A DNA stretch of 64,000 nucleotides from an uncultured Erythrobacter sp. (lineage in GTDB: Bacteria; Pseudomonadota; Alphaproteobacteria; Sphingomonadales; Sphingomonadaceae): NCBI GenBank assembly GCA_947502305.1, contig CANMZA010000001.1, positions 248,001 to 312,000 of the forward strand, written 5' to 3'. The notes under the pieces were generated by a model that saw nothing but the letters and a program-made list of their open reading frames with translations, searched no databases and was not told the DNA's origin. The position numbers and the translations under genes are program-made. Below, piece by piece: positions 1 to 64,000 of the stretch; the stretch's first letter is position 1; every line of letters starts with the position of its first letter.

Positions 1-308
1 CCAGCGCCGCTTCGCGTGAAGCGGGCGTGGTTGGCGGCGGCAATTATGCTCTTGACGGATTGGTGCGGGCATTCGTTGGCGCAGGCGCTCGTGCGGTTGT
101 CGCTAGTCACTGGCCAGTGCCGGATGATTTCGACGCGACGCAGCGTTTGGTCCAAGGCTTGATTGCGGGCGAACCTGGTCAGGGACTTTCCAGTTCCCTC
201 GGCGCAGCTCAGCGCGGATTGATGGATGATGCCGATACATCGCACCCGTTTTATTGGGCCGCTTTCATCGTCCTTGGTGACGGCACGAAACCTGTCGGCG
301 CGAACTGA
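1..308 (+). CDS. CHAT-domain protein, C-terminal end (partial)
   Basis: The reading frame is open from the left edge (first full codon at base 3) and stops at 306-308, so only about 101 C-terminal residues are seen. The pattern GLVRAFVGAGARAVVASHWP, then a run ending in HPFYWAAFIVLGD, is the characteristic end of CHAT (caspase HetF-associated with TPR) domains, which are caspase-like peptidases usually preceded by TPR repeats. The catalytic His-Cys part would lie upstream, outside the window, so activity cannot be judged. The GTG at 27 is an internal valine codon, not a start. The family call is fairly secure; the substrate is unknown. Confidence 0.75.
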   Translation, partial: SAASREAGVVGGGNYALDGLVRAFVGAGARAVVASHWPVPDDFDATQRLVQGLIAGEPGQGLSSSLGAAQRGLMDDADTSHPFYWAAFIVLGDGTKPVGAN

Positions 309-366
309 AAAATCGGACCTGTCACGGGCGGGGCGCAATGGGCGCTCCGCCCGTGACATTCGCGGA

Positions 367-2067
367 TCAAGCCGTTCCGGTCAGGCGCTTTTTCCAATAA
401 TTGGTGTAGAATATGCCGTCTGGATCACGCTGCTCTCGCAGGTCGAGAAAGTCCTGAAAGCGCGGCAAGTTCGTTTTGTAATGCGCCGCCCAATCGGCAA
501 ATTCATAGCGCGGTACGAATTTGCCCCAATGCAGGCGGAATGGGATGCCCGCGTCCCGTAAAACTTCCCAATATTGGTCAAGAAACGCCTCGTCCGTATT
601 CGGAATGCCGGAATTGTCGCGGAACCAATACACATCAATTCGCACTGTGCCGTCTTTAAACTCATCCGATCCGTCGGTGTATCCGGGGTGCATCCATCCA
701 GAGCTTGGCGGCCCTCCGTATATCTCGGTGGAGAAATAGCCGGTAGCGCTGTAGCCGCCCTTGTCGAACATCTCTTGATAGAGGTTCATGACCGCTTCTG
801 CTCGGCCAATTGGCACCCAAATCTCGGTAAATTCAGTGCCGAGCAACCCGTCACTGACGGTGTTGTCCATACACAAAGAGCGCCAGTAATAATCGTTGAA
901 GGTGGTCTCCGCGCCCTTTTTCGTGAAGCCGTTAAACAGCGGCAGAAGCATGGGAAAAGCCGCCCGCATCAGGCCGTTTACGAATCCAAGCAGGCTGCCA
1001 ATCCCGAACAATAGGACCGCAACAATGCAGCCAAACAGGAAAGTGAAGAACCGGGCAAAGCCGCCCTTGCCGCTTTGTGTCAGCACATAGGCGAGGTTTT
1101 CCAGATAGAACCCGCATTTCTGCCAGATCAATTTAATGATCCGCAACGGATTGGTGTTGCCGAACAAGACAAAGACGAGGGACCCAAGGAACATTTCCGT
1201 TTGCCCAAAAAATGTGGGCGGGAATTGTTCATAAGGAGAAAGGCCATCATTCGATGCTGGCACGCGGTCGGCGCGCCAAGTCTGGATGCGTTCAACCCCT
1301 TTTTGCGGCCACCATACAATCCGGGTGTAGGGGGCGTCTTTGAGGTATCTCTCTAGGCTGGGCTGGTTCGGAAAAGCGGTGCCATCGCCAAGAAAATCCA
1401 TTGGCGCATTGGCAACACCAATCTTGGTTGTGACCTCTGTGCCCGAAATATTGTACATCGGTACCAGCTGCATGCGGATTTTGGTGACAATCCCCATCAG
1501 GCCCATTGAGGTGCCAATGGCATCGAAACGGGCGTCGCTTTGCTCAATCCACTCCGCCTTACCCGTGCCATCGATGATCCGGTAGGCGATCGCATTATCC
1601 CAGGCATAGCGGGTCGATCCGCCTGCCGATCCGGTCGCGGTGAAGCCTGCCAGGGTCTGGTGCGTGATCCCGCCCAGCGTGTTCACCGCCCAGCCTTTCT
1701 CAAATATCTGATGGAGCAAGCTGTTTTGCCGCGTTGATACACCAAAAGGATCCTGCGGGTCCCAGCCCAAATTGATCCCCGGTTCCGCTTCGATCACGCC
1801 GTTTGCCTCGTCGGTCCAATCGAGCGCGCGCATTTGGTCAAAGGCGAGGTTTAATTCTCCAGAAGGCGGGGATTGCTGCAATGTGCGATTGGGCGGAGAG
1901 CCATCGACAGGATCGGTGTAAATGCTCCAAGCGACAGAATGCGTCGCGCCGCGTCCGCGGATTTGCAATCCATTTGCGCGCGCATGTTTAACCAGCGCAA
2001 TCACATCCGCTTCGCTGGCAGGATGATAAAAACCGTCATTCCCGATTCGGATTGGTGTTGCCGTCAT
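367..2067 (-). CDS. FAD-linked oxidase, D-arabinono-lactone-oxidase-like, with internal membrane segment
   Basis: About 566 residues. The N-terminal half is a PCMH-type FAD-binding domain: an early RGRGATHS segment resembles the loop carrying the flavin-linked His in vanillyl-alcohol/aldonolactone oxidases, followed by LGGITHQTLAGFTATGSAGG. The C-terminus (LHWGKFVP, then DPDGIFYTNYWKKRL) matches aldonolactone oxidases such as L-gulono- or D-arabinono-1,4-lactone oxidase. A strongly hydrophobic stretch at about residues 340-366, with a second to about 380, lies between the halves, which is unusual for soluble members and suggests membrane association. The start at 2067 gives a natural MTATP N-terminus; an ATG six codons upstream (2085) is possible. 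The substrate is not predictable. It is transcribed divergently from the multiheme operon. Confidence 0.75.
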   Translation of the reverse strand: MTATPIRIGNDGFYHPASEADVIALVKHARANGLQIRGRGATHSVAWSIYTDPVDGSPPNRTLQQSPPSGELNLAFDQMRALDWTDEANGVIEAEPGINLGWDPQDPFGVSTRQNSLLHQIFEKGWAVNTLGGITHQTLAGFTATGSAGGSTRYAWDNAIAYRIIDGTGKAEWIEQSDARFDAIGTSMGLMGIVTKIRMQLVPMYNISGTEVTTKIGVANAPMDFLGDGTAFPNQPSLERYLKDAPYTRIVWWPQKGVERIQTWRADRVPASNDGLSPYEQFPPTFFGQTEMFLGSLVFVLFGNTNPLRIIKLIWQKCGFYLENLAYVLTQSGKGGFARFFTFLFGCIVAVLLFGIGSLLGFVNGLMRAAFPMLLPLFNGFTKKGAETTFNDYYWRSLCMDNTVSDGLLGTEFTEIWVPIGRAEAVMNLYQEMFDKGGYSATGYFSTEIYGGPPSSGWMHPGYTDGSDEFKDGTVRIDVYWFRDNSGIPNTDEAFLDQYWEVLRDAGIPFRLHWGKFVPRYEFADWAAHYKTNLPRFQDFLDLREQRDPDGIFYTNYWKKRLTGTA

Positions 2068-2488
2068 ATTGAAATTTGCCCCCATTTGATCGGCGAGAGC
2101 ATGGCAATGTCTGGGATCAGGTGGAAGCCCTTATTCGAGATCGCCTGATCAGAAGCCGGGCAAGGACAGGCGCACGTTGGTGTCTGCCAAGGGAGCTTAC
2201 GAGCGCCATCCTGCAGGCAATATGAATTTTTTGGAGCATTTACGCGCATTTCGGCGCATTCATGGTTGCATCCTAGGCGTAACATGGTGACAAAGGCTGC
2301 GGATCGTAACAAAGTGAGAGTCGGGGGCAAAACGCTTCGACTTGACGGGACTGTACAAGCCTAAAGCGGGTTTGGCCGCTATTTCATATGCGGTCCGCTG
2401 CTTGCGGCCTCTGACCAATGCAAGTCATGCAAGACTTGCGCTGAGCGGAGAAAAAAGCAAAGTTAAGCCATCTCGTGGGGGGTATGGG
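2068..2488. other. Divergent intergenic region with 10-bp phased repeats
   Basis: This 421-base region separates the FAD oxidase (minus) from the pentaheme cytochrome (plus) and should hold the promoters of both. At 2236-2265 the pentamer GCATT occurs three times exactly 10 bases apart (2236, 2246, 2256), i.e. on one face of the helix. An in-frame extension of the cytochrome gene reaches 2342, but its translation has no signal-peptide character, so I treat that part as non-coding. No convincing sigma-70 promoter was picked out by eye. Confidence 0.4.
2236..2265. repeat. Three helically phased GCATT direct repeats
   Basis: Three copies of GCATT begin at 2236, 2246 and 2256. The flanking bases differ (TTACGC, TTCGGC, TCATGG follow the shared GCA), so the conserved core is five bases. 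The 10-base phasing and location between two divergent starts suggest a possible activator or repressor binding site. A core this short could also occur by chance. Confidence 0.25.
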
Positions 2489-3883
2489 ATGACAATATCA
2501 AGGCCGAATTGGGGGGTAATCGCCCTCTTGCGCAAGCAAAGTGCGGGGTTGTTCCGCGTCTTTGCGGTGCTGGGACTGATTGCGATTTATCCTGCGGCAA
2601 CTGCATCGAGCAATGAGACCTTTGAAGGTGTCGCCAGTTGTGCGGGTTCGACCTGCCACGGGCGCGCAGAAGGCAATGGCGCGGTCGTGCGTCAGGATGA
2701 AATTGCGACATGGCAAGAGCCGTCCTCTGCAAGCGGCGCGCATAGCCGCGCTTACGCCGTCCTCGCCGGGCGGCGGGGCCAGCAAATCGCCAGCAGTCTA
2801 GGGTTGGGGCCTGCAACGCAAGCGACCGAATGTCTCGGTTGCCATGCGACTTTTGCTCCTTCGGCGCAGCGCGGCGATCGTTTTCAGCTTTCCGATGGTG
2901 TTGGTTGTGAAAGCTGCCACGGCGCCTCCGGTGGGTGGCTGGCGGAGCATTATGCCCGGCCTGCCACGCATGCTTCTAATGTTTCAAATGGCCTGGCGCC
3001 GCTTGAGAACCCTCAGGCGCGGGCGAATGTTTGCCTCGATTGTCATTATGGTTCTGCGAAGACGGGGCAGTTTGTAACTCACTCAATGATGGCCGCTGGT
3101 CATCCGCGTGTATCATTCGAACTCGATTTGTTCAGCGCGTTGCAGCAGCATCACGATATTGATGACGATTACACATCGCGCAAACGCAAGCCCAATGCTG
3201 TGCGTTTCTGGGCTGTTGGTCAGGCGGAGGCGGTGCGCCGCGCGACCAGCCTGTTTGCGCAACCGAAATTTGGGATGGAAGGGGCGTTCCCGCAATTGTA
3301 TTTTTACGATTGCCATAGCTGCCACCGCGAAATCCAAGATGCGGATCAGCGTCGTCTGACGTTTGAAACCAATCCGGGGCGCCCTATTCCGTTTGGCAAT
3401 CCACCGTTTAATGATGAAAATATCATCATGCTCTCTGCGGTTGCGGGCGCGTTGGTGCCTGGCCAAGCGGAAAATTTCCGCACCGCCAGCCGCAATTTCC
3501 ACCGTGCGATGGGTGATGGCAGTCCGGCTGCTGCGCGTGAAGCGGCTGGCATGATGGCGCAGCGGGCGCGGGCGCTTTCCAATGCGTTGAGCCAGCGCGC
3601 TTACATCGATGCCGATGCATTCCGTGTGATTGAGATCATCGGGGCCAATGCAACCCGTGCGCGGTACACCGATTATTCTGGGTCGGTGCAGGCGGTGATG
3701 GCGATTGACACTCTGCTCAATGGCTTGGTCACAAATGGACGGGTTACGGCCGGGGCGGCCGCAGGAATCCGCGCGAATATCAATCGCGCCTATGCCGCAG
3801 TGGAAGAGCCAAATGGTTACAAACCGGCTGATTTCCGCACAGCGATTAACTCGGCGACTACCGCCATTCGAAGGTTGCAATAA
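2489..3883 (+). CDS. Periplasmic pentaheme cytochrome c, c554-like
   Basis: 464 residues from ATG 2489, preceded by a G-rich ribosome site. Residues 1-40 form a Sec signal (basic start, hydrophobic LFRVFAVLGLIAIYP, cut near ATAS). Five heme attachment motifs are visible: one unusual CX4CH (CAGSTCH, Cys51) and four CXXCH at about Cys115, Cys140, Cys182 and Cys275. Extra histidines (AGHPR, QQHHD) could be distal ligands. The heme-rich N-terminal half followed by a heme-free helical C-terminus resembles the cytochrome c-554 family. It is the first gene of an operon of four, 2 bases before the next. Likely role: periplasmic electron carrier of the outer-membrane conduit encoded downstream. The longer frame from 2342 is rejected because the signal peptide begins at 2489. 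Confidence 0.82.
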   Translation: MTISRPNWGVIALLRKQSAGLFRVFAVLGLIAIYPAATASSNETFEGVASCAGSTCHGRAEGNGAVVRQDEIATWQEPSSASGAHSRAYAVLAGRRGQQIASSLGLGPATQATECLGCHATFAPSAQRGDRFQLSDGVGCESCHGASGGWLAEHYARPATHASNVSNGLAPLENPQARANVCLDCHYGSAKTGQFVTHSMMAAGHPRVSFELDLFSALQQHHDIDDDYTSRKRKPNAVRFWAVGQAEAVRRATSLFAQPKFGMEGAFPQLYFYDCHSCHREIQDADQRRLTFETNPGRPIPFGNPPFNDENIIMLSAVAGALVPGQAENFRTASRNFHRAMGDGSPAAAREAAGMMAQRARALSNALSQRAYIDADAFRVIEIIGANATRARYTDYSGSVQAVMAIDTLLNGLVTNGRVTAGAAAGIRANINRAYAAVEEPNGYKPADFRTAINSATTAIRRLQ

Positions 3884-3885
3884 AT

Positions 3886-5847
3886 ATGGCCGGGGGGTGG
3901 AAAAACTTAATTGCCGCACCGATGCTGGTGCTCTCTGTTTGCGCGCTAAGCGGATGTGGAGGCGGTGATTCCGCGCCTGCTGGCGGCGGGACTGGCGGGA
4001 CGCCGCCTACGCCTCCTCCGCCCACCCCGCCGGCTACGGGTCAAGTCTTCTCCTTCCCTGCGGCGGAAAGTCTTTCTGCTGCTGATGTTCAGACCGTTAT
4101 CGCCCGTGCGGCCGCTCAGGCGAGTGCGCAGGGTGATGCGGCGGTAATTTCAGTTGTGGACCGGCCCGGAAATGTCCTCGCCGTATTCCGTATGCCTAAT
4201 GCGCCCATGACGGTGAATATTCCCGGTGCGCCCAATGGTCAGAATGCTGATATTCAAAATCTCGACGTTCCGGCAGAGGCGGCTGCAATCGCGAAAGCGA
4301 TAACCGGCGCATATTTGTCGAGCGGCGGCAACGCCTTCTCGACCCGCGTGGCGTCGCAAATTGTACAAGAGCATTTTCCGCCTTCGCCCACCACTTTGGG
4401 GCTGGAAAGCGGGCCGCTATTCGGTGTGCAGTTCAGTCAACTTCCCTGTTCGGATCTTTCTTCGCGCTTTGGTGATGGGATGATTGGGCCTCAGCGTTCG
4501 CCGCTGGGTCTGTCGGCAGATGCGGGCGGCTTTCCACTCTATAAGAACGGTGTGATGGTTGGCGGTGTCGGTGTTGCTGCTGATGGTGTTTACGGCTTCG
4601 ATCCCAATGTCCTCGATGTTGATGTTGATGCGGACGAATCAATCGCATTGGCCGGGACAGTTGGCTTTGAAGCGCCGGTGGAAATCCGCGCTGATCGTAT
4701 TTCGGCTGATGGTACCTCGCTGCGCTTCACTGATGCGACCTATAATGCCTTGAGTGATGTGTCCGGGGCCACCTTTGCGGGCACTGCGGGCGGTCTAGTG
4801 GCAGTGCGCGGTTACACCGATGCCGTGATCCGTTCTGGAGCCGCCTATGGCACCGAAGCATCTGGCATGCGCCCATCGACAGCCGCTGAGTTTTCTAACC
4901 CTGACGCATATGTTTTGACAGACGGCGCAGGAAACAATCGCTTCCCCGTGCGTGCAGGCACTGATGGAGCTGATATCAGCGCGCCTATCACGCAAGCAGA
5001 AGCGACCGCGATTATCGAAGAAGCATTTGCTGTGATGAGCCGGGCGCGGGCGCAAATTCGCCGTCCTCTCGACAGCCCGGCGCAGGTTTCGATCAGCCTG
5101 GTTGATACGCGCGGGCGGATTCTGGGCATTGTGCGTTCACCCGATGCGCCGATTTTTGGCACTGATGTGAGCTTGCAAAAGGCGCGCACGGCGAATTTCT
5201 TCTCCGGTGCGTTCGCCGCCGATGAATTGCTGCTTGGGGAGCGTGAGGTCCCTGAATATGTGGGGCGGGTTCGTTCGTTCCTCGGCGATCCGTCAGCATT
5301 GACCGGGGCATTTGCTTTTGCTGACCGGTCGGGCGGCAATCTGTCGCGGCCTTATTTCCCGGATGGCGAAGTCGGCACACCGCCAGGACCATTGTCGCGC
5401 CCGATTGAACAATTCAATCCATTCTCAACTGGCCTGCAATCGGCGCTTATTCTGCAAAACCTCGAAGAGCATCTGGGCTTTGTTCTGGGCGGGGCGGATG
5501 ACACCAATCGTGGGTGTTCCAAACTGCCGTCGATCGCGGGGCAGGGCACTCGCTTGGACAATGGTATCCAGATTTTCCCCGGCTCGGTTCCGGTTTATCG
5601 CGGCAATGAACTGGTCGGCGGGATTGGTGTTTCGGGCGACGGTATTGATCAGGATGATATGATCAGCTTCCTCGGCCTGCATAATGCAGGGGTGCGCACG
5701 GGTACGATAGGCAATGCGCCCAATGAAATTCGTGCAGACCGTATTGTCGTCACGCTCAATGGGCGGCAAACGCGGCTTCGCTATGTAAACTGTCCATTTG
5801 CGCCGTTCCTGAATGACCCGACGCAGAATGTGTGTGAGGGGCTGTAA
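3886..5847 (+). CDS. Lipoprotein with two GlcG/HbpS-like (DUF336) modules
   Basis: 653 residues. The N-terminus is a lipoprotein signal with lipobox ALSGC (Cys24), followed by a Gly- and Pro-rich linker (residues about 25-50). Two related modules follow, about 55-330 and 360-640. Each begins with an 'A...I...A...A' helix pattern and a strand such as AVISVVDRPGNVLAVFRMP or VSISLVDTRGRILGIVRSPD, and carries the GlcG/HbpS hallmark of a 'GG(I/V)GVxGDG' strand near its end (MVGGVGVAADGVYG; LVGGIGVSGDGIDQDD). HbpS/GlcG proteins can bind heme or cobalamin; here the duplicated domain sits in a multiheme cytochrome operon, so a heme-handling or structural role at the outer membrane is plausible but inferred. 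Stop and next start are 2 bases apart. Confidence 0.7.
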   Translation: MAGGWKNLIAAPMLVLSVCALSGCGGGDSAPAGGGTGGTPPTPPPPTPPATGQVFSFPAAESLSAADVQTVIARAAAQASAQGDAAVISVVDRPGNVLAVFRMPNAPMTVNIPGAPNGQNADIQNLDVPAEAAAIAKAITGAYLSSGGNAFSTRVASQIVQEHFPPSPTTLGLESGPLFGVQFSQLPCSDLSSRFGDGMIGPQRSPLGLSADAGGFPLYKNGVMVGGVGVAADGVYGFDPNVLDVDVDADESIALAGTVGFEAPVEIRADRISADGTSLRFTDATYNALSDVSGATFAGTAGGLVAVRGYTDAVIRSGAAYGTEASGMRPSTAAEFSNPDAYVLTDGAGNNRFPVRAGTDGADISAPITQAEATAIIEEAFAVMSRARAQIRRPLDSPAQVSISLVDTRGRILGIVRSPDAPIFGTDVSLQKARTANFFSGAFAADELLLGEREVPEYVGRVRSFLGDPSALTGAFAFADRSGGNLSRPYFPDGEVGTPPGPLSRPIEQFNPFSTGLQSALILQNLEEHLGFVLGGADDTNRGCSKLPSIAGQGTRLDNGIQIFPGSVPVYRGNELVGGIGVSGDGIDQDDMISFLGLHNAGVRTGTIGNAPNEIRADRIVVTLNGRQTRLRYVNCPFAPFLNDPTQNVCEGL

Positions 5848-5849
5848 CG

Positions 5850-7751
5850 ATGGCGTTTTCCCTCATCCCGCTCGTGCTGCTGTCGCAGCCCTCCGCGATG
5901 GAGGAGGCAGCACCGACGGCTGCTCCACCGCCAGTGCAACAGGGAAGCGAATCAGCAGAAAATAGCGAGGCTGGCCCGGCTGAGGGTTTAAACCAGACGG
6001 CTAAGGCCGATCCAGAGCCACTGGACCGCGACATTATCGAAGGGCGTGAGCGCCCCGGTTTTACCTCAGAATTGCCTGAGGAAATCGAGCAAGAGAACCA
6101 AGGCGCGATCCGCGCGCCGCCGCCGCAAGCCTTCTCTCCTGATCAAGTGCCGATCCCTGATCGCTGGCGTTTGATCGAAGGGCTTGGCATTGTCGAAGAA
6201 GACCTGCTCGATCCCTATAATCAGAACACCTATAAGGGCGACCGCCCGATCAATCGCGAAAAGGTTCCGTGGTTGCCGATTACCGGTGATGACTGGTTCT
6301 TTGTCGCAAACTTGATCAGCGATACGGTTTACGAACCGCGCACATTCCCGATCCCGGTCGGTATCCAAACGACAGAAGATCCGGATCGTCTCGATGTGTT
6401 TGGCGATGATTTCTCGACTGTATTGTCGCAAACCTTCATCGCAGGCTTTGCGCTGCTCAAGGGCAGCACAGCTTATAAGCCGCCAAGCGTAGAATACCGC
6501 CTTACGCTGGCTTACAATGTCAATTACGTCGATGTGCCCGAACGCCGTGTGCTTTTCGTGGAACCATCCAAGGGTAGCGACCGGCTCGATCAATTCCTTG
6601 GCGTGCAAGAAGCCTTCGTCGATTATCACTTCTCACAATATGATAATGACCGGTACGATTTTATCTCGATCCGCGCCGGTATTCAACCGTTTCAGGCTGA
6701 TTTTCGCGGGTTCCTGTTCAATGATCAGCAATTGGGCGTCCGGCTGTTTGGTAACCGCGACAATAACCGTTTCCAATTCAATCTCGCCGCATTTTGGCGG
6801 TTGGAGAAAGACACCAATAGCGGGCTGAATTCGGTTGTTCAAAGCCCGCGCGATGATTTTGTTTTCATTGCCAATCTCTATCGCCAAGATTTCTTGATCC
6901 CGGCGCTAACTAGCCAAATCACGCTTGCCTATAATCGCAATCGTGAGGGCAACGATATTGAGATCGATGATAACGGATTTCCCGTTCGGCCTGCGTTGCT
7001 TGGCGATATTCGCGGGCGCGATTATGACGTGTTCTACATCGGATATAACGCCGATGGCCGAATTGGCCGGATCAACATTACGGCAAGCGCCTATTGGGCA
7101 CTGGGCGAGGATCGCAACAATTTCTTCACCGGCATTCCGGCCGATATCAACGCACAATTTGCTGCCGCTGAGTTGAGCTATGACCGTGATTGGATCCGTT
7201 TCCGTCTGTCGGGCCTCTATCAAAGCGGCGACAGCGATCCTTATGACAATGAAGAAAATGGCTTTGATGCGATTTTCGAAAACCCTGTCTTTGCCGGTGC
7301 GGATACGTCCTATTGGATACGCCAGACAATTCCATTTGCAGGCGGCGGGCGCGCGGTTTCGGTCAATGGCCGCAACGGCATTTTGAACAATCTGCGTTCT
7401 TCGAAAGAGCAAGGCCAGTCAAACTTTAACAATCCGGGTCTGTGGTTAATTGGCGTGGGCGCCGATTTTGACCTAACGCCTGAATTCCGCATCAGCGCAA
7501 ATGCCAATCACCTCTGGTTTGAGGACACAGCGACGCTGGAGAATTTACGGATCGAAGGAAGCATTCCAAGCGAGATTGGCTATGACCTCTCCGCCTCAGC
7601 TATCTGGCGGCCTAAGGCCAATCAGAACATAGTATTCCGCCTGTCGGGCGCCACTCTTATCGGAGGGGATGGGTTCCAGGACCTGTTCGACAATCTCGGC
7701 AACCAGGATGCATTTTATTCTATCCTCGCAAACGTAACGTTGGCTTACTGA
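5850..7751 (+). CDS. Outer-membrane beta-barrel, putative porin of a cytochrome conduit
   Basis: 633 residues. A short signal-like start (MAFSLIPLVLLSQPSA) lacks a basic residue; no upstream in-frame start exists because of a stop at 5835-5837. Residues about 17-110 are Pro/Glu-rich and probably disordered. From about 140 on there are many alternating hydrophobic/aromatic strands with acidic loops, and the protein ends in NVTLAY with a terminal aromatic, as outer-membrane barrels do. The size is close to MtrB-type porins, but I see no MtrB-specific motif. Its stop overlaps the start of the giant multiheme cytochrome by one base (TGATG), so the two are probably made in a fixed ratio. Inference: it forms a sheath for a cytochrome across the outer membrane. 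Confidence 0.65.
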   Translation: MAFSLIPLVLLSQPSAMEEAAPTAAPPPVQQGSESAENSEAGPAEGLNQTAKADPEPLDRDIIEGRERPGFTSELPEEIEQENQGAIRAPPPQAFSPDQVPIPDRWRLIEGLGIVEEDLLDPYNQNTYKGDRPINREKVPWLPITGDDWFFVANLISDTVYEPRTFPIPVGIQTTEDPDRLDVFGDDFSTVLSQTFIAGFALLKGSTAYKPPSVEYRLTLAYNVNYVDVPERRVLFVEPSKGSDRLDQFLGVQEAFVDYHFSQYDNDRYDFISIRAGIQPFQADFRGFLFNDQQLGVRLFGNRDNNRFQFNLAAFWRLEKDTNSGLNSVVQSPRDDFVFIANLYRQDFLIPALTSQITLAYNRNREGNDIEIDDNGFPVRPALLGDIRGRDYDVFYIGYNADGRIGRINITASAYWALGEDRNNFFTGIPADINAQFAAAELSYDRDWIRFRLSGLYQSGDSDPYDNEENGFDAIFENPVFAGADTSYWIRQTIPFAGGGRAVSVNGRNGILNNLRSSKEQGQSNFNNPGLWLIGVGADFDLTPEFRISANANHLWFEDTATLENLRIEGSIPSEIGYDLSASAIWRPKANQNIVFRLSGATLIGGDGFQDLFDNLGNQDAFYSILANVTLAY

Positions 7752-10700
7752 TGTTCGCAAATTTCCGCTCTTTCTCACCGCGATATACGTTGCTCGGCTT
7801 CGCGACGCTCTTACTCGGCGTGTCCGTTTTCCAGTCGGAAACACAGGCCGCTGATAAAGAGACGCCGACCTATCGCGATTATTCGCAAGTGATCGCGGCT
7901 CCTGCGCCAGCGCGTCAGACGCAAGCGGAAATGGACGCAAAATCAGAAGGTTGCTATTCCTGCCACCTTCAAACTGATGCACCGACAATGCACACCACGC
8001 CGGCGGTGCGGTTGGGCTGTACTGATTGTCATGGCGGCAATGCCAGCGTGCGCGGCAATTCTGATCTGCCGCAGGACCATCCTGATTACGTGGCGGCCCG
8101 CGACACGGCGCACGTCTTGCCCAAATATCCCGACAGCTGGCATTTTCCATCATCCGCGAACCCAGAGCGTTCCTATGCTTTGCTCAATCAGGAATCGCCG
8201 GAATTTGTGAAGTTCGTAAACCCATCCGATTACCGCGTGGCACGCGAGGCATGCGGTTCTTGCCACATCCAATCCATCGAAGCTGCCGAGCGTTCGATCA
8301 TGGCGACGGGCGCCATGCTTTGGGGCGGTGCGACCTACAACAACGGTATTTTGCCCTTCAAAAACTACATGCTGGGTGAGGCTTATACGCGCAGCGGCGA
8401 TCCCGCCGTCATTAGCGGCCAAGCCAATGTTATTTCCTCGCCGGGCGATGGAGAGGACGGCGAATTGTCAGACGCACAACGTGCGCGCGGTGTGTTGTCT
8501 GAACTCTATCCATTGCCAACTTGGCACGTCATCCCACCTGCGGATGTATTCCGCGTGTTTGAGCGCGGCGGCCGCACGATCCTGTCGCAATTCCCAGAGA
8601 TCGGCATTCCCAACCCGACCGGACTTATCCAGCGTTTGGAAGAGCCCGGCCGCCCGGATCTAAAACAATCAAACCGCGGCCCGGGCACCGGTCTGCGCGT
8701 GGCAATTCCGGCGCTGAACATTCACAAAACGCGCCTGAATGACCCGTTCACTTGGTTTATGGGCACCAATGATCAGCCGGGCGATTATCGCCATTCCGGC
8801 TGCGCCAGCTGTCATGTGGTATATGCCAATGACCGCGAGCCGCGCCATTCGTTGATTTATGCGCAATATGGACGTGATGGTCAGACGATCACGGTTGATC
8901 CGACAATCAACACTCAGATGCAAGAAGAGCATGGGTATGACAGTCATGGCGGCGGCGATCATGCAGATGACGGCCAAGCAAGTGGTCATGGCGGTCTGCG
9001 CCAACCTGGCGAAAATTACGACGACAACAATGGCGATGGCCACGGCGAAGCGCCAGTACGCGAATCCGGCCACCCGTTGCAACACGTCTTCACCCGTTCA
9101 ATCCCGACATCGCAGTGCATGTCATGCCACATGCACCAGCCCAACATCTTCCTGAACTCCTATCTCGGCTATACGATGTGGGATTACGAAAGCGACGCGC
9201 CAGCGATGTGGCCTGGGCCGGAAAACACTACGCCGCGCCCAGAGGGTATGAGCGATGAGGAATATGAAGAATTCTACCAAACTCAGCGTTTCCCAACCTC
9301 GGAAGAAATCCGCACAATCCTCGACCGAAATCCAGAGGCTGCTGCGGCCAAGGGACTGTGGGGCGATCTCGATTTCCTTCGGAACGTCTATGATCTGAAC
9401 CCGACCTTGGAGCACACGCAGTTCGCCGATTATCACGGTCACGGGTGGAATTTCCGCGCGATCTTCAAACGCGACCGCGATGGCAATATGCTCGATGCTG
9501 ATGGCGAAATTTTACGTCCATCGGAAGAAGGCGATACGCCCGAAGAGGCCGCCTATCACGATGATCGCTGGCGCCAACGGTGGCGGCGCGATGGCGAGGG
9601 ACAGTTTGTAGAACCGGGAACGAATCCGGGCGAATCCGTTCATATGATGAGCATCCATGCTGAGATTGGGATGCAATGCGTCGATTGCCACTTTGAGCAA
9701 GACACACATGGCAACGGCTTGATCTATGGCGAAGTCGCCAATGCGATTGAGATCGGGTGTAAGGATTGCCACGGCACCGCTGATGAATATCCAACTTTGC
9801 GCACCAGCGGTCCTGCTGCTCCTCCAGAAGGGCACAATCTTGCCCTGCTGAGGAATCCAGATGGTCAACGCCGTTTCGAATGGATGGAAAATGAAGAAGG
9901 ACGCCGCGTCCTGATCCAGCGTTCACTCGTTGATCCAGAACTGCAGTGGGAAATGAGCCTCGTTCGCGATTCCGTCGACCCATCAACGCCGGTTTTCAAC
10001 GCCCGGGCCGCGCGGTCGAAATTAATGAGCCGTTACGGCGCAGAAACTGGCAATTTTGAATTTGGCAGCGGCATCGAAGAGGGCGACCGCGCCCACCAAG
10101 ATGAAGAGATGGCGTGTTTCACATGTCATCTGTCTTGGACAACCAGCTGTGGTGGTTGCCACTTGCCGATTGAGGCGAACTGGAAAACCAAATCGCATCG
10201 TTATGAGGGCGGATCGACCCGCAACTTTGCGAGTTACAACCCGCAGGTCGCGCGTGATCAGATGTTCCAATTGGGCGTGCACCAGACGACTAAGGGCAAC
10301 CAGACCGCTCCGGTTCGTTCTTCCTCTGCGCTGGTTCTGTCATCGACCAATATCAACCGCGAACGCATCTATGTGCAACAGCCGCCGATCTCAGCGATTG
10401 GTTTCTCCAGCCAAGCCTTTGCGCCGCATTTCCCGCATACGGTTCGTTTGAACGAGACAAAAACCTGCACGGATTGTCACCTTTCCGAAGAAGAAGACAA
10501 CAATGCGATCATGTCGCAATTGCTCTTGCTCGGTACGAATTACGTGAATTTTGTCGGCATGCATGCTTGGACAGGTTTGGAAGGCGGGCTGACGGCTGTT
10601 CGCGTAACCGAATATGACGAGCCGCAAGCTGTCATTGGTTCTTACCTGCATCGTTATTCGACGCCAGATTATTGGCGCATGCATGTCGAAGACAATGGGC

Positions 10701-12040
10701 GCGAACTGAAAAATTGGGTGCGCGGTCAGGCGTTTGACGAGGACGTTTCTGGGGAAACCAAGCCGTTCGAAGAGTTCGTCAATGTCCACGAAGGCACGCC
10801 GGGCCGGGTAGGCTGCTTGCAGCTGCGCGGTGAGTATCTGTTCGTTGCCGAAGGGCGCGGTGGTTTCCGGGCCTATGATGTTGCATCTATCGCCAATAAA
10901 GGCGTGTCGGAACGGATTATCACCGCTCCGTTCTCGCCGCTTGGTCATGACACGCATATCAGCAGTGAAAACGCGACCTGCATGGCGCTGGCTACGAATC
11001 AGCCAATCGCACCAGAACGCAATACGCCGCAAATGCGCGAAGTGAACCAAGAGCAGCCGTTCTTGCCGATCTACAATTATGCGGTTGTGACTGATGCGGT
11101 CGAAGGCTTGATCCTGGTGGATGTCAACACGCTGGCTGACGGCGAATTCCGTGACAACTTCTTCGAACGGCTTGAGTTCACTGATGGCAGCGATGCTTGG
11201 AACCCGGACGGCGTCTTGACCGGGGCGAGCCATATTCATCTGGCTGGTGAAGTCGCCTATGTGACCTCAGATCGCGGCCTTGTGGTGGTCGATTTGTCCA
11301 ACCCTAGCGCGCCGCAAATTTCCGCGGTGCGAGAGCTGACCAATGCAAAAGCGAGCGCGATTCAGTTCCGTTATCTGTGGGTCAGCGATGCCGAGGGCGT
11401 AAAACTCTTCGACGTAACGGATCTGCGCAATCCAATTGCGGTGCCGGAGGCGACCTATCCATTGGCCGATGCGCGCCGGATCTACGTGGCGCGGACCTAT
11501 GCTTATGTGGCCGCGAAGGGCGACGGGCTTGTCATCCTAGACGTCAAGAATCCGCGTGCACCAGTATTGCAGCAAAAAGTGACATTGGACGGCACGTTGA
11601 ATGATGCCGAGGATGTGATTGTGGCATCAACAAATGCGTCGCTGTTCGCTTACGTGGCAGACGGCCGAAATGGGATGAAGGTGCTGCAATTGACCAGCCC
11701 AGATAGTCAGCGCAATTTCTACGGCTTTAGCCCTGCGCCGGTGCCGGAATTGATCGCGTTTGCCGAAACACCATCGCCTGCGATTGCATTGTCCAAAGGG
11801 ATTGACCGTGACCGCGCCGTTGATGAAACGGGCGGCCAGATGGCTGTGTTCGGACGACTTGGTTCGCGGCCCTTTACACGCGATGAGATGGAGCGGTTGT
11901 TCATGACACGCTCTGGCGTTCCATGGCGCGTTACGGATGAGGTCAATATGGATCGCTGGGTCGGACGATCAGCGGGCCCGCTGCGGCGGAACGCAGACAT
12001 CGATGTTCAGCCGGATGGCGAGGCACTCGGCGGAGATTGA
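7751..12040 (+). CDS. 10-heme cytochrome c with C-terminal LVIVD-repeat propeller
   Basis: 1429 residues with a Sec signal (residues 1-34, cut near TQA-AD) and no lipobox. Ten CXXCH motifs begin at about Cys68, 90, 168, 351, 456, 643, 670, 789, 800 and 906. A His/Gly/Asp-rich stretch lies at about 395-450. From about residue 1010 to 1330 there are roughly six LVIVD-type repeats (for example DRGLVVVDLSNPSAPQ, EGVKLFDVTDLRNPI, DGLVILDVKNPRAPV), which fold as a beta-propeller in surface proteins. Large size, many hemes and coupling to a barrel gene point to an outer-surface electron-transfer protein. A catalytic multiheme reductase is an alternative. It is the last gene of the plus-strand operon; no clear terminator is visible in 12041-12245. 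Confidence 0.8.
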   Translation: MFANFRSFSPRYTLLGFATLLLGVSVFQSETQAADKETPTYRDYSQVIAAPAPARQTQAEMDAKSEGCYSCHLQTDAPTMHTTPAVRLGCTDCHGGNASVRGNSDLPQDHPDYVAARDTAHVLPKYPDSWHFPSSANPERSYALLNQESPEFVKFVNPSDYRVAREACGSCHIQSIEAAERSIMATGAMLWGGATYNNGILPFKNYMLGEAYTRSGDPAVISGQANVISSPGDGEDGELSDAQRARGVLSELYPLPTWHVIPPADVFRVFERGGRTILSQFPEIGIPNPTGLIQRLEEPGRPDLKQSNRGPGTGLRVAIPALNIHKTRLNDPFTWFMGTNDQPGDYRHSGCASCHVVYANDREPRHSLIYAQYGRDGQTITVDPTINTQMQEEHGYDSHGGGDHADDGQASGHGGLRQPGENYDDNNGDGHGEAPVRESGHPLQHVFTRSIPTSQCMSCHMHQPNIFLNSYLGYTMWDYESDAPAMWPGPENTTPRPEGMSDEEYEEFYQTQRFPTSEEIRTILDRNPEAAAAKGLWGDLDFLRNVYDLNPTLEHTQFADYHGHGWNFRAIFKRDRDGNMLDADGEILRPSEEGDTPEEAAYHDDRWRQRWRRDGEGQFVEPGTNPGESVHMMSIHAEIGMQCVDCHFEQDTHGNGLIYGEVANAIEIGCKDCHGTADEYPTLRTSGPAAPPEGHNLALLRNPDGQRRFEWMENEEGRRVLIQRSLVDPELQWEMSLVRDSVDPSTPVFNARAARSKLMSRYGAETGNFEFGSGIEEGDRAHQDEEMACFTCHLSWTTSCGGCHLPIEANWKTKSHRYEGGSTRNFASYNPQVARDQMFQLGVHQTTKGNQTAPVRSSSALVLSSTNINRERIYVQQPPISAIGFSSQAFAPHFPHTVRLNETKTCTDCHLSEEEDNNAIMSQLLLLGTNYVNFVGMHAWTGLEGGLTAVRVTEYDEPQAVIGSYLHRYSTPDYWRMHVEDNGRELKNWVRGQAFDEDVSGETKPFEEFVNVHEGTPGRVGCLQLRGEYLFVAEGRGGFRAYDVASIANKGVSERIITAPFSPLGHDTHISSENATCMALATNQPIAPERNTPQMREVNQEQPFLPIYNYAVVTDAVEGLILVDVNTLADGEFRDNFFERLEFTDGSDAWNPDGVLTGASHIHLAGEVAYVTSDRGLVVVDLSNPSAPQISAVRELTNAKASAIQFRYLWVSDAEGVKLFDVTDLRNPIAVPEATYPLADARRIYVARTYAYVAAKGDGLVILDVKNPRAPVLQQKVTLDGTLNDAEDVIVASTNASLFAYVADGRNGMKVLQLTSPDSQRNFYGFSPAPVPELIAFAETPSPAIALSKGIDRDRAVDETGGQMAVFGRLGSRPFTRDEMERLFMTRSGVPWRVTDEVNMDRWVGRSAGPLRRNADIDVQPDGEALGGD

Positions 12041-12245
12041 GCTAGCGGCGCTCAACATTTGGATTAGCTGTCTGAACTCTTTTAGCGTCGGATGCTTTTC
12101 GAAGAGTGAGCTCAAGCGCGGGCCTGCTTTGCAAATAGCCATTCCAACCGAGCGAGAACGCTTACGGGAATGCGCAGAGGCGCAGTAAGGTTATGGCACA
12201 TGAGGGGCCTGCGCTCATTTGCTTTGAGCGCTTTGGTATTCGCCT

Positions 12246-13127
12246 TCAATCGCGCTCAGCAAAGAGGCCTTGCATCATTGGGCGCAAATGATCTTCGAAC
12301 CGGGCCAATGTCTGCCAATGACCAACAGGTTGGAAATGCGAGACTAACGTCCCATCACGCCACAGATGCAGACTATAAAAGGGCGGCTCTGCCGCGACAA
12401 TTGGGCGCTGATCCGCCACATCAATGTCCATTGGCCGCAAATCCAGCGACACAGCCGGCGCGACCGCTGGCGTCACGCTAACCGGAATTCCTTCGACCAT
12501 GGAATGCAAAGGGCGGTGCAAATGCCCTGCCTGAATAGAAATGATCTGCTTGTGTCCAGCCACAGTTTCATGAAACCGCTTAAACCACGCCTCGCTTGGC
12601 TTTGGGTCCATCCAATCAATGCCGGCCACGACCGGTGGGTGGTGAACAAACAGGACAGTCGGCGTATCGGGATGCGCCGCCAATTCCCGCGCCAGCCAAG
12701 CCGCGCGAACCTCACAAAAGGCTCCGCCATGTCGGCCCGGCTCAAATGAATCCAAACACAGCACCCGCAGCGCATCGTCACCTTCGCCGCAAGGGATCGC
12801 AAATTGCGCAAATCCATCGGCGGTTGGGCAATCGGGGAACGCGCGTAGCATTTCCTCACGATTGTCGTGATTGCCGGGGATGACATAGGTCGGAAACGGG
12901 CAATCTTCGACCAATGCGCGTATCCGGGCATAACAATCGGCTTGCCCGCCATCTGCCAGATCGCCCGACAGGATCAGCATGTCCGGCAATACGGACTGGC
13001 TCAGCAAATGCCCTAAGACATTGCGAAATCGTACAAAGTTAAATTCGTTCTCACCCGCTTCAGGCTCGAAACCAATATGGGTGTCGGTAATCTGTGCGAT
13101 CAGCACACCGCGTCGCTCGCTGTCCAT
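12246..13127 (-). CDS. Class III cyclic-nucleotide phosphodiesterase-like metallophosphoesterase (CpdA/Icc-like)
   Basis: 293 residues. All calcineurin-like metal-site motifs are present in order: DTHIG, GDLADGG, GNHDN, a HHPP motif and GHLHR. This pattern with a length near 290 is typical of CpdA/Icc enzymes that hydrolyse cAMP; cGMP or other phosphodiesters are possible. The start at 13127 is 2 bases after the stop of the FHA-multiheme gene; the longer frame to 13295 would overlap that gene. It is the last gene of the minus-strand operon whose first gene carries two cyclic-nucleotide-binding domains, so a local role in resetting that signal is an attractive inference. Confidence 0.8.
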   Translation of the reverse strand: MDSERRGVLIAQITDTHIGFEPEAGENEFNFVRFRNVLGHLLSQSVLPDMLILSGDLADGGQADCYARIRALVEDCPFPTYVIPGNHDNREEMLRAFPDCPTADGFAQFAIPCGEGDDALRVLCLDSFEPGRHGGAFCEVRAAWLARELAAHPDTPTVLFVHHPPVVAGIDWMDPKPSEAWFKRFHETVAGHKQIISIQAGHLHRPLHSMVEGIPVSVTPAVAPAVSLDLRPMDIDVADQRPIVAAEPPFYSLHLWRDGTLVSHFQPVGHWQTLARFEDHLRPMMQGLFAERD

Positions 13128-13129
13128 AC

Positions 13130-14908
13130 TTACCGTCTTAGACTGCTCAAAAGCGCCGCGACACTCTGATTGCCGCCATTTTCGGGATGATCCTCTGGCC
13201 GCCAAGGCATGGTCGGTGTGTGATAACCATGACACATTGCGCAGCTGGATGGCGTGATTTCCTCGGTCTTGACCGCCGTTTCGCCCAAATGGCAATCACG
13301 GCAACTTTCAAGATTCGGGATCAGCAAATCGGTCGCTTCGCCAGACGTATCTGTCTCGTGGCAATCGGTGCATTCGGCCACGTCATCGCCGTGTGCCGCA
13401 TGGTCGAAATATCCGCCCAGCAAGAACCTATCTGGCAGATTTACCGGCGTTAAATCACGTCTACCATTGGTGCTGGTCGGGATGTGGCATTCGCCGCAAA
13501 CGCCGGTTGGCTCCAATGCGCGATTGATCGCGATATAGGCGCTCATCGGGCGACCGAAATTGGTGTAATAGGCACCGCCGCGGGCGAATTGCCCTGGGCG
13601 TCCGCGCCCCGAAACGACAGCGCGGCGAGGGCCGCGATCCATTGTTGCGAGGTCGGCCATCAAATCATCAACATCGCCGTGACGCAATGACCGAAAATTG
13701 GGTCCATTTCGGTCGAAAACAAGGCTGTGGCAGCTTTCGCATGCCGGTTCCATTTCGACCGGAGCAAATCCGACGCCGTCATCCTCTTCCTCATGGCAAT
13801 TGCTGCATTCTAGCGGCGCACCATAGCCCGAAAGGCTGAGCGCCATGCGCGCTACCCCGCCGCTTTCAGACATATGAATGTCATGCGGAAAGATCAGTCC
13901 GCTTTTTTCAGGCACTTGGCTATCGAGAGAAACGCGCTTTGGTTCCTCAGCGAAATGCTCGGTGTAGAATTGCGGGCGGAATTGCGGGTGTTTCTTGCCG
14001 AAATCAGATGCATTTCCGAAGGACGCGTTGGTCAACCGGGTGTCGAGTTCATTATGGCAGTCTGAGCAGAATTGTTCGCTCGCCGCTTCTAACTCCACGG
14101 GGCCTTCATGTTCTGTATGGCAAGATACACAGCCCAGCGGGCCTTCTTTCCCGAGGGTTTCCGCGATTTGCCACTGCAACGCATCGCCGCTGCTGAGCGG
14201 GGCCATGCCTTCTGCCAAGCGTGGCGCTTCGGCGTGATCGCCCAATTCTTCATGGCATGTCAGGCACGTTTCATCTTGGACGGAGACGAACGGAGTGGTG
14301 TGACACGCCTCGCAGTTCTCTTCCAAGTCGTGATGCGCCATGCTTAGTTCCCCGGTGCTCCACGATGCATCGAATAGCACTTGACCCTCTGCGATATTGT
14401 CAGGGTCATTTTCGACCGGCGCCCGGGTCAAATGAGTGATGACCGGGATGGACAAAAGCAGGACTAAAATCGCAGCAGAAAAACCCCAGGCCATCAAGCG
14501 CTTGCTAGGCATGGCGCTTGCCAAAGCGAAACCTTGTAACGGCTCGCTCGCGGCTTTGGGTTTGTCGCGGTTTTGGATGACGATCTGAACTGGACCGTCA
14601 CCCTCGCGTGAAACTACCATTTGCGCTGGGCCAACGGCAATCTCTGCGCCGCTGTTTGGATCTATTGTCGCGTCAGTGACTGCGCTGCCATCAACGTCGA
14701 ATGGCAATTCGCCCAAAGATGTCGCCCTGAGCATCCCGCGTCCAGCGTCGGACAGGCTCAAATGCCGTAATTCAACCGACAGATCGGCCAGGTGAATATC
14801 GCTGGCGGGATCGCGCCCGATGATCAATTCGGATTGATCAACCGAGCGGTCACGCACGATTTCACGACCAGATTTCGCCTTTGCGATGGTGCGGATCAGG
14901 AATGCCAT
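13130..14908 (-). CDS. FHA domain - transmembrane helix - 10-heme cytochrome c fusion
   Basis: 592 residues. Residues 1-115 resemble an FHA domain (IIGRDPASDIHLADLSVELR at about 29-48, then HLSL). The usual Ser of the 'VSRxH' motif is replaced (VELRH), so phosphothreonine binding may be altered. Residues about 139-160 (WGFSAAILVLLLSIPVITHL) form a membrane helix. The remainder carries ten CXXCH motifs, Cys199, 215, 260, 281, 368, 390, 471, 513, 536 and 556, in a cytochrome c3/NapC-like arrangement. Topology should be FHA in the cytoplasm and hemes in the periplasm. It follows the b-type membrane protein by 10 bases in the same operon, a natural order for electrons leaving the membrane. I do not recognise this fusion as a characterised protein. 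Confidence 0.82.
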   Translation of the reverse strand: MAFLIRTIAKAKSGREIVRDRSVDQSELIIGRDPASDIHLADLSVELRHLSLSDAGRGMLRATSLGELPFDVDGSAVTDATIDPNSGAEIAVGPAQMVVSREGDGPVQIVIQNRDKPKAASEPLQGFALASAMPSKRLMAWGFSAAILVLLLSIPVITHLTRAPVENDPDNIAEGQVLFDASWSTGELSMAHHDLEENCEACHTTPFVSVQDETCLTCHEELGDHAEAPRLAEGMAPLSSGDALQWQIAETLGKEGPLGCVSCHTEHEGPVELEAASEQFCSDCHNELDTRLTNASFGNASDFGKKHPQFRPQFYTEHFAEEPKRVSLDSQVPEKSGLIFPHDIHMSESGGVARMALSLSGYGAPLECSNCHEEEDDGVGFAPVEMEPACESCHSLVFDRNGPNFRSLRHGDVDDLMADLATMDRGPRRAVVSGRGRPGQFARGGAYYTNFGRPMSAYIAINRALEPTGVCGECHIPTSTNGRRDLTPVNLPDRFLLGGYFDHAAHGDDVAECTDCHETDTSGEATDLLIPNLESCRDCHLGETAVKTEEITPSSCAMCHGYHTPTMPWRPEDHPENGGNQSVAALLSSLRR

Positions 14909-14918
14909 GACGCCAGCC

Positions 14919-15785
14919 TCACCAATAGAAGAACACGCTCACGACATGCGCGAGCAGTGCGGCGAGCAAAGCAATCGTCGCCGGAATATGAATGAACAGC
15001 CACACTTCAAGCAATGCTTTGTTGCGAAGGTGGCGGCGAATTTGGCCGAGTTGCTCGGCGCGTTTGGTGAGCAAGGCATGGACGGCTCCTGCCGCCTCAC
15101 TGTCGCCTGCGGAAATCTGCGATAGGGCGCGGGCGGTCTTGCAACCAGGATATGCCCCGGTCAGGCGGCCAAAGGCGCCGCCGGAAAAGACGTCCTGACC
15201 CAAGGCGCCGATCACCAGATCGCATTCTGCCCGGCCAAGCGGCTGCGCTGCGCTGTCCAATTGCCTGTCTGTCACAGACAATTCTTCGAGCATGTCGCCG
15301 CGTGTCATTTCTTTGCGATTGGCGGACAATGTCTTGGGAAGTTTTGCATAGACTACCACGCCATAGATGCCGGTGATGATTACAATCAGCATCAAGAAAT
15401 AGGCAAGCGTATGGACGTTCCAGCCGATCTGAAATCCGGTGTGCAAAGTGCCCACCACAATCAGCGCCAGACCGAGATAAATATGCGCGCTGGTCCAGGC
15501 TTTCAGGCTCCATGCGCCCTCGGAAATCTTGCGTTTGCGCACACCCAAGAGCGAAAGCCAAACGATCAGCAAAAGCCCGATTGTTCCGAGAGTGTATCCA
15601 TACCAGGATCCGCCATTGGGACGGGGGTCTTGATCAATCAGGGCATAGCCAAGCCCGCTTACAAGGCACAGCAGGAGCGCCACCCAAAGCCAGCGATACC
15701 CGCGATATTTCAGAAAGCTGACGTGATCGGCATTGCGCCGTTCCTCCGCCTGCTTGAACCTTTTGTTGTCAGCTACGCTCGCCAT
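14919..15785 (-). CDS. Multi-pass membrane protein, probable b-type cytochrome
   Basis: 288 residues with about five membrane helices, at residues 30-50, 61-82, 97-121, 124-147 and 258-288, and a soluble loop between the fourth and fifth. Several histidines lie inside helices (SAHIYLG, GTLHTGF, NVHTLAY, FIHIPAT, LLAHVVS), spaced as expected for axial ligands of one or two b hemes, as in cytochrome b561 or ferric-reductase-like domains. The ATG overlaps the stop of the upstream flavoprotein by one base (TGATG). Inference: it links the cytoplasmic Fe-S flavoprotein to the periplasmic multiheme protein, perhaps through quinone. A precise family name is not possible by eye. Confidence 0.65.
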   Translation of the reverse strand: MASVADNKRFKQAEERRNADHVSFLKYRGYRWLWVALLLCLVSGLGYALIDQDPRPNGGSWYGYTLGTIGLLLIVWLSLLGVRKRKISEGAWSLKAWTSAHIYLGLALIVVGTLHTGFQIGWNVHTLAYFLMLIVIITGIYGVVVYAKLPKTLSANRKEMTRGDMLEELSVTDRQLDSAAQPLGRAECDLVIGALGQDVFSGGAFGRLTGAYPGCKTARALSQISAGDSEAAGAVHALLTKRAEQLGQIRRHLRNKALLEVWLFIHIPATIALLAALLAHVVSVFFYW

Positions 15786-18304
15786 CAGTCTTCCACATCC
15801 TCTGTGAGTTTTGCGAAATTGATGAATTTGTCAGGTGCGACGCGAATGGCCGCGCCGGTTGGGCAGGCGCGCACGCATGATGGGCCGCCTTCGATCCCGG
15901 CACACATGTCGCATTTGACTGCTTTCTTCGCGACGTTCGGCTCGCTGTTTTCCTTGCGCCATGAATAAGACGCCTGACCTGGGCCTGGGCCAGTGCCAAA
16001 CATCAACCAACTCAATAGGCTCGGTTTTTCAGGCGGCACCGGTTCCATATTAATGACGCCATATGGGCAATAGGTCTTACAATTACCGCAGCCGATGCAG
16101 GTTTCGGCATTGATTGACACTTCGCCATCCGCGCCTCGCTGAATGGCGTTAGGCGGGCAATCCGTCATGCAATGCGGATGTTCGCAATGCCGGCAAGAGG
16201 TCGGCACGTGCAGATAAGCAAAGCTCTTGCCCGCTTCACGATCCAGCCGCGAAAGCCCATCGTGAGAATCCGCGCAGGCTTTCTCGCAATTGTCGCAGCC
16301 AATGCACAATCTTTCATCGATGAGCAGTGCGTCGGTCGCTTCGCCCATGCCTTGATCGAACAGAAATGCTGCGGTGCCAGAGAAGTCATTGAGCGAATTG
16401 TCGCCCTTGCTCGATTGGCTTTCGATTTCTTCGTTGGAACGGCGTCTTTCGGCCATCACTTCCAATGCTCGCTCGCGCAATTGCGGCTTTTTATCAAGCA
16501 GCGCGAGGAAACCTTCGCCGGGTATGTGGATCACTTCGGATTTGATTGAGGCGCTTACGCTTGAGGTGCGCTTTGACCCGTCAATCACAGCCATTTCGCC
16601 GAAGAAATTGCCTGCCGGGATCAGAGAAAGAAAGACGGGTTTGCCATCCATTTCCTTCTCAACCTTCATCGAGCCAATGCGGCAGATATAGAGGTCTTTG
16701 TCGTCATCACCCTCGGTAATAACGGTTGCGCCCGCCGGGATTTCGCGTGTTTCCGCGCTCGCCACAATGGGGGCGATGTCATCCGGCGTCAGGCCCGACC
16801 CAAAGATTTGCAGGATCTGACGCTCGATTGAAATACGGGTAACTTCCGCTTCCGCTTCGGGCGAAGATTTGATCAATTTCAATGCAGCTTTGCGCGACAA
16901 TTCGACGACCACCACATCTTCTGCGGCGCGAATGGTTGCGCCCCGGCGGCGGCCAGAAATCAGGCCTACTTCGCCAAAGATCGACCCTTGCCCAATCGGC
17001 ACGGTGATCGATGGATTGTTGGGATTGACCTCCACCGCAACGCTACCTTGCGCAATCGCGAATAGCGAAGATCCCGGCTCATCACGGCGGAAAATAGGTT
17101 CGCCCGGTTCAAATGCGCTGCAGATAGAATCGAGCATCAATTCGCGCATTTGCAAGGTCGATAGACCTTTGAAAATGCCGACTTGTTTCTGATAAACGTC
17201 CAACCAGTGATCGACGCCTTTATTGCCCGGAAGGTTTGCAAAAACCTTCTCCAACAACGGCTCATCCGCCGGTTTCACCGCAGTGCCGGTCGACAGATAT
17301 TCGATGACATCATAGCCCTGATTCATACAGTGCTTGATCAGCGGATAACCCGCCAGCGCGCCAATAACGAAAATGCCCGAATTGGTGGTTTCAAATTCAG
17401 CGGACAATTTGGGGAATGCACTGCGATCTTCGCTAGTGAACTCCACACCCATGCTTTCGATGAATTTGCGCGACGGTTGCGAACCGATCCGCGTGATGAT
17501 CATGTCGCAGGGAATGACCTCTTGGCCGGTTTCTGTTTCGACCACCATTTCGCCGTCACGCACCTCTGCAGGTGACGTGCGATAGGCGATTTTCAGATGC
17601 CCTTCGCTGTCCGCGCTTTCCAAGTCTGTGGCGTTCTTGATTTTGGCTTTCGCAAAATCGGTGCCGCGATTGAGGATGGTGACATTGTTGCCCAGCGCTG
17701 GATCGGTTGCCAGCCCCATTGCATTTTCAATCCCGGCATCGCCGGTGCCAACCACAATAACGTTTTTATCGACGTGATCTTCGGGGTCATCCAGCTGGGG
17801 CGTGATCATCGGATGATCCGCACCCGGACAACGCAACTTGTTCGGATTACCCTGTGTGCCGATAGCCAGCACGATCGTCTCCGCTCGGATGACGTCGCCG
17901 CTTTTCAGCGTGATCGTAAAATCGCCCTTCTGCCCTTCGACTTTTGTCACTTCGGCGTTCAGTTTGGTGTTGATCTCAAAGTTTTGAACGTCGCCCTCAT
18001 AGGTGGGCATGCGTTCATCATGGATTCCGCAGTGTTTGTTCCAAATTCCAAGGATTCGCTCGCGCGTTCCTTCCTCGAATTCCATACCTTCCTGGCCGCC
18101 TTCTTCGTAACCGCCAGCCCGCAATTGCAGGTCAGAGGGCGTCGCCATCACGTGCTTGCCCTTTTGGTATTTAAAGATGGTGTCGGAAAGATGGTCCGTT
18201 TTTTCCAGCAGGACATGCGACATGCCGCGCATTGCGGCTTGACCCGCAGCGCTCATCCCGGCTGGACCGGAGCCAACTATGGCGACTTTATACAAATCCC
18301 CCAA
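15785..18304 (-). CDS. FAD/NAD(P) oxidoreductase fused to two cNMP-binding domains and a 4x[4Fe-4S] ferredoxin
   Basis: 839 residues from TTG 18304. Residues 1-350: thioredoxin-reductase-like flavoprotein with an FAD Rossmann motif (VAIVGSGPAG, about 8-17) and a second nucleotide motif (VIVVGTGDAG, about 182-191). About 380-485 and 500-610: two cyclic-nucleotide-binding folds, each with an FGE...R phosphate-cassette (FGEVGLISGRRRGAT; FGEMAVIDGSKRTSS). About 660-839: NrfC/DmsB-type ferredoxin with sixteen cysteines in four groups (CIGCDNCEKAC; CRHCEHPHCMTDC; CIGCGNCKTYC; CDMCAGIEGGPSCVRAC). The first TTG-GGG-GAT codons lie 5 bases after a strong AAGGGGGGG site, which I prefer over the upstream ATG at 18391, only 20 bases from the divergent gene. 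Likely role: cytoplasmic electron entry or exit of the locus, gated by a cyclic nucleotide. Confidence 0.85.
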   Translation of the reverse strand: MGDLYKVAIVGSGPAGMSAAGQAAMRGMSHVLLEKTDHLSDTIFKYQKGKHVMATPSDLQLRAGGYEEGGQEGMEFEEGTRERILGIWNKHCGIHDERMPTYEGDVQNFEINTKLNAEVTKVEGQKGDFTITLKSGDVIRAETIVLAIGTQGNPNKLRCPGADHPMITPQLDDPEDHVDKNVIVVGTGDAGIENAMGLATDPALGNNVTILNRGTDFAKAKIKNATDLESADSEGHLKIAYRTSPAEVRDGEMVVETETGQEVIPCDMIITRIGSQPSRKFIESMGVEFTSEDRSAFPKLSAEFETTNSGIFVIGALAGYPLIKHCMNQGYDVIEYLSTGTAVKPADEPLLEKVFANLPGNKGVDHWLDVYQKQVGIFKGLSTLQMRELMLDSICSAFEPGEPIFRRDEPGSSLFAIAQGSVAVEVNPNNPSITVPIGQGSIFGEVGLISGRRRGATIRAAEDVVVVELSRKAALKLIKSSPEAEAEVTRISIERQILQIFGSGLTPDDIAPIVASAETREIPAGATVITEGDDDKDLYICRIGSMKVEKEMDGKPVFLSLIPAGNFFGEMAVIDGSKRTSSVSASIKSEVIHIPGEGFLALLDKKPQLRERALEVMAERRRSNEEIESQSSKGDNSLNDFSGTAAFLFDQGMGEATDALLIDERLCIGCDNCEKACADSHDGLSRLDREAGKSFAYLHVPTSCRHCEHPHCMTDCPPNAIQRGADGEVSINAETCIGCGNCKTYCPYGVINMEPVPPEKPSLLSWLMFGTGPGPGQASYSWRKENSEPNVAKKAVKCDMCAGIEGGPSCVRACPTGAAIRVAPDKFINFAKLTEDVED

Positions 18305-18309
18305 TCCAT

Positions 18310-18318
18310 CCCCCCCTT
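18310..18318 (-). promoter_or_regulatory. Strong ribosome binding site deciding a TTG start
   Basis: On the minus strand AAGGGGGGG ends 5 bases before the TTG at 18304. The TTG gives an N-terminus running directly into the FAD Rossmann strand, as is normal for this family. It also leaves about 107 bases to the divergent TPR gene for promoters. Confidence 0.6.
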
Positions 18319-18411
18319 GGATAGATTTCACACAAGGAGCACCATAAAGAAAGCGCTCACCATTGCCAGAGACAATTGCCGTTTTCTGCACCGGTTGCTA
18401 GTGAAAAACTT

Positions 18412-19452
18412 ATGACAACTGATGCAAATGACACGCCGCAGGCGCAAACAGCGCCTGATTCAACGCCAGAATCCACCGAAACGTCGAATCAGGGGGCGGC
18501 TCCAATCACCGAACAAACCTCTGGGGGAAGTTCTGGCGGTAAAGCCGGATGGCTCTTGCTTGGCGCGGCGGCTGTTCTGGCGGCTGGGTCCATCGGCTAT
18601 AATGTTTATGAGGGCGGGGACGCGGCAAGCGAAACCGAGGTCGCCGCCGATGCTCCTGCGTCGCTTGATGAATTGCGCGCGGCGGCGGATAGTTCCAGCG
18701 ATGATGCAGGGCCGTGGAGCGAATTGGCCTTTGCCCATTTTGAGCGCGGCGAATTTGGCGACGCGGCGCAGGCCTATGAACGCGCGGTCGCTATCGACGA
18801 TAGCGAAGCGGTTTTGTGGTCAGCATTGGGTGAAGCACGGGCCTATGCGAGCGAACGCGACCCTTTGCCTGCCGCAGCATTAGAAGCGTTTGAACGCGCT
18901 ATCGAACTTGACCCAAGTGATCCGCGGGCACGCTATTTCATGGCCGTGAAACAAGACTTGGAAGAGGATCATGAAGGCGCGATTTCCTCGTGGCTTGCTC
19001 TGCTTTCCGAAACGCCGCCGGGCGCCCCCTGGGAAGGCGATTTGGTGCGAACAATTCAGCAGGTCGGCGCGATCAACGATATTGATATTGAGCAGCGTTT
19101 GGCGACTGTAATGGAAGCACGAACACCGCAAGTTCTGGTGCCCGGTTCTGGCGAAGCGGCCGGCGATGCTGCTTCGGAAAATCTGCGTGGACCCTCGGCT
19201 CAGCAAGTTGCAGAAGCCAGCCGGATGACGCCGGGAGAGCAGGACAGTATGGTGGCGGGAATGGTCGCCAGCCTTGAGGCGCGTCTTCAGGATGAGCCGC
19301 AAAACCTTGATGGTTGGGTGATGCTGATGCGCAGCCGCATGACTTTGGGTGAAACCGGCAAAGCGCGCGATGCGTTGGCGGCGGCGATTGCGGCCAATCC
19401 GGGCGAGGAAACAGAATTGCGCGCACAAGCGGAGCAACTCGGCATCCGTTAG
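18412..19452 (+). CDS. CcmI/NrfG-like TPR protein, membrane-anchored
   Basis: 346 residues from ATG 18412. After a polar N-terminal tail there is one membrane helix (about residues 44-64), then TPR repeats (PWSELAFAHFERGEFGDAAQ; ALEAFERAIELDPSDPRARY) and a segment with the CcmI/CycH-type wording 'YFMAVKQDLEEDHEGAISSW', followed by 'PPGAPWEGDLVRTIQQVG'. CcmI/NrfG proteins hold apocytochrome c for heme ligation. The C-terminus has another TPR pair (NLDGWVMLMRSRMTLGETGK). It is divergent from the Fe-S flavoprotein operon with about 25 heme motifs encoded nearby, so a dedicated apocytochrome chaperone is likely. The N-terminal heme-lyase half of classical CcmI is missing. Ends before a bidirectional terminator. 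Confidence 0.7.
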   Translation: MTTDANDTPQAQTAPDSTPESTETSNQGAAPITEQTSGGSSGGKAGWLLLGAAAVLAAGSIGYNVYEGGDAASETEVAADAPASLDELRAAADSSSDDAGPWSELAFAHFERGEFGDAAQAYERAVAIDDSEAVLWSALGEARAYASERDPLPAAALEAFERAIELDPSDPRARYFMAVKQDLEEDHEGAISSWLALLSETPPGAPWEGDLVRTIQQVGAINDIDIEQRLATVMEARTPQVLVPGSGEAAGDAASENLRGPSAQQVAEASRMTPGEQDSMVAGMVASLEARLQDEPQNLDGWVMLMRSRMTLGETGKARDALAAAIAANPGEETELRAQAEQLGIR

Positions 19453-19511
19453 ATCGATGCGAGCGTGCCGCAGAGACCAAACCTGCGAGAGCAAACCTGT
19501 AAGATAAGGCC

Positions 19512-19545
19512 AAAAAAAGGGGCGCCCGCGAGGACGCCCCTTTTT
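19512..19545. terminator. Bidirectional rho-independent terminator
   Basis: AAAAAGGGGCG (19514-19524) pairs with CGCCCCTTTTT (19535-19545) across a 10-base loop. The A-run and T-run flank the stem on both sides, so it can stop both the TPR gene (plus) and the converging gdhA (minus). Confidence 0.9.
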
Positions 19546-19572
19546 GTATCGTTAGTGCGTTGAAGCCGAAGC

Positions 19573-20928
19573 TTAAACGACGCCGAATGCCATCATGGCG
19601 TCGGCGACCTTTTTGAAGCCCGCAATATTTGCGCCCTTCACATAGTCGACATAGCCGCCTTCTTGTTCGCCATATTCGGTGCACTTCTCATGGATGCCTT
19701 CCATCAGATCGGTCAGCATCTCACCGAGACGCTCTGAATTCCAGCTGATGCGCTCTGAGTTTTGGCTCATTTCCAGACCCGAAACCGCAACGCCGCCAGC
19801 ATTGGCTGCTTTACCTGGACCGTACATGATCTTGGCATCGTGGAAGACTTTAACGCCTTCCAAAGTTGTTGGCATATTCGCGCCTTCAGAAACGCCTTTG
19901 ACGCCGTTGCTGACCAAGGATTTTGCTTCGTCTTCGTTCAGTTCATTCTGGGTTGCGCATGGCAGAGCTAAGTCGCAAGCCACATCCCAAGGGCGCTTGC
20001 CTTCATGATAGGTCGCCCCGCTAAACTCATCGGCATATTCGCTGATGCGGCCGCGCTTCACCGTTTTGAGATGCTTGATCCAATCGATTTTCTCTTGGGT
20101 CATGCCATCAGGATCGTGGATGAAGCCGCCCGAATCTGACATCGTCAGAACCTTGCCGCCCAGCTGCGTAATTTTCTCCGCAGCGTGTGTGGCAACATTG
20201 CCTGAGCCGGAGATCACAGCGGTGTGGCCCTCAACATCCATGCCTTGATGCTTCAGCATATTGCGCAGGAAATACACCGCGCCATAGCCGGTAGCCTCGG
20301 GGCGCATTTGCGAGCCGCCATATTCCTGACCTTTACCGGTCAGGACACCTTCCCAGCGATTGGTCAGGCGTTTGTATTGACCGAACATATAGCCAATTTC
20401 GCGTCCGCCAACGCCGATATCGCCCGCAGGGACGTCGGTGTTAGGGCCGATATGGCGATACAGTTCGGACATGAAACTTTGGCAGAAACGCATCACTTCC
20501 GCGTCGGATTTGCCGCGCGGGTTGAAGTTTGCGCCGCCTTTACCGCCGCCCATTGGCAAACCAGTCAGCGAGTTTTTGAAGGTCTGTTCAAACGCCAGGA
20601 ACTTCAAAACGCTTTCTGTCACGCTTGGGTGGAAACGAATGCCGCCTTTATAAGGGCCGATTGCATTGTTGTTTTGGACACGCCAACCGCGCTGAACGCG
20701 GACATTGTGATTGTCGTCTTCCCAGCAAACGCGGAAAGAAATAACGCGGTCGGGTTCCGCCATCCGGCGCAGGATTTGTGCCTCGTGATAATGAACCTTG
20801 TCTTCCATGAATTCGAAAATATCCTGCGCCACTTCGTGTACGGCTTGGATAAATTCGGTTTGTCCTGGATTGCGTTTTGTGACGCCCGCCATGAATGTTT
20901 CTAGGTCGACGTGATCGGATACGGCCAT
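19573..20928 (-). CDS. gdhA: NADP-specific glutamate dehydrogenase
   Basis: 451 residues, the usual length of bacterial hexameric GDH (EC 1.4.1.4), which makes glutamate from 2-oxoglutarate, ammonium and NADPH. Family motifs are clear: substrate-binding KGGIRFHPSV, LPMGGGKGGANFNPRGKSD with the catalytic lysine, PAGDIGVGGREIGYMFGQYK, and the Rossmann segment AVISGSGNVATHAAEKI. The C-terminal GPGKAANAGGVAVSGLEMSQ is also typical. A GGGAG site lies just upstream of ATG 20928. It is a single gene converging on the TPR gene at a shared terminator; nothing suggests a link to the neighbouring redox locus. Confidence 0.97.
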   Translation of the reverse strand: MAVSDHVDLETFMAGVTKRNPGQTEFIQAVHEVAQDIFEFMEDKVHYHEAQILRRMAEPDRVISFRVCWEDDNHNVRVQRGWRVQNNNAIGPYKGGIRFHPSVTESVLKFLAFEQTFKNSLTGLPMGGGKGGANFNPRGKSDAEVMRFCQSFMSELYRHIGPNTDVPAGDIGVGGREIGYMFGQYKRLTNRWEGVLTGKGQEYGGSQMRPEATGYGAVYFLRNMLKHQGMDVEGHTAVISGSGNVATHAAEKITQLGGKVLTMSDSGGFIHDPDGMTQEKIDWIKHLKTVKRGRISEYADEFSGATYHEGKRPWDVACDLALPCATQNELNEDEAKSLVSNGVKGVSEGANMPTTLEGVKVFHDAKIMYGPGKAANAGGVAVSGLEMSQNSERISWNSERLGEMLTDLMEGIHEKCTEYGEQEGGYVDYVKGANIAGFKKVADAMMAFGVV

Positions 20929-20991
20929 TTTTGTTCTCCCCCCATAGGAATAAAGCGACCAAGCAAGTGGTTTCTATGTGTCTTCTTGTAT

Positions 20992-21010
20992 CCCCGCAAA
21001 GTGCGCGGGG
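20992..21010. terminator. Small GC hairpin, possible end of the csaA transcript
   Basis: CCCCGC (20992-20997) and GCGGGG (21005-21010) form a six-base-pair stem between csaA and gdhA. There is no T-run on the minus strand after it, so it may be a weak terminator or a chance hairpin. Confidence 0.25.
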
Positions 21011-21071
21011 CGCAAGAGGTGTGTTGGCAAACGCCATTAATTGACGTTCCTGTACAATTTTTCGCCTGATT

Positions 21072-21422
21072 TTAGGCCATTCGCGATCCATTGGGGACTG
21101 GGCGATCACCGCCTTGATCCGGCCTCGCCAGAACAATCGCACCGTCTGCATCAGGAAAGCCGAGCACCAGCACTTCAGACATAAAAGGGCCGATTTGGCG
21201 CGGCGGGAAATTGACAACCGCCATCACGGTTTCCCCCACCAGATCATCAGGCGAATAATGCTCGGTGATTTGCGCAGAGCTCTTTCTTACGCCGATCTCT
21301 TCGCCAAAATCCACGCGCAATTTGATCGCCGGTTTGCGGGCCTCTGGAAAAGGCTCCGCCGCAATGACGGTGCCCGCGCGGATATCGACCGCCATGAAAT
21401 CATCAAATTGAATTGTGTCCAT
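21072..21422 (-). CDS. csaA: tRNA-binding-domain protein CsaA
   Basis: 116 residues, the full length of CsaA, an OB-fold homodimer related to the EMAP/Arc1p tRNA-binding domain and reported to have chaperone-like export activity. The start [19 protein letters not shown], the middle [14 protein letters not shown] and the conserved end [20 protein letters not shown] are diagnostic. The start at 21422 (ATG) gives the family-standard N-terminus; the longer frame to 21554 runs into the divergent 2Fe-2S gene. It is monocistronic as far as can be seen. Confidence 0.92.
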
Positions 21423-21534
21423 AGCGGCTGAGTTTAAGCCCGAAAGTGAGCGTATGCCAAGCGCCCTTCCCAAGATGGAGGCTTTGCGATAAATTGCGTT
21501 TCGCAACTGAGAACGTTTGGCGGGAATTGTAAAA

Positions 21535-22026
21535 ATGGCGAGTTTCATCCTCAATGGTCAGCCGGTGACGGTCGATGCCGATCCGGCGATGCCAATCCTA
21601 TGGGTTGTGCGTGAGAAAGTCGGGCTTTCGGGCACCAAATTTGGTTGCGGCATTGCCCAATGCGGTGCCTGCACCGTGCATTTGGATGGACAACCCGTGC
21701 GCAGCTGCTCCACCTCGATCTCTCAGGCAGAAGGCCGCGAAGTGACGACGATCGAGGGTATCGCTGGGCCGGATGGTGAGCTGTCGAAAGTTCAGCAAGC
21801 TTGGGTGAGCGAACAAGTGCCGCAATGCGGATATTGCCAGTCTGGACAGATTATGAGCGCGACGGCGCTGCTGCGCGATAACCCTTCGCCTAGCGATGAT
21901 GATATTGACGCGGCCATGTCTGGCAACATTTGCCGTTGCGGGACCTACACTCGCATTCGCCGCGCTATCAAAGTTGCCGCTGGGCAAGAGACCGCGCGCA
22001 CCGAAGCCGAAGGTGAGGAGGCCTAA
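21535..22026 (+). CDS. 2Fe-2S subunit of a molybdenum hydroxylase (isoquinoline 1-oxidoreductase alpha-like)
   Basis: 163 residues from ATG 21535, which gives the family-standard MASFILNGQ start. Two [2Fe-2S] sites are visible: plant-type ferredoxin Cys pattern ([15 protein letters not shown], with Cys after LDGQPVRS) and the helical site ([10 protein letters not shown], then [13 protein letters not shown]). This is the small iron-sulfur subunit of the xanthine oxidase superfamily; it passes electrons from the Mo site of the partner encoded 3 bases downstream to an outside acceptor. There is no separate FAD subunit gene, as in two-subunit isoquinoline or aldehyde dehydrogenases that use cytochrome c, and a cytochrome c follows. 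Confidence 0.92.
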
Positions 22027-22029
22027 ACC

Positions 22030-24282
22030 ATGAACGATATGTCTCCAGAAGATAAGAAGCCTTCAAAACTCGCGAAATGGAGCCGCCGGGGATTTATTGG
22101 CGCAGGCGTTTTAGCAGGCGGGGGATTGTTGATCGGTATTGGCGTGCGGCCGGGTAACCCGATTGGTTCACTCGCCTCAAAAGTGGCGCCGAATGCGGGC
22201 GAGCAATTGGTCAATAGCTGGGTCAAGATCGACATGAACAATGTCGTGACCGCGATCGTGCCGCATTGCGAAATGGGGCAGGGCGCGCATTCAGTGCTGG
22301 CACAGATGTTGGCAGATGAATTGGATGCCGCATGGGATCAAGTGCAAGTCATGCAGGCACCCGCTGATGGCAGTTATGTTGTCTCAGACACGGCGCGCTT
22401 GTTCGCTGCGCCATTCACCTTGAACGCCGCAGATTGGCTGGAGCCAACCTGGGACGGATTGTTCACGCAGCTGGGCAAATCGATGGATTTGCTGATTACG
22501 GGCGGGTCGTCTTCGATCCGCACAACCGGGCAATACCAAATGCGGATCGCCGGTGCAGCGGCACGGCAGATGCTGGTCGGCGCGGCGGCGGATGCTTGGG
22601 GTGTCCCGGCGGCAGAGATTACCACACGCGACAGCACATTGACGCATGAAGCATCGGGCAATTCTGCGCCTTATTCTGAATTTGCGAGCGCGGCGGCGGA
22701 TCAATCGATGGATCACACGCCGAAGCTGAAGACGCGTGATCAATACCGCCTGATGGGGCGCAGCAAGGCGCGCACTGACATCCCGGCAAAGATCAACGGC
22801 ACTGCCGAATTTGGCATTGATGCTGAGCCCGACGGGCTGGAGTTATCTTATGCCGCCGTGGTTCGCCCCCCTGTTCCCAGCACCACCGTTACCGCAATGG
22901 ATGCTAGCCGTGCTGAAACGATGCCGGGCGTCCTGCAAATCTTGAACATGGGCAATTTCGTGACGGTGGTCGCCGATAGCTATTGGCAGGCGCAGCAGGC
23001 CGTAAACACGGTGCAAATTGAATGGAGCGCGTCAGATAGTCCGGTGCGCACGATGGACGATCAATTCGCAGTGTTCGCCGCCGCGCTTGACGAGGCGGGC
23101 GAGACCGGCGGCAATCAAGCCGCAGCGAGGGGCGATGCTCAGGCGGCTTTGGCCGATGCGGCGAGCAACGTGGAAGCGGAATATCGCGCCCCCTATCTGG
23201 CGCATGCTCCGATGGAGCCGCTGAATTGCACCGCCCATGTTGCGGATGGCAAATGCGACATCTGGACCAGCACGCAAGTGCCATTGATGGCGCGCAGCGA
23301 AGTGGCGGGCACAATTGGTATGGGCACCGAGGATATCACGATCCACCACCCTTATTTGGGCGGGGCATTCGGGCGGCGTCTGGGCAGTGAATATGTCGCC
23401 ATGGCGGCGCGGGTAGCGCAAGCGACCGGCTATCCGATTAAGATGATTTGGAGCCGCGAGGAAGACACGCAAAAGGCGCTGTATCGCTGCGCCGATATGT
23501 CGCGTATCCGCGCTGGCTTGGATGAAAGCGGCGCGATGGTCGCTTATGATAGCGTGTTCACGCAGCGCCATGACCCGGCTGAGGCCTGCGTCCCGGCGAT
23601 CTACAACATTGCCAACACATCTGTGCGCGTGGCGGAAGCAGAATTGCATTTGCCTTTCCAAGCATGGCGCAGCGTTGACCATTCGCAGCAGGGTTTTTTC
23701 ATCGAAAGCTTCATCGACGAGGCGGCCCACGCCGCAGGTGCAGATTCGCTCGATTATCGTTTGGCAATGCTGCAAAACGCGCCGCGCCACAAAGCGGTGC
23801 TGGAGAAAGTCGCGGAGATTAGTGGTTGGCGCGAAGCAGGCGGCGAAGGAACGGCGAAAGGCGTTGCAATCGTCGAGAGTTTCGGCACGATTGTCGCTGA
23901 AGTGATCGAAGTCGATATGTCCTCTGGCAAGCCTAAGATGACCAATTGCTGGGCCGTTTGCGATGCCGGATATGTCATGAATCCAGACGGTTTCCGCAAT
24001 CAGATCGAAGGCGGGATTGTGTTCGGGTTGACCGCGGCGATGTATGGCGAATTGGAATTGAAGGACGGCGCGATCGTCCAAAGCAATTTCCACGATTACA
24101 AAATGCTGCGCATGAACGAAGTGCCCAATATCGAAGTGGCACTGATCAATAGCGGCGATGTTCCAGTTGGCGGCGCGGGTGAGCCTGGTTTGCCCCCTGC
24201 TGCACCCGCTTTGGCCAATGCGATCTTTGCAGCCAGCGGCAATCGCCTGCGCGAATTGCCAATCGCAAAACAATTCACGTGA
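22030..24282 (+). CDS. Molybdopterin-binding subunit, isoquinoline 1-oxidoreductase beta/aldehyde dehydrogenase-like
   Basis: 750 residues. The N-terminus has a Tat-type signal (WSRRGFIGAGVLAGGGLLIG, about 16-35), so the folded two-subunit enzyme is probably exported with its partner. Conserved Mo-subunit features include MGQGAHSVLAQMLADELD, GGAFGRR, MEPLNCTAHV and the C-terminal VGGAGEPGLPPAAPALANA with the active-site Glu in GEPG. The length fits the IorB group rather than the longer XdhB. Substrate (aldehyde or N-heterocycle) cannot be read from sequence. It is in an operon with the 2Fe-2S subunit, a lipoprotein cytochrome c, XdhC and a MocA-like enzyme, i.e. the electron acceptor and Mo-cofactor maturation. 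Confidence 0.92.
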   Translation: MNDMSPEDKKPSKLAKWSRRGFIGAGVLAGGGLLIGIGVRPGNPIGSLASKVAPNAGEQLVNSWVKIDMNNVVTAIVPHCEMGQGAHSVLAQMLADELDAAWDQVQVMQAPADGSYVVSDTARLFAAPFTLNAADWLEPTWDGLFTQLGKSMDLLITGGSSSIRTTGQYQMRIAGAAARQMLVGAAADAWGVPAAEITTRDSTLTHEASGNSAPYSEFASAAADQSMDHTPKLKTRDQYRLMGRSKARTDIPAKINGTAEFGIDAEPDGLELSYAAVVRPPVPSTTVTAMDASRAETMPGVLQILNMGNFVTVVADSYWQAQQAVNTVQIEWSASDSPVRTMDDQFAVFAAALDEAGETGGNQAAARGDAQAALADAASNVEAEYRAPYLAHAPMEPLNCTAHVADGKCDIWTSTQVPLMARSEVAGTIGMGTEDITIHHPYLGGAFGRRLGSEYVAMAARVAQATGYPIKMIWSREEDTQKALYRCADMSRIRAGLDESGAMVAYDSVFTQRHDPAEACVPAIYNIANTSVRVAEAELHLPFQAWRSVDHSQQGFFIESFIDEAAHAAGADSLDYRLAMLQNAPRHKAVLEKVAEISGWREAGGEGTAKGVAIVESFGTIVAEVIEVDMSSGKPKMTNCWAVCDAGYVMNPDGFRNQIEGGIVFGLTAAMYGELELKDGAIVQSNFHDYKMLRMNEVPNIEVALINSGDVPVGGAGEPGLPPAAPALANAIFAASGNRLRELPIAKQFT

Positions 24283-24305
24283 AGCGGTACTAAAGGAAAA
24301 CAGTG

Positions 24306-24773
24306 ATGCGCAATCGGGCCATTCTTGCTGCGTGCTTGCTCACCGTAATGGTGACGGCTTGCGGCTCTGCGGAACAACCAGAAGTCATCGAACAGATCGT
24401 TGTTCGCGAGCGCGGCGCGGCACCTTTGGCTGCCGCCGTGTCAGAAGGTGGAGATGATTTGGTCGCCTTGGGCGAAGATGCGTTTCAAATGTGCACCGGT
24501 TGCCACGTGATCGAGACGGGCGCGCCTTCTTCTGCCGGGCCCAACTTGCACGGCGTTGTCGGGCGTGTGGTCGGCGGCCTCGAAGACTTTCCCTATTCAG
24601 ATGCTTTGACGGCATCAGAAGCCGTTTGGGATGATGCAAGTCTCGATCAATATTTGGCCGATCCGGGCGGCTATTTACCGGGTACAGATATGCTCGCCGG
24701 TGCAGTGCGTGATGAGGAAACACGCGCAGCGATCATCGCCTATCTTGCCGCCAATTCCGTTCCTAGCGAGTAA
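24306..24773 (+). CDS. Lipoprotein monoheme cytochrome c, acceptor for the Mo hydroxylase
   Basis: About 155 residues. Lipoprotein signal with lipobox MVTAC, then one heme motif (CTGCH, followed by GPNLHGVVGR) and a likely Met ligand in YLPGTDMLAG, the class I His/Met pattern. An AAAGGA site precedes tandem GTG (24303) and ATG (24306) codons; ATG is preferred. It lies 23 bases after the Mo subunit, matching cytochrome c-linked periplasmic aldehyde or isoquinoline dehydrogenases. A related lipoprotein cytochrome is encoded at 39223. Confidence 0.88.
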   Translation: MRNRAILAACLLTVMVTACGSAEQPEVIEQIVVRERGAAPLAAAVSEGGDDLVALGEDAFQMCTGCHVIETGAPSSAGPNLHGVVGRVVGGLEDFPYSDALTASEAVWDDASLDQYLADPGGYLPGTDMLAGAVRDEETRAAIIAYLAANSVPSE

Positions 24774-24806
24774 TTCGCGGCCACGTCGCCGCTTTTGGAG
24801 TCGCGA

Positions 24807-25754
24807 GTGGATTTAGAGACGGTTTGCCTGTTTTTGAACGAAGCGCGGCTGCGCGGTGAGTCTAGCGTTCTGATCACTGTATGCGCGGTAGAAGGGGCGT
24901 CGATGCGCGGTCCCGGCACCATTATGGGCGTGGCGCAGGATGGCAGCTTTGCTGGCTCGCTGTCAGGTGGGTGTATCGAAAATGCGGTGGTGGCAGAGGC
25001 GCTTGATGTTCTCAAAGCAGGGCATGCGCGGATGGTTCGATTTGGCGCAGGATCACCCTATCTGGACATAAAACTGCCCTGCGGCGGCGGGTTGGATTTG
25101 CATTTTACCCCGCTGATCAATTCCGATTTGTCAGCGGCTTGTCTGGACACATTGCGTGCGCGCACCCCATTTTCGATCCAAGTGGGCCGCGACGGCGTTA
25201 CCCATGTGCCGAATTGGCGGCCCAGCAGCTTTAATCCCGAAACGGGGACGAGCATTTTTGGCCACTGGCCTGCGCCTAAACTACAGATCATCGGGCACGG
25301 CGCGGGAGTGGAGGCGCTGGCCCGACTGGCGCGGGTGATGGGCTGCTGGACGGATGTCTTGACCTCAGATGACCGGATCATCGCGGCTCTAAAAGCGCAA
25401 AATATTGGTGCGAGGCGCATCATGCGCGCGAGCCAGACGGGCATGCTGGAAGGCGACCCGTGGACGGCGACAATTTTCCTGTTTCATGACCATGATTGGG
25501 AAACTGATTTAATGGTCCGCGCACTCGAGATACCGCATTTCTATATCGGTGCGATGGGCGGGCGTCATGCGCATGCGCAGCGTTGTGAGGCTTTGCGCAC
25601 TCGCGGAGTTAGCGATGCGGCACTGGCCAATATCGCTGCGCCGATAGGCCTGTTCCATTCCTCTCGCGATCCACAAACATTGGCGCTTTCAACTTTGGCG
25701 CAGGTGATACGGGCCTATCACGAATATGATTTTGAGGCCGTGATTGGCGGATGA
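24807..25754 (+). CDS. XdhC-family molybdenum hydroxylase maturation protein
   Basis: About 315 residues. The N-terminal XdhC domain has RGPGTIMGVAQDGSFAGSLS followed by GGCIENAVV, and a CGGG motif (KLPCGGGLDLH). The C-terminal part is an XdhC Rossmann domain (LQIIGHGAGVEALARLARVM). XdhC binds the molybdenum cofactor, protects its sulfurated form and inserts it in xanthine-oxidase-type enzymes. I choose GTG 24807, which has a TTTGGAG site six bases upstream, over TTG 24795. It follows the cytochrome gene and overlaps the MocA-like gene by 11 bases, consistent with one operon serving the Mo hydroxylase. Confidence 0.88.
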   Translation: MDLETVCLFLNEARLRGESSVLITVCAVEGASMRGPGTIMGVAQDGSFAGSLSGGCIENAVVAEALDVLKAGHARMVRFGAGSPYLDIKLPCGGGLDLHFTPLINSDLSAACLDTLRARTPFSIQVGRDGVTHVPNWRPSSFNPETGTSIFGHWPAPKLQIIGHGAGVEALARLARVMGCWTDVLTSDDRIIAALKAQNIGARRIMRASQTGMLEGDPWTATIFLFHDHDWETDLMVRALEIPHFYIGAMGGRHAHAQRCEALRTRGVSDAALANIAAPIGLFHSSRDPQTLALSTLAQVIRAYHEYDFEAVIGG

Positions 25755-26382
25755 ACTGCGTCTTGGTGCGGCGCTGCTCGCAGCTGGCGCGTCGCGTCGG
25801 TTTGGCGATTCTGACAAATTGGCGGCAAGTTTTCGGGGCATGCGATTGGGGGAACACGCCGCATTGGCTGTGCCAAAAGGACGATTTGCCCAAAAATGGG
25901 TGGTAACCGCTGATCCTGTTCACCCTTGCATGCCCTTATGGCGCGAGCGCAGATTTGTGCCGTTTGTGATTGGACGCGCGGCGGAAGGGATGGGCACATC
26001 TGCTGCAATGGCCGCACAATTGGCGCAGCAGGCCGGATTAGATGCGCTGATGATCGTACTTGCCGACATGCCGATGGTGCCACCGCAGCATCTCTCGGCG
26101 CTTGCCAATGACTTGCGCGGACCGGCAGATATTGTCTGCTCCGCCATCGCAGATACGCCGATGCCGCCAGCGATTTTTGGCCGCGAACATTTCGGCACAC
26201 TCGCGGCGATGAGCGGCGATAGAGGTGCGCGCGATTTGCTTGCGCAGGCGCGTGTCGCCACGTGTCCGCCGGAATGGCTTATAGACATCGATACGCCGGA
26301 AATGCTGGAAGCGAACGCGCGAATTGATAGACAGCCGGGCGCGTCTAATTCTAAGACATCCGTAAAGGGAGATGAGACTTGA
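25744..26382 (+). CDS. MocA-like molybdenum cofactor nucleotidyltransferase
   Basis: 212 residues. An N-terminal [16 protein letters not shown] signature and VLADMPMVP metal motif place it in the MobA/MocA nucleotidyltransferase family; SRRFG...DKL and the xanthine-oxidase-type neighbours favour MocA (CTP:Mo-cofactor cytidylyltransferase) over MobA. It would convert Mo-MPT to the cytosine dinucleotide form used by the adjacent dehydrogenase. The TTG start at 25744 overlaps the end of xdhC and has no strong ribosome site, suggesting translational coupling. Its end overlaps the acetyl-CoA synthetase start by four bases. Confidence 0.8.
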
Positions 26383-28316
26383 ACCAATTCGTCCAGCGTC
26401 CGCAATCTGCGCATGAAACCCATTGCACCGATGCGCAATATCGGGAGCTTTATGATCGCTCCCTCGCGGACCCAGACGGTTTCTGGCTGGAGCAATCACA
26501 GCGCCTGGATTGGTTCACCGCGCCCACAAAAGGCGGCTATTGGTCCTATGATCCGGTGGGGATTGAATGGTTCGCTGATGGCGAATTAAACTTGTGCCAT
26601 AATGCGGTGGACCGGCATTTGGATACGCGGGGAGACCAAACCGCGATCATCTTCGAGCCCGATGACCCGGGTGTGCAGGGGCAGACCGAACGCCGCATGC
26701 TCACCTACCGCGACCTTCACCGCGAAGTCACTCAGATGGCCAATGCTCTCAAAGCCATCGGCGTGGGCAAAGGGGAGCGGGTGACGATTTATATGCCCAA
26801 TATAGTCGAAGGCGTAACTGCGATGCTCGCCTGTGCGCGGATTGGGGCGATCCATTCGGTGGTGTTCGGTGGATTCTCGCCAGAAGCGTTGGCCGGGCGG
26901 ATAACCGATTGCGAAAGCCGGTTTGTCATCACCGCCGATGAAGGCAAACGCGGCACCAAAAGCGTTCCGCTAAAAGCCAATGTCGATGCTGCTTTGGCGC
27001 GCGACGGCGTGGCGGTGGATGGGGTGCTGGTGGTAAAACACACCGGGCTGGATGTTCCGATGGAAGAAGGGCGCGATCATTGGTTCCATGATGCGCGGTC
27101 TGATGCGGATTGCCCGTGTGAGGTTATGTCAGCCGAAGACCCCTTGTTCATCCTCTACACGTCTGGGTCGACCGGAAAACCGAAAGGCGTGCTGCACACA
27201 ACCGGCGGGTATGGCGTTTGGACGGCGACAACATTCGAATACATGTTCGATTACCGCGAAGGCGAGGTGTTTTGGTGCACTGCCGATATCGGTTGGGTCA
27301 CTGGGCATAGTTATATCGTTTACGGTCCGCTGATGAATGGCGCGATCAGCGTGGTGTTTGAAGGGGTGCCGAATTACCCGGATTTCGGGCGGTTCTGGGA
27401 TGTGGTGGACGAGCATGAGGTGAACATCCTCTACACCGCGCCCACCGCGATCCGCGCCCTGATGCGCGAAGGCGATGAGTTTGTGACTAGCCGCGACCGG
27501 TCATCCCTGCGGCTGCTGGGATCGGTGGGCGAACCGATCAATCCAGAGGCGTGGCGCTGGTATTTCGATGTGGTGGGCGAAGGGCGTTGCCCGATCATCG
27601 ACACATGGTGGCAAACCGAAACCGGCGGCGTGATGATCACAACTTTGCCAGGGGCCCATGATATGAAACCGGGTAGTGCGGGATTGCCGATGTTTGGCAT
27701 ACGCCCGCAATTGGTGGACAATGAAGGCGGCGTTTTAGAGGGCGCGGCCGAAGGCAATCTGTGCATCACCCACAGCTGGCCCGGCCAGGCGCGCAGTGTC
27801 TATGGCGATCATGAGCGTTTTGAGCAGACCTATTTCAGCAATTACGCTGGCAAATATTTCACCGGCGATGGATGTAAGCGCGACAATGATGGCTATTACT
27901 GGATAACGGGCCGCGTCGATGATGTGATCAACGTCTCCGGCCACCGCATGGGCACAGCGGAGGTGGAAAGCGCTCTGGTCTTGCATGACTTGGTCGCGGA
28001 GGCCGCTGTCGTCGGTTTTCCGCATGATATCAAAGGGCAGGGTATTTATTGCTATGTCACTTTGAATGCAGGCGTAGAAGGTTCAGACGCGCTCTACCAA
28101 GAATTGCGCGCGCATGTCCGCACCGAGATTGGGCCGATTGCGACCCCTGATCAAATTCAATTTACCGATGGCTTGCCAAAAACCCGCAGCGGCAAAATCA
28201 TGCGCAGGATCCTGCGCAAAGTTGCGGAGAATGATTACGGATCGCTGGGTGACACTTCGACGCTGGCGGACCCTTCGCTGGTCGAACGTCTGATCGAAGG
28301 GCGGCAAAAAACGTAA
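26379..28316 (+). CDS. acsA: Acetyl-CoA synthetase (AMP-forming)
   Basis: 645 residues, the normal length. ANL-superfamily motifs in order: P-loop [15 protein letters not shown], active-site [10 protein letters not shown], hinge region [15 protein letters not shown], and C-terminal [11 protein letters not shown] with the catalytic and acetylatable lysine. It makes acetyl-CoA from acetate, ATP and CoA; propionate is a possible alternative substrate. The start is TTG 26379 with GGGAGATGAG just upstream, overlapping the MocA-like stop. Being last in a Mo-hydroxylase operon suggests that the dehydrogenase may deliver a carboxylic acid (for example acetate from acetaldehyde) for activation; this is inference. 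Confidence 0.93.
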
Positions 28317-28320
28317 ACGC

Positions 28321-29790
28321 CTATTCCAGCCCTAATTCGCCTAGGTTCATCGTCGCTGTGTTGTAACTCGCGGCGGCAAGCCTGCCGTTTAAATTGGCGC
28401 GAATGGCGCGGATTTGCGCGTCGGCGGCGCTTTCTTCACGCAGATTGACGAGAAAGAAATCGCCTGCACCCAATTGGAAACGACGGCGTTCTGCTGCGAC
28501 CATAGCGCTGGCTTGTTCGACCTCGTCAGAGGCCAATTCTGCAAGACGTAGGGACGCGTTGAGGCTGGTGAGGATATTGTCTAGCTCAACCTCGATCTGA
28601 TCCGCGACGCGGCGTTCGCGAAATTCCATTTCGCGCAATTCCGCCTCTGCCCGGCCCAACCGCCCGCGCGCCTCGCGCCGTTGCAGCGGCACAGTAAATG
28701 TCACGCCAACGGTCGTATCGGTGGAATCGAAAGTCGATCCGCCATCGCCAATTCCACCAAAATCGCGGCTGAGCTCAACCTTCAGGTCAAGCTGCGGCTG
28801 CAAATCGTTCTGACGCAATTCAACCTTATTTTCGGCGCGTTGTATCGCGAGGCGAAAATTCTGCAATTCGGGCCGCGCCTCCAGAATATCGCTGCGCCGC
28901 ATTGCGATCAGCGTTTGCATGTCGGGCAAGCCGTCCAGCGTTTCACGGTCCGGCAATTGCGCGCGGGTGGGCACAATCATCCGGCCATCGCTGCCGCGCA
29001 AATAATAGCTGAGCGAGGTGGATGTGAGCGCAAAATTACGCTGAGCTTCGGCTAGCAAAGTGCGGCGGCGGATGACGTTCTGTTCGTTCTCAGTCAGAGC
29101 GATGCGCGGCGTCGCCCCCAATCGCACTTCGCGGGCAAGGCCGATGGCGCGGGCCTCCGCAATCTCCAGCAATTCTTCGTAAACGTGGATTTCGCTGCCT
29201 GCTGCGACCCAGCGCCAATAGGTTTTGAGCGCCTCGTGCTGAACATTGAGCTGCACCAGCAGAACATTCAGCCCTGCTTGGTTCGCTGCCAATCGGGTGT
29301 CTTCGACGGCAAAGCGCCTGCCGTCGATCCGACGGTCGCGTAGCAATGATAGCAATCCGCCGACCTTAAATTCACCCGCCTGATTGGTGTTATAAATGTT
29401 CTCATATATCGGTAACCGTCCGTCGGACAGGCGGTACCTACCGTAAACCTCCGCGCCCATTGCGGCGAGCGGCTGGCGCGCGCCGACCTGCGCGAAGCCG
29501 CCGGAAAAGGTCCCGGTCACCCGGTCATAGGCCTCACCTTCAAGGATCAAATCAAACGCGCCGTCTGCCGACAATTGGTCGCTACGCGCGGCGGCTTCGC
29601 GTTCAAAACTTTCAAGGATGCTGGGGAATGTGAGCGCGGAACTGCGCAGAACTTCTTCGGGCAAAAGCGGCCCAGTCGTCAGTGTCTCCTCCAACGGATC
29701 AAGATTGGCCTCAATATCCTGCGCATACACAGGCGCCACCGCCAGCAACACTGCTGTTAGCGCAGCGCCTAATGTCGTCCGAATATTCAC
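28321..29790 (-). CDS. TolC-family outer-membrane efflux protein
   Basis: 489 residues with a Sec signal (cut near VYA-QD). Two OEP repeats of long amphipathic helices follow, with characteristic segments such as 'AENKVELRQNDLQPQLDLKV' and a C-terminal 'NLREESAADAQIRAI' helix ending in 'LAAASYNTATMNLGELGLE'-type wording. It forms the outer-membrane channel of a tripartite exporter. Its start overlaps the stop of the upstream HlyD gene by four bases (ATGA). It ends 4 bases from the converging acsA with no terminator between them. Confidence 0.88.
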   Translation of the reverse strand: MNIRTTLGAALTAVLLAVAPVYAQDIEANLDPLEETLTTGPLLPEEVLRSSALTFPSILESFEREAAARSDQLSADGAFDLILEGEAYDRVTGTFSGGFAQVGARQPLAAMGAEVYGRYRLSDGRLPIYENIYNTNQAGEFKVGGLLSLLRDRRIDGRRFAVEDTRLAANQAGLNVLLVQLNVQHEALKTYWRWVAAGSEIHVYEELLEIAEARAIGLAREVRLGATPRIALTENEQNVIRRRTLLAEAQRNFALTSTSLSYYLRGSDGRMIVPTRAQLPDRETLDGLPDMQTLIAMRRSDILEARPELQNFRLAIQRAENKVELRQNDLQPQLDLKVELSRDFGGIGDGGSTFDSTDTTVGVTFTVPLQRREARGRLGRAEAELREMEFRERRVADQIEVELDNILTSLNASLRLAELASDEVEQASAMVAAERRRFQLGAGDFFLVNLREESAADAQIRAIRANLNGRLAAASYNTATMNLGELGLE

Positions 29791-30845
29791 CGCTGCGCGC
29801 CAGTACCACCACCCATTCCGCCGCCGCTTTCGGAAGCGGGCGCGGGCAATTCGGGTGGGAAGTTATTTAGCTGCCGCCAGATTTCAAACCCGACCGGCAC
29901 GGTTTCCAGCAATATCCACGAGCGAACCACTGTGCCAAAACGCGAATAGCGCTCCTCCGGCCACGGCTGCTCTGCATCCGGATCTTCGCCGATCAGCACG
30001 CGGAAACGTCCATCGGGCTGTGCGACCTGGTCGACATTGGTGACCATTGCGGGGAAAGTGCCAACGGCCACCGATGGCCAACCGCTAAATTGTACCGCGG
30101 GCCAGCCTTCAAACTCGATGCGTGCTTTCTCACCCGCTTCTATCAAGGCCACGTCTCGGCCATCGACAAACACTTCGATCACGCGCCCGTGTACTTCGGG
30201 GACGAATGTGGCGAGCACTTGGCCAGCGCTGACATATGTCGCGCTGTCCCCGGCATTGATGCTTTGGATGAAGCCATCGCGCGGGGCGGTGAGCAATTGC
30301 ACCGATTGCCGTGCCAAATTCGTCTCAGTCCGGGTCAAATTCGCTTGCGCTGCTGCGACGCGGCCGCGCATTTCTTCCACCCGGATTTGTGCTTGTTCGT
30401 AGTCACGCCGCGCGGTCAGCCCGGCGGCGAACAATTCCGCCATTCGCCGCTGATCGATTTCTGCTGTGGCCTGCGCATTGCGCGCCGACTGTAGCTGAAT
30501 TTCAACCTGTGCACGCTCCGCTTCCAGTCGTTGAACCAATTGCGGGTCGATGTCGGCAATGCGTGCAATCGGATCGCCTTTATTGACGCGGCTACCATCG
30601 CGCACAAACCATTCTTCGATGCGGCCAGACACCAGCGCGTTGATTTCTTGTTGCCGTTCGTCAGGATTGATCGTCGTCACCACGCCGCGCCCGCCGACCG
30701 TTTGCACCCAAGGGACGTAAATCAGGAAGGCAATAGCAGCGAGGATTGCGAGCAGCAGCAGCACAAACACGCGGCGAAAAATGCGCGGGGTTTTTACACT
30801 GGCGAGCGCGGTGAAATGGGCAATGTCTTTTTCAAGTCTAGCCAT
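29787..30845 (-). CDS. HlyD-family periplasmic adaptor (membrane fusion protein)
   Basis: 352 residues. One N-terminal membrane helix (about 27-46, VLLLLAILAAIAFLIYVPWV), a lipoyl-type hairpin (EINALVSGRIEEWFVRDGSR, then VNKGDPIARI), a coiled coil (about 105-185), and a returning barrel strand (LLTAPRDGFIQSINAGDSAT). Ends in a Gly-rich tail. It bridges an inner-membrane exporter and the TolC-like channel encoded directly downstream. The gene starts 2 bases after the stop of the ABC-like gene, so all three are one operon. Confidence 0.88.
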   Translation of the reverse strand: MARLEKDIAHFTALASVKTPRIFRRVFVLLLLAILAAIAFLIYVPWVQTVGGRGVVTTINPDERQQEINALVSGRIEEWFVRDGSRVNKGDPIARIADIDPQLVQRLEAERAQVEIQLQSARNAQATAEIDQRRMAELFAAGLTARRDYEQAQIRVEEMRGRVAAAQANLTRTETNLARQSVQLLTAPRDGFIQSINAGDSATYVSAGQVLATFVPEVHGRVIEVFVDGRDVALIEAGEKARIEFEGWPAVQFSGWPSVAVGTFPAMVTNVDQVAQPDGRFRVLIGEDPDAEQPWPEERYSRFGTVVRSWILLETVPVGFEIWRQLNNFPPELPAPASESGGGMGGGTGAQR

Positions 30846-30847
30846 GA

Positions 30848-32623
30848 TTATCCTCCCGCCACCTGAGTTTTGTCTGCGCTTTTGATCACCTGCTGCGCGT
30901 CACTTGCTCTGGCGCTGGGCTTGCTATCAACCGCTGAGCGAAAGCTGCTAAAATTGTCGAAATAGCGCTGGCTCTTTTCTTCCAAATACAAAAACTGATC
31001 AAAGCCCAAATCGGCTTGGCGGCCGGAGAAATAGATTACGGTGGAATAGGCCTGCTCGCGCAATTCCTTGATTGAACGCGCCAAATTGTCTTCGTCCAGC
31101 AAATCAAACAACCGGCTCAGCACTAGGATACGCGGTTGCTCTAGCAGCGCATTGGCCAATTTTAATTGCTGCAATTCGACCGCAGATAGCGGCCAGCCTG
31201 AATGTGAGACCGCCGTATCAAGCCCTTTGTCAAAGCCAGAGATTGTGTCGATCAGCCCAACGGTTTCCAGTGCCCCGACCATCCGTTTGCTGGCAGTGTC
31301 AGGGCACGATAGGCTGAGATATTCGCGGATCGTCATGCCAACAAAGCTGGGCCGTTCCAGCACATGGACGTCTTTGCGCAAATTGTAGGTTTCGATGTCC
31401 TGATAATCGATCCCGCCCATTGTCAGGAAACCGGAACTGGGCCGTTCATGCAGTTTCAGCAAATTGGTAAAAGCGCGCTGTACCCCGTGATCGCTGGCGG
31501 CGGCCATGATGATTGCGCCGCTGGGCACTTCCAAATCAAATTCGGCCTGGCCGCTGCGCGCGGTGGCGCTCGCTCTTTTAAACACCAATGTGTGATCATC
31601 GCCGGTGATCGAATCTTCGCCGCTCGGTTCCTCTTGCTCAACATCATAAAACAAGCTGATCTCTTCAATCGCGGCGCACAGATCGTAGAAATATGTGAGG
31701 TATGTGCCCAGTTGCGCGACGCCAAAGAAAGCCACCGACAAAACCAATTCCGCTGCGACCAATTGTCCCAGACCCAGTTGTCCCCGGATCACCAACCACC
31801 CGCCAAGGCCCAATAGCGCGGCGCTGGCGGCGGCATAGAGCACCAGAAACGCCAGCGTCTGAGCGAAATGCTGGCGGAAATGCCGCTTGCGCTCATGCAG
31901 ATAGGCGTGAGTGTATTCATCGGTCCGGTCGAGCGCGTAATCCACCCTGCGTTGTGATTTGAAAAATCCGTTCGACCCGCCAACCGTTTCCAGCCAGCCT
32001 GCCGTGTTGTGCTTCGCATGCGAAAGGTCGATCCCCGTCCGCACCGCTTTCGCACCCCAGATCAGCCAGATGATCCAGATCAACGCCGACATCACCAATG
32101 TGAACACAAGGAACAGAGGATGGTATAGCGACACCAGCACAAAGCCGACGGCAACCTGCAAAACAACGCTGAAGCCGCCGATAAACAGAACCGGCACCGC
32201 TTTTTGTACATTGATGACGTCGAAATACCGGTTGAACAAAGCGCTTGATTTCGCGTCACCGAAGAACGGGTCTTGAGCGTACACCGAGATCAACGATATT
32301 TCCGCCACCATTCGCGCGTAAAAACGGCGGGCGAAAATCTCCATCAAGTGAATGCGCAAAGCGTAAAGCAAACCGAAGATCAGCAGCAATCCAAACAAGG
32401 TGAGCGACAGCATCACCAAAGGCGCGGCCAAAGCGGTGTTGGCGACGGTGTTGACCAACATTTGCACAGAAATTGGCGTGGCCAGCGACAGAAGGCTGAT
32501 GCCAAGACCGTAAACAATGGCGAGCCAATAAAAGCTGCTTTCGGGTTTTAGAATTTCGAAAAATCGCCTGAAAAACGTTACCAGTGAAATCCGGCTGCCA
32601 TAGCTGGGGGATTCGAGTGCCAT
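30848..32623 (-). CDS. ABC exporter-like protein with inactivated nucleotide-binding domain
   Basis: About 591 residues from ATG 32623. Residues about 1-320 are a six-helix type I ABC exporter membrane domain. The following ATPase-like domain aligns along its length but has lost every catalytic motif: Walker A is AAASDHGVQRA (no GxGKS/T), the signature is LSAVELQQ, Walker B is ILVLSRLFD with Ser and Arg in place of Asp and Glu, and the H-loop His is replaced (IYFSGRQ). The frame is intact, with ordinary coding character, so it is a maintained protein and not a decayed gene. With HlyD and TolC partners it may need another ATPase, or have a non-transport role. Divergent from the oxidoreductase at 32849. 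Confidence 0.82.
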   Translation of the reverse strand: MALESPSYGSRISLVTFFRRFFEILKPESSFYWLAIVYGLGISLLSLATPISVQMLVNTVANTALAAPLVMLSLTLFGLLLIFGLLYALRIHLMEIFARRFYARMVAEISLISVYAQDPFFGDAKSSALFNRYFDVINVQKAVPVLFIGGFSVVLQVAVGFVLVSLYHPLFLVFTLVMSALIWIIWLIWGAKAVRTGIDLSHAKHNTAGWLETVGGSNGFFKSQRRVDYALDRTDEYTHAYLHERKRHFRQHFAQTLAFLVLYAAASAALLGLGGWLVIRGQLGLGQLVAAELVLSVAFFGVAQLGTYLTYFYDLCAAIEEISLFYDVEQEEPSGEDSITGDDHTLVFKRASATARSGQAEFDLEVPSGAIIMAAASDHGVQRAFTNLLKLHERPSSGFLTMGGIDYQDIETYNLRKDVHVLERPSFVGMTIREYLSLSCPDTASKRMVGALETVGLIDTISGFDKGLDTAVSHSGWPLSAVELQQLKLANALLEQPRILVLSRLFDLLDEDNLARSIKELREQAYSTVIYFSGRQADLGFDQFLYLEEKSQRYFDNFSSFRSAVDSKPSARASDAQQVIKSADKTQVAGG

Positions 32624-32848
32624 GAATGTCGCTTTCGTCCGATTAGGCCAACTGAAATGGTGCAGTGAACGGCCCACGAACTGGACCGCCCCACATTTGC
32701 GTTTCTGGTGTCAGCCGGCATCCCATCTCCGACATTGCTTCCCAAACGCTTATGTTGTGCGCGGGTTCCGCCACATGTTCTGATTGCGGCGCGCTTTCGG
32801 ATATGCGGCTGGACAGAAGGGAAGGGATGGCAGAAGGCGGCAGGACGT

Positions 32849-33994
32849 ATGACACAGCCGCCAGACCATATTCTGCTGATCGGAGGCGGCCACGCGCATG
32901 TGGCGGTGTTGGCGGATTGGATCAGGCGCGGATTGCCAGCGGCACGGGCTACTTTGGTGACCCCAGAGCCGCATTTGCGTTATTCTGGCATGGTGCCGGG
33001 CTGGATCGCGGGTCAGTATGAACGCGATGTCGGAATTGTCGATATAGCGGCACTGGCGGAGCGTGCTGGCGCGGAGTTTGTGCAAAGCAGGTGCGCTGCG
33101 ATTGATCCTGATGTTAGGTACATTGTGACGGAGGATGGGCGGCAGATATCATTCGACATCGCTTCGATCGACACAGGCGGCGTTGGACGCGCGGCTGATG
33201 TCTTGGGTCAGGACAAGCGCTTGCTCGATATTCGGCCGATTGATCGTTTCGTCGGGGCAGTTGTTGAGGCCCGCCCGGCGGAACGTATCGCCGTTATCGG
33301 AGGCGGCGCTGGGGGCACAGAATTGGCTTTCGCGCTCAAGAATCGCTCGTTGCGTTCTGCTTCTCCACAAAATCCATCGTGCGAGGCTGCCCCTTTGAAG
33401 GTTGCATTGATCACCGGCGCAAATGGGCTGCTACCCGACTTTTCTTCCCCTGTCCGAGAGGTCGTAGCCAAAGAATTGCGGCGGCAGGGCATCAACGTCA
33501 TCACGCACAATGCTAAATTTGAAGACGGGCGCCTGTTTGTTGGCGGTGAGGAGATGGACGCGTTCGACTTGGTGGTCGGGGCTCTCGGCAGCGGCGCGCC
33601 GGATTGGCCGGAGGCGGGCGGGATGGTCTGCGATGAGGACGGTTTTATCGCCGTCGATGCGTATCAGCGTTCGGTATCGCATCAGCATATTCTGGCGGCT
33701 GGCGATGTTGCTGCTCGCCAGGATCGCAATGTGCCGCATTCGGGCGTTCATGCCGTGTTTGCTGGCCCAGTCTTGGCGCACAATTTACGCGCGCTCATGC
33801 ACGGCAAGGAACCTTCGCGCAGCTATCGCCCGCGCCGCCATAATCTGTATTTGATGTCGACAGGTGATGGCAGCGCGATTGCCAGCTATGGACCGTTTGC
33901 CGCGCAGGGGGCATGGGTTAGGCGATTGAAGCATTGGATCGACAACCGCTGGATCCAGCAATACGCTGCGCTTGTTGATGGCCGCGAAAGCTAA
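32849..33994 (+). CDS. FAD-dependent pyridine nucleotide-disulfide oxidoreductase (NDH-2/SelD-associated type)
   Basis: 381 residues from ATG 32849. The start HILLIGGGHAHVAVLADWIR is the FAD Rossmann motif typical of a subfamily found alone or fused to selenophosphate synthase; PHLRYSGMVPGWIAGQY is also characteristic. A second nucleotide motif (IAVIGGGAGGTELAFAL) and the late FAD motif (HILAAGDVA) are present. There is no CxxC active site, so it is NDH-2-like rather than a disulfide reductase. Likely a membrane-associated NAD(P)H:acceptor oxidoreductase. No selD gene lies near, so a selenium link cannot be claimed. It lies 66 bases before the TVP38-reductase fusion. Confidence 0.78.
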   Translation: MTQPPDHILLIGGGHAHVAVLADWIRRGLPAARATLVTPEPHLRYSGMVPGWIAGQYERDVGIVDIAALAERAGAEFVQSRCAAIDPDVRYIVTEDGRQISFDIASIDTGGVGRAADVLGQDKRLLDIRPIDRFVGAVVEARPAERIAVIGGGAGGTELAFALKNRSLRSASPQNPSCEAAPLKVALITGANGLLPDFSSPVREVVAKELRRQGINVITHNAKFEDGRLFVGGEEMDAFDLVVGALGSGAPDWPEAGGMVCDEDGFIAVDAYQRSVSHQHILAAGDVAARQDRNVPHSGVHAVFAGPVLAHNLRALMHGKEPSRSYRPRRHNLYLMSTGDGSAIASYGPFAAQGAWVRRLKHWIDNRWIQQYAALVDGRES

Positions 33995-34060
33995 AGCCAT
34001 GGTGCCGGCGCTGTAACGATAGAGGCGGTTTGAGCGAACCGGGCGCGTCAAAGGGAATTC

Positions 34061-36199
34061 ATGAAAAAACTTGTCATTATCGCTGGTATTGCTGCGCTTA
34101 TTGCGGCTTATTTTGTGTTCGATCTCGGGGCGTATTTGACGCTTGAGGGGATCAAGCAAGTTGCGGATGATGCGGGCGAATTTTACGCGCGCAACCCAGT
34201 ATTGGTGCTGGCGATATTCTTCCTGATCTATGTCGGGGTTACTGCGGCATCTCTGCCCGGCGCTGCGATCATGACTTTGGCGGCGGGCGCGCTGTTTGGT
34301 TTGCTTGTTGGCACTGTGCTTGTGTCATTTGCATCGACTTTGGGTGCGACTTTGGCGTTTCTTGCCTCACGCTATGTCTTGCGCGATTCCATCGAGGGGC
34401 GTTTTGGAGAGCGGCTGAAAAGCATCAATGAGGGGTTGGAACGTGACGGAGCATTCTATCTGTTCACGCTGCGAATGATCCCGGCCATTCCGTTTTTCGT
34501 CATCAATCTGGTGATGGGCCTGACTCGGATAAAGACGCTGACATTTGCTTTGGTCAGTCAGGTCGGCATGTTGCTCGGCACGATTGTGTTCGTGAACGCT
34601 GGGACACAGCTGGCGCAGCTTGATAGTCTTGAGGGCATCTTGTCGCCCGGCATTATCGGGTCGCTGGTGCTGCTCGCGATTGTGCCGTGGATTGCGCGGG
34701 CGATTATTGGGTTGATCAAACGGCGCAAAGTTTATGCTGGTTTCACAAAGCCGAAGCGCTTTGATCGCAATATGGTGGTCATTGGCGGCGGTTCTGCCGG
34801 CTTGGTGTCTGCCTATATTGCCGCTCAGGTGAAGGCGAAGGTGACTTTGGTCGAAGCCAATGAGATGGGCGGGGATTGCCTCAACACAGGCTGCGTACCG
34901 TCCAAAGCTCTGATTAAAAGTGCGAAAGTCGCGGCCACGATGCGTAATGCAGATCGGTACGGGATCGCGCCGGTTGAACCGGAGGTACCGTTTAAGGAAA
35001 CGCTGGCGCGGGTTATGGATGTGATCAAGGCGATCGAACCGCATGACAGTGTGGAGCGGTATGAAGGTCTCGGCGTGAATGTCGTCAAAGGCTATGCAAA
35101 AATCATCGATCCGTGGACGGTGGAGATCGCGCAGAATGATGGCGGCAGTCAGCGCCTGACCACTCGCAGCATCGTGATCGCCAGCGGCGCAGAGCCGGTT
35201 GTGCCGCCGATTGAGGGGATCGAGAATTCTGGCTATTTGACCAGCGAAACACTCTGGGATGCATTTTCAAAATTGGACAAAGCGCCCGCGCGTGTCGCGG
35301 TCCTGGGCGGCGGGCCGATTGGCTGCGAACTCAGTCAGGCTCTGGCGCGGCTGGGATCGCAGGTCACTCAGGTGGAAATGGCCGAACATGTTTTGGGCCG
35401 CGAAGACGGCGATGTATCGGATCTTGCACGGGTGGCATTGGAAGAATCGGGCGTCACCGTTCTCACTGGCCACCGCGCCACCCGCGTGGTGGATGGCGTC
35501 TTGTTTGCGGATGCAGACGGAGCTGAGGTCAGCATACCTTATGACGCGCTGATCATCGCAGTGGGACGCAAGGCGCGGCTCAAAGGATTTGGCCTAGAAG
35601 ATATTGGCGTCGACACTGATCGGACGGTTACGACCGATGAATTCTTAGCGACCAAATTTCCCAACATTTTTGCTGCTGGTGATGTCGCGGGCCCCTATCA
35701 ATTCACCCACACTGCGAGCCATCAGGCTTGGTTCGCCAGCGTCAATGCGCTGTTCGGTCAGTTCAAGAAATTCAAAGCGGATTATCGCGTGATCCCGGCG
35801 GTTACATTCCTCGACCCAGAAGTTGCGCGCGTCGGTCTCAATGAAGTCGAAGCGCGAGAACAAGGCATCGACGTAGAGGTGACCAGATATGAACTCGACG
35901 ATCTCGACCGCGCGATTGCAGAAAGCGAAACCAAGGGTTTCGTCAAAGTCCTGACGCCCCCGGGTAAGGATACTATATTGGGCGCTACCATTGTGGGCAG
36001 CCATGCGGGCGAATTGCTGGCGGAATATGTGCTGGCGATGAAGCACAAGATTGGGCTGAACAAGATACTCGGCACGATCCATTCTTACCCGACATTGGCA
36101 GAGGCGAACAAATTCGCGGCTGGCAATTGGAAGCGTGCGAACAAGCCTGACGGCTTGCTGCGTTTTGTTGAGAAATATCACGACTGGCGGCGGGGCTAG
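34061..36199 (+). CDS. TVP38/DedA-like membrane domain fused to mercuric-reductase-like flavoprotein
   Basis: 712 residues. Residues 1-225 form a TVP38/TMEM64 (SNARE-associated, VTT) membrane domain with conserved AASLPGAAIMTLAAGALFG and a FxLRMIPAIPFFVINLVMGL-like loop. From about 235 a complete dihydrolipoamide/mercuric-reductase-type flavoprotein follows: FAD motif VVIGGGSAGLVSAYIAAQ, redox-active pair in GGDCLNTGCVPSKAL, second Rossmann AVLGGGPIGCELSQAL, late FAD motif FAAGDVAG, and C-terminal HSYPTLAEANKFAAGNW. The C-terminal vicinal Cys pair needed for Hg(II) is absent, so mercury reduction is unlikely. Fusions of this kind exist in other bacteria but their substrate is unknown to me. 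Confidence 0.88.
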   Translation: MKKLVIIAGIAALIAAYFVFDLGAYLTLEGIKQVADDAGEFYARNPVLVLAIFFLIYVGVTAASLPGAAIMTLAAGALFGLLVGTVLVSFASTLGATLAFLASRYVLRDSIEGRFGERLKSINEGLERDGAFYLFTLRMIPAIPFFVINLVMGLTRIKTLTFALVSQVGMLLGTIVFVNAGTQLAQLDSLEGILSPGIIGSLVLLAIVPWIARAIIGLIKRRKVYAGFTKPKRFDRNMVVIGGGSAGLVSAYIAAQVKAKVTLVEANEMGGDCLNTGCVPSKALIKSAKVAATMRNADRYGIAPVEPEVPFKETLARVMDVIKAIEPHDSVERYEGLGVNVVKGYAKIIDPWTVEIAQNDGGSQRLTTRSIVIASGAEPVVPPIEGIENSGYLTSETLWDAFSKLDKAPARVAVLGGGPIGCELSQALARLGSQVTQVEMAEHVLGREDGDVSDLARVALEESGVTVLTGHRATRVVDGVLFADADGAEVSIPYDALIIAVGRKARLKGFGLEDIGVDTDRTVTTDEFLATKFPNIFAAGDVAGPYQFTHTASHQAWFASVNALFGQFKKFKADYRVIPAVTFLDPEVARVGLNEVEAREQGIDVEVTRYELDDLDRAIAESETKGFVKVLTPPGKDTILGATIVGSHAGELLAEYVLAMKHKIGLNKILGTIHSYPTLAEANKFAAGNWKRANKPDGLLRFVEKYHDWRRG

Positions 36200-36203
36200 A
36201 TCT

Positions 36204-37481
36204 TTGGAACTGTTTGATCAGCTGCGCGGGATAGTCGGGATTGCGGTGCTGATCGGCATTGCATGGATGCTCAGCGAAGCGAGGGCGCGGCGGCCGAGTA
36301 TCCGCTGGATTTTAGGTGCGCTGGTGATGCAAGGTGCGCTCGCTCTGGTGATTGTACGGGTTCCATTTGTTTGGGACTTGATGGCCTATGCCAATTCCGC
36401 TGTTGCCGCGGTGGAGCGAGCGACCTTGGCCGGTTCGTCTTACATGTTCGGCTATCTCGGCGGTGCGGAATTGCCCTTTGAACTTCGGGATGGGGCGGCT
36501 CCTCCGCTAATCATTGCGTTTCAAATATTGCCGCTCGTGATTGTCTTTTCGGCGCTCGCGGCGCTGCTGTGGCATTGGGGCGTGCTGCGCTGGATGGTGA
36601 ACGGTTTGTCTTTTGCTCTGCGCCGGACATTGGGTGTTAGCGGCGCGGTGGGGCTATCAGGCGGGGCGAATATGTTCCTTGGCGTGGTGGAAAGCCCGTT
36701 GGTTGTCCGCGCCTATTTCGCGCAGATGAGCCGGTCGGATTTGTTCCAAACCATGGTACTGGCGATGGCCACGATCAGCGGCGCGATCCTGATCCTTTAT
36801 GCTACCACTTTGCAAGACACTGTGCCCGACGCGGTTGGCCATATGATCTCCGCATCCCTCATTTCGCTGCCGGCTGCTTTGTTGATTGCAAAATTGATGG
36901 TTCCCGGTGACAGCGAAGAAACGGCGCAGGAGCAGGAAACCAAAGAGCCCGGCCTCAAATACGAAGGCAGCATTGATGCAATCGTCAAGGGCACGATGGA
37001 CGGGATGCAGTTATTTTTGGCGGTGATCGCGATCATCATTGTGATTTTTGCGCTGGTGGCTCTGACGGATCAGGCGCTTGGCCTGTTGCCAATGGTGGGT
37101 GATGAGGCGCTGACGCTCAAACGGATTTTCGGCTGGCTGTTTGCGCCGATCATGTGGCTGATCGGGGTGCCTTGGGTTGAGGCTCAGGCGGCGGGCGGAT
37201 TGATGGGCACAAAAGTGATCCTCAACGAATATGTTGCCTATCTCGAACTGGCGGCATTGCCAGCTGAAACATTCGCCCCGCGCAGTCTGCTGATCGTGAC
37301 CTATGCGATGTGCGGTGTGGCCAATTTGGCGAGCGTCGGCCTGCTGGTATCGACCATCGGTACGCTTTGCCCGGAACGCCGGGCAGAAGCGGCGGGGCTG
37401 GGCATCAAGAGCTGGATTGCGGGCAATATCGCCACCGCCATGACCGGGGCGTGGATTGGTCTTGTCACCTTTGGGGGTTAG
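36204..37481 (+). CDS. NupC/CNT-family nucleoside transporter-like protein
   Basis: About 425 residues starting at TTG 36204, four bases after the preceding stop. Multiple membrane helices and the Gate/nucleoside-recognition arrangement (GLSGGANMFLGVVESPLVVR followed by MSRSDLFQTMVLAMATISG; then a late NEYVAYLEL segment and ANLASVGLLVSTIGTLCPER) match concentrative nucleoside transporters. The usual GQTEAP substrate motif reads GVVESP, so the specificity may differ. The longer frame from 36135 overlaps the upstream gene and lacks sense as an N-terminus. Confidence 0.8.
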   Translation: MELFDQLRGIVGIAVLIGIAWMLSEARARRPSIRWILGALVMQGALALVIVRVPFVWDLMAYANSAVAAVERATLAGSSYMFGYLGGAELPFELRDGAAPPLIIAFQILPLVIVFSALAALLWHWGVLRWMVNGLSFALRRTLGVSGAVGLSGGANMFLGVVESPLVVRAYFAQMSRSDLFQTMVLAMATISGAILILYATTLQDTVPDAVGHMISASLISLPAALLIAKLMVPGDSEETAQEQETKEPGLKYEGSIDAIVKGTMDGMQLFLAVIAIIIVIFALVALTDQALGLLPMVGDEALTLKRIFGWLFAPIMWLIGVPWVEAQAAGGLMGTKVILNEYVAYLELAALPAETFAPRSLLIVTYAMCGVANLASVGLLVSTIGTLCPERRAEAAGLGIKSWIAGNIATAMTGAWIGLVTFGG

Positions 37482-37493
37482 AGTGATACGATC

Positions 37494-38099
37494 ATGCTTG
37501 ATGCCAAACTTCGCCCACTAATTGATCCGCCGCTTAACCGAATTGGACGCTCGCTTGCTGGCCTCGGCGTTACGGCCAATATGCTGACCTTCGCTGGCTT
37601 GGCCTTAGGTTTGGCCGCTGCGGCCGCGATTGCCTTTGGAGAGGTGTGGATCGGTCTTTTGCTGATCATCGCGAACCGACTTGCAGATGGGCTCGATGGA
37701 GCGGTTGCGCGGGCCAGCGCACCGACGGATCTAGGCGGCTATTTCGATATTGTCGCCGACTTTGCTTTTTACGTCTCGGTCCCGCTCGGTTTTGGCGTCA
37801 TGGCGGCGCAGAACGCTGTGCCCGCTTTGGTGTTGACCGCTAGTTTTGTGCTGACCGGGGTCAGCTTTCTCGCCTTTGCCGTTATCGCTGCTCAGCGCGG
37901 AGAGACGACGCAGGCGCATGGCAAAAAGAGCTTTTTCTATTCAACCGGTCTGGCGGAGGGGACGGAGACGATTGCGGCTTTCATCGCCATGTGCCTGTTT
38001 CCGGCATGGTTCGGCGTAATTGCGTATGCCTATGCCGCGCTGTGCACACTGACGGTGTTTCAGCGCAGCGCGCTGGCTGTGAAACAGTTTAGCCGTTAA
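37494..38099 (+). CDS. CDP-alcohol phosphatidyltransferase family protein
   Basis: 201 residues with about five membrane helices. The CDP-alcohol phosphotransferase motif is present around residues 62-87: DGLDGAVAR, then GGYFDIVAD, giving the D-x2-D-G-x2-A-R...G-x3-D-x3-D pattern for metal and CDP binding. It transfers a phospho-alcohol head or tail group in phospholipid synthesis. The acceptor is not identifiable. It lies 12 bases after the NupC-like gene. Short length and the 'LADGLDGAVARAS' wording match small uncharacterised members. Confidence 0.85.
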   Translation: MLDAKLRPLIDPPLNRIGRSLAGLGVTANMLTFAGLALGLAAAAAIAFGEVWIGLLLIIANRLADGLDGAVARASAPTDLGGYFDIVADFAFYVSVPLGFGVMAAQNAVPALVLTASFVLTGVSFLAFAVIAAQRGETTQAHGKKSFFYSTGLAEGTETIAAFIAMCLFPAWFGVIAYAYAALCTLTVFQRSALAVKQFSR

Positions 38100-38116
38100 A
38101 TCCGCTAATGCGGAGA

Positions 38117-38920
38117 TCAACGCTGGCCGATTTGCTCCGCAACCCGTTCGCGCAATTCTGTGATACGTGCGGCATTGGCGCCTAGGTCGCTTTGACCCAC
38201 GCGGCTTACAGAGCGGAAGTCGATCTCTGCATCGCCAATCCGCGCCACAACATCGTCTTGAAATCCGAACCAGAATGTTTCCGCCACGCCTTCAACCCGG
38301 CCCGCTTCGGCGTCGGGGCGAATATCGCTCATCCCCATATTGCCCATTGCAGCGGCAACGGCGGCGACGGCGTCGCTCTTGCTTGCCCCGCCAAGTGGCA
38401 AAGGTGACAATTCGGCATAGGTGTCATTGATAATTTGCGCGTGACTTTTGATCGCCAATTCCGGCGGGCTACCCGCATACATTTCGATATCGCGCAGCGG
38501 CAGTTGATAGTCGCTCAAGGGATTGCTCTCGCTCTCGATCCGCGCTGTCATCGTTTCTGCTGAGAAGTTTGGCGGATCGGCTGTGTCGGTGGCGACGTCA
38601 TGGATCGGATTGGCAGCAGCGGTCCCACCGGTTGAAGCCAGACTGCCAAACATTGCGCCGGGGATGAGCAAGCCCAAAACACCTGCGCCGATCACGAATT
38701 TCCTGCGCGGTTTCTTCACAAAACCAATGATCAACGAAATCAGCGCAGCGACAGCCGTCACGCCCAGCACAATCACGCCGCCGCCTGCGGTCAAGGTGAT
38801 CAACCCCATCTGCCAGCTCCACAAGCCGATTTTGGTGCCGAGCGCGGCAATGACAAAATAGACCGGCAAAAAGACCAGCAGAGCGAGGACGAGTTTTGTG
38901 TGCCAAGGTATGTTTTTCAT
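38117..38920 (-). CDS. DUF1499 membrane protein
   Basis: 267 residues. Three predicted membrane helices at about 10-30, 34-60 and 76-96. The C-terminal soluble part (about 150-267) carries the DUF1499 ending 'AEIDFRSVSRVGQSDLGANA', then ARI. The function of the family is unknown. It converges on the CDP-alcohol transferase 17 bases away; a small TCCGC/GCGGA hairpin at 38101-38114 lies between them. A perfect inverted repeat lies 54 bases upstream of its ATG. Confidence 0.75.
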   Translation of the reverse strand: MKNIPWHTKLVLALLVFLPVYFVIAALGTKIGLWSWQMGLITLTAGGGVIVLGVTAVAALISLIIGFVKKPRRKFVIGAGVLGLLIPGAMFGSLASTGGTAAANPIHDVATDTADPPNFSAETMTARIESESNPLSDYQLPLRDIEMYAGSPPELAIKSHAQIINDTYAELSPLPLGGASKSDAVAAVAAAMGNMGMSDIRPDAEAGRVEGVAETFWFGFQDDVVARIGDAEIDFRSVSRVGQSDLGANAARITELRERVAEQIGQR

Positions 38921-39222
38921 GCCAGCCTCTTTAACGCGAGTACGGCATTAGGCAATGTTTAGCGGCCTTCACTTGCGGTAAGAATTACCGCAGGGGCGGG
39001 TGCCATCGGAGAGCGCAGGCAGAAGGGTGGTGGCCAAAATCAGATTTTTCATGCAAATGTCGGAAACTCATCGCGGACTTATGCGTTGAGGCCACAAGAT
39101 CATACGTCGTTGGGATGACGATGCTTTGGCTGAATTTGGCGATCCGTCACCAATTTCAGAGGGTTAAAGCGGGGTGGCGACCTTTGATGATCGGACTAAA
39201 TTTTTAAGGGAAGATGATCACT
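38921..39222. other. Divergent intergenic region
   Basis: About 300 bases between the DUF1499 gene (minus) and the cytochrome c gene (plus). It should hold promoters of both. Apart from the inverted repeat at 38974-38992 I see no gene and no PpsR-type box. Confidence 0.5.
38974..38992. promoter_or_regulatory. Perfect 8-bp inverted repeat, possible operator
   Basis: TGCGGTAA, a 3-base GAA spacer, and TTACCGCA. There is no following T-run, and it sits upstream of both divergent genes, 54 bases from the DUF1499 ATG, so a regulator site is more likely than a terminator. Confidence 0.4.
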
Positions 39223-39696
39223 ATGCGTAAGATTGTTTTGAGCACACTCGCTCTGACCAGCCTCGTTGCAGTTTCGGCTTGCGGTGAAAGCCCCGCTTCG
39301 CAGGAGGCCCCGGCTGAACCAGAAACGGTCGTTGAAGCAGAACCCGAAGCAACCGAGCCAGAGGTCGAGCTGACCTTTGCCGACCTGACCGGCGATGCCG
39401 GTGCGGGTGAGACGATCTTCGTACAATGCAAAACCTGCCACCTGCTCGAAGAAGGCAAAAATGGCGTTGGCCCATCGCTTTACGGCGTGATCGGGCGCGA
39501 AGCGGGTTCGATTGACGGGTTCAATTATTCCGACGCCAACGCAGGCAGCGGAATCACATGGACGCCGGAAATCATGTTCGAATATCTCGAAGCGCCGCGC
39601 GAATATCTGCCAGGCACACGGATGGCTTATCCGGGTCTGAAAGACGCGCAAGACCGCGCTGACCTGATCGCTTATCTGACAACCAACGGCGAATAA
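39223..39696 (+). CDS. Lipoprotein monoheme cytochrome c
   Basis: 157 residues from ATG 39223 (an in-frame ATG at 39214 is too close to the AAGGGAAG ribosome site). Lipobox AVSAC, an acidic Glu/Pro-rich linker to about residue 60, then a class I cytochrome c domain: heme motif CKTCH, GVGPSLYGVIGREAG, and probable Met ligand in YLPGTRMAYPG. It resembles membrane-tethered cytochrome c2/cy carriers. It is followed by a terminator and a lipoprotein cupredoxin, beside the hemA end of the photosynthesis cluster. It could serve the reaction centre or an oxidase; the sequence does not decide. Confidence 0.88.
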   Translation: MRKIVLSTLALTSLVAVSACGESPASQEAPAEPETVVEAEPEATEPEVELTFADLTGDAGAGETIFVQCKTCHLLEEGKNGVGPSLYGVIGREAGSIDGFNYSDANAGSGITWTPEIMFEYLEAPREYLPGTRMAYPGLKDAQDRADLIAYLTTNGE

Positions 39697-39735
39697 TTCG
39701 CCAGCTTGTTGCAAAGATAAGGCGTTTGAAAATGC

Positions 39736-39790
39736 GAAGCCCCGGAAACCAGATGATAATCTCGGTTTCCGGGGCTTCTGCGTTTTTGGG
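39736..39790 (+). terminator. Rho-independent terminator after cytochrome c gene
   Basis: GAAGCCCCGGAAACC (39736-39750) pairs perfectly with GGTTTCCGGGGCTTC (39764-39778), a 15-base-pair stem with a 13-base loop, followed by TGCGTTTTT. It separates the cytochrome from the cupredoxin gene. Confidence 0.88.
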
Positions 39791-39850
39791 CGTTTTTTGG
39801 TCGCGTATTTTCGCCTGCTGTAATTGCGGTGCGGACCGGTGGGGTGACCA

Positions 39851-40456
39851 ATGACTTTGCGGCGTGCACATTTGCTGGCATCCTTAGCTCCAGCGGCTCT
39901 ATTGACTCTGTCTGCCTGTGACCGCGGCGCTGATGAAAGCGGCACGGCAAGTGCAGACGGAGCCGAGGCGCCGCAGCAATCCGAATTGGCTCAGGCTGAT
40001 TTGTCGGCCACTGGCGCAGACAGGGCGGCAAACGATGTTGAGCCCAATGGCACCGTTATTGAAATCCTGATGTACACCGTCGATCCTGACGATTCGAGCC
40101 GTCAGCATGTGTTCAAGCCGCGATTGGTCACAGCAAAGGTCGGCGATACGATCCGCTTTGTGCCGACCGAACCAAGCCACCAATCCTCCTCTATCTCCGC
40201 GATGTTGCCCGATGGCGTTCGCGGGTGGGAAGGGGCGATCAATGAAGAGTTCTCTTACGTTCTACCAGCGCCGGGCATTTACGGTCACCAATGCGTACCG
40301 CATTACGCCGCTGGCATGGTGGGCGTGATCATTGTTGAAGGCGAAGGCAAAACCGACAATCTGGACCTTGCCAAAATGTCGGGCCATCCCGGCCTCGGCG
40401 TTCCGCAATTTGTCGAAATATTCGCAGAGGCCGAAGAGCTGGGATTGCTTGATTAA
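39851..40456 (+). CDS. Lipoprotein cupredoxin, pseudoazurin-like blue copper protein
   Basis: 201 residues from ATG 39851. Lipoprotein signal with LTLSAC, a low-complexity linker to about residue 60, then a cupredoxin domain. The type 1 copper ligands are visible: His in TEPSHQSS, and Cys, His and Met in HQCVPHYAAGMVGVIIVEG, the pseudoazurin/plastocyanin arrangement. Electron carrier anchored on the periplasmic side. Next to a cytochrome c and the photosynthesis cluster, it is a candidate donor to the reaction centre or an oxidase; this is inference. It converges on hemA, 12 bases between stops. Confidence 0.88.
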   Translation: MTLRRAHLLASLAPAALLTLSACDRGADESGTASADGAEAPQQSELAQADLSATGADRAANDVEPNGTVIEILMYTVDPDDSSRQHVFKPRLVTAKVGDTIRFVPTEPSHQSSSISAMLPDGVRGWEGAINEEFSYVLPAPGIYGHQCVPHYAAGMVGVIIVEGEGKTDNLDLAKMSGHPGLGVPQFVEIFAEAEELGLLD

Positions 40457-40468
40457 GGACGGTGCAGC

Positions 40469-41689
40469 TTAAGCAGCGCTGGCCATCCGTGCCAATTCGC
40501 ATTGTGACCAAATTTCCGACAAAGCATTGATAAGTCGGTCAATATCACCCTCATTATGCACAGGTGATGGGGTCACGCGCAACCGCTCTGTCCCCACCGG
40601 CACCGTCGGATAATTGATCGGCTGAACATAGATACCGTGATTGTCCATGAGCCAATCGCTGATCATCTTACACTTCTTCGCATCGCCAACCATTACTGGG
40701 ATAATGTGGCTGGGATTGTCCAAATGCGGGATGCCCATCATATCAAGTTTACGGCGAACCTGCGCAACGCGCTCTTTTTGCTGTTCACGCTCTTCATCGC
40801 TGGTTTTAAGGTGCCGAATACTGGCCGCTGCGCCTGCTGCAACAGCAGGAGGGAGGGCGGTCGAAAAGATAAAGCCGCTGGCGAAACTGCGAACAAAGTC
40901 AACGAGATTTCGGCTCGCCGCGATATATCCACCCATGACGCCGTAAGCCTTACCCAGCGTTCCTTCGATGACGGTGATGCGGTCCATCAACCCTTCGCGT
41001 TCAGCAATGCCGCCGCCGCGAGGGCCATACAGCCCAACAGCGTGGACTTCATCGATATAACTCATCGCGCCATGCTTCTCGCAGACGTCAAGAATTTCTG
41101 CGATTGGGGCGATGTCGCCGTCCATGGAATAGACGCTTTCGAACGCAACCAATTTGGGCACGTCCGGGCCGAATTCAGACAGCATCCGGTCCAGATCTTC
41201 AGGATCGTTGTGCTTCCAGATCTTATAGGGCGCGCGGCTGTGGCGAATGCCTTCGATCATACTTGCATGGTTCAGCGCGTCAGAAAACACGACGCAACCG
41301 GGAATCTTACCCGCAAGCGTGCCAAGGCCAGCCCAGTTGGAAACATATCCGCTGGTAAACAGCAGAGCGCTTTCCTTACCGTGCAGGTCGGCCAGTTCCG
41401 CCTCAAGTTCGACATGATAATGGTTTGTGCCGGAAATATTGCGGGTGCCGCCTGCGCCCGCGCCGCATTCATCGAGGGTTGAATGCATCGCATCAAGCAC
41501 TTTGGGATGTTGCCCCATGCCGAGGTAATCGTTGGAACACCACACGGTCACCGCTTGCGTTTCTTCGCCGACAAAGCGTGTTGCATGAGGGAATTTTCCG
41601 CGGTGGCGCTTAATATCGGTGAAGACGCGGTAACGCCCATCTTCGCGCACGTTGTCCAATTCGCCTGCGAAATAGGTTTCGAAGTCCAT
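40469..41689 (-). CDS. hemA: 5-aminolevulinate synthase
   Basis: About 406 residues from ATG 41689, seven bases after an AGAGGG site. It condenses glycine and succinyl-CoA to ALA with PLP (EC 2.3.1.37), the C4 route to tetrapyrroles in alphaproteobacteria. Clear features: [51 protein letters not shown] and the PLP-lysine motif [16 protein letters not shown]. The C-terminus ends with [16 protein letters not shown] and a late '[19 protein letters not shown]'. It is the last gene of the long minus-strand photosynthesis operon, so ALA supply is tied to bacteriochlorophyll production. Confidence 0.96.
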
Positions 41690-41720
41690 GGGTTTACCCT
41701 CTTTTTCCATGATTATTCTC

Positions 41721-42527
41721 TCACGTCCGTTCAATTTTCGCCGCGCCCCCGGGCTTTACACCCTGCCGCGAAAATGCCCATCCCCACAACATCCCATCTC
41801 TAAATGGTAGCGCAAGGAATAAATGTTCAATTGCACCCAACAGACACAATGCGGTCAGCAGGCTAGCGCCCACCATTTCCGCACTGCCAGCAGGCGCCGC
41901 CATTGCAAGACCGGCAAACCACCACGCCAGCGCAAAGATCGCAGCGATGGATAGCGCAAGCAGCGCAGTCATTCGGTTGCGGCCGAAATATGTTTTCAAA
42001 TATGCGAGATGGTCCGGCAGCATCTCCGTCGTGGTGTTTGGCACACCGATAAATAGATTGATCTTCGACGATAGTCTCAACCCAAACATGAGCACAAACA
42101 CCGTTGCCCCGATTTGATTGGGTGCGTTCCAAGACAATGAAATCAGCATCAAAGCTGTGAGCGCCAAAGCGATCTCGTGATGGATCACTGTCGCGCTGGC
42201 GCTGGTGAAGCGTTCAAACCCGCGCGCGTCTGGTGGGCAGGCCTCACGGCGGGGGCCAGCGGCGGCACCAGTAAGGAAACCGATTTCGTGCCAACCCCAA
42301 ACCGCAAGTGCACCTGCGAAAGAGATATAGATCGCCCCGACAGTGGCGGATTGTGCGGAAAATAGGATCGCAATCAAACCGGCAATTCCAGCCGCGCCGC
42401 CAATAGCAACACTGCGCCGGAAGGTGGCGCGTTCACGGTTATCCGCCCAGGCAATCAGCCCGGTCGCCACAAACCAGATGGCCACCGTCACAATGAACGG
42501 GACAATATGGCCGCTCCAACTCACCAC
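41721..42527 (-). CDS. puhE: Photosynthetic complex assembly protein PuhE
   Basis: About 268 residues with seven or so membrane helices and the family pattern [20 protein letters not shown]-like, [30 protein letters not shown] followed by [10 protein letters not shown]. PuhE is a membrane assembly factor found only in photosynthesis clusters. Two tandem GTG codons (42527, 42524) start it; the second overlaps the acsF stop as GTGA. 31 bases before hemA. Confidence 0.88.
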
Positions 42528-43609
42528 GAAGGTTGAAGCCGGATGGTTTGCGGAAGTTCGTTGGCCTTGGTCCGGTGGAAATACATCCGCGCGAAGTTGT
42601 ATCCAGCGCCGGCCATGCCGCTCAAACGTTTCGCAAAACCGCCAATTCCGCCTTGTTCTTTTCCATCTTCGATACGCATTGCTGCTTGACGCAGAGCCTC
42701 CATCCGAACGCGGAATGCGGGATCGTTGGTGTCCAATTCAACTGGGAACACCTGACGAGCGATCTTGTTGGTGATGTCGAACACTTCGTAATCATATTCG
42801 GTCGGATCGATGCCCAATGCCTTATGAAAAACAGGCCGCGCATGGTCGCGCACATACATCGTCGCATAGACCGAGAGCAGGAAGAACCTGATCCACAGCT
42901 TGTTCGCGCCTTCGAGAAGTTTTGGGTCCGCCCGCATCAGCATGGCAAAGGCTTCGCCGTGACGGAATTCGTCATTGCACCACTCTTCGAACCAATCGAA
43001 GATCGGGTGGAATTTTTTATCTGGGTTGGCGGCCAAATGGCGGTAAATTGTGATGTAGCGCGCATATCCAATTTTTTCAGATAGGTAGACTGCGTACCAA
43101 ATGAATTTCGGCTTGAAATATGTGTATTTCTTGGTCTTGGTCAGAAAGCCGAGATCCACACCGATCCCGGCATCTTTCAGGCTCTCATTGATAAAACCGG
43201 CATGGCGGCTCTCATCACGCGCGAGAAGCTTGAACAGTTGTTTCACATCTGGGTTCTTCGTCCGCTTTGCGATTTCGGCATAGAGCACGCAGCCGGAGAA
43301 TTCTGAGGTCATCGAGCTTACGAGGAAGTCCGTGAACTCCTTACGCAATTCAGGCTCTAACCCTTCGATAATCCCAGCGAAATCATTCTTGTGACGAAAG
43401 TGCTTCTTATTTGGGTCGCCGACCATATCGGCGATCAATTGATCCCACTCTTCGCGGACCAATGACACATCGATCGCATCAAGCGCATCGAAATCGGTGG
43501 TGTAAAAACGCGGAGTTAGGACCGTGTCCTGCTGCGCCAGTGCCATAGCTTCTTCGCTGGTCATCATGGCATCGTCTTGGGATGCCTTAATCTGCGTATG
43601 GGCGTTCAT
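42521..43609 (-). CDS. acsF: Mg-protoporphyrin IX monomethyl ester oxidative cyclase, aerobic
   Basis: 362 residues. A diiron oxygenase that closes the fifth ring of the chlorophyll macrocycle using O2 (EC 1.14.13.81). Iron-ligand motifs: EFSGCVLYAEIAKR, ARDESRHAGF and EEWCNDEFRHGEAFA, with YFKPKFIWYAVYLSEKIGYA in between. Excellent GGAGG site before ATG 43609, which overlaps the upstream stop as ATGA. Presence of AcsF and no bchE in the window fits a strictly aerobic phototroph. Confidence 0.96.
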   Translation of the reverse strand: MNAHTQIKASQDDAMMTSEEAMALAQQDTVLTPRFYTTDFDALDAIDVSLVREEWDQLIADMVGDPNKKHFRHKNDFAGIIEGLEPELRKEFTDFLVSSMTSEFSGCVLYAEIAKRTKNPDVKQLFKLLARDESRHAGFINESLKDAGIGVDLGFLTKTKKYTYFKPKFIWYAVYLSEKIGYARYITIYRHLAANPDKKFHPIFDWFEEWCNDEFRHGEAFAMLMRADPKLLEGANKLWIRFFLLSVYATMYVRDHARPVFHKALGIDPTEYDYEVFDITNKIARQVFPVELDTNDPAFRVRMEALRQAAMRIEDGKEQGGIGGFAKRLSGMAGAGYNFARMYFHRTKANELPQTIRLQPSW

Positions 43610-43980
43610 TTGATCCTCCCCGCGTGGAAGCTGACTTCGTACAATTCAGCAAAATCGAAATAGGCGGCGATGCGTGTGAGTGCGCGCGATACGGGACCGG
43701 CACGGGTAACGGTGGCGGTGCGTTCAAACACCTCCTTGCTGCCGAAGGGGATCGAGATGGGATCGCCGTGGACACAGACTTTGTCGCCTGCTTCCATCAC
43801 GACGCCGTCTGCCAATTCCACATGGGCGTGAAAATGTTCAGAGCTTTGCTCAACCGTGATTGTGCAAGTCGTTTCAAACCGTCTTGCCTCGCTTACTGAA
43901 CCGTGGGCCACCTTACTGGTCAATCCACTGGCCAAACCACTTGGCGATTGCGTCGCCGTTTTCTGGACCGTCGCCGTCAT
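43606..43980 (-). CDS. Conserved photosynthesis-cluster protein between puhC and acsF
   Basis: 124 residues, no signal or membrane helix. It is translationally coupled on both sides: its ATG overlaps the puhC stop by one base (TGATG) and its stop overlaps the acsF start (ATGA). The middle has beta-strand character (ETTCTITVEQSSEHFHAHVE, then GDKVCVHGDPI) and the end AYFDFAELYEVSF. I recognise it only as the small unnamed protein commonly found here; a role in reaction-centre assembly or cyclase function is inferred from position. Confidence 0.72.
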   Translation of the reverse strand: MTATVQKTATQSPSGLASGLTSKVAHGSVSEARRFETTCTITVEQSSEHFHAHVELADGVVMEAGDKVCVHGDPISIPFGSKEVFERTATVTRAGPVSRALTRIAAYFDFAELYEVSFHAGRIK

Positions 43981-44462
43981 CACTGTGATTTCCCATTCAA
44001 CATTGCGGCGAACACCGCTCGGTTATCCGCCCCGAATGAAGCAAGCTCGACTGTCCCGCCTGTCGCCGTATCGCGCAAGGTTAGGGCGCCGCTGTCCCAT
44101 TCGATCAGTTCGAATGGAGTGGCGCGGCCAATGCCGTTGATGCGCCGTTCGTGAACCAGGCTACGCATGGTGGAGCGCACAAAGCCTCCGGTGCCAGGGC
44201 CAAAGCTAGAGATCGCTTCGCCGGAAAAGGCGTCCTCAACCCGGACGGTGCCGTCTGCCTCGTCAAAGAACAGCAAAGAGCGCGTGGCGACCGACATTGT
44301 GCCGGCCTCTGCGCGCGCTTCGCTGGGGATCGATTGCCGTTCAAAGACGCCAAAACTGACCATCGTCGTCAATGTAAGTGTGATTGCGACAAGGCCGCCC
44401 ATCATCATCAACGGAACGCGTTGGACGGTGATTTCGTCCTCTTCATATTCGCGGACAATCAT
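43980..44462 (-). CDS. puhC: Photosynthetic complex assembly protein PuhC
   Basis: 160 residues. One N-terminal membrane helix (about 17-40, VPLMMMGGLVAITLTLTTMV) followed by a periplasmic domain with RSLLFFDEADGTVRVEDAFS, then FVRSTMRSLVHERR and PFELIEWDSGALTLRD, the PuhC family pattern. Needed for proper reaction-centre/LH1 assembly in Rhodobacter. ATGA overlap with the puhB stop. Confidence 0.9.
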   Translation of the reverse strand: MIVREYEEDEITVQRVPLMMMGGLVAITLTLTTMVSFGVFERQSIPSEARAEAGTMSVATRSLLFFDEADGTVRVEDAFSGEAISSFGPGTGGFVRSTMRSLVHERRINGIGRATPFELIEWDSGALTLRDTATGGTVELASFGADNRAVFAAMLNGKSQ

Positions 44463-45148
44463 GCCGGAGCTCCTTCAAGCACGCCTTCATTGACGCCTTC
44501 ATGGGAGCCCTCGTTCACGCCCGCGCGAGCTGGAGCGGGAGCGTCTGTTTCGGCGGTGCCGCGATCAATCGCGACATGCGCCGCACAAGCATCGGCCAGC
44601 AATGCAGCAACTGTCTCTGCCTCTGGCACAGCGCGCAGCATCGGCTCTGGATGGGCGAGACGGAACGGGCGAACATGCGGCCACAACAAAGCATAACCAA
44701 GCAGCCGCTCTCCGCCGAGCTGCATTGCAATATCGCCGTGATCTTTGCCGCGCTTCTTAAGGTCAGCGCAAAGCACATGTTTGAGCGGCACGTTAATCCG
44801 TGTCTCAATCGCCATGCCGATCCGCATGATCACGCGCACATCGGTGATGATGTACAATGTGCTGCGAACGCTCAGCCACGCCAGCCCATGAAGGATCGCA
44901 GTCGCCGCAACCCCCAAAACCGCGCAGACAATTGCCGCATTCGTATTGCCGATCATCACAGCAATCACGATCAGTGCCGTAAAATAGAGCCCCACTTTGC
45001 GAGTGTGAAAAGCGTGGCGGGAAAGGAGCGCCAATTCTGGACGCCCCTTCCACAACACACGTTCATCGGCCGTCGGCGTGCCCATTGGGTCGCCATGTGC
45101 CGCGGGCTCTTGTTCTTGCGTACTATGTTCGATGTGATCCCTCGTCAT
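44459..45148 (-). CDS. puhB: Photosynthetic complex assembly protein PuhB
   Basis: 229 residues. Cytoplasmic N-terminus with the typical DERVLWKGRPELALLSRHAFH, then HTRKVGLYF, two to three membrane helices (about 60-105) and a PH-like domain (LYIITDVRVIMRIGMAIETR). A Pro/Ala/Glu-rich tail ends the protein. PuhB helps reaction-centre assembly. 18 bases downstream of puhA in the same operon. Confidence 0.9.
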   Translation of the reverse strand: MTRDHIEHSTQEQEPAAHGDPMGTPTADERVLWKGRPELALLSRHAFHTRKVGLYFTALIVIAVMIGNTNAAIVCAVLGVAATAILHGLAWLSVRSTLYIITDVRVIMRIGMAIETRINVPLKHVLCADLKKRGKDHGDIAMQLGGERLLGYALLWPHVRPFRLAHPEPMLRAVPEAETVAALLADACAAHVAIDRGTAETDAPAPARAGVNEGSHEGVNEGVLEGAPA

Positions 45149-45166
45149 CTTACATTCCCTTTAGTC

Positions 45167-45976
45167 TTACATCCAAGGCTCTGAGCGCTCCGCCGTCGCG
45201 TACATGTACCCGCCGCCGAAATAGCCCATGATTTTGTCTTCTTCGAAACGTGTGATCTGACCAGCGGTCTCCACCTGAGGTGCTGCGTCGAATTGATCCG
45301 AACGGATCGCGTCAATGTCGATCAAAGCAGTCTGATCGTCCACGAGCGGTGTAATCCCGCCAAGAAAGCCTCTGCCTTGCACCGCGACGACACCCATTGG
45401 GGTGAGCACTTTCTTGCCCGAATTGGTGGTCACCTCGAGATAGCGGATGATGTGCTCAGCCTGATCAACCCAAACGTCGCTGACGGTTCCGGCCAGTTTC
45501 TTGTCTGCGCCATATACGGGCAGACCCACTGGATCTTCGTCATTTGGCGCGATTTCGATCTCATGGCTGTTGCCAATTGGAACGATGCGCGGGCGCCCAT
45601 CAAAGGTCAGGTCAGGATATTTCTCGCGGTTAGCATAAGCCGCCGGTCCAACACCGTCCGCCATCGCATCACCTGTCGGCACATAGGGCGCACCAGCAGA
45701 ACCAAAGGATTGCTCTGCTGCGATTTCAAAATCATCGCGCGCAACATCTTCTGGTGTGTAGGTGCCGCGGCCATGCGGCAATTTAAACGTCTTCTTACCG
45801 CCATCCGACAGCGGAGTACCGCCCAGAATTGCGCCCGATTGCTCGTGCTCCAGCGGATACCCTTCGCGGCGACTTTCCCTGTTGAGATAGAAAACCAGCC
45901 CGACAAAGAAGATAAAGAAGAGAATGAACGCCAGTTCGGCGACATCAAATGTCCCGGCGATATAGGTGGTACTCAT
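45167..45976 (-). CDS. puhA: Photosynthetic reaction centre H subunit
   Basis: 269 residues. One membrane helix near the N-terminus (about 11-31, LAFILFFIFFVGLVFYLNRE) and a cytoplasmic PRC-barrel domain (residues about 140-240, VGLPVYGADKKLAGTVSDVW, then TNSGKKVLTPMGVVAVQGRG). FKLPHGRGTYTPEDV and PYVPTGDAMADGVGPAAY are hallmark H-subunit segments. It caps LM on the cytoplasmic side and controls proton access to QB. AGAGGAAAG site before ATG 45976; 76 bases after lhaA, in the same direction. Confidence 0.95.
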   Translation of the reverse strand: MSTTYIAGTFDVAELAFILFFIFFVGLVFYLNRESRREGYPLEHEQSGAILGGTPLSDGGKKTFKLPHGRGTYTPEDVARDDFEIAAEQSFGSAGAPYVPTGDAMADGVGPAAYANREKYPDLTFDGRPRIVPIGNSHEIEIAPNDEDPVGLPVYGADKKLAGTVSDVWVDQAEHIIRYLEVTTNSGKKVLTPMGVVAVQGRGFLGGITPLVDDQTALIDIDAIRSDQFDAAPQVETAGQITRFEEDKIMGYFGGGYMYATAERSEPWM

Positions 45977-46052
45977 AGCACTTTCCTCTCATTGGAGTGG
46001 AGGTGGTAGCGACCCACCCCCAGTTGTGTTTGCGCTATCCCATTTGGCGCGG

Positions 46053-47497
46053 TCATGTTGGGAACTCCTGCAAGCCGAAAGGCTGCCCGGCATTGTCCCC
46101 AGATGTGGCGGTGTTTTTACGATTGCGGCCAACAAGCGGCCCGATCGCGGCAAGCCCTGCCAAAAGCAGCAGGATCTCGATGACGTAAACGGATGTGTAA
46201 CCGGTGGCGCGGGTTGCCCCGGTGATCTGATCGCCGTTCATGGCGATCATCGCGATGAGGTCGCGCAAAGCCCCGCCAAGCGCAATGCCAGCGCCAGCGC
46301 AGGTCGCCTGCACCGCGCCCCAAGCGCCCAGTGCGAGGCCTGCGGTCTCGCTTTTGGCGAGGTTCATCGCCTCAATTAAAGTGCCGACGGAAAACAGCCC
46401 AAGGCCCAGCCCAATAAGACTAGCACCCATATAAAGCATGAGTGGCGATCCAAAGGGCGCGGCAAACAGGATGAGAATGAACGCATTCAATCCAACCACT
46501 AGGCCCGCACCTGCAATACGCAGCGGATCACGTCCCCGTGCGAGCGAACGGCCCGACAGCGTGAAACCAATCAATGCCCCTAAGGCCCAAGCCCCGGTAA
46601 GCGCCGTGGTCGCCCCCACAGAAAGTCCGAGAATTTCGCCGCCATAAGGCTCCAGCAAAGCATCCTGCATGGCAAAACCAGCGGCCCCGATACCAATGGC
46701 CGTCAGCAGCCGGGCGTTGCGCCCATCGCGCACAAAGCCGTGCCACAATTGCCCAAAACTCGGCGCATCAGGATGAGCCTTGGTCCGCTCCGGCGCGCGC
46801 GCCTCTTGTTTCCACAATGCGACAAGGTTCAAGATCATGGTCAGCACAGCTGCGCCTTGAATGACTTGCACGAGGCGAGTGGGCGAAAATTCAATAAGCA
46901 ATCCGCCAATAACAAAGGCAGAAATCATCATCCCCACCAGCAGCATCACGTAGAGCAATGCCACCGCGCGTGGGCGTTTTTCAGCAGGGGCAAGGTCAGT
47001 GGCCAGAGCCAATCCCGCCGTTTGCGTGACATGAAAACCAATGCCGGTCAGCAGGAACGCCCCTGCGCCCGCAATCAATCCGCCAATAAAACTATCAGGC
47101 CGGCTGAGCAGCAGGAGGGCGAATGGCATGATTGCCAATCCGCCAAACTGCATCAGCGTACCAAACCAAATATATGGCACGCGCCGCCAGCCAAGTGCCG
47201 AGATATGACGATCCGAACGGTGCCCGATCAAGGCGCGAAACGGTGCAGCCAGCATCGGCACCGCTATCAGCAGAGCAACCAGCCAAGTTGGCGTGCCCAA
47301 TTCAACAACCATCACGCGGTTCAATGTCCCGCTGAGCAGCACCATCGCCATCCCAACGCTGACCTGAAACAGCGACAGCCGCAGTAAGCGGCCGAGTGGC
47401 AATTCCGTGCTCGCCGCATCAGCAAAGGGCAACAGCGCCATAGCGGATTTGCTAATCCGCACAGGGCCGGCCTTACCAGAAGGGCGATTGGCTTTGC

Positions 47498-47501
<4 letters not shown>
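46053..47501 (-). CDS. lhaA: LhaA, light-harvesting 1 assembly protein (BCD/PucC family)
   Basis: About 482 residues, twelve membrane helices of the bacteriochlorophyll delivery MFS family. Typical segments: LFQVSVGMAMVLLSGTLNRV, GHRSDRHISALGWRRVPYIW, GFAMQDALLEPYGGEILGLS. The start at 47501 (MSKANRPSG) overlaps the bchM stop as ATGA; the longer frame to 47576 is rejected. LhaA helps insert LH1 antenna and pigment. A second family member is encoded at 59903. Confidence 0.92.
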
Positions 47502-52709
<5,208 letters not shown>

Positions 52710-52720
<11 letters not shown>

Positions 52721-54290
52721 AATGTGCCTTTGCGTCGTACAATGTGTCGAGACCGATCTCAGCTAGGCCGTGATCTTGCGCGAAGGCTTCTGTGTTGCGG
52801 CGGGCTTTGCCGCGAACAAAGAACGGTATCTTCTTCAATTCGCGTTCGGCCTCGGTGGTCCAAAGATTAGCGTCATTGGCAGGCTGCGCCGGAGCGGAGG
52901 CATGCGCGGCAACCGCAGCGTTTTCTGGCGCTTGTCCAGTCGCAGCAGCGGTCTTCGGCGAATGCGCGGCGTGATGCGATGCTCCGGCTTCGTCTGAAAA
53001 TTCAAAATCTTCGCGGAACATGGTGAGCAAATGCTCTTCAAGTCCCATCACTAGCGGGTGAACCCAGCTGTCGAAGATTACATTGGCGCCTTCAAAACCC
53101 ATTTGCGGCGAATGGCGCGCGGGGAAATCTTGCACATGGACCGGCGATGAAATTACCGCGCAGGGCATGCCCAAACGCTTGGCAATGTGGCGTTCCATCT
53201 GTGTGCCCAGAACCATTTCTGGAGCAGCTTCGATGATCGCTTCTTCGACTGCCAAATGATCGTCAGTGATCAGTGGCTCTACGCCATACAGTTTGGCCGC
53301 CTCGCGCACGTCGCGGGCGAATTCGCGGTTGTAACAACCCAGCCCGCAAACCTCGAAACCCAGTTCATCGCGCGCGATCCGTGCGGCGGCGACGGCATGG
53401 GTGGCATCGCCAAAGATAAAGACGCGCTTGCCGGTGAGATAAGTCGAATCGACCGACCTGCTCCACCAAGGCATCCGTGATTGGTTGTCGCCGAGGGCAG
53501 GCGTGGGATCTGCACCTGCTACCTCGGCGACTTCGGAAATGAACGCACGAGTGGCGCCCACACCGATAGGGACGGTCCGGATCGCGGGTTGTTTGAACGT
53601 ACGTTCAAGCCAGCGAGCGGCCTCATCTGCTATTTCGGGATAAAGAATGATGTTGAAATCGGCCGCGCCGATCCGCGCAATGTCCGAGGGGGTCGCATCC
53701 AAAGGCGCGACCAGATTGATCTCGACCCCGAGTGTATCCAAAATTTTGCGAATTTCGACCAAATCATCGCGGTGGCGAAAGCCGAGCGCTGTTGGGCCGA
53801 GAATATTTGCGCGGGCAGGGCGCCCTTCGCGTGGTTCGCGGGTGATATTGGCGTCAGCAAGGTGCCGAACGACCTGATAAAATGTTTCCGCCGCGCCCCA
53901 GTTTTCTTTGCGCTGATAGCTGGGCAATTCCAACGGAATCGCGGGGCAGGGCAGGTCCATCGCTTCGATCAAACCGCCGGGGTCGTCTTGGATCAATTCT
54001 GCCGTGCAAGATGCGCCAACGATCATCGCCTGCGGCTTGAACCGCTCGGCGGCCTCCATCGCGGCGTCTTGGAACAATTGCGCGGTGTCTTTGCCCAAAT
54101 CGCGGGCTTCGAATGTCGTATATGTTACCGGCGGGCGTTTGCCGCGCCGCTCGATCATTGTGAACAACAGATCGGCGTATGTGTCACCCTGCGGGGCATG
54201 GAGGACGTAATGCAGCCCCTCCATCGCAGTGGCGATACGCATCGCGCCAACATGCGGCGGCCCTTCATAGGTCCAGACGGACAATTGCAT
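52710..54290 (-). CDS. bchB: Light-independent protochlorophyllide reductase subunit B
   Basis: 526 residues. Start [20 protein letters not shown] and [15 protein letters not shown] with the Asp that is the fourth ligand to the NB cluster; [37 protein letters not shown]; and the conserved C-terminal DWTDEAE-like tail ([20 protein letters not shown]). Pairs with BchN, the catalytic half of the dark-operative reductase. An Ala-rich linker of about 60 residues (near 420-475) is typical of this group. Three bases after bchN. Confidence 0.96.
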
Positions 54291-54293
54291 CGC

Positions 54294-56158
<1,865 letters not shown>

Positions 56159-56215
56159 CTTAGATTCGATAGCCTTTGCTGTCTGGGGACGAGCCTAGGC
56201 CTATCAAATGAAGGG

Positions 56216-56233
56216 TGTCAAATAAATTAGACG
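56216..56233 (+). promoter_or_regulatory. PpsR/CrtJ-like box upstream of bchF
   Basis: TGTCAAATAAATTAGACG fits TGT-N12-AC(A/G), the palindromic operator of PpsR/CrtJ, with one mismatch (ACG for ACA). It lies between the divergent bchF operon and the regulator gene ppaA, immediately before a second box. Confidence 0.65.
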
Positions 56234-56249
56234 TAAAACAAAATGGACA
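56232..56249 (-). promoter_or_regulatory. Second PpsR/CrtJ-like box, tandem with the first
   Basis: On the minus strand TGTCCATTTTGTTTTACG again gives TGT-N12-ACG. It overlaps the end of the first box by two bases, so the pair forms a tandem operator, as PpsR tetramers normally need two sites. Confidence 0.5.
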
Positions 56250-56411
56250 GTGGAGATGTGCGAGTTTTTACCGCTCGTTGCGTATCCTTGGGACTTGGTG
56301 TAGCTATATGTCGCTGCTGGATTAGGAGTCGGACATAATCTGACCTCGGCAGCCTCGACGCAGTCCGCGCCATTCTCGGAGACTATCAGCCGGGAAACGT
56401 GAGGGGTCTGA

Positions 56412-57365
56412 ATGCGAAACAACAATGAGTCCGACGCAAAAGGGTCTGACGCCAAGGGGTCAGGCGTCATAGGCGCGGGATCGGCAGCGCTGCGCAAAGT
56501 TATGGCCAATCCGCTTGGCAAGCTGAAGCTTGGCGCGATCACCGGCAGTGATGCTGCTGACGATGCGAACCCCGGTCCTCTTTCCGGCGACTCGATCAAT
56601 TCAATTATCGAAGGCGATATTATTCCGCGCCTATTGATGGCGCATTCCGCGGGCGCGCCAACAGATACTATTACCGTTTCTGAGATTAAGCAGTCTGATG
56701 CGAACCGTTTTGCTACTTTGCCTTTGCGGTTGGAAGCGGCGAGTTTGCTTGAAGAAGTCGACGCATTCCTAGCCAATGGCGTCAGTGTCGAATCCATTTA
56801 TCTCGACCTGCTCGCCCCTGCTGCGCGCCAGCTTGGTACGATGTGGGAAGACGACGATTGCGACTTCATTGATGTCACGATGGGGCTTTGGCGATTGCAA
56901 GAAGTGATGCGCGAAATTTCGTCGCGCTCGCCCGTTCGAAGCGGTGCCTTTGCGCCGGAAGCAAAGCGCGTTTTGTTCGCGCCAATGCCCGGCGATCAAC
57001 ATTATTTCGGCGCCATCATGATTGATGAGATCTTTGCGCGCGCGGGTTGGAACAGCACGGTTCTTCCGAAACCTTTGCGCAAAGAACTGTTGGATACCTT
57101 ATCTAGGGAGTCATTTGATGTGGTCGGATTGACCCTCTCTCGCGATTGCCCTAACGCCGCGATCGCAAATCTTATTAAGGCGATGCGCAGCGTTTCGGCG
57201 AATCCAAATATCTCCATTCTCGTGGGTGGTCATATGATCAACCAAAACCCTGCAATTGTCGCCGAAGTGGGAGCCGATGGGACCGGCGCCGACGCTCGTG
57301 CTGCCCTCGAAGTGGCACAGCGATTGGTCCAGTCCGACGCGGCGCGAGCGCACATAACGCGATAA
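56412..57365 (+). CDS. ppaA: PpaA/AerR-type cobalamin-binding photoreceptor/antirepressor
   Basis: 317 residues from ATG 56412 with a GAGGGG site. The first 150 residues include the helical YLDLLAPAARQLGTMWEDDD segment; the C-terminal B12-binding Rossmann domain has the DxHxxG motif (MPGDQHYFGAIM), VVGLTLSRD and ILVGGHMINQN. AerR/PpaA proteins sense light through cobalamin and modulate PpsR/CrtJ. It lies 13 bases before ppsR, the standard pairing. Confidence 0.92.
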   Translation: MRNNNESDAKGSDAKGSGVIGAGSAALRKVMANPLGKLKLGAITGSDAADDANPGPLSGDSINSIIEGDIIPRLLMAHSAGAPTDTITVSEIKQSDANRFATLPLRLEAASLLEEVDAFLANGVSVESIYLDLLAPAARQLGTMWEDDDCDFIDVTMGLWRLQEVMREISSRSPVRSGAFAPEAKRVLFAPMPGDQHYFGAIMIDEIFARAGWNSTVLPKPLRKELLDTLSRESFDVVGLTLSRDCPNAAIANLIKAMRSVSANPNISILVGGHMINQNPAIVAEVGADGTGADARAALEVAQRLVQSDAARAHITR

Positions 57366-57378
57366 GGCGACCCTCTCG

Positions 57379-58800
57379 ATGCTTACCCGCAAGCACTCCC
57401 TCGAAGGCAAACATGCCTTCGGAAAAGCCGCAGAATTATTTGATACGCTCGATTCCGATGCGGCGATGAAACTCGCTATGGTCGCGGGCGATATCACTCT
57501 CGTTCTCGATGACACCGGTACCATCCTTGATACCGCCTTTGATCCCAATGAATTTCCTGGGTTCGAAGGGTGGGAAGGCACCAATTGGATCGAAACCGTC
57601 ACGGTTGAAAGCCGCCCAAAAGTTATGGAAATGCTCGCCGCCGCGCGGCGCGGAGAGGTTCAGCATTGGCGTCAGGTAAATCACCCGACGCGCGACGGTG
57701 ACGTTCCGATCCGATATGCGGTTGTCAATGTGAATGGCGGCGAACACCGCATCGCCTTTGGCCGCGACTTGCGTGAAGCGGGCAAGATGCAGCAGCGCCT
57801 GCTCCAAGTGCAGCAATCGCTGGAGCGTGATTACATGCGGATGCGGCAGCTTGAATCGCGCTATCGCATGCTGTTTGAAATGGCTGGCGAGGCGGTGCTG
57901 ATTGTGGAAGCGGCGACCTTGCGAATTAGGGAAGCAAATCCGGCTGCGCATACTATTCTGGGTGCGCGTGCAGGTAGTCTGCCGGGCAAGAAATTGCCGT
58001 CGCTTGTCGACAAGGCATCGCGCGATCCGTTGCAGGCGATGGTTGGTGCGGCGATGGTGTCCAGTGTGACATCGCCTGCGCCTTTGACGATTGCCAAAGG
58101 ATCGCAAAAAGTGATGGCATCGCTGGCCGGATTTACGCAGGACCGTGGGCAATTCTTGCTGCTGCGCCTGTCGGCAGACGGAATGATCGCGGCTGAGGCG
58201 AAGTCTCCGGTTCTCGATTTGGTTGATCACATGCCGGACGCTTTCGTTGTCGCGGACACCAACCTCGAAGTGGTCAGTGCGAACAGAGCCTTTGTCGAAT
58301 TGGTCCAATCGCCCAGTCTCGATCCACTGCGCGGTCGGCATTTGGCGAATTGGATTGGCCGTCCCGGCATTGATTTGGACCTGATTGAAGGTCAGATTGA
58401 TCAGCATGGCGCCGCGCGTAATGTGAGCACAGTTTTGCGCGCTGGCGATGATATTCAGGGCGAGCCGATTGAAATTTCTGCGGTGCGTAGCGAAGGCGAG
58501 GGCGGCCATTATGGCTTCGTCATCCGGCCCATTGGCAGGCGTCTGCGCGATCTACCTCCCGGGTCGCAGGATTTGCCGCGATCCGTGGAGCAGCTTACTG
58601 ATCTTGTTGGTCGTATGTCGCTGAAGGAAATTGTGCGTGAGAGCACCGATTTGATTGAGCGTCTATGTATCGAAGCGGCTCTGCAATACACCTCGGATAA
58701 TCGGGCCTCTGCGGCAGAAATTTTGGGACTGTCGCGGCAGAGTCTTTATTCTAAATTGCACCGGCACGGGCTGGGCAATCTGCCTGGTGAGGGCGACTGA
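57379..58800 (+). CDS. ppsR: Photosynthesis repressor PpsR/CrtJ
   Basis: 473 residues. An N-terminal domain, a coiled-coil Q-linker (about 135-160, REAGKMQQRLLQVQQSLERD), two PAS domains (about 160-280 and 285-395) and a C-terminal Fis-type helix-turn-helix (RASAAEILGLSRQSLYSKLH). The single cysteine of the protein is Cys430 (IERLCIEAAL) just before the HTH, equivalent to the C-terminal redox Cys of Rhodobacter PpsR/CrtJ; the second Cys used for the intramolecular disulfide is absent. It represses bch, crt and puc genes under high oxygen. Confidence 0.94.
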   Translation: MLTRKHSLEGKHAFGKAAELFDTLDSDAAMKLAMVAGDITLVLDDTGTILDTAFDPNEFPGFEGWEGTNWIETVTVESRPKVMEMLAAARRGEVQHWRQVNHPTRDGDVPIRYAVVNVNGGEHRIAFGRDLREAGKMQQRLLQVQQSLERDYMRMRQLESRYRMLFEMAGEAVLIVEAATLRIREANPAAHTILGARAGSLPGKKLPSLVDKASRDPLQAMVGAAMVSSVTSPAPLTIAKGSQKVMASLAGFTQDRGQFLLLRLSADGMIAAEAKSPVLDLVDHMPDAFVVADTNLEVVSANRAFVELVQSPSLDPLRGRHLANWIGRPGIDLDLIEGQIDQHGAARNVSTVLRAGDDIQGEPIEISAVRSEGEGGHYGFVIRPIGRRLRDLPPGSQDLPRSVEQLTDLVGRMSLKEIVRESTDLIERLCIEAALQYTSDNRASAAEILGLSRQSLYSKLHRHGLGNLPGEGD

Positions 58801-58951
58801 CCTCTTTCGTTTGAGCGGGCGCAGGTCGCCGCGATTCGAACAAATTCTTGAGCAATTTGAAACTAGACACTTCATCTGCCCCTCTTATTGGGCGCTTTTT
58901 GCAAGTGTCGTCATTATTTCGGCGCAAAATCGCACATGTTCGGATCAAGAG

Positions 58952-58969
58952 TGTCAATTTAATTTGACG
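58952..58969 (+). promoter_or_regulatory. PpsR/CrtJ-like box upstream of bchG
   Basis: TGTCAATTTAATTTGACG, a near-perfect GTCAA...TTGAC palindrome of the TGT-N12-ACG form, 31 bases before the bchG ATG. Same variant as the pair upstream of bchF. Confidence 0.68.
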
Positions 58970-59000
58970 CCCTCTACTGTCAGGCATAGCCTCAGTCGTT

Positions 59001-59903
59001 ATGGAGCGATCCGCTATCTCGACTCGAAATGCGCCAATTCCGGCGGCGCGCGATGTCGTCCAACTGCTTAAACCGATCACATGGTTTCCGCCTATGTGGG
59101 CATTCATGTGCGGGGCGATTTCTTCGGGAGCTGGTCTGGATGGCCGCTGGCTGTTCGTGTTGGGCGGAATCTTGCTAGCGGGGCCGCTGGTTTGCGGCAC
59201 CAGTCAAGCGGTCAATGATTGGTTTGACCGCGAAGTGGACGCGATCAACGAACCAGATCGACCAATCCCTTCGGGACGTATTGCGGGCCGCTGGGGGCTT
59301 TACATTGCTTTGATTGCGACAGCTGTTTCGGCGCTCGTTGCGTGGCTGCTTGGCCCGCTAGTGTTCGCTGCTGGCTTAGTCGGTTTGGCATTGGCGTGGG
59401 GATACAGCGCGCCGCCATTTCGTTTCAAGACAAGCGGCTGGACCGGACCGGCGGTGGTCGGCTTGACCTATGAAGGGTTGAGTTGGTTCACTGGAGCGAC
59501 CGTAATGTTAGGCGCTTTGCCAGCGAGCGAGGTGCTTGTCGTATTGGTTCTTTACAGTGTCGGCGCCCACGGGATCATGACCCTTAATGATTTTAAAGCC
59601 GTCGAAGGCGACCGCGCAACGGGGCTGAAATCTCTGCCTGTGACGATGGGCGTGGAAAATGCCGCGCGATTGGCATGCGCTGTAATGGCGATCGCCCAGA
59701 TTGCGGTGATCGTATTGCTCGCAATTTGGGGTTTCGTTCTTTCGGCAGGGCTGGTCGGCGCTGTGCTCATCGCGCAATGTGCTGCAATGCCGCGATTGCT
59801 TCGTGACCCGGCGAAATATGCACCGTGGTATAACGGCGTGGGCGTGACATTATATGTGCTGGGGATGCTCGCCGCGGCGTTGGGCCTCGGGGGCTACATC
59901 TGA
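59001..59903 (+). CDS. bchG: Bacteriochlorophyll a synthase
   Basis: 300 residues, UbiA-type prenyltransferase with eight or nine membrane helices. The prenyl-diphosphate motifs are NDWFDREVDAINEPDRPIPS and NDFKAVEGDRATGLKSLPV. Esterifies bacteriochlorophyllide a with geranylgeranyl (or phytyl) diphosphate. Its end overlaps the next gene by one base (TGATG). Confidence 0.96.
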   Translation: MERSAISTRNAPIPAARDVVQLLKPITWFPPMWAFMCGAISSGAGLDGRWLFVLGGILLAGPLVCGTSQAVNDWFDREVDAINEPDRPIPSGRIAGRWGLYIALIATAVSALVAWLLGPLVFAAGLVGLALAWGYSAPPFRFKTSGWTGPAVVGLTYEGLSWFTGATVMLGALPASEVLVVLVLYSVGAHGIMTLNDFKAVEGDRATGLKSLPVTMGVENAARLACAVMAIAQIAVIVLLAIWGFVLSAGLVGAVLIAQCAAMPRLLRDPAKYAPWYNGVGVTLYVLGMLAAALGLGGYI

Positions 59904-61276
59904 TGACCGCTGTGCCAGCTTTTTCGAACGGCTTTAGCTGGTTTGCAATCATGCGTATCGGTATCGTGCAAGCGTGCCTCGGCAGCTTCGTGATGCTGAC
60001 TTCAACAGTGCTTAACCGTTTGATGGTCGTCGAATATTCGATGGCTGCGGCGATCCCGGCGGCGTTGGTTGCGTGGCATTACGCCGTACAATTGTCACGG
60101 CCGCTATTTGGACACGGTGCAGATAGTGGGCGTAAACGCATGCCTTGGATCATTGGCGGAATGGCGGTTCTGGCGGGCGGGTCACTGTTGGCGACCCATG
60201 CGACCTTGATGTTCCAATCCGATTGGATTGCCGGTGCCATTTTGGCTGTTCTTGCATACACTTTGATTGGCGCGGGCGTCGGCGCGAGTGGAACATCCGC
60301 TTTGGCTCTGCTGGCATCCTCCGTCGCGCCGCGGCGACGAGCAGCTGCTGCGGCGGTGACATGGATCATGATGATCGCGGGCATTGTCATTTCCGCGATC
60401 ACCGTGGGCGAATTGATCAAACCATTCACGCCAGAGCGCCTGATTTTAGTGGCGAGCGGATTGGCTATCGTCGGATTTGTGATCACGATGATCGCAACCT
60501 TCCGCCTAGAAACTGGGCATCACGTCTTTGCCGAGACAGCGAAGGATGAGCCCGCACCCGAATTTAGAGAAGCGATCGTAGAAATCCTCAGTGAGCCTGC
60601 GGCTCGCCGGTTCACAATTTTCATCTTCGTATCGATGATCGCCTTTAGCATGCAGGATTTGATCCTCGAGCCATTTGCGGGCCTTGTTTTTGGCATGGCG
60701 CCAGGCGAATCCACGCAGCTTGGCGGTCAGCATCAAGGCGGTATCTTAGTGGGTATGATTGTCGCTGGAATTGGCGGGAGCGCGTTTGAAGGGCGGCTGC
60801 CTTCGGACTTGCGGATCTGGATTGTGACAGGATGTCTCGCATCGGCGGCAGGGCTGGCAGGATTGGCGGTCGCCGCGGTGACTGGGCCGGGCTGGCCGCT
60901 GGCAATCAACGTGTTTGTGCTGGGACTTGGCAATGGTGTGTTCGCGGTTGCCGCGATTGGCGCGATGATGGGATTGGCGGGGGCTGGCGAACGGACCCGC
61001 GAAGGCGTGCGAATGGGCGTTTGGGGCGCGAGCCAAGCCATTGCTTTTGGTCTTGGCGGATTGCTGGGAGCGTTAGGCGTTGATCTGGCGCGCCAAGTGC
61101 AAGCGCAGGATGGCAATGCGTTTCAAATCATCTTCGCCATTGAGGCGGCGTTGTTTGTGATCGCCGCAGCATTGGCAATCAGAGCAACTGGGCCTGCAAT
61201 CGGCAAGCGGGCAAGCCCCGCCCAAAAATTAGCGGAACACGACGAGAGCAATAGGGAAGCAGAGGCATTCGCATGA
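59903..61276 (+). CDS. PucC-family BCD transporter, between bchG and bchP
   Basis: 457 residues, twelve membrane helices. BCD-family features: GIVQACLGSFVMLTSTVLNR followed by LMVVE, HYAVQLSRPLFGHGADSGRK, SMQDLILEPFAGLVFGM, and GERTREGVRMGVWGASQAIA. Often named orf428/bch2 in phototroph clusters. Probably a pigment or light-harvesting assembly factor paralogous to LhaA at 46053. Overlaps bchG by one base and bchP by four. Confidence 0.9.
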   Translation: MTAVPAFSNGFSWFAIMRIGIVQACLGSFVMLTSTVLNRLMVVEYSMAAAIPAALVAWHYAVQLSRPLFGHGADSGRKRMPWIIGGMAVLAGGSLLATHATLMFQSDWIAGAILAVLAYTLIGAGVGASGTSALALLASSVAPRRRAAAAAVTWIMMIAGIVISAITVGELIKPFTPERLILVASGLAIVGFVITMIATFRLETGHHVFAETAKDEPAPEFREAIVEILSEPAARRFTIFIFVSMIAFSMQDLILEPFAGLVFGMAPGESTQLGGQHQGGILVGMIVAGIGGSAFEGRLPSDLRIWIVTGCLASAAGLAGLAVAAVTGPGWPLAINVFVLGLGNGVFAVAAIGAMMGLAGAGERTREGVRMGVWGASQAIAFGLGGLLGALGVDLARQVQAQDGNAFQIIFAIEAALFVIAAALAIRATGPAIGKRASPAQKLAEHDESNREAEAFA

Positions 61277-62481
61277 CAGAAAAAATCTATGACGCCGTCG
61301 TAATCGGAGGGGGGCCATCGGGCGCCACCGCTGCGACTGATCTAGCACTTGCTGGCCATTCGGTTTTGCTGATGGAGCGCGGCGGGCGGATCAAGCCCTG
61401 CGGCGGAGCGGTGCCGCCGCGTATGCTCGAAGATTTCGATATTCCCCATAGTTTGCTGGTTGCGAAAGCACGCTCTGCTCGCATGATCGCCCCTTCGGGC
61501 CGCGCCGTCGATATGCCGGTCGGAGAAATTGGCTATGTTGGCATGGTTGACCGTGAGGATTTCGACGAATGGCTGCGGGAGCGTGCCGAGCATTCGGGCG
61601 CAGAACGCCTCATGGGGACATTTGAAAAAGTTGAACGTGATGAACATGCGCATCCGCTGGTGACATTTCGCCGTGAACGCGGCGCGCCGATCGAAAGCGT
61701 CCGCGCGCGCTGTATCGTTGGCGCAGATGGCGCGCGCTCTGCAGTCGCAAAACAATGCCTGCCTGATGCGGAGCGGGTGAAATGCGTCTTCGCCTATCAC
61801 GAAATCATCAAATCGCCGGAACCGGATGCATTTGGTAGTACAGAAGTCTTTGATCCAAACCGCTGCGATGTGTTCTATCAGGGCAAATTATCGCCTGATT
61901 TCTACGCCTGGGTTTTCCCGCATGGCGACACTGCGAGTGTGGGGGTGGGTAGCGCCAACAAAGGGTTCTCTTTACGCGGCGCGGTGTCCACTATGCGTTC
62001 TGATCTTGATCTCACGCGTTGCGAAACTATCCGCCGGGAAGGCGCGCCAATCCCGCTCAAACCGCTCAAACGATGGGATAACGGCGCCGATGTTATTGTC
62101 GCTGGCGATGCAGCGGGTATCGTTGCCCCGGCATCGGGCGAGGGGATTTATTACGCCATGGTCGGCGGCCGCGTGAGTGCGGAGGCGGCGAGCACCTTTC
62201 TCAAAACCGGTGAAGCCAAAGCGCTGCGCACAGCGCGCAAACGCTTTATGAAAGAGCATGGCCGGGTGTTTTGGATACTCGGGATGATGCAATATTTCTG
62301 GTATTCCAGTGACAAACGGCGCGAGCGTTTCGTCGATATGTGCGACGACAAAGATGTCCAACATCTGACGTGGCAAGCATATATGAACAAGAAGCTGGTT
62401 CGCTCCAAACCCATGGCGCATATCAAGATCTTCTTGAAAGACACCGCGCACCTGCTTGGCCTTAGACCAGCAAGCAGCTAG
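61273..62481 (+). CDS. bchP: Geranylgeranyl diphosphate/bacteriochlorophyll reductase
   Basis: 402 residues, the usual length of BchP. N-terminal FAD motif VVIGGGPSGATAATDLALAG, then KPCGGAVPPRMLEDF and the late FAD motif IVAGDAAGIVAPASGEGIYY, and RKRFMKEHGRVFWILGMMQY. It reduces the geranylgeranyl tail to phytyl. Last of the bchG-pucC-like-bchP set; followed closely by tspO. Confidence 0.95.
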   Translation: MTEKIYDAVVIGGGPSGATAATDLALAGHSVLLMERGGRIKPCGGAVPPRMLEDFDIPHSLLVAKARSARMIAPSGRAVDMPVGEIGYVGMVDREDFDEWLRERAEHSGAERLMGTFEKVERDEHAHPLVTFRRERGAPIESVRARCIVGADGARSAVAKQCLPDAERVKCVFAYHEIIKSPEPDAFGSTEVFDPNRCDVFYQGKLSPDFYAWVFPHGDTASVGVGSANKGFSLRGAVSTMRSDLDLTRCETIRREGAPIPLKPLKRWDNGADVIVAGDAAGIVAPASGEGIYYAMVGGRVSAEAASTFLKTGEAKALRTARKRFMKEHGRVFWILGMMQYFWYSSDKRRERFVDMCDDKDVQHLTWQAYMNKKLVRSKPMAHIKIFLKDTAHLLGLRPASS

Positions 62482-62490
62482 CTTGCGCTC

Positions 62491-62979
62491 ATGAGCATGA
62501 GTAAAACTTGGATTCTGCCCGCTGTCTTGGCGGCAGTGGCAGCGGCGATTGTCGCAATTCTAGGCGCAACGATCACTGACCTTGGTCCTTGGTATCAGGG
62601 GTTGGCTAAGCCAGATTGGAACCCGCCTGACTGGGTATTCCCGATTGGGTGGACAGTGATTTACGCCTTGAACACTGGCGCGGTCGTCTCTGCATGGCGG
62701 GCGGCGCCGACGCCTAAGGTTTCAGATACGATCATCGGTCTGTTTGCGCTCAACGCCTTCCTGAATATCACCTGGAGCATGATTTTCTTCCGCATTCAGC
62801 GCCCCGATTGGGCGTTCATAGAAGTGATGCTTTTGTGGCTCTCTATCCTGGCGTTGATTCTTTATTGCGGTCGGCATTCGCGCAATTCGGCTTTGCTGTT
62901 TGCGCCTTATCTGATTTGGGTCACCTTTGCCGCTGCGCTCAATTGGGCGATTGTGGATTTGAACGGGCCGTTCGGCTGA
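62491..62979 (+). CDS. tspO: TspO/MBR-family tryptophan-rich sensory protein
   Basis: 162 residues with five membrane helices. Characteristic WYQGLAKPDWNPPDWVFPIG followed by WTVIYALN, FALNAFLNITWSMIFF and AALNWAIVDLN. TspO (CrtK) binds tetrapyrroles and negatively tunes photosynthesis genes in Rhodobacter. A second in-frame ATG is at 62497. Nine bases after bchP, so probably co-transcribed. Confidence 0.93.
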   Translation: MSMSKTWILPAVLAAVAAAIVAILGATITDLGPWYQGLAKPDWNPPDWVFPIGWTVIYALNTGAVVSAWRAAPTPKVSDTIIGLFALNAFLNITWSMIFFRIQRPDWAFIEVMLLWLSILALILYCGRHSRNSALLFAPYLIWVTFAAALNWAIVDLNGPFG

Positions 62980-62990
62980 CCTGACTGGCT

Positions 62991-63248
62991 ATGGACGTGA
63001 TAGCGGCCTTCTTCGCCAACGGGCACGCCGCAGAAGTGGTGTTAGTCGTGCTTGCGCTGGAGGGGCTTTGGCTCAGATGGCGCGGCTGGAGTTTAGCTGC
63101 AATCACAGGTTTGCTTGGCCCTGCGGCATTGATCGTGATGGGCCTGCGCGCCGCTCTGGTTGGCGCAGATTGGTGGTGGGTTGCGATACCGCTAGCGCTG
63201 TCTTTCCCACTGCATCTAATAGACCTGCGCAGCCGGCTTTCCTCTTAG
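62991..63248 (+). CDS. Small membrane protein next to tspO
   Basis: 85 residues with two or three membrane helices (about 13-30, 34-54 and 60-76) and a Trp-rich middle (GADWWWVAIPLALSFPLHLI). Eleven bases after tspO. No family function known to me, but a protein of this kind recurs beside tspO in phototroph clusters. Confidence 0.7.
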   Translation: MDVIAAFFANGHAAEVVLVVLALEGLWLRWRGWSLAAITGLLGPAALIVMGLRAALVGADWWWVAIPLALSFPLHLIDLRSRLSS

Positions 63249-63314
63249 AGCCAACCAATCAGATGCTCCTGTAAACTCCCGCTAGATTTCGGCGCCCAAC
63301 AGTCACACACAAAT

Positions 63315-63350
63315 AAGCCCGGCTGCGCATTTCTGCGGAGCCGGGCCTCT
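63315..63350. terminator. Hairpin terminator between small orf and pufM
   Basis: AAGCCCGGCT (63315-63324) and AGCCGGGCCT (63339-63348) form a strong stem extended inward by CGCA/TGCG. It sits between the end of the plus-strand bchG-tspO unit and the end of pufM, and can stop both. T-runs are short. Confidence 0.75.
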
Positions 63351-63417
63351 TTGAATTGACCTATGGCAGGTCTTTGTCTTCTTCTTCAGTGACCCAACGG
63401 ATCACACGGAGCGATTA

Positions 63418-64000
63418 CTACATAGGTGCGTAATAATGTTCCTGAGCCCACAGGTACCAATTGTCGACGACTGTGCCCGAAAGCAGAATGCCGATACCGC
63501 CCGTTAGCGTTGTGAGAACCGCGAACCACCACGCCCAACGGTGGATTGATTCCATCGTGGCGTTAAAGCCCATGGTCCAGCGCCAGAACAAAGCACCGCG
63601 CTCCGAGGCTGTGCCGCGGTCGGTGATCTGCTCAATCTCACGCTCACCGCCGTAACGGCCAAGTGCAAGGATCGTTGCCCCGTGCATGGCGAACAGCACA
63701 GCGGAGCCATAAAGAAACACGATCGAGAGTGCGTGGAAGGGATTGTAGAATAGGTTACCGTGAATGAGCGAGAAATTGTTCGTCCAATCAAGGTGGCTGA
63801 AGATCCCGTATGGCACCGCTTCAGACCAGCTGCCGATCAGAGCAGGGCGGATAAAGCCCAGCACCAAAAACAGCCAGATTGCCGACGCGAAGGCCCAAGG
63901 GATATGCATCCCCATGCCCAGCGCCTTGGCCCGCATATATGTACGGGTCCACCAGCATAGCACCGAAATCGTGAGGAACGCGCCGGTCAAGATAAACCAG
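63418..64000 (-). CDS. pufM: Photosynthetic reaction centre M subunit, C-terminal part (partial)
   Basis: The frame is open to the right edge; about 193 C-terminal residues are seen. The codon at 63990 is an internal Leu (TTG), not a start. Family residues are clear: [19 protein letters not shown] with the bacteriochlorophyll His and iron His, [20 protein letters not shown] with the iron-ligand Glu, and [20 protein letters not shown] with the last iron His. It ends [16 protein letters not shown]. The only thing downstream is a terminator, so no pufC follows. Confidence 0.97.

Follow-up and report, generated by a model that had tools for sequence, protein, structure and literature searches.

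Two facing multihaem cytochrome operons encoding a candidate electron export system in an uncultured Erythrobacter sp.

Organization of the locus

The window analysed here is the whole stretch of 64,000 nucleotides from an uncultured Erythrobacter sp., in which two operons facing each other were identified. The plus-strand operon consists of the genes B, C, D and E with intergenic gaps of 2, 2 and -1 bases; in the minus-strand operon of I, H, G and F, the first two genes overlap by 1 base, and gaps of 10 and 2 bases separate H from G and G from F. Together they encode 25 haem c motifs, five in B and ten each in E and G. The gene content and coordinates of a preliminary description of this DNA were correct, as was its estimate of about 25 haem motifs in 17 kb, and the sites are conserved across homologues. 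Since the motifs of B and G lie in conserved columns and their number is nearly constant in E and G, they are not due to chance. Features beyond that first reading are the pair of PF00027 domains in I, the HbpS-like nature of C, the c554 family of B and the His motifs in H.

Divergent from I, as had been described, J (18412..19452, plus strand) codes for a CcmI/CcmH-type TPR protein of cytochrome c maturation (PF23914, 50.9 bits, cut-off 42). It was matched in 27 of 35 loci, and a ccmF gene lies close to the cluster in the Duganella locus L031. K (19573..20928, minus strand), a glutamate dehydrogenase, is a recurrent neighbour and an uncertain member; it is found inside the run of cluster genes in genome G376, and on the Sphingopyxis plasmid pMC4 it stands immediately upstream of B. 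For the homologue row sets, only frames with more than 75% of the query length and more than 100 bits were kept; frame picking hid real genes in high-GC stretches, which were recovered by tblastn.

Proteins of the minus-strand operon

I (15785..18391, minus strand; candidate start codons GTG at 18391, GTG at 18331 and TTG at 18304 or 18295) codes for an FAD/NAD(P) oxidoreductase resembling YpdA/TrxR, combined with two cyclic-nucleotide-binding domains (PF00027) and a ferredoxin part with 16 conserved Cys residues, and matches PF13247 with 41.9 bits (cut-off 26.2). The second dinucleotide motif is followed not by an acid but by Asn (34 of 36 rows) and then Arg (36 of 36), a pair that would suggest a preference for NADPH. 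Of the 36 rows, all retain the Glu of the first cyclic-nucleotide cassette and 35 that of the second, and the Arg is present throughout in both.

H (14919..15785, minus strand) is a membrane cytochrome b, as in the earlier reading of a b-type-like membrane protein, with a WX3HX13H motif on each of two helices; the four His residues of these motifs are expected to bind two haems b. Residues W97, H101, H115, W262, H266 and H280 are invariant in 23 rows. The motif in TM4, compared with the SGXXG of the PCC3/PCC4 inner-membrane protein, reads TGIYG in the window; the first position is S in 19 and T in 4 of the 23 rows, and both Gly residues are invariant. Weak matches were obtained to PF01794 in 7 and to PF01292 in 20 of the 23 rows, while a PDB search with the H profile gave nothing useful. 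I and H are adjacent in every mapped locus showing both, except in Duganella, and are fused as one protein in G034 and G153 (1118 and 1123 aa). This arrangement suggests that I feeds H. Relatives of the fused protein in the order of G153 were found only in G153 and G034 (2 of 48, E 1e-60), with no porin-bearing relative. In G187, an FAD/NAD/2Fe-2S reductase is encoded directly upstream of an H-like protein.

G (13130..14908, minus strand; 592 residues) combines an FHA-like domain, one hydrophobic helix and a decahaem domain with ten CxxCH motifs. Exactly ten are present in 43 of 45 rows, all within columns conserved to at least 93%. With 59 residues per haem overall and 36 across the haem span, the latter value makes the protein appear wire-like. 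Of the FHA-TM-10-heme protein described previously, the helix and the haems stand, but the window's G stays below the FHA cut-off (PF16697, 27 against 33.2 bits), and G of Duganella L031 has no FHA match. Scores against TIGR03508 (18.2 bits, cut-off 192.2) and TIGR03507 (15.3 bits, cut-off 209.3) were low, the PDB search gave weak c7/HAO-type matches only, and lipobox-like matches occurred in 7 of 45 rows. Among open-access full texts, no paper pairing an FHA domain with a multiheme cytochrome was found. F (12246..13127, minus strand, ATG start), a calcineurin-like phosphodiesterase (SpdA/CpdA-like), adjoins G and was matched in 29 of 35 loci. The path from cytoplasm to membrane to periplasm proposed earlier for this operon is supported: the inner half reads as an electron line, with I and H joined in two genomes.

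Proteins of the plus-strand operon

B (2489..3883, or from 2342, plus strand) is a pentahaem cytochrome c of the cytochrome c554 family (PF13435) with four CxxCH and one CX4CH motif and an N-terminal signal-like stretch. All five motifs lie within columns conserved to at least 93% (18 rows). A lipobox scan matched 14 of the 18 rows; seven of these matches are the first haem motif itself, six belong to Duganella rows without lipoprotein-like context and one lies near an overlong start. Against the MtrA/DmsE decahaem family (TIGR03508, cut-off 192.2), B reached 20.3 bits. C (3886..5847, plus strand) is a lipoprotein with the lipobox LSGC, a Gly/Pro-rich linker and domains matching Pfam PF03928 'Haem degrading protein HbpS-like'.

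E (7751..12040, plus strand; 1429 residues) is a decahaem cytochrome with C-terminal LVIVD repeats and a signal-peptide-like N-terminus. Exactly ten CxxCH motifs are present in 43 of 44 rows; a lipobox is absent from 43 of 44, which counts against assuming a surface position. E has 143 residues per haem overall and 84 across the haem span, and the haem domain of the window protein shares 60-62% identity with beta/gamma rows, so that E looks closer to an enzyme than to a wire. A stretch of 51 residues resembles ExtM (NF040943, 2.3e-15, 55.9 bits, cut-off 800), and 17.4 bits were obtained against TIGR03508. No match to OmcA/MtrC (TIGR03507) was listed for E or B. The structure prediction of the haem domain was poor (pLDDT 39, pTM 0.27; 31 of 33 alignment rows after two plasmid rows were dropped), and PDB sequence searches with the E protein and profile gave nothing useful. 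A 12-haem protein in G244 was rejected as an E orthologue, as the match covers 14% of the length and the genome is without a D or H match. No paper among open-access full texts was found to pair LVIVD repeats with a multiheme cytochrome.

D (5850..7751, plus strand) is predicted to be an outer-membrane pore with 18 strands (mean pLDDT 63, most strands 70-89, pTM 0.67; N-terminus unmodelled; 27 of 29 alignment rows after two plasmid rows were dropped). The best fold match was AlgE (5d5d, Z 26.7, 360 residues, 3.1 Angstrom), followed by OprD-Occ pores (Z about 25), at 10-15% identity; a PDB sequence search gave nothing useful. D has no match up to E 0.1 to the MtrB/PioB barrel family (TIGR03509, cut-off 240.05). 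This family exceeded its cut-off in none of 15 genomes, with a weak match elsewhere in the genome of G154; 14 control genomes likewise gave none, so that the scan was without a positive control. MtrB was not among the best 50 fold matches in either D list, which by itself excludes nothing. MtrB-type barrels have about 26 strands, for which ideal barrel geometry gives a lumen near 38 Angstrom, compared to near 23 Angstrom for 18 strands. By this estimate, the lumen of the modelled D would be too narrow for an MtrA-type decahaem wire. In Cyc2, the haem is fused to the barrel; no CxxCH motif is present in 36 D rows, which speaks against a Cyc2-like fusion and agrees with the earlier statement that Cyc2 was not recognised. 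The claim of a complete conduit, in turn, is weakened at the outer-membrane crossing, because D is not predicted as an MtrB-type barrel, and so is the earlier comparison of the barrel-cytochrome pair with a porin-cytochrome unit.

Distribution and genomic neighbours

Of 398 Pseudomonadota genomes, 15 have an H match above 100 bits, and the 12 in which D was found all belong to these 15 (hypergeometric 1.6e-20, shared ancestry uncorrected); C occurs in the same 12 genomes when 29 were examined. The two halves are far apart but both retained in G396, G349 and G214, and single-strand runs of the cluster are present in G376, G368, Duganella and the f67 lineage. This co-occurrence, the keeping of both separated halves and the single-strand runs point to one functional set, in line with the earlier proposal, and on these sequence grounds the two facing operons are one system. 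Within the same family, 8 of the 19 genomes sampled have the cluster, and it was also identified on plasmids. Carriers include Erythrobacter longus DSM 6997 and strain NAP1 (L007, L010), Duganella, Sphingobium and a strain named Croceibacterium selenioxidans; the same gene set recurs in distant bacteria. B and F are not universal, the B match being absent from the f67-lineage stretches examined, and three genomes contain I, H and G without C, D and E. Genes are missing at short contigs or stretch ends in L012, L015, L019, L022, L025, L027 and L036. The named loci and the genome set overlap at least once (L026 with G301) and are not fully independent.

Clade counts for the neighbourhood depend on the flanks fetched and on frame picking. 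In 5 of 16 clades, a CHASE2-cyclase gene lies in the vicinity of the cluster. Among families common to at least 3 of the 16 clades, no clear substrate pathway was recognised, and no TonB receptor or iron-uptake family was seen by eye and in a few Pfam scans. One family (L026:2669-4105, 3 clades) looks like an aldehyde dehydrogenase.

Proposed function and alternatives

The cluster could well encode a cyclic-nucleotide-linked, NADPH-fed electron export system running from I over H and G to B/E, a reading to which we give slightly less than an even chance. I would oxidise NADPH with its FAD and pass the electrons via four [4Fe-4S] clusters to H, whose two b haems would take them through the inner membrane. 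G would serve as an inner-membrane-anchored periplasmic wire dense in haems, and E, together with B in those genomes that have it, as the relay to the outer membrane. There, E, with the lipoprotein C and the pore D, would act on an acceptor located either in the pore or beyond the cell. The level of the nucleotide bound by I would fall through the action of F and, in some genomes, rise through that of the nearby cyclase. Domains, motifs, gene linkage and joint occurrence are shown by the sequences. Cofactor occupancy, NADPH preference, direction and regulation are what we infer; the NAD(P)H feed is suggested by the YpdA/TrxR likeness of I, its Asn/Arg pair and the reductase neighbour in G187, the nucleotide link by the kept Glu/Arg residues, F beside G and the CHASE2-cyclase, and the outward direction by analogy. 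Counted against export are the inward flow in the published PCC3/PCC4 model (PMC5566968), the narrow D, the haem-sparse, conserved E lacking a lipobox, the genomes with I, H and G alone, the variable B and F, and the L031 G without FHA.

The alternatives overlap in parts, and their likelihoods need not add up to certainty. The strongest, unlikely in our view yet to be taken seriously, is a periplasmic reductase, in which electrons would pass from NADPH through I, H, G (and B) to a soluble periplasmic E, D would be a selective channel for a small substrate or product and C a surface binder, an arrangement without electron transfer through the outer membrane. The predicted AlgE/OprD-like fold of D, a conserved, haem-sparse E without lipobox, its likeness to ExtM of selenite/tellurite operons and the name of the carrier C. 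selenioxidans fit this reading. The lipoprotein-like C and the lack of a common substrate pathway do not, nor do the LVIVD repeats, described in the available part of a paper on cell-surface proteins (PMC2447325).

Electron uptake is improbable. Here, E or C would accept electrons from an external donor such as reduced iron or manganese and pass them via H to the quinone pool, while reverse flow through I would yield NADPH. Reduction of NADP by donors of this kind is uphill, and the named carriers are presumably ordinary aerobic heterotrophs; both count against uptake, as does the NAD(P) flavoprotein with Fe-S relay accompanying H. Its support comes from He et al. 2017 (PMC5566968), in which PCC3/PCC4, having a membrane protein of the H type, are proposed to conduct electrons inward and an Erythrobacter Mn(II) oxidiser is listed among PCC3 carriers. 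Against it, a reference title in PMC6839870 assigns Mn(II) oxidation in Erythrobacter SD-21 to haem peroxidases.

About as improbable is the view that the cluster is no more than a PCC4 or PCC3 system, which supplementary tables may already contain: the inner half and the presence of a porin with several multihaem cytochromes agree, but haem counts, haem spacing and domains differ, which sets the cluster apart by description rather than by sequence.

Reductive iron or haem capture, by surface electrons reducing ferric iron or driving haem breakdown by the HbpS-like C, is quite improbable. C matches the HbpS-like family and accompanies D in the 29 genomes tested, but HbpS-like domains are functionally mixed, and iron-uptake families are lacking among those common to at least 3 clades.

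A release of excess photosynthetic electrons is largely refuted as a general function and very improbable, possible at most as a role in this strain: the aerobic phototroph setting was confirmed by a reaction-centre gene match beginning at window position 63436, with the locus 44 kb from the reaction-centre genes, but phototrophy does not follow the cluster. Of 12 carriers, 4 have such genes, as do 3 of 14 non-carriers, and Duganella and Sphingobium also carry the cluster, neither being known to us as phototrophs.

If the export reading is true, widespread heterotrophs of sea and soil, not known to us as metal respirers, would have an NADPH-driven reducing system at their outer membrane that is tied to cyclic-nucleotide signalling. 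The compact, jointly inherited gene set with its plasmid copies would offer a handle on extracellular electron use by aerobic bacteria.

Comparison with known systems

With MtrCAB, MtoAB and PioAB, the cluster shares an inner-membrane donor, a periplasmic decahaem protein and an outer-membrane barrel. It differs in remaining below their family cut-offs, in agreement with the earlier failure to recognise Mtr or Pio proteins, in the 18 strands of D and in the NAD(P)H flavoprotein feed, whereas Mtr-type systems have a CymA-type quinol feed. The Geobacter Ext conduits (ExtM/N/O) share the 51-residue stretch of E, at a score far below the ExtM cut-off. H resembles the membrane domains of ferric reductase/NADPH oxidase and cytochrome b561 in its two HX13H motifs and weak PF01794 and PF01292 matches, and ferric reductase/NADPH oxidase also has an NAD(P)H flavin donor; here, the flavin/Fe-S subunit is separate and electrons would go on to multihaem cytochromes. 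D shares its predicted fold with AlgE and OprD-Occ pores at low identity, and no alginate or other polysaccharide genes were seen in the cluster.

The closest published relatives are PCC3 and PCC4. The inner half appears to resemble these proposed conduits, with both WX3HX13H motifs in H and PF13247 in I. According to the available part of PMC5566968, the membrane protein of PCC4 (subgroup II) likewise has two such motifs and a PF13247 Fe-S gene immediately upstream, and PCC4 also includes a porin and multihaem cytochromes; in Oceanospirillum beijerinckii the Fe-S gene and membrane protein are annotated as one gene, comparable to the I-H fusions in two relatives here. H and three membrane proteins are relatives at the profile level (hhalign 98.7%, 2e-16); two of these relatives adjoin 24- and 21-haem cytochromes (G147 and G042), the PCC3 label being given by features, with no named reference. 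The outer half, judged by sequence and model, does not seem to fit PCC3/PCC4 as described, nor Mtr/Pio. In the same part of PMC5566968, PCC4 has three cytochromes with 4, 5 and 10 haems, all periplasmic, and none outside the cell, compared to 5, 10 and 10 here (4, 10 and 10 by CxxCH alone), with E a 1429-residue LVIVD protein; PCC3 has repeat-rich cytochromes with 22-39 residues per haem, compared to 143 in E and 59 in whole G, and most of its porins exceed D in segment number (up to 42); LVIVD, HbpS, FHA and cyclic-nucleotide domains are not mentioned there. The petB/petC-type subunits ascribed to PCC4 in the available part of PMC13264449 were not seen in this cluster. The cluster may already stand, without a name, in supplementary tables (He 2017, Garber 2024).

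It is rather unlikely, though worth stating, that the cluster represents a new class: a cyclic-nucleotide-gated line from NADPH to the surface, in which a highly conserved enzyme of the decahaem/LVIVD type, together with an HbpS-like lipoprotein, would work through a narrow pore of the AlgE type where other systems have the wire sheath of MtrB. Such a line would be plasmid-borne and patchy among ordinary aerobic heterotrophs. In I, the PCC3/PCC4-type membrane protein also gains an evident NAD(P)H partner, a point relevant to the direction of electron flow in those proposed systems.

Gene Content and Domains

All genes named in the preliminary description were recovered by ORF listing and translation, and its count of about 25 haem motifs was matched exactly, with four CxxCH and one CX4CH in the cytochrome B and ten motifs each in the decahaem proteins E and G. 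In the plus-strand operon (2489..12040), Pfam assigned B to cytochrome c554 (PF13435), the lipoprotein C to the HbpS-like family (PF03928) and E to LVIVD (PF08309), and the outer-membrane barrel D had no Pfam match at an E-value of 0.1. In the facing operon (12246..18391), F was identified as a metallophosphoesterase, and in I a pair of cyclic-nucleotide domains and a set of 4Fe-4S domains accompany a pyridine-nucleotide oxidoreductase. G contains cytochrome c7/c3 repeats and an N-terminal FHA-like stretch, for which PF16697 scored below cut-off; PF00498 (FHA) was matched by G of the compared stretches L054, L058 and L123 and unmatched in Duganella L031. The c3-type family PF14537 gave a single above-cut-off match in the window organism's genome, in G, and sub-threshold matches in G, in E and in one stop-containing frame elsewhere. 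J, divergent from I, codes for a CcmH/CycH-type TPR protein.

Joint Occurrence and Gene Order

The co-occurrence check proposed in the preliminary description was run on 398 Pseudomonadota genomes, and D was never found without the membrane cytochrome H. D was identified in 12 genomes, now including G154, whose contig terminates just past D; C was found in the identical 12 (29 tested). E was likewise present in 12 of the 398, the match in G244 being partial; this genome codes for a 12-haem protein of 793 residues (L059:9044-11425) that resembles E distantly and over a local stretch. H exceeded 100 bits in 15 genomes: every one of the D carriers, together with G001, G034 and G153; five additional matches were weak. 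The hypergeometric probability of this D/H overlap is 1.6e-20, a figure that ignores shared ancestry. The D carriers are spread over five families, and the set was present in 8 of 19 sampled genomes of the window organism's own family, counter to plain shared ancestry. In G396, G349 and G214, I-H-G-F and B-C-D-E lie on separate contigs or more than 600 kb apart, with both retained. Since I-H-G stands without matches to C, D or E in G001, G034 and G153 (the last 76% complete), the inner half is a more general module than the outer half, B-C-D-E.

A species-genome scan with G as query gave 35 loci, from genera that include Erythrobacter, Qipengyuania, Croceibacterium, Porphyrobacter, Novosphingobium, Chakrabartia and Duganella, in which the other genes were then sought by tblastn. 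Of the outer-half genes, E turned up in 33 loci, D in 32, C in 31 and B in 28; of the inner-half genes, H and I each turned up in 34 and F in 29, and J was matched in 27. These counts include some partial matches, and misses mostly reflect short contigs or stretch ends. F and J were unmatched by tblastn in all six Duganella stretches, where the order is H-G-C-D-E-B-I. In Chakrabartia, both blocks are co-directional on a single strand, and the more distant G376 and G368 carry the single runs I-H-G-B-K-C-D-E and I-H-G-C-D-E-B. In the family of G154, E was found in 19 of 147 genomes (once as a 93-residue fragment); in G154 and eight E-bearing genomes, the order is I-H-G-C-D-E as far as the stretches reach, with B unmatched. 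In the same lineage, G470 has a tandem pair of C-like genes (L128:4851-9062).

Thirteen plasmid records, 12 from Sphingobium and one from Sphingopyxis, contain E at more than 80% coverage; in four further records the match is confined to the repeat end of E. Mobility typing assigned 13 of the 17 as non-mobilizable, three as conjugative and one as mobilizable. Both plasmids examined in detail were typed conjugative: the Sphingobium one carries the full gene set, and in the Sphingopyxis stretch B-C-D-E, J and gdhA were seen, with no others of the set.

The Outer Half

AlphaFold modelling of D with 27 sequences gave 18 strands, mostly at pLDDT 70-89 (overall mean pLDDT 63, pTM 0.67; first 131 residues disordered). 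The best fold match was AlgE (Z 26.7, 360 residues, 3.1 Angstrom), followed by Occ pores at Z about 25. By a hand estimate from ideal barrel geometry, the predicted lumen is ~23 Angstrom, compared to ~38 for 26 strands, which would leave too little room for an entire decahaem protein. Of the sugar porin unrelated to haems, which the preliminary description had set against a conduit, the substrate-pore fold was predicted, but the constant company of H among the 398 genomes speaks against unrelatedness.

A lipobox is present in 34 of 36 C rows and in one of 44 E rows; 43 of the 44 E rows have exactly 10 CxxCH. Across the haem span of E there is one haem for every 84 residues. Best-segment identity between the window and Duganella is 55-56% for E, 47-49% for D, 46-47% for C, 40-43% for H, 35-41% for B, 37-39% for I (partial) and 30-32% for G. 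E, being highest, is thus the most constrained part; it may be an enzyme, or may dock specifically to a partner.

The Inner Half

H contains W-x3-H-x13-H twice, invariant in 23 rows, a pair described by He et al. 2017 (PMC5566968) as the signature of PCC3/PCC4 inner-membrane proteins. In G147, G042 and G366, H is weakly matched next to a cytochrome gene (24, 21 and 24 haems, respectively), and a weak match in G246 lies ~2 kb from a 34-haem frame; these loci are PCC3-like by features. At L106, L108, L109 and L110, the PCC3-like cytochromes have 21-34 haems, and in the first two they come immediately behind an HX13H membrane protein. When H was compared at profile level to three aligned membrane proteins, from G147, G042 and G187, the result was 98.7% (2e-16).

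Both Rossmann motifs of I are preserved, as are 16 cysteines for four clusters. I is fused to H in a single protein in G034 and G153; He et al. report an Oceanospirillum beijerinckii PCC4 with the Fe-S and membrane proteins annotated as one gene. The I-H fusions, at L095:3052-6423 (1123 aa) and L096:5850-9206 (1118 aa), are followed by a 9-CxxCH cytochrome, with outer-membrane genes absent. In G187 (L107:3568-7135), an FAD/NAD/2Fe-2S reductase, an H-like HX13H membrane protein and a six-haem cytochrome stand in a row, by sequence apparently another NAD(P)H-to-multihaem feed. The haem density of G is one in 36 residues across the haem-bearing span and one in 59 for the protein as a whole; ~33 is quoted by He et al. 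(PMC5566968) for MtrA homologues.

In the cyclic-nucleotide cassettes of I (36 rows), Glu is retained in 36 and 35 rows and Arg in all 36 in both domains. In 5 of the 16 clades, the vicinity of the cluster includes a gene for a CHASE2-type adenylate/guanylate cyclase, at L055:11808-13670 (directly between F and E), L053:5110-7176, L057:2169-4388, L061:4641-6737 and, in Novosphingobium, L018:3-2030 (Pfam on two, blastp on the rest). From these sequences we infer that I may be gated by a cyclic nucleotide. Also present in L053 and L057 are a Na/H-antiporter and an MscS-type gene carrying cyclic-nucleotide domains.

Neighbouring Genes

Apart from the window itself, 7 of the 16 clades have a glutamate dehydrogenase gene (K; window 19573-20928) next to the cluster or within it, and a separate scan adds G349; the position varies, with examples at L054:4333-5865 and L105:7139-8494. 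It lies inside the run in G376 and just upstream of B in Sphingopyxis, where it is annotated as NADP-specific; our guess is that it supplies or uses NADPH. Xanthine-oxidase-type [2Fe-2S] and molybdopterin subunits with an XdhC-type gene follow at window 21517-25754, and such genes are kept beside K in several Erythrobacter loci.

Direction of Electron Flow

Outward flow from NADPH is the preferred direction, by analogy, because a flavin/Fe-S subunit accompanies H in a layout like that of NADPH oxidase/ferric reductase domains; PF01794 is weakly matched by 7 of 23 H rows and PF01292 by 20. Inward flow, as proposed for PCC3/PCC4 by He et al. (PMC5566968), is less preferred. The link to photosynthesis drawn in the preliminary description was not borne out, phototrophy occurring in 4 of 12 carriers versus 3 of 14 non-carriers. 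The window itself enters a photosynthesis cluster, with a CobN/magnesium-chelatase-type gene at 49136-52720 and a reaction-centre gene from 63436 onward.

Comparison to Named Conduits

The cluster proteins fall below the Mtr/Pio/OmcA/ExtM family cut-offs, so that the earlier failure to recognise Mtr or Pio holds at this level; the carrier G154 has a sub-cut-off MtrB/PioB-like match (G154:C22:42952-45120). No name for this gene set turned up in the open-access full-text literature searched. Its haem counts and its ratios of residues to haems differ from those given for PCC3/PCC4 (PMC5566968). The cluster is at most a candidate member of any named conduit family. By analogy, it would work like a trans-envelope electron line, sharing with PCC4 the membrane-protein type and the Fe-S partner, and with PCC3-like loci the membrane-protein superfamily of H.
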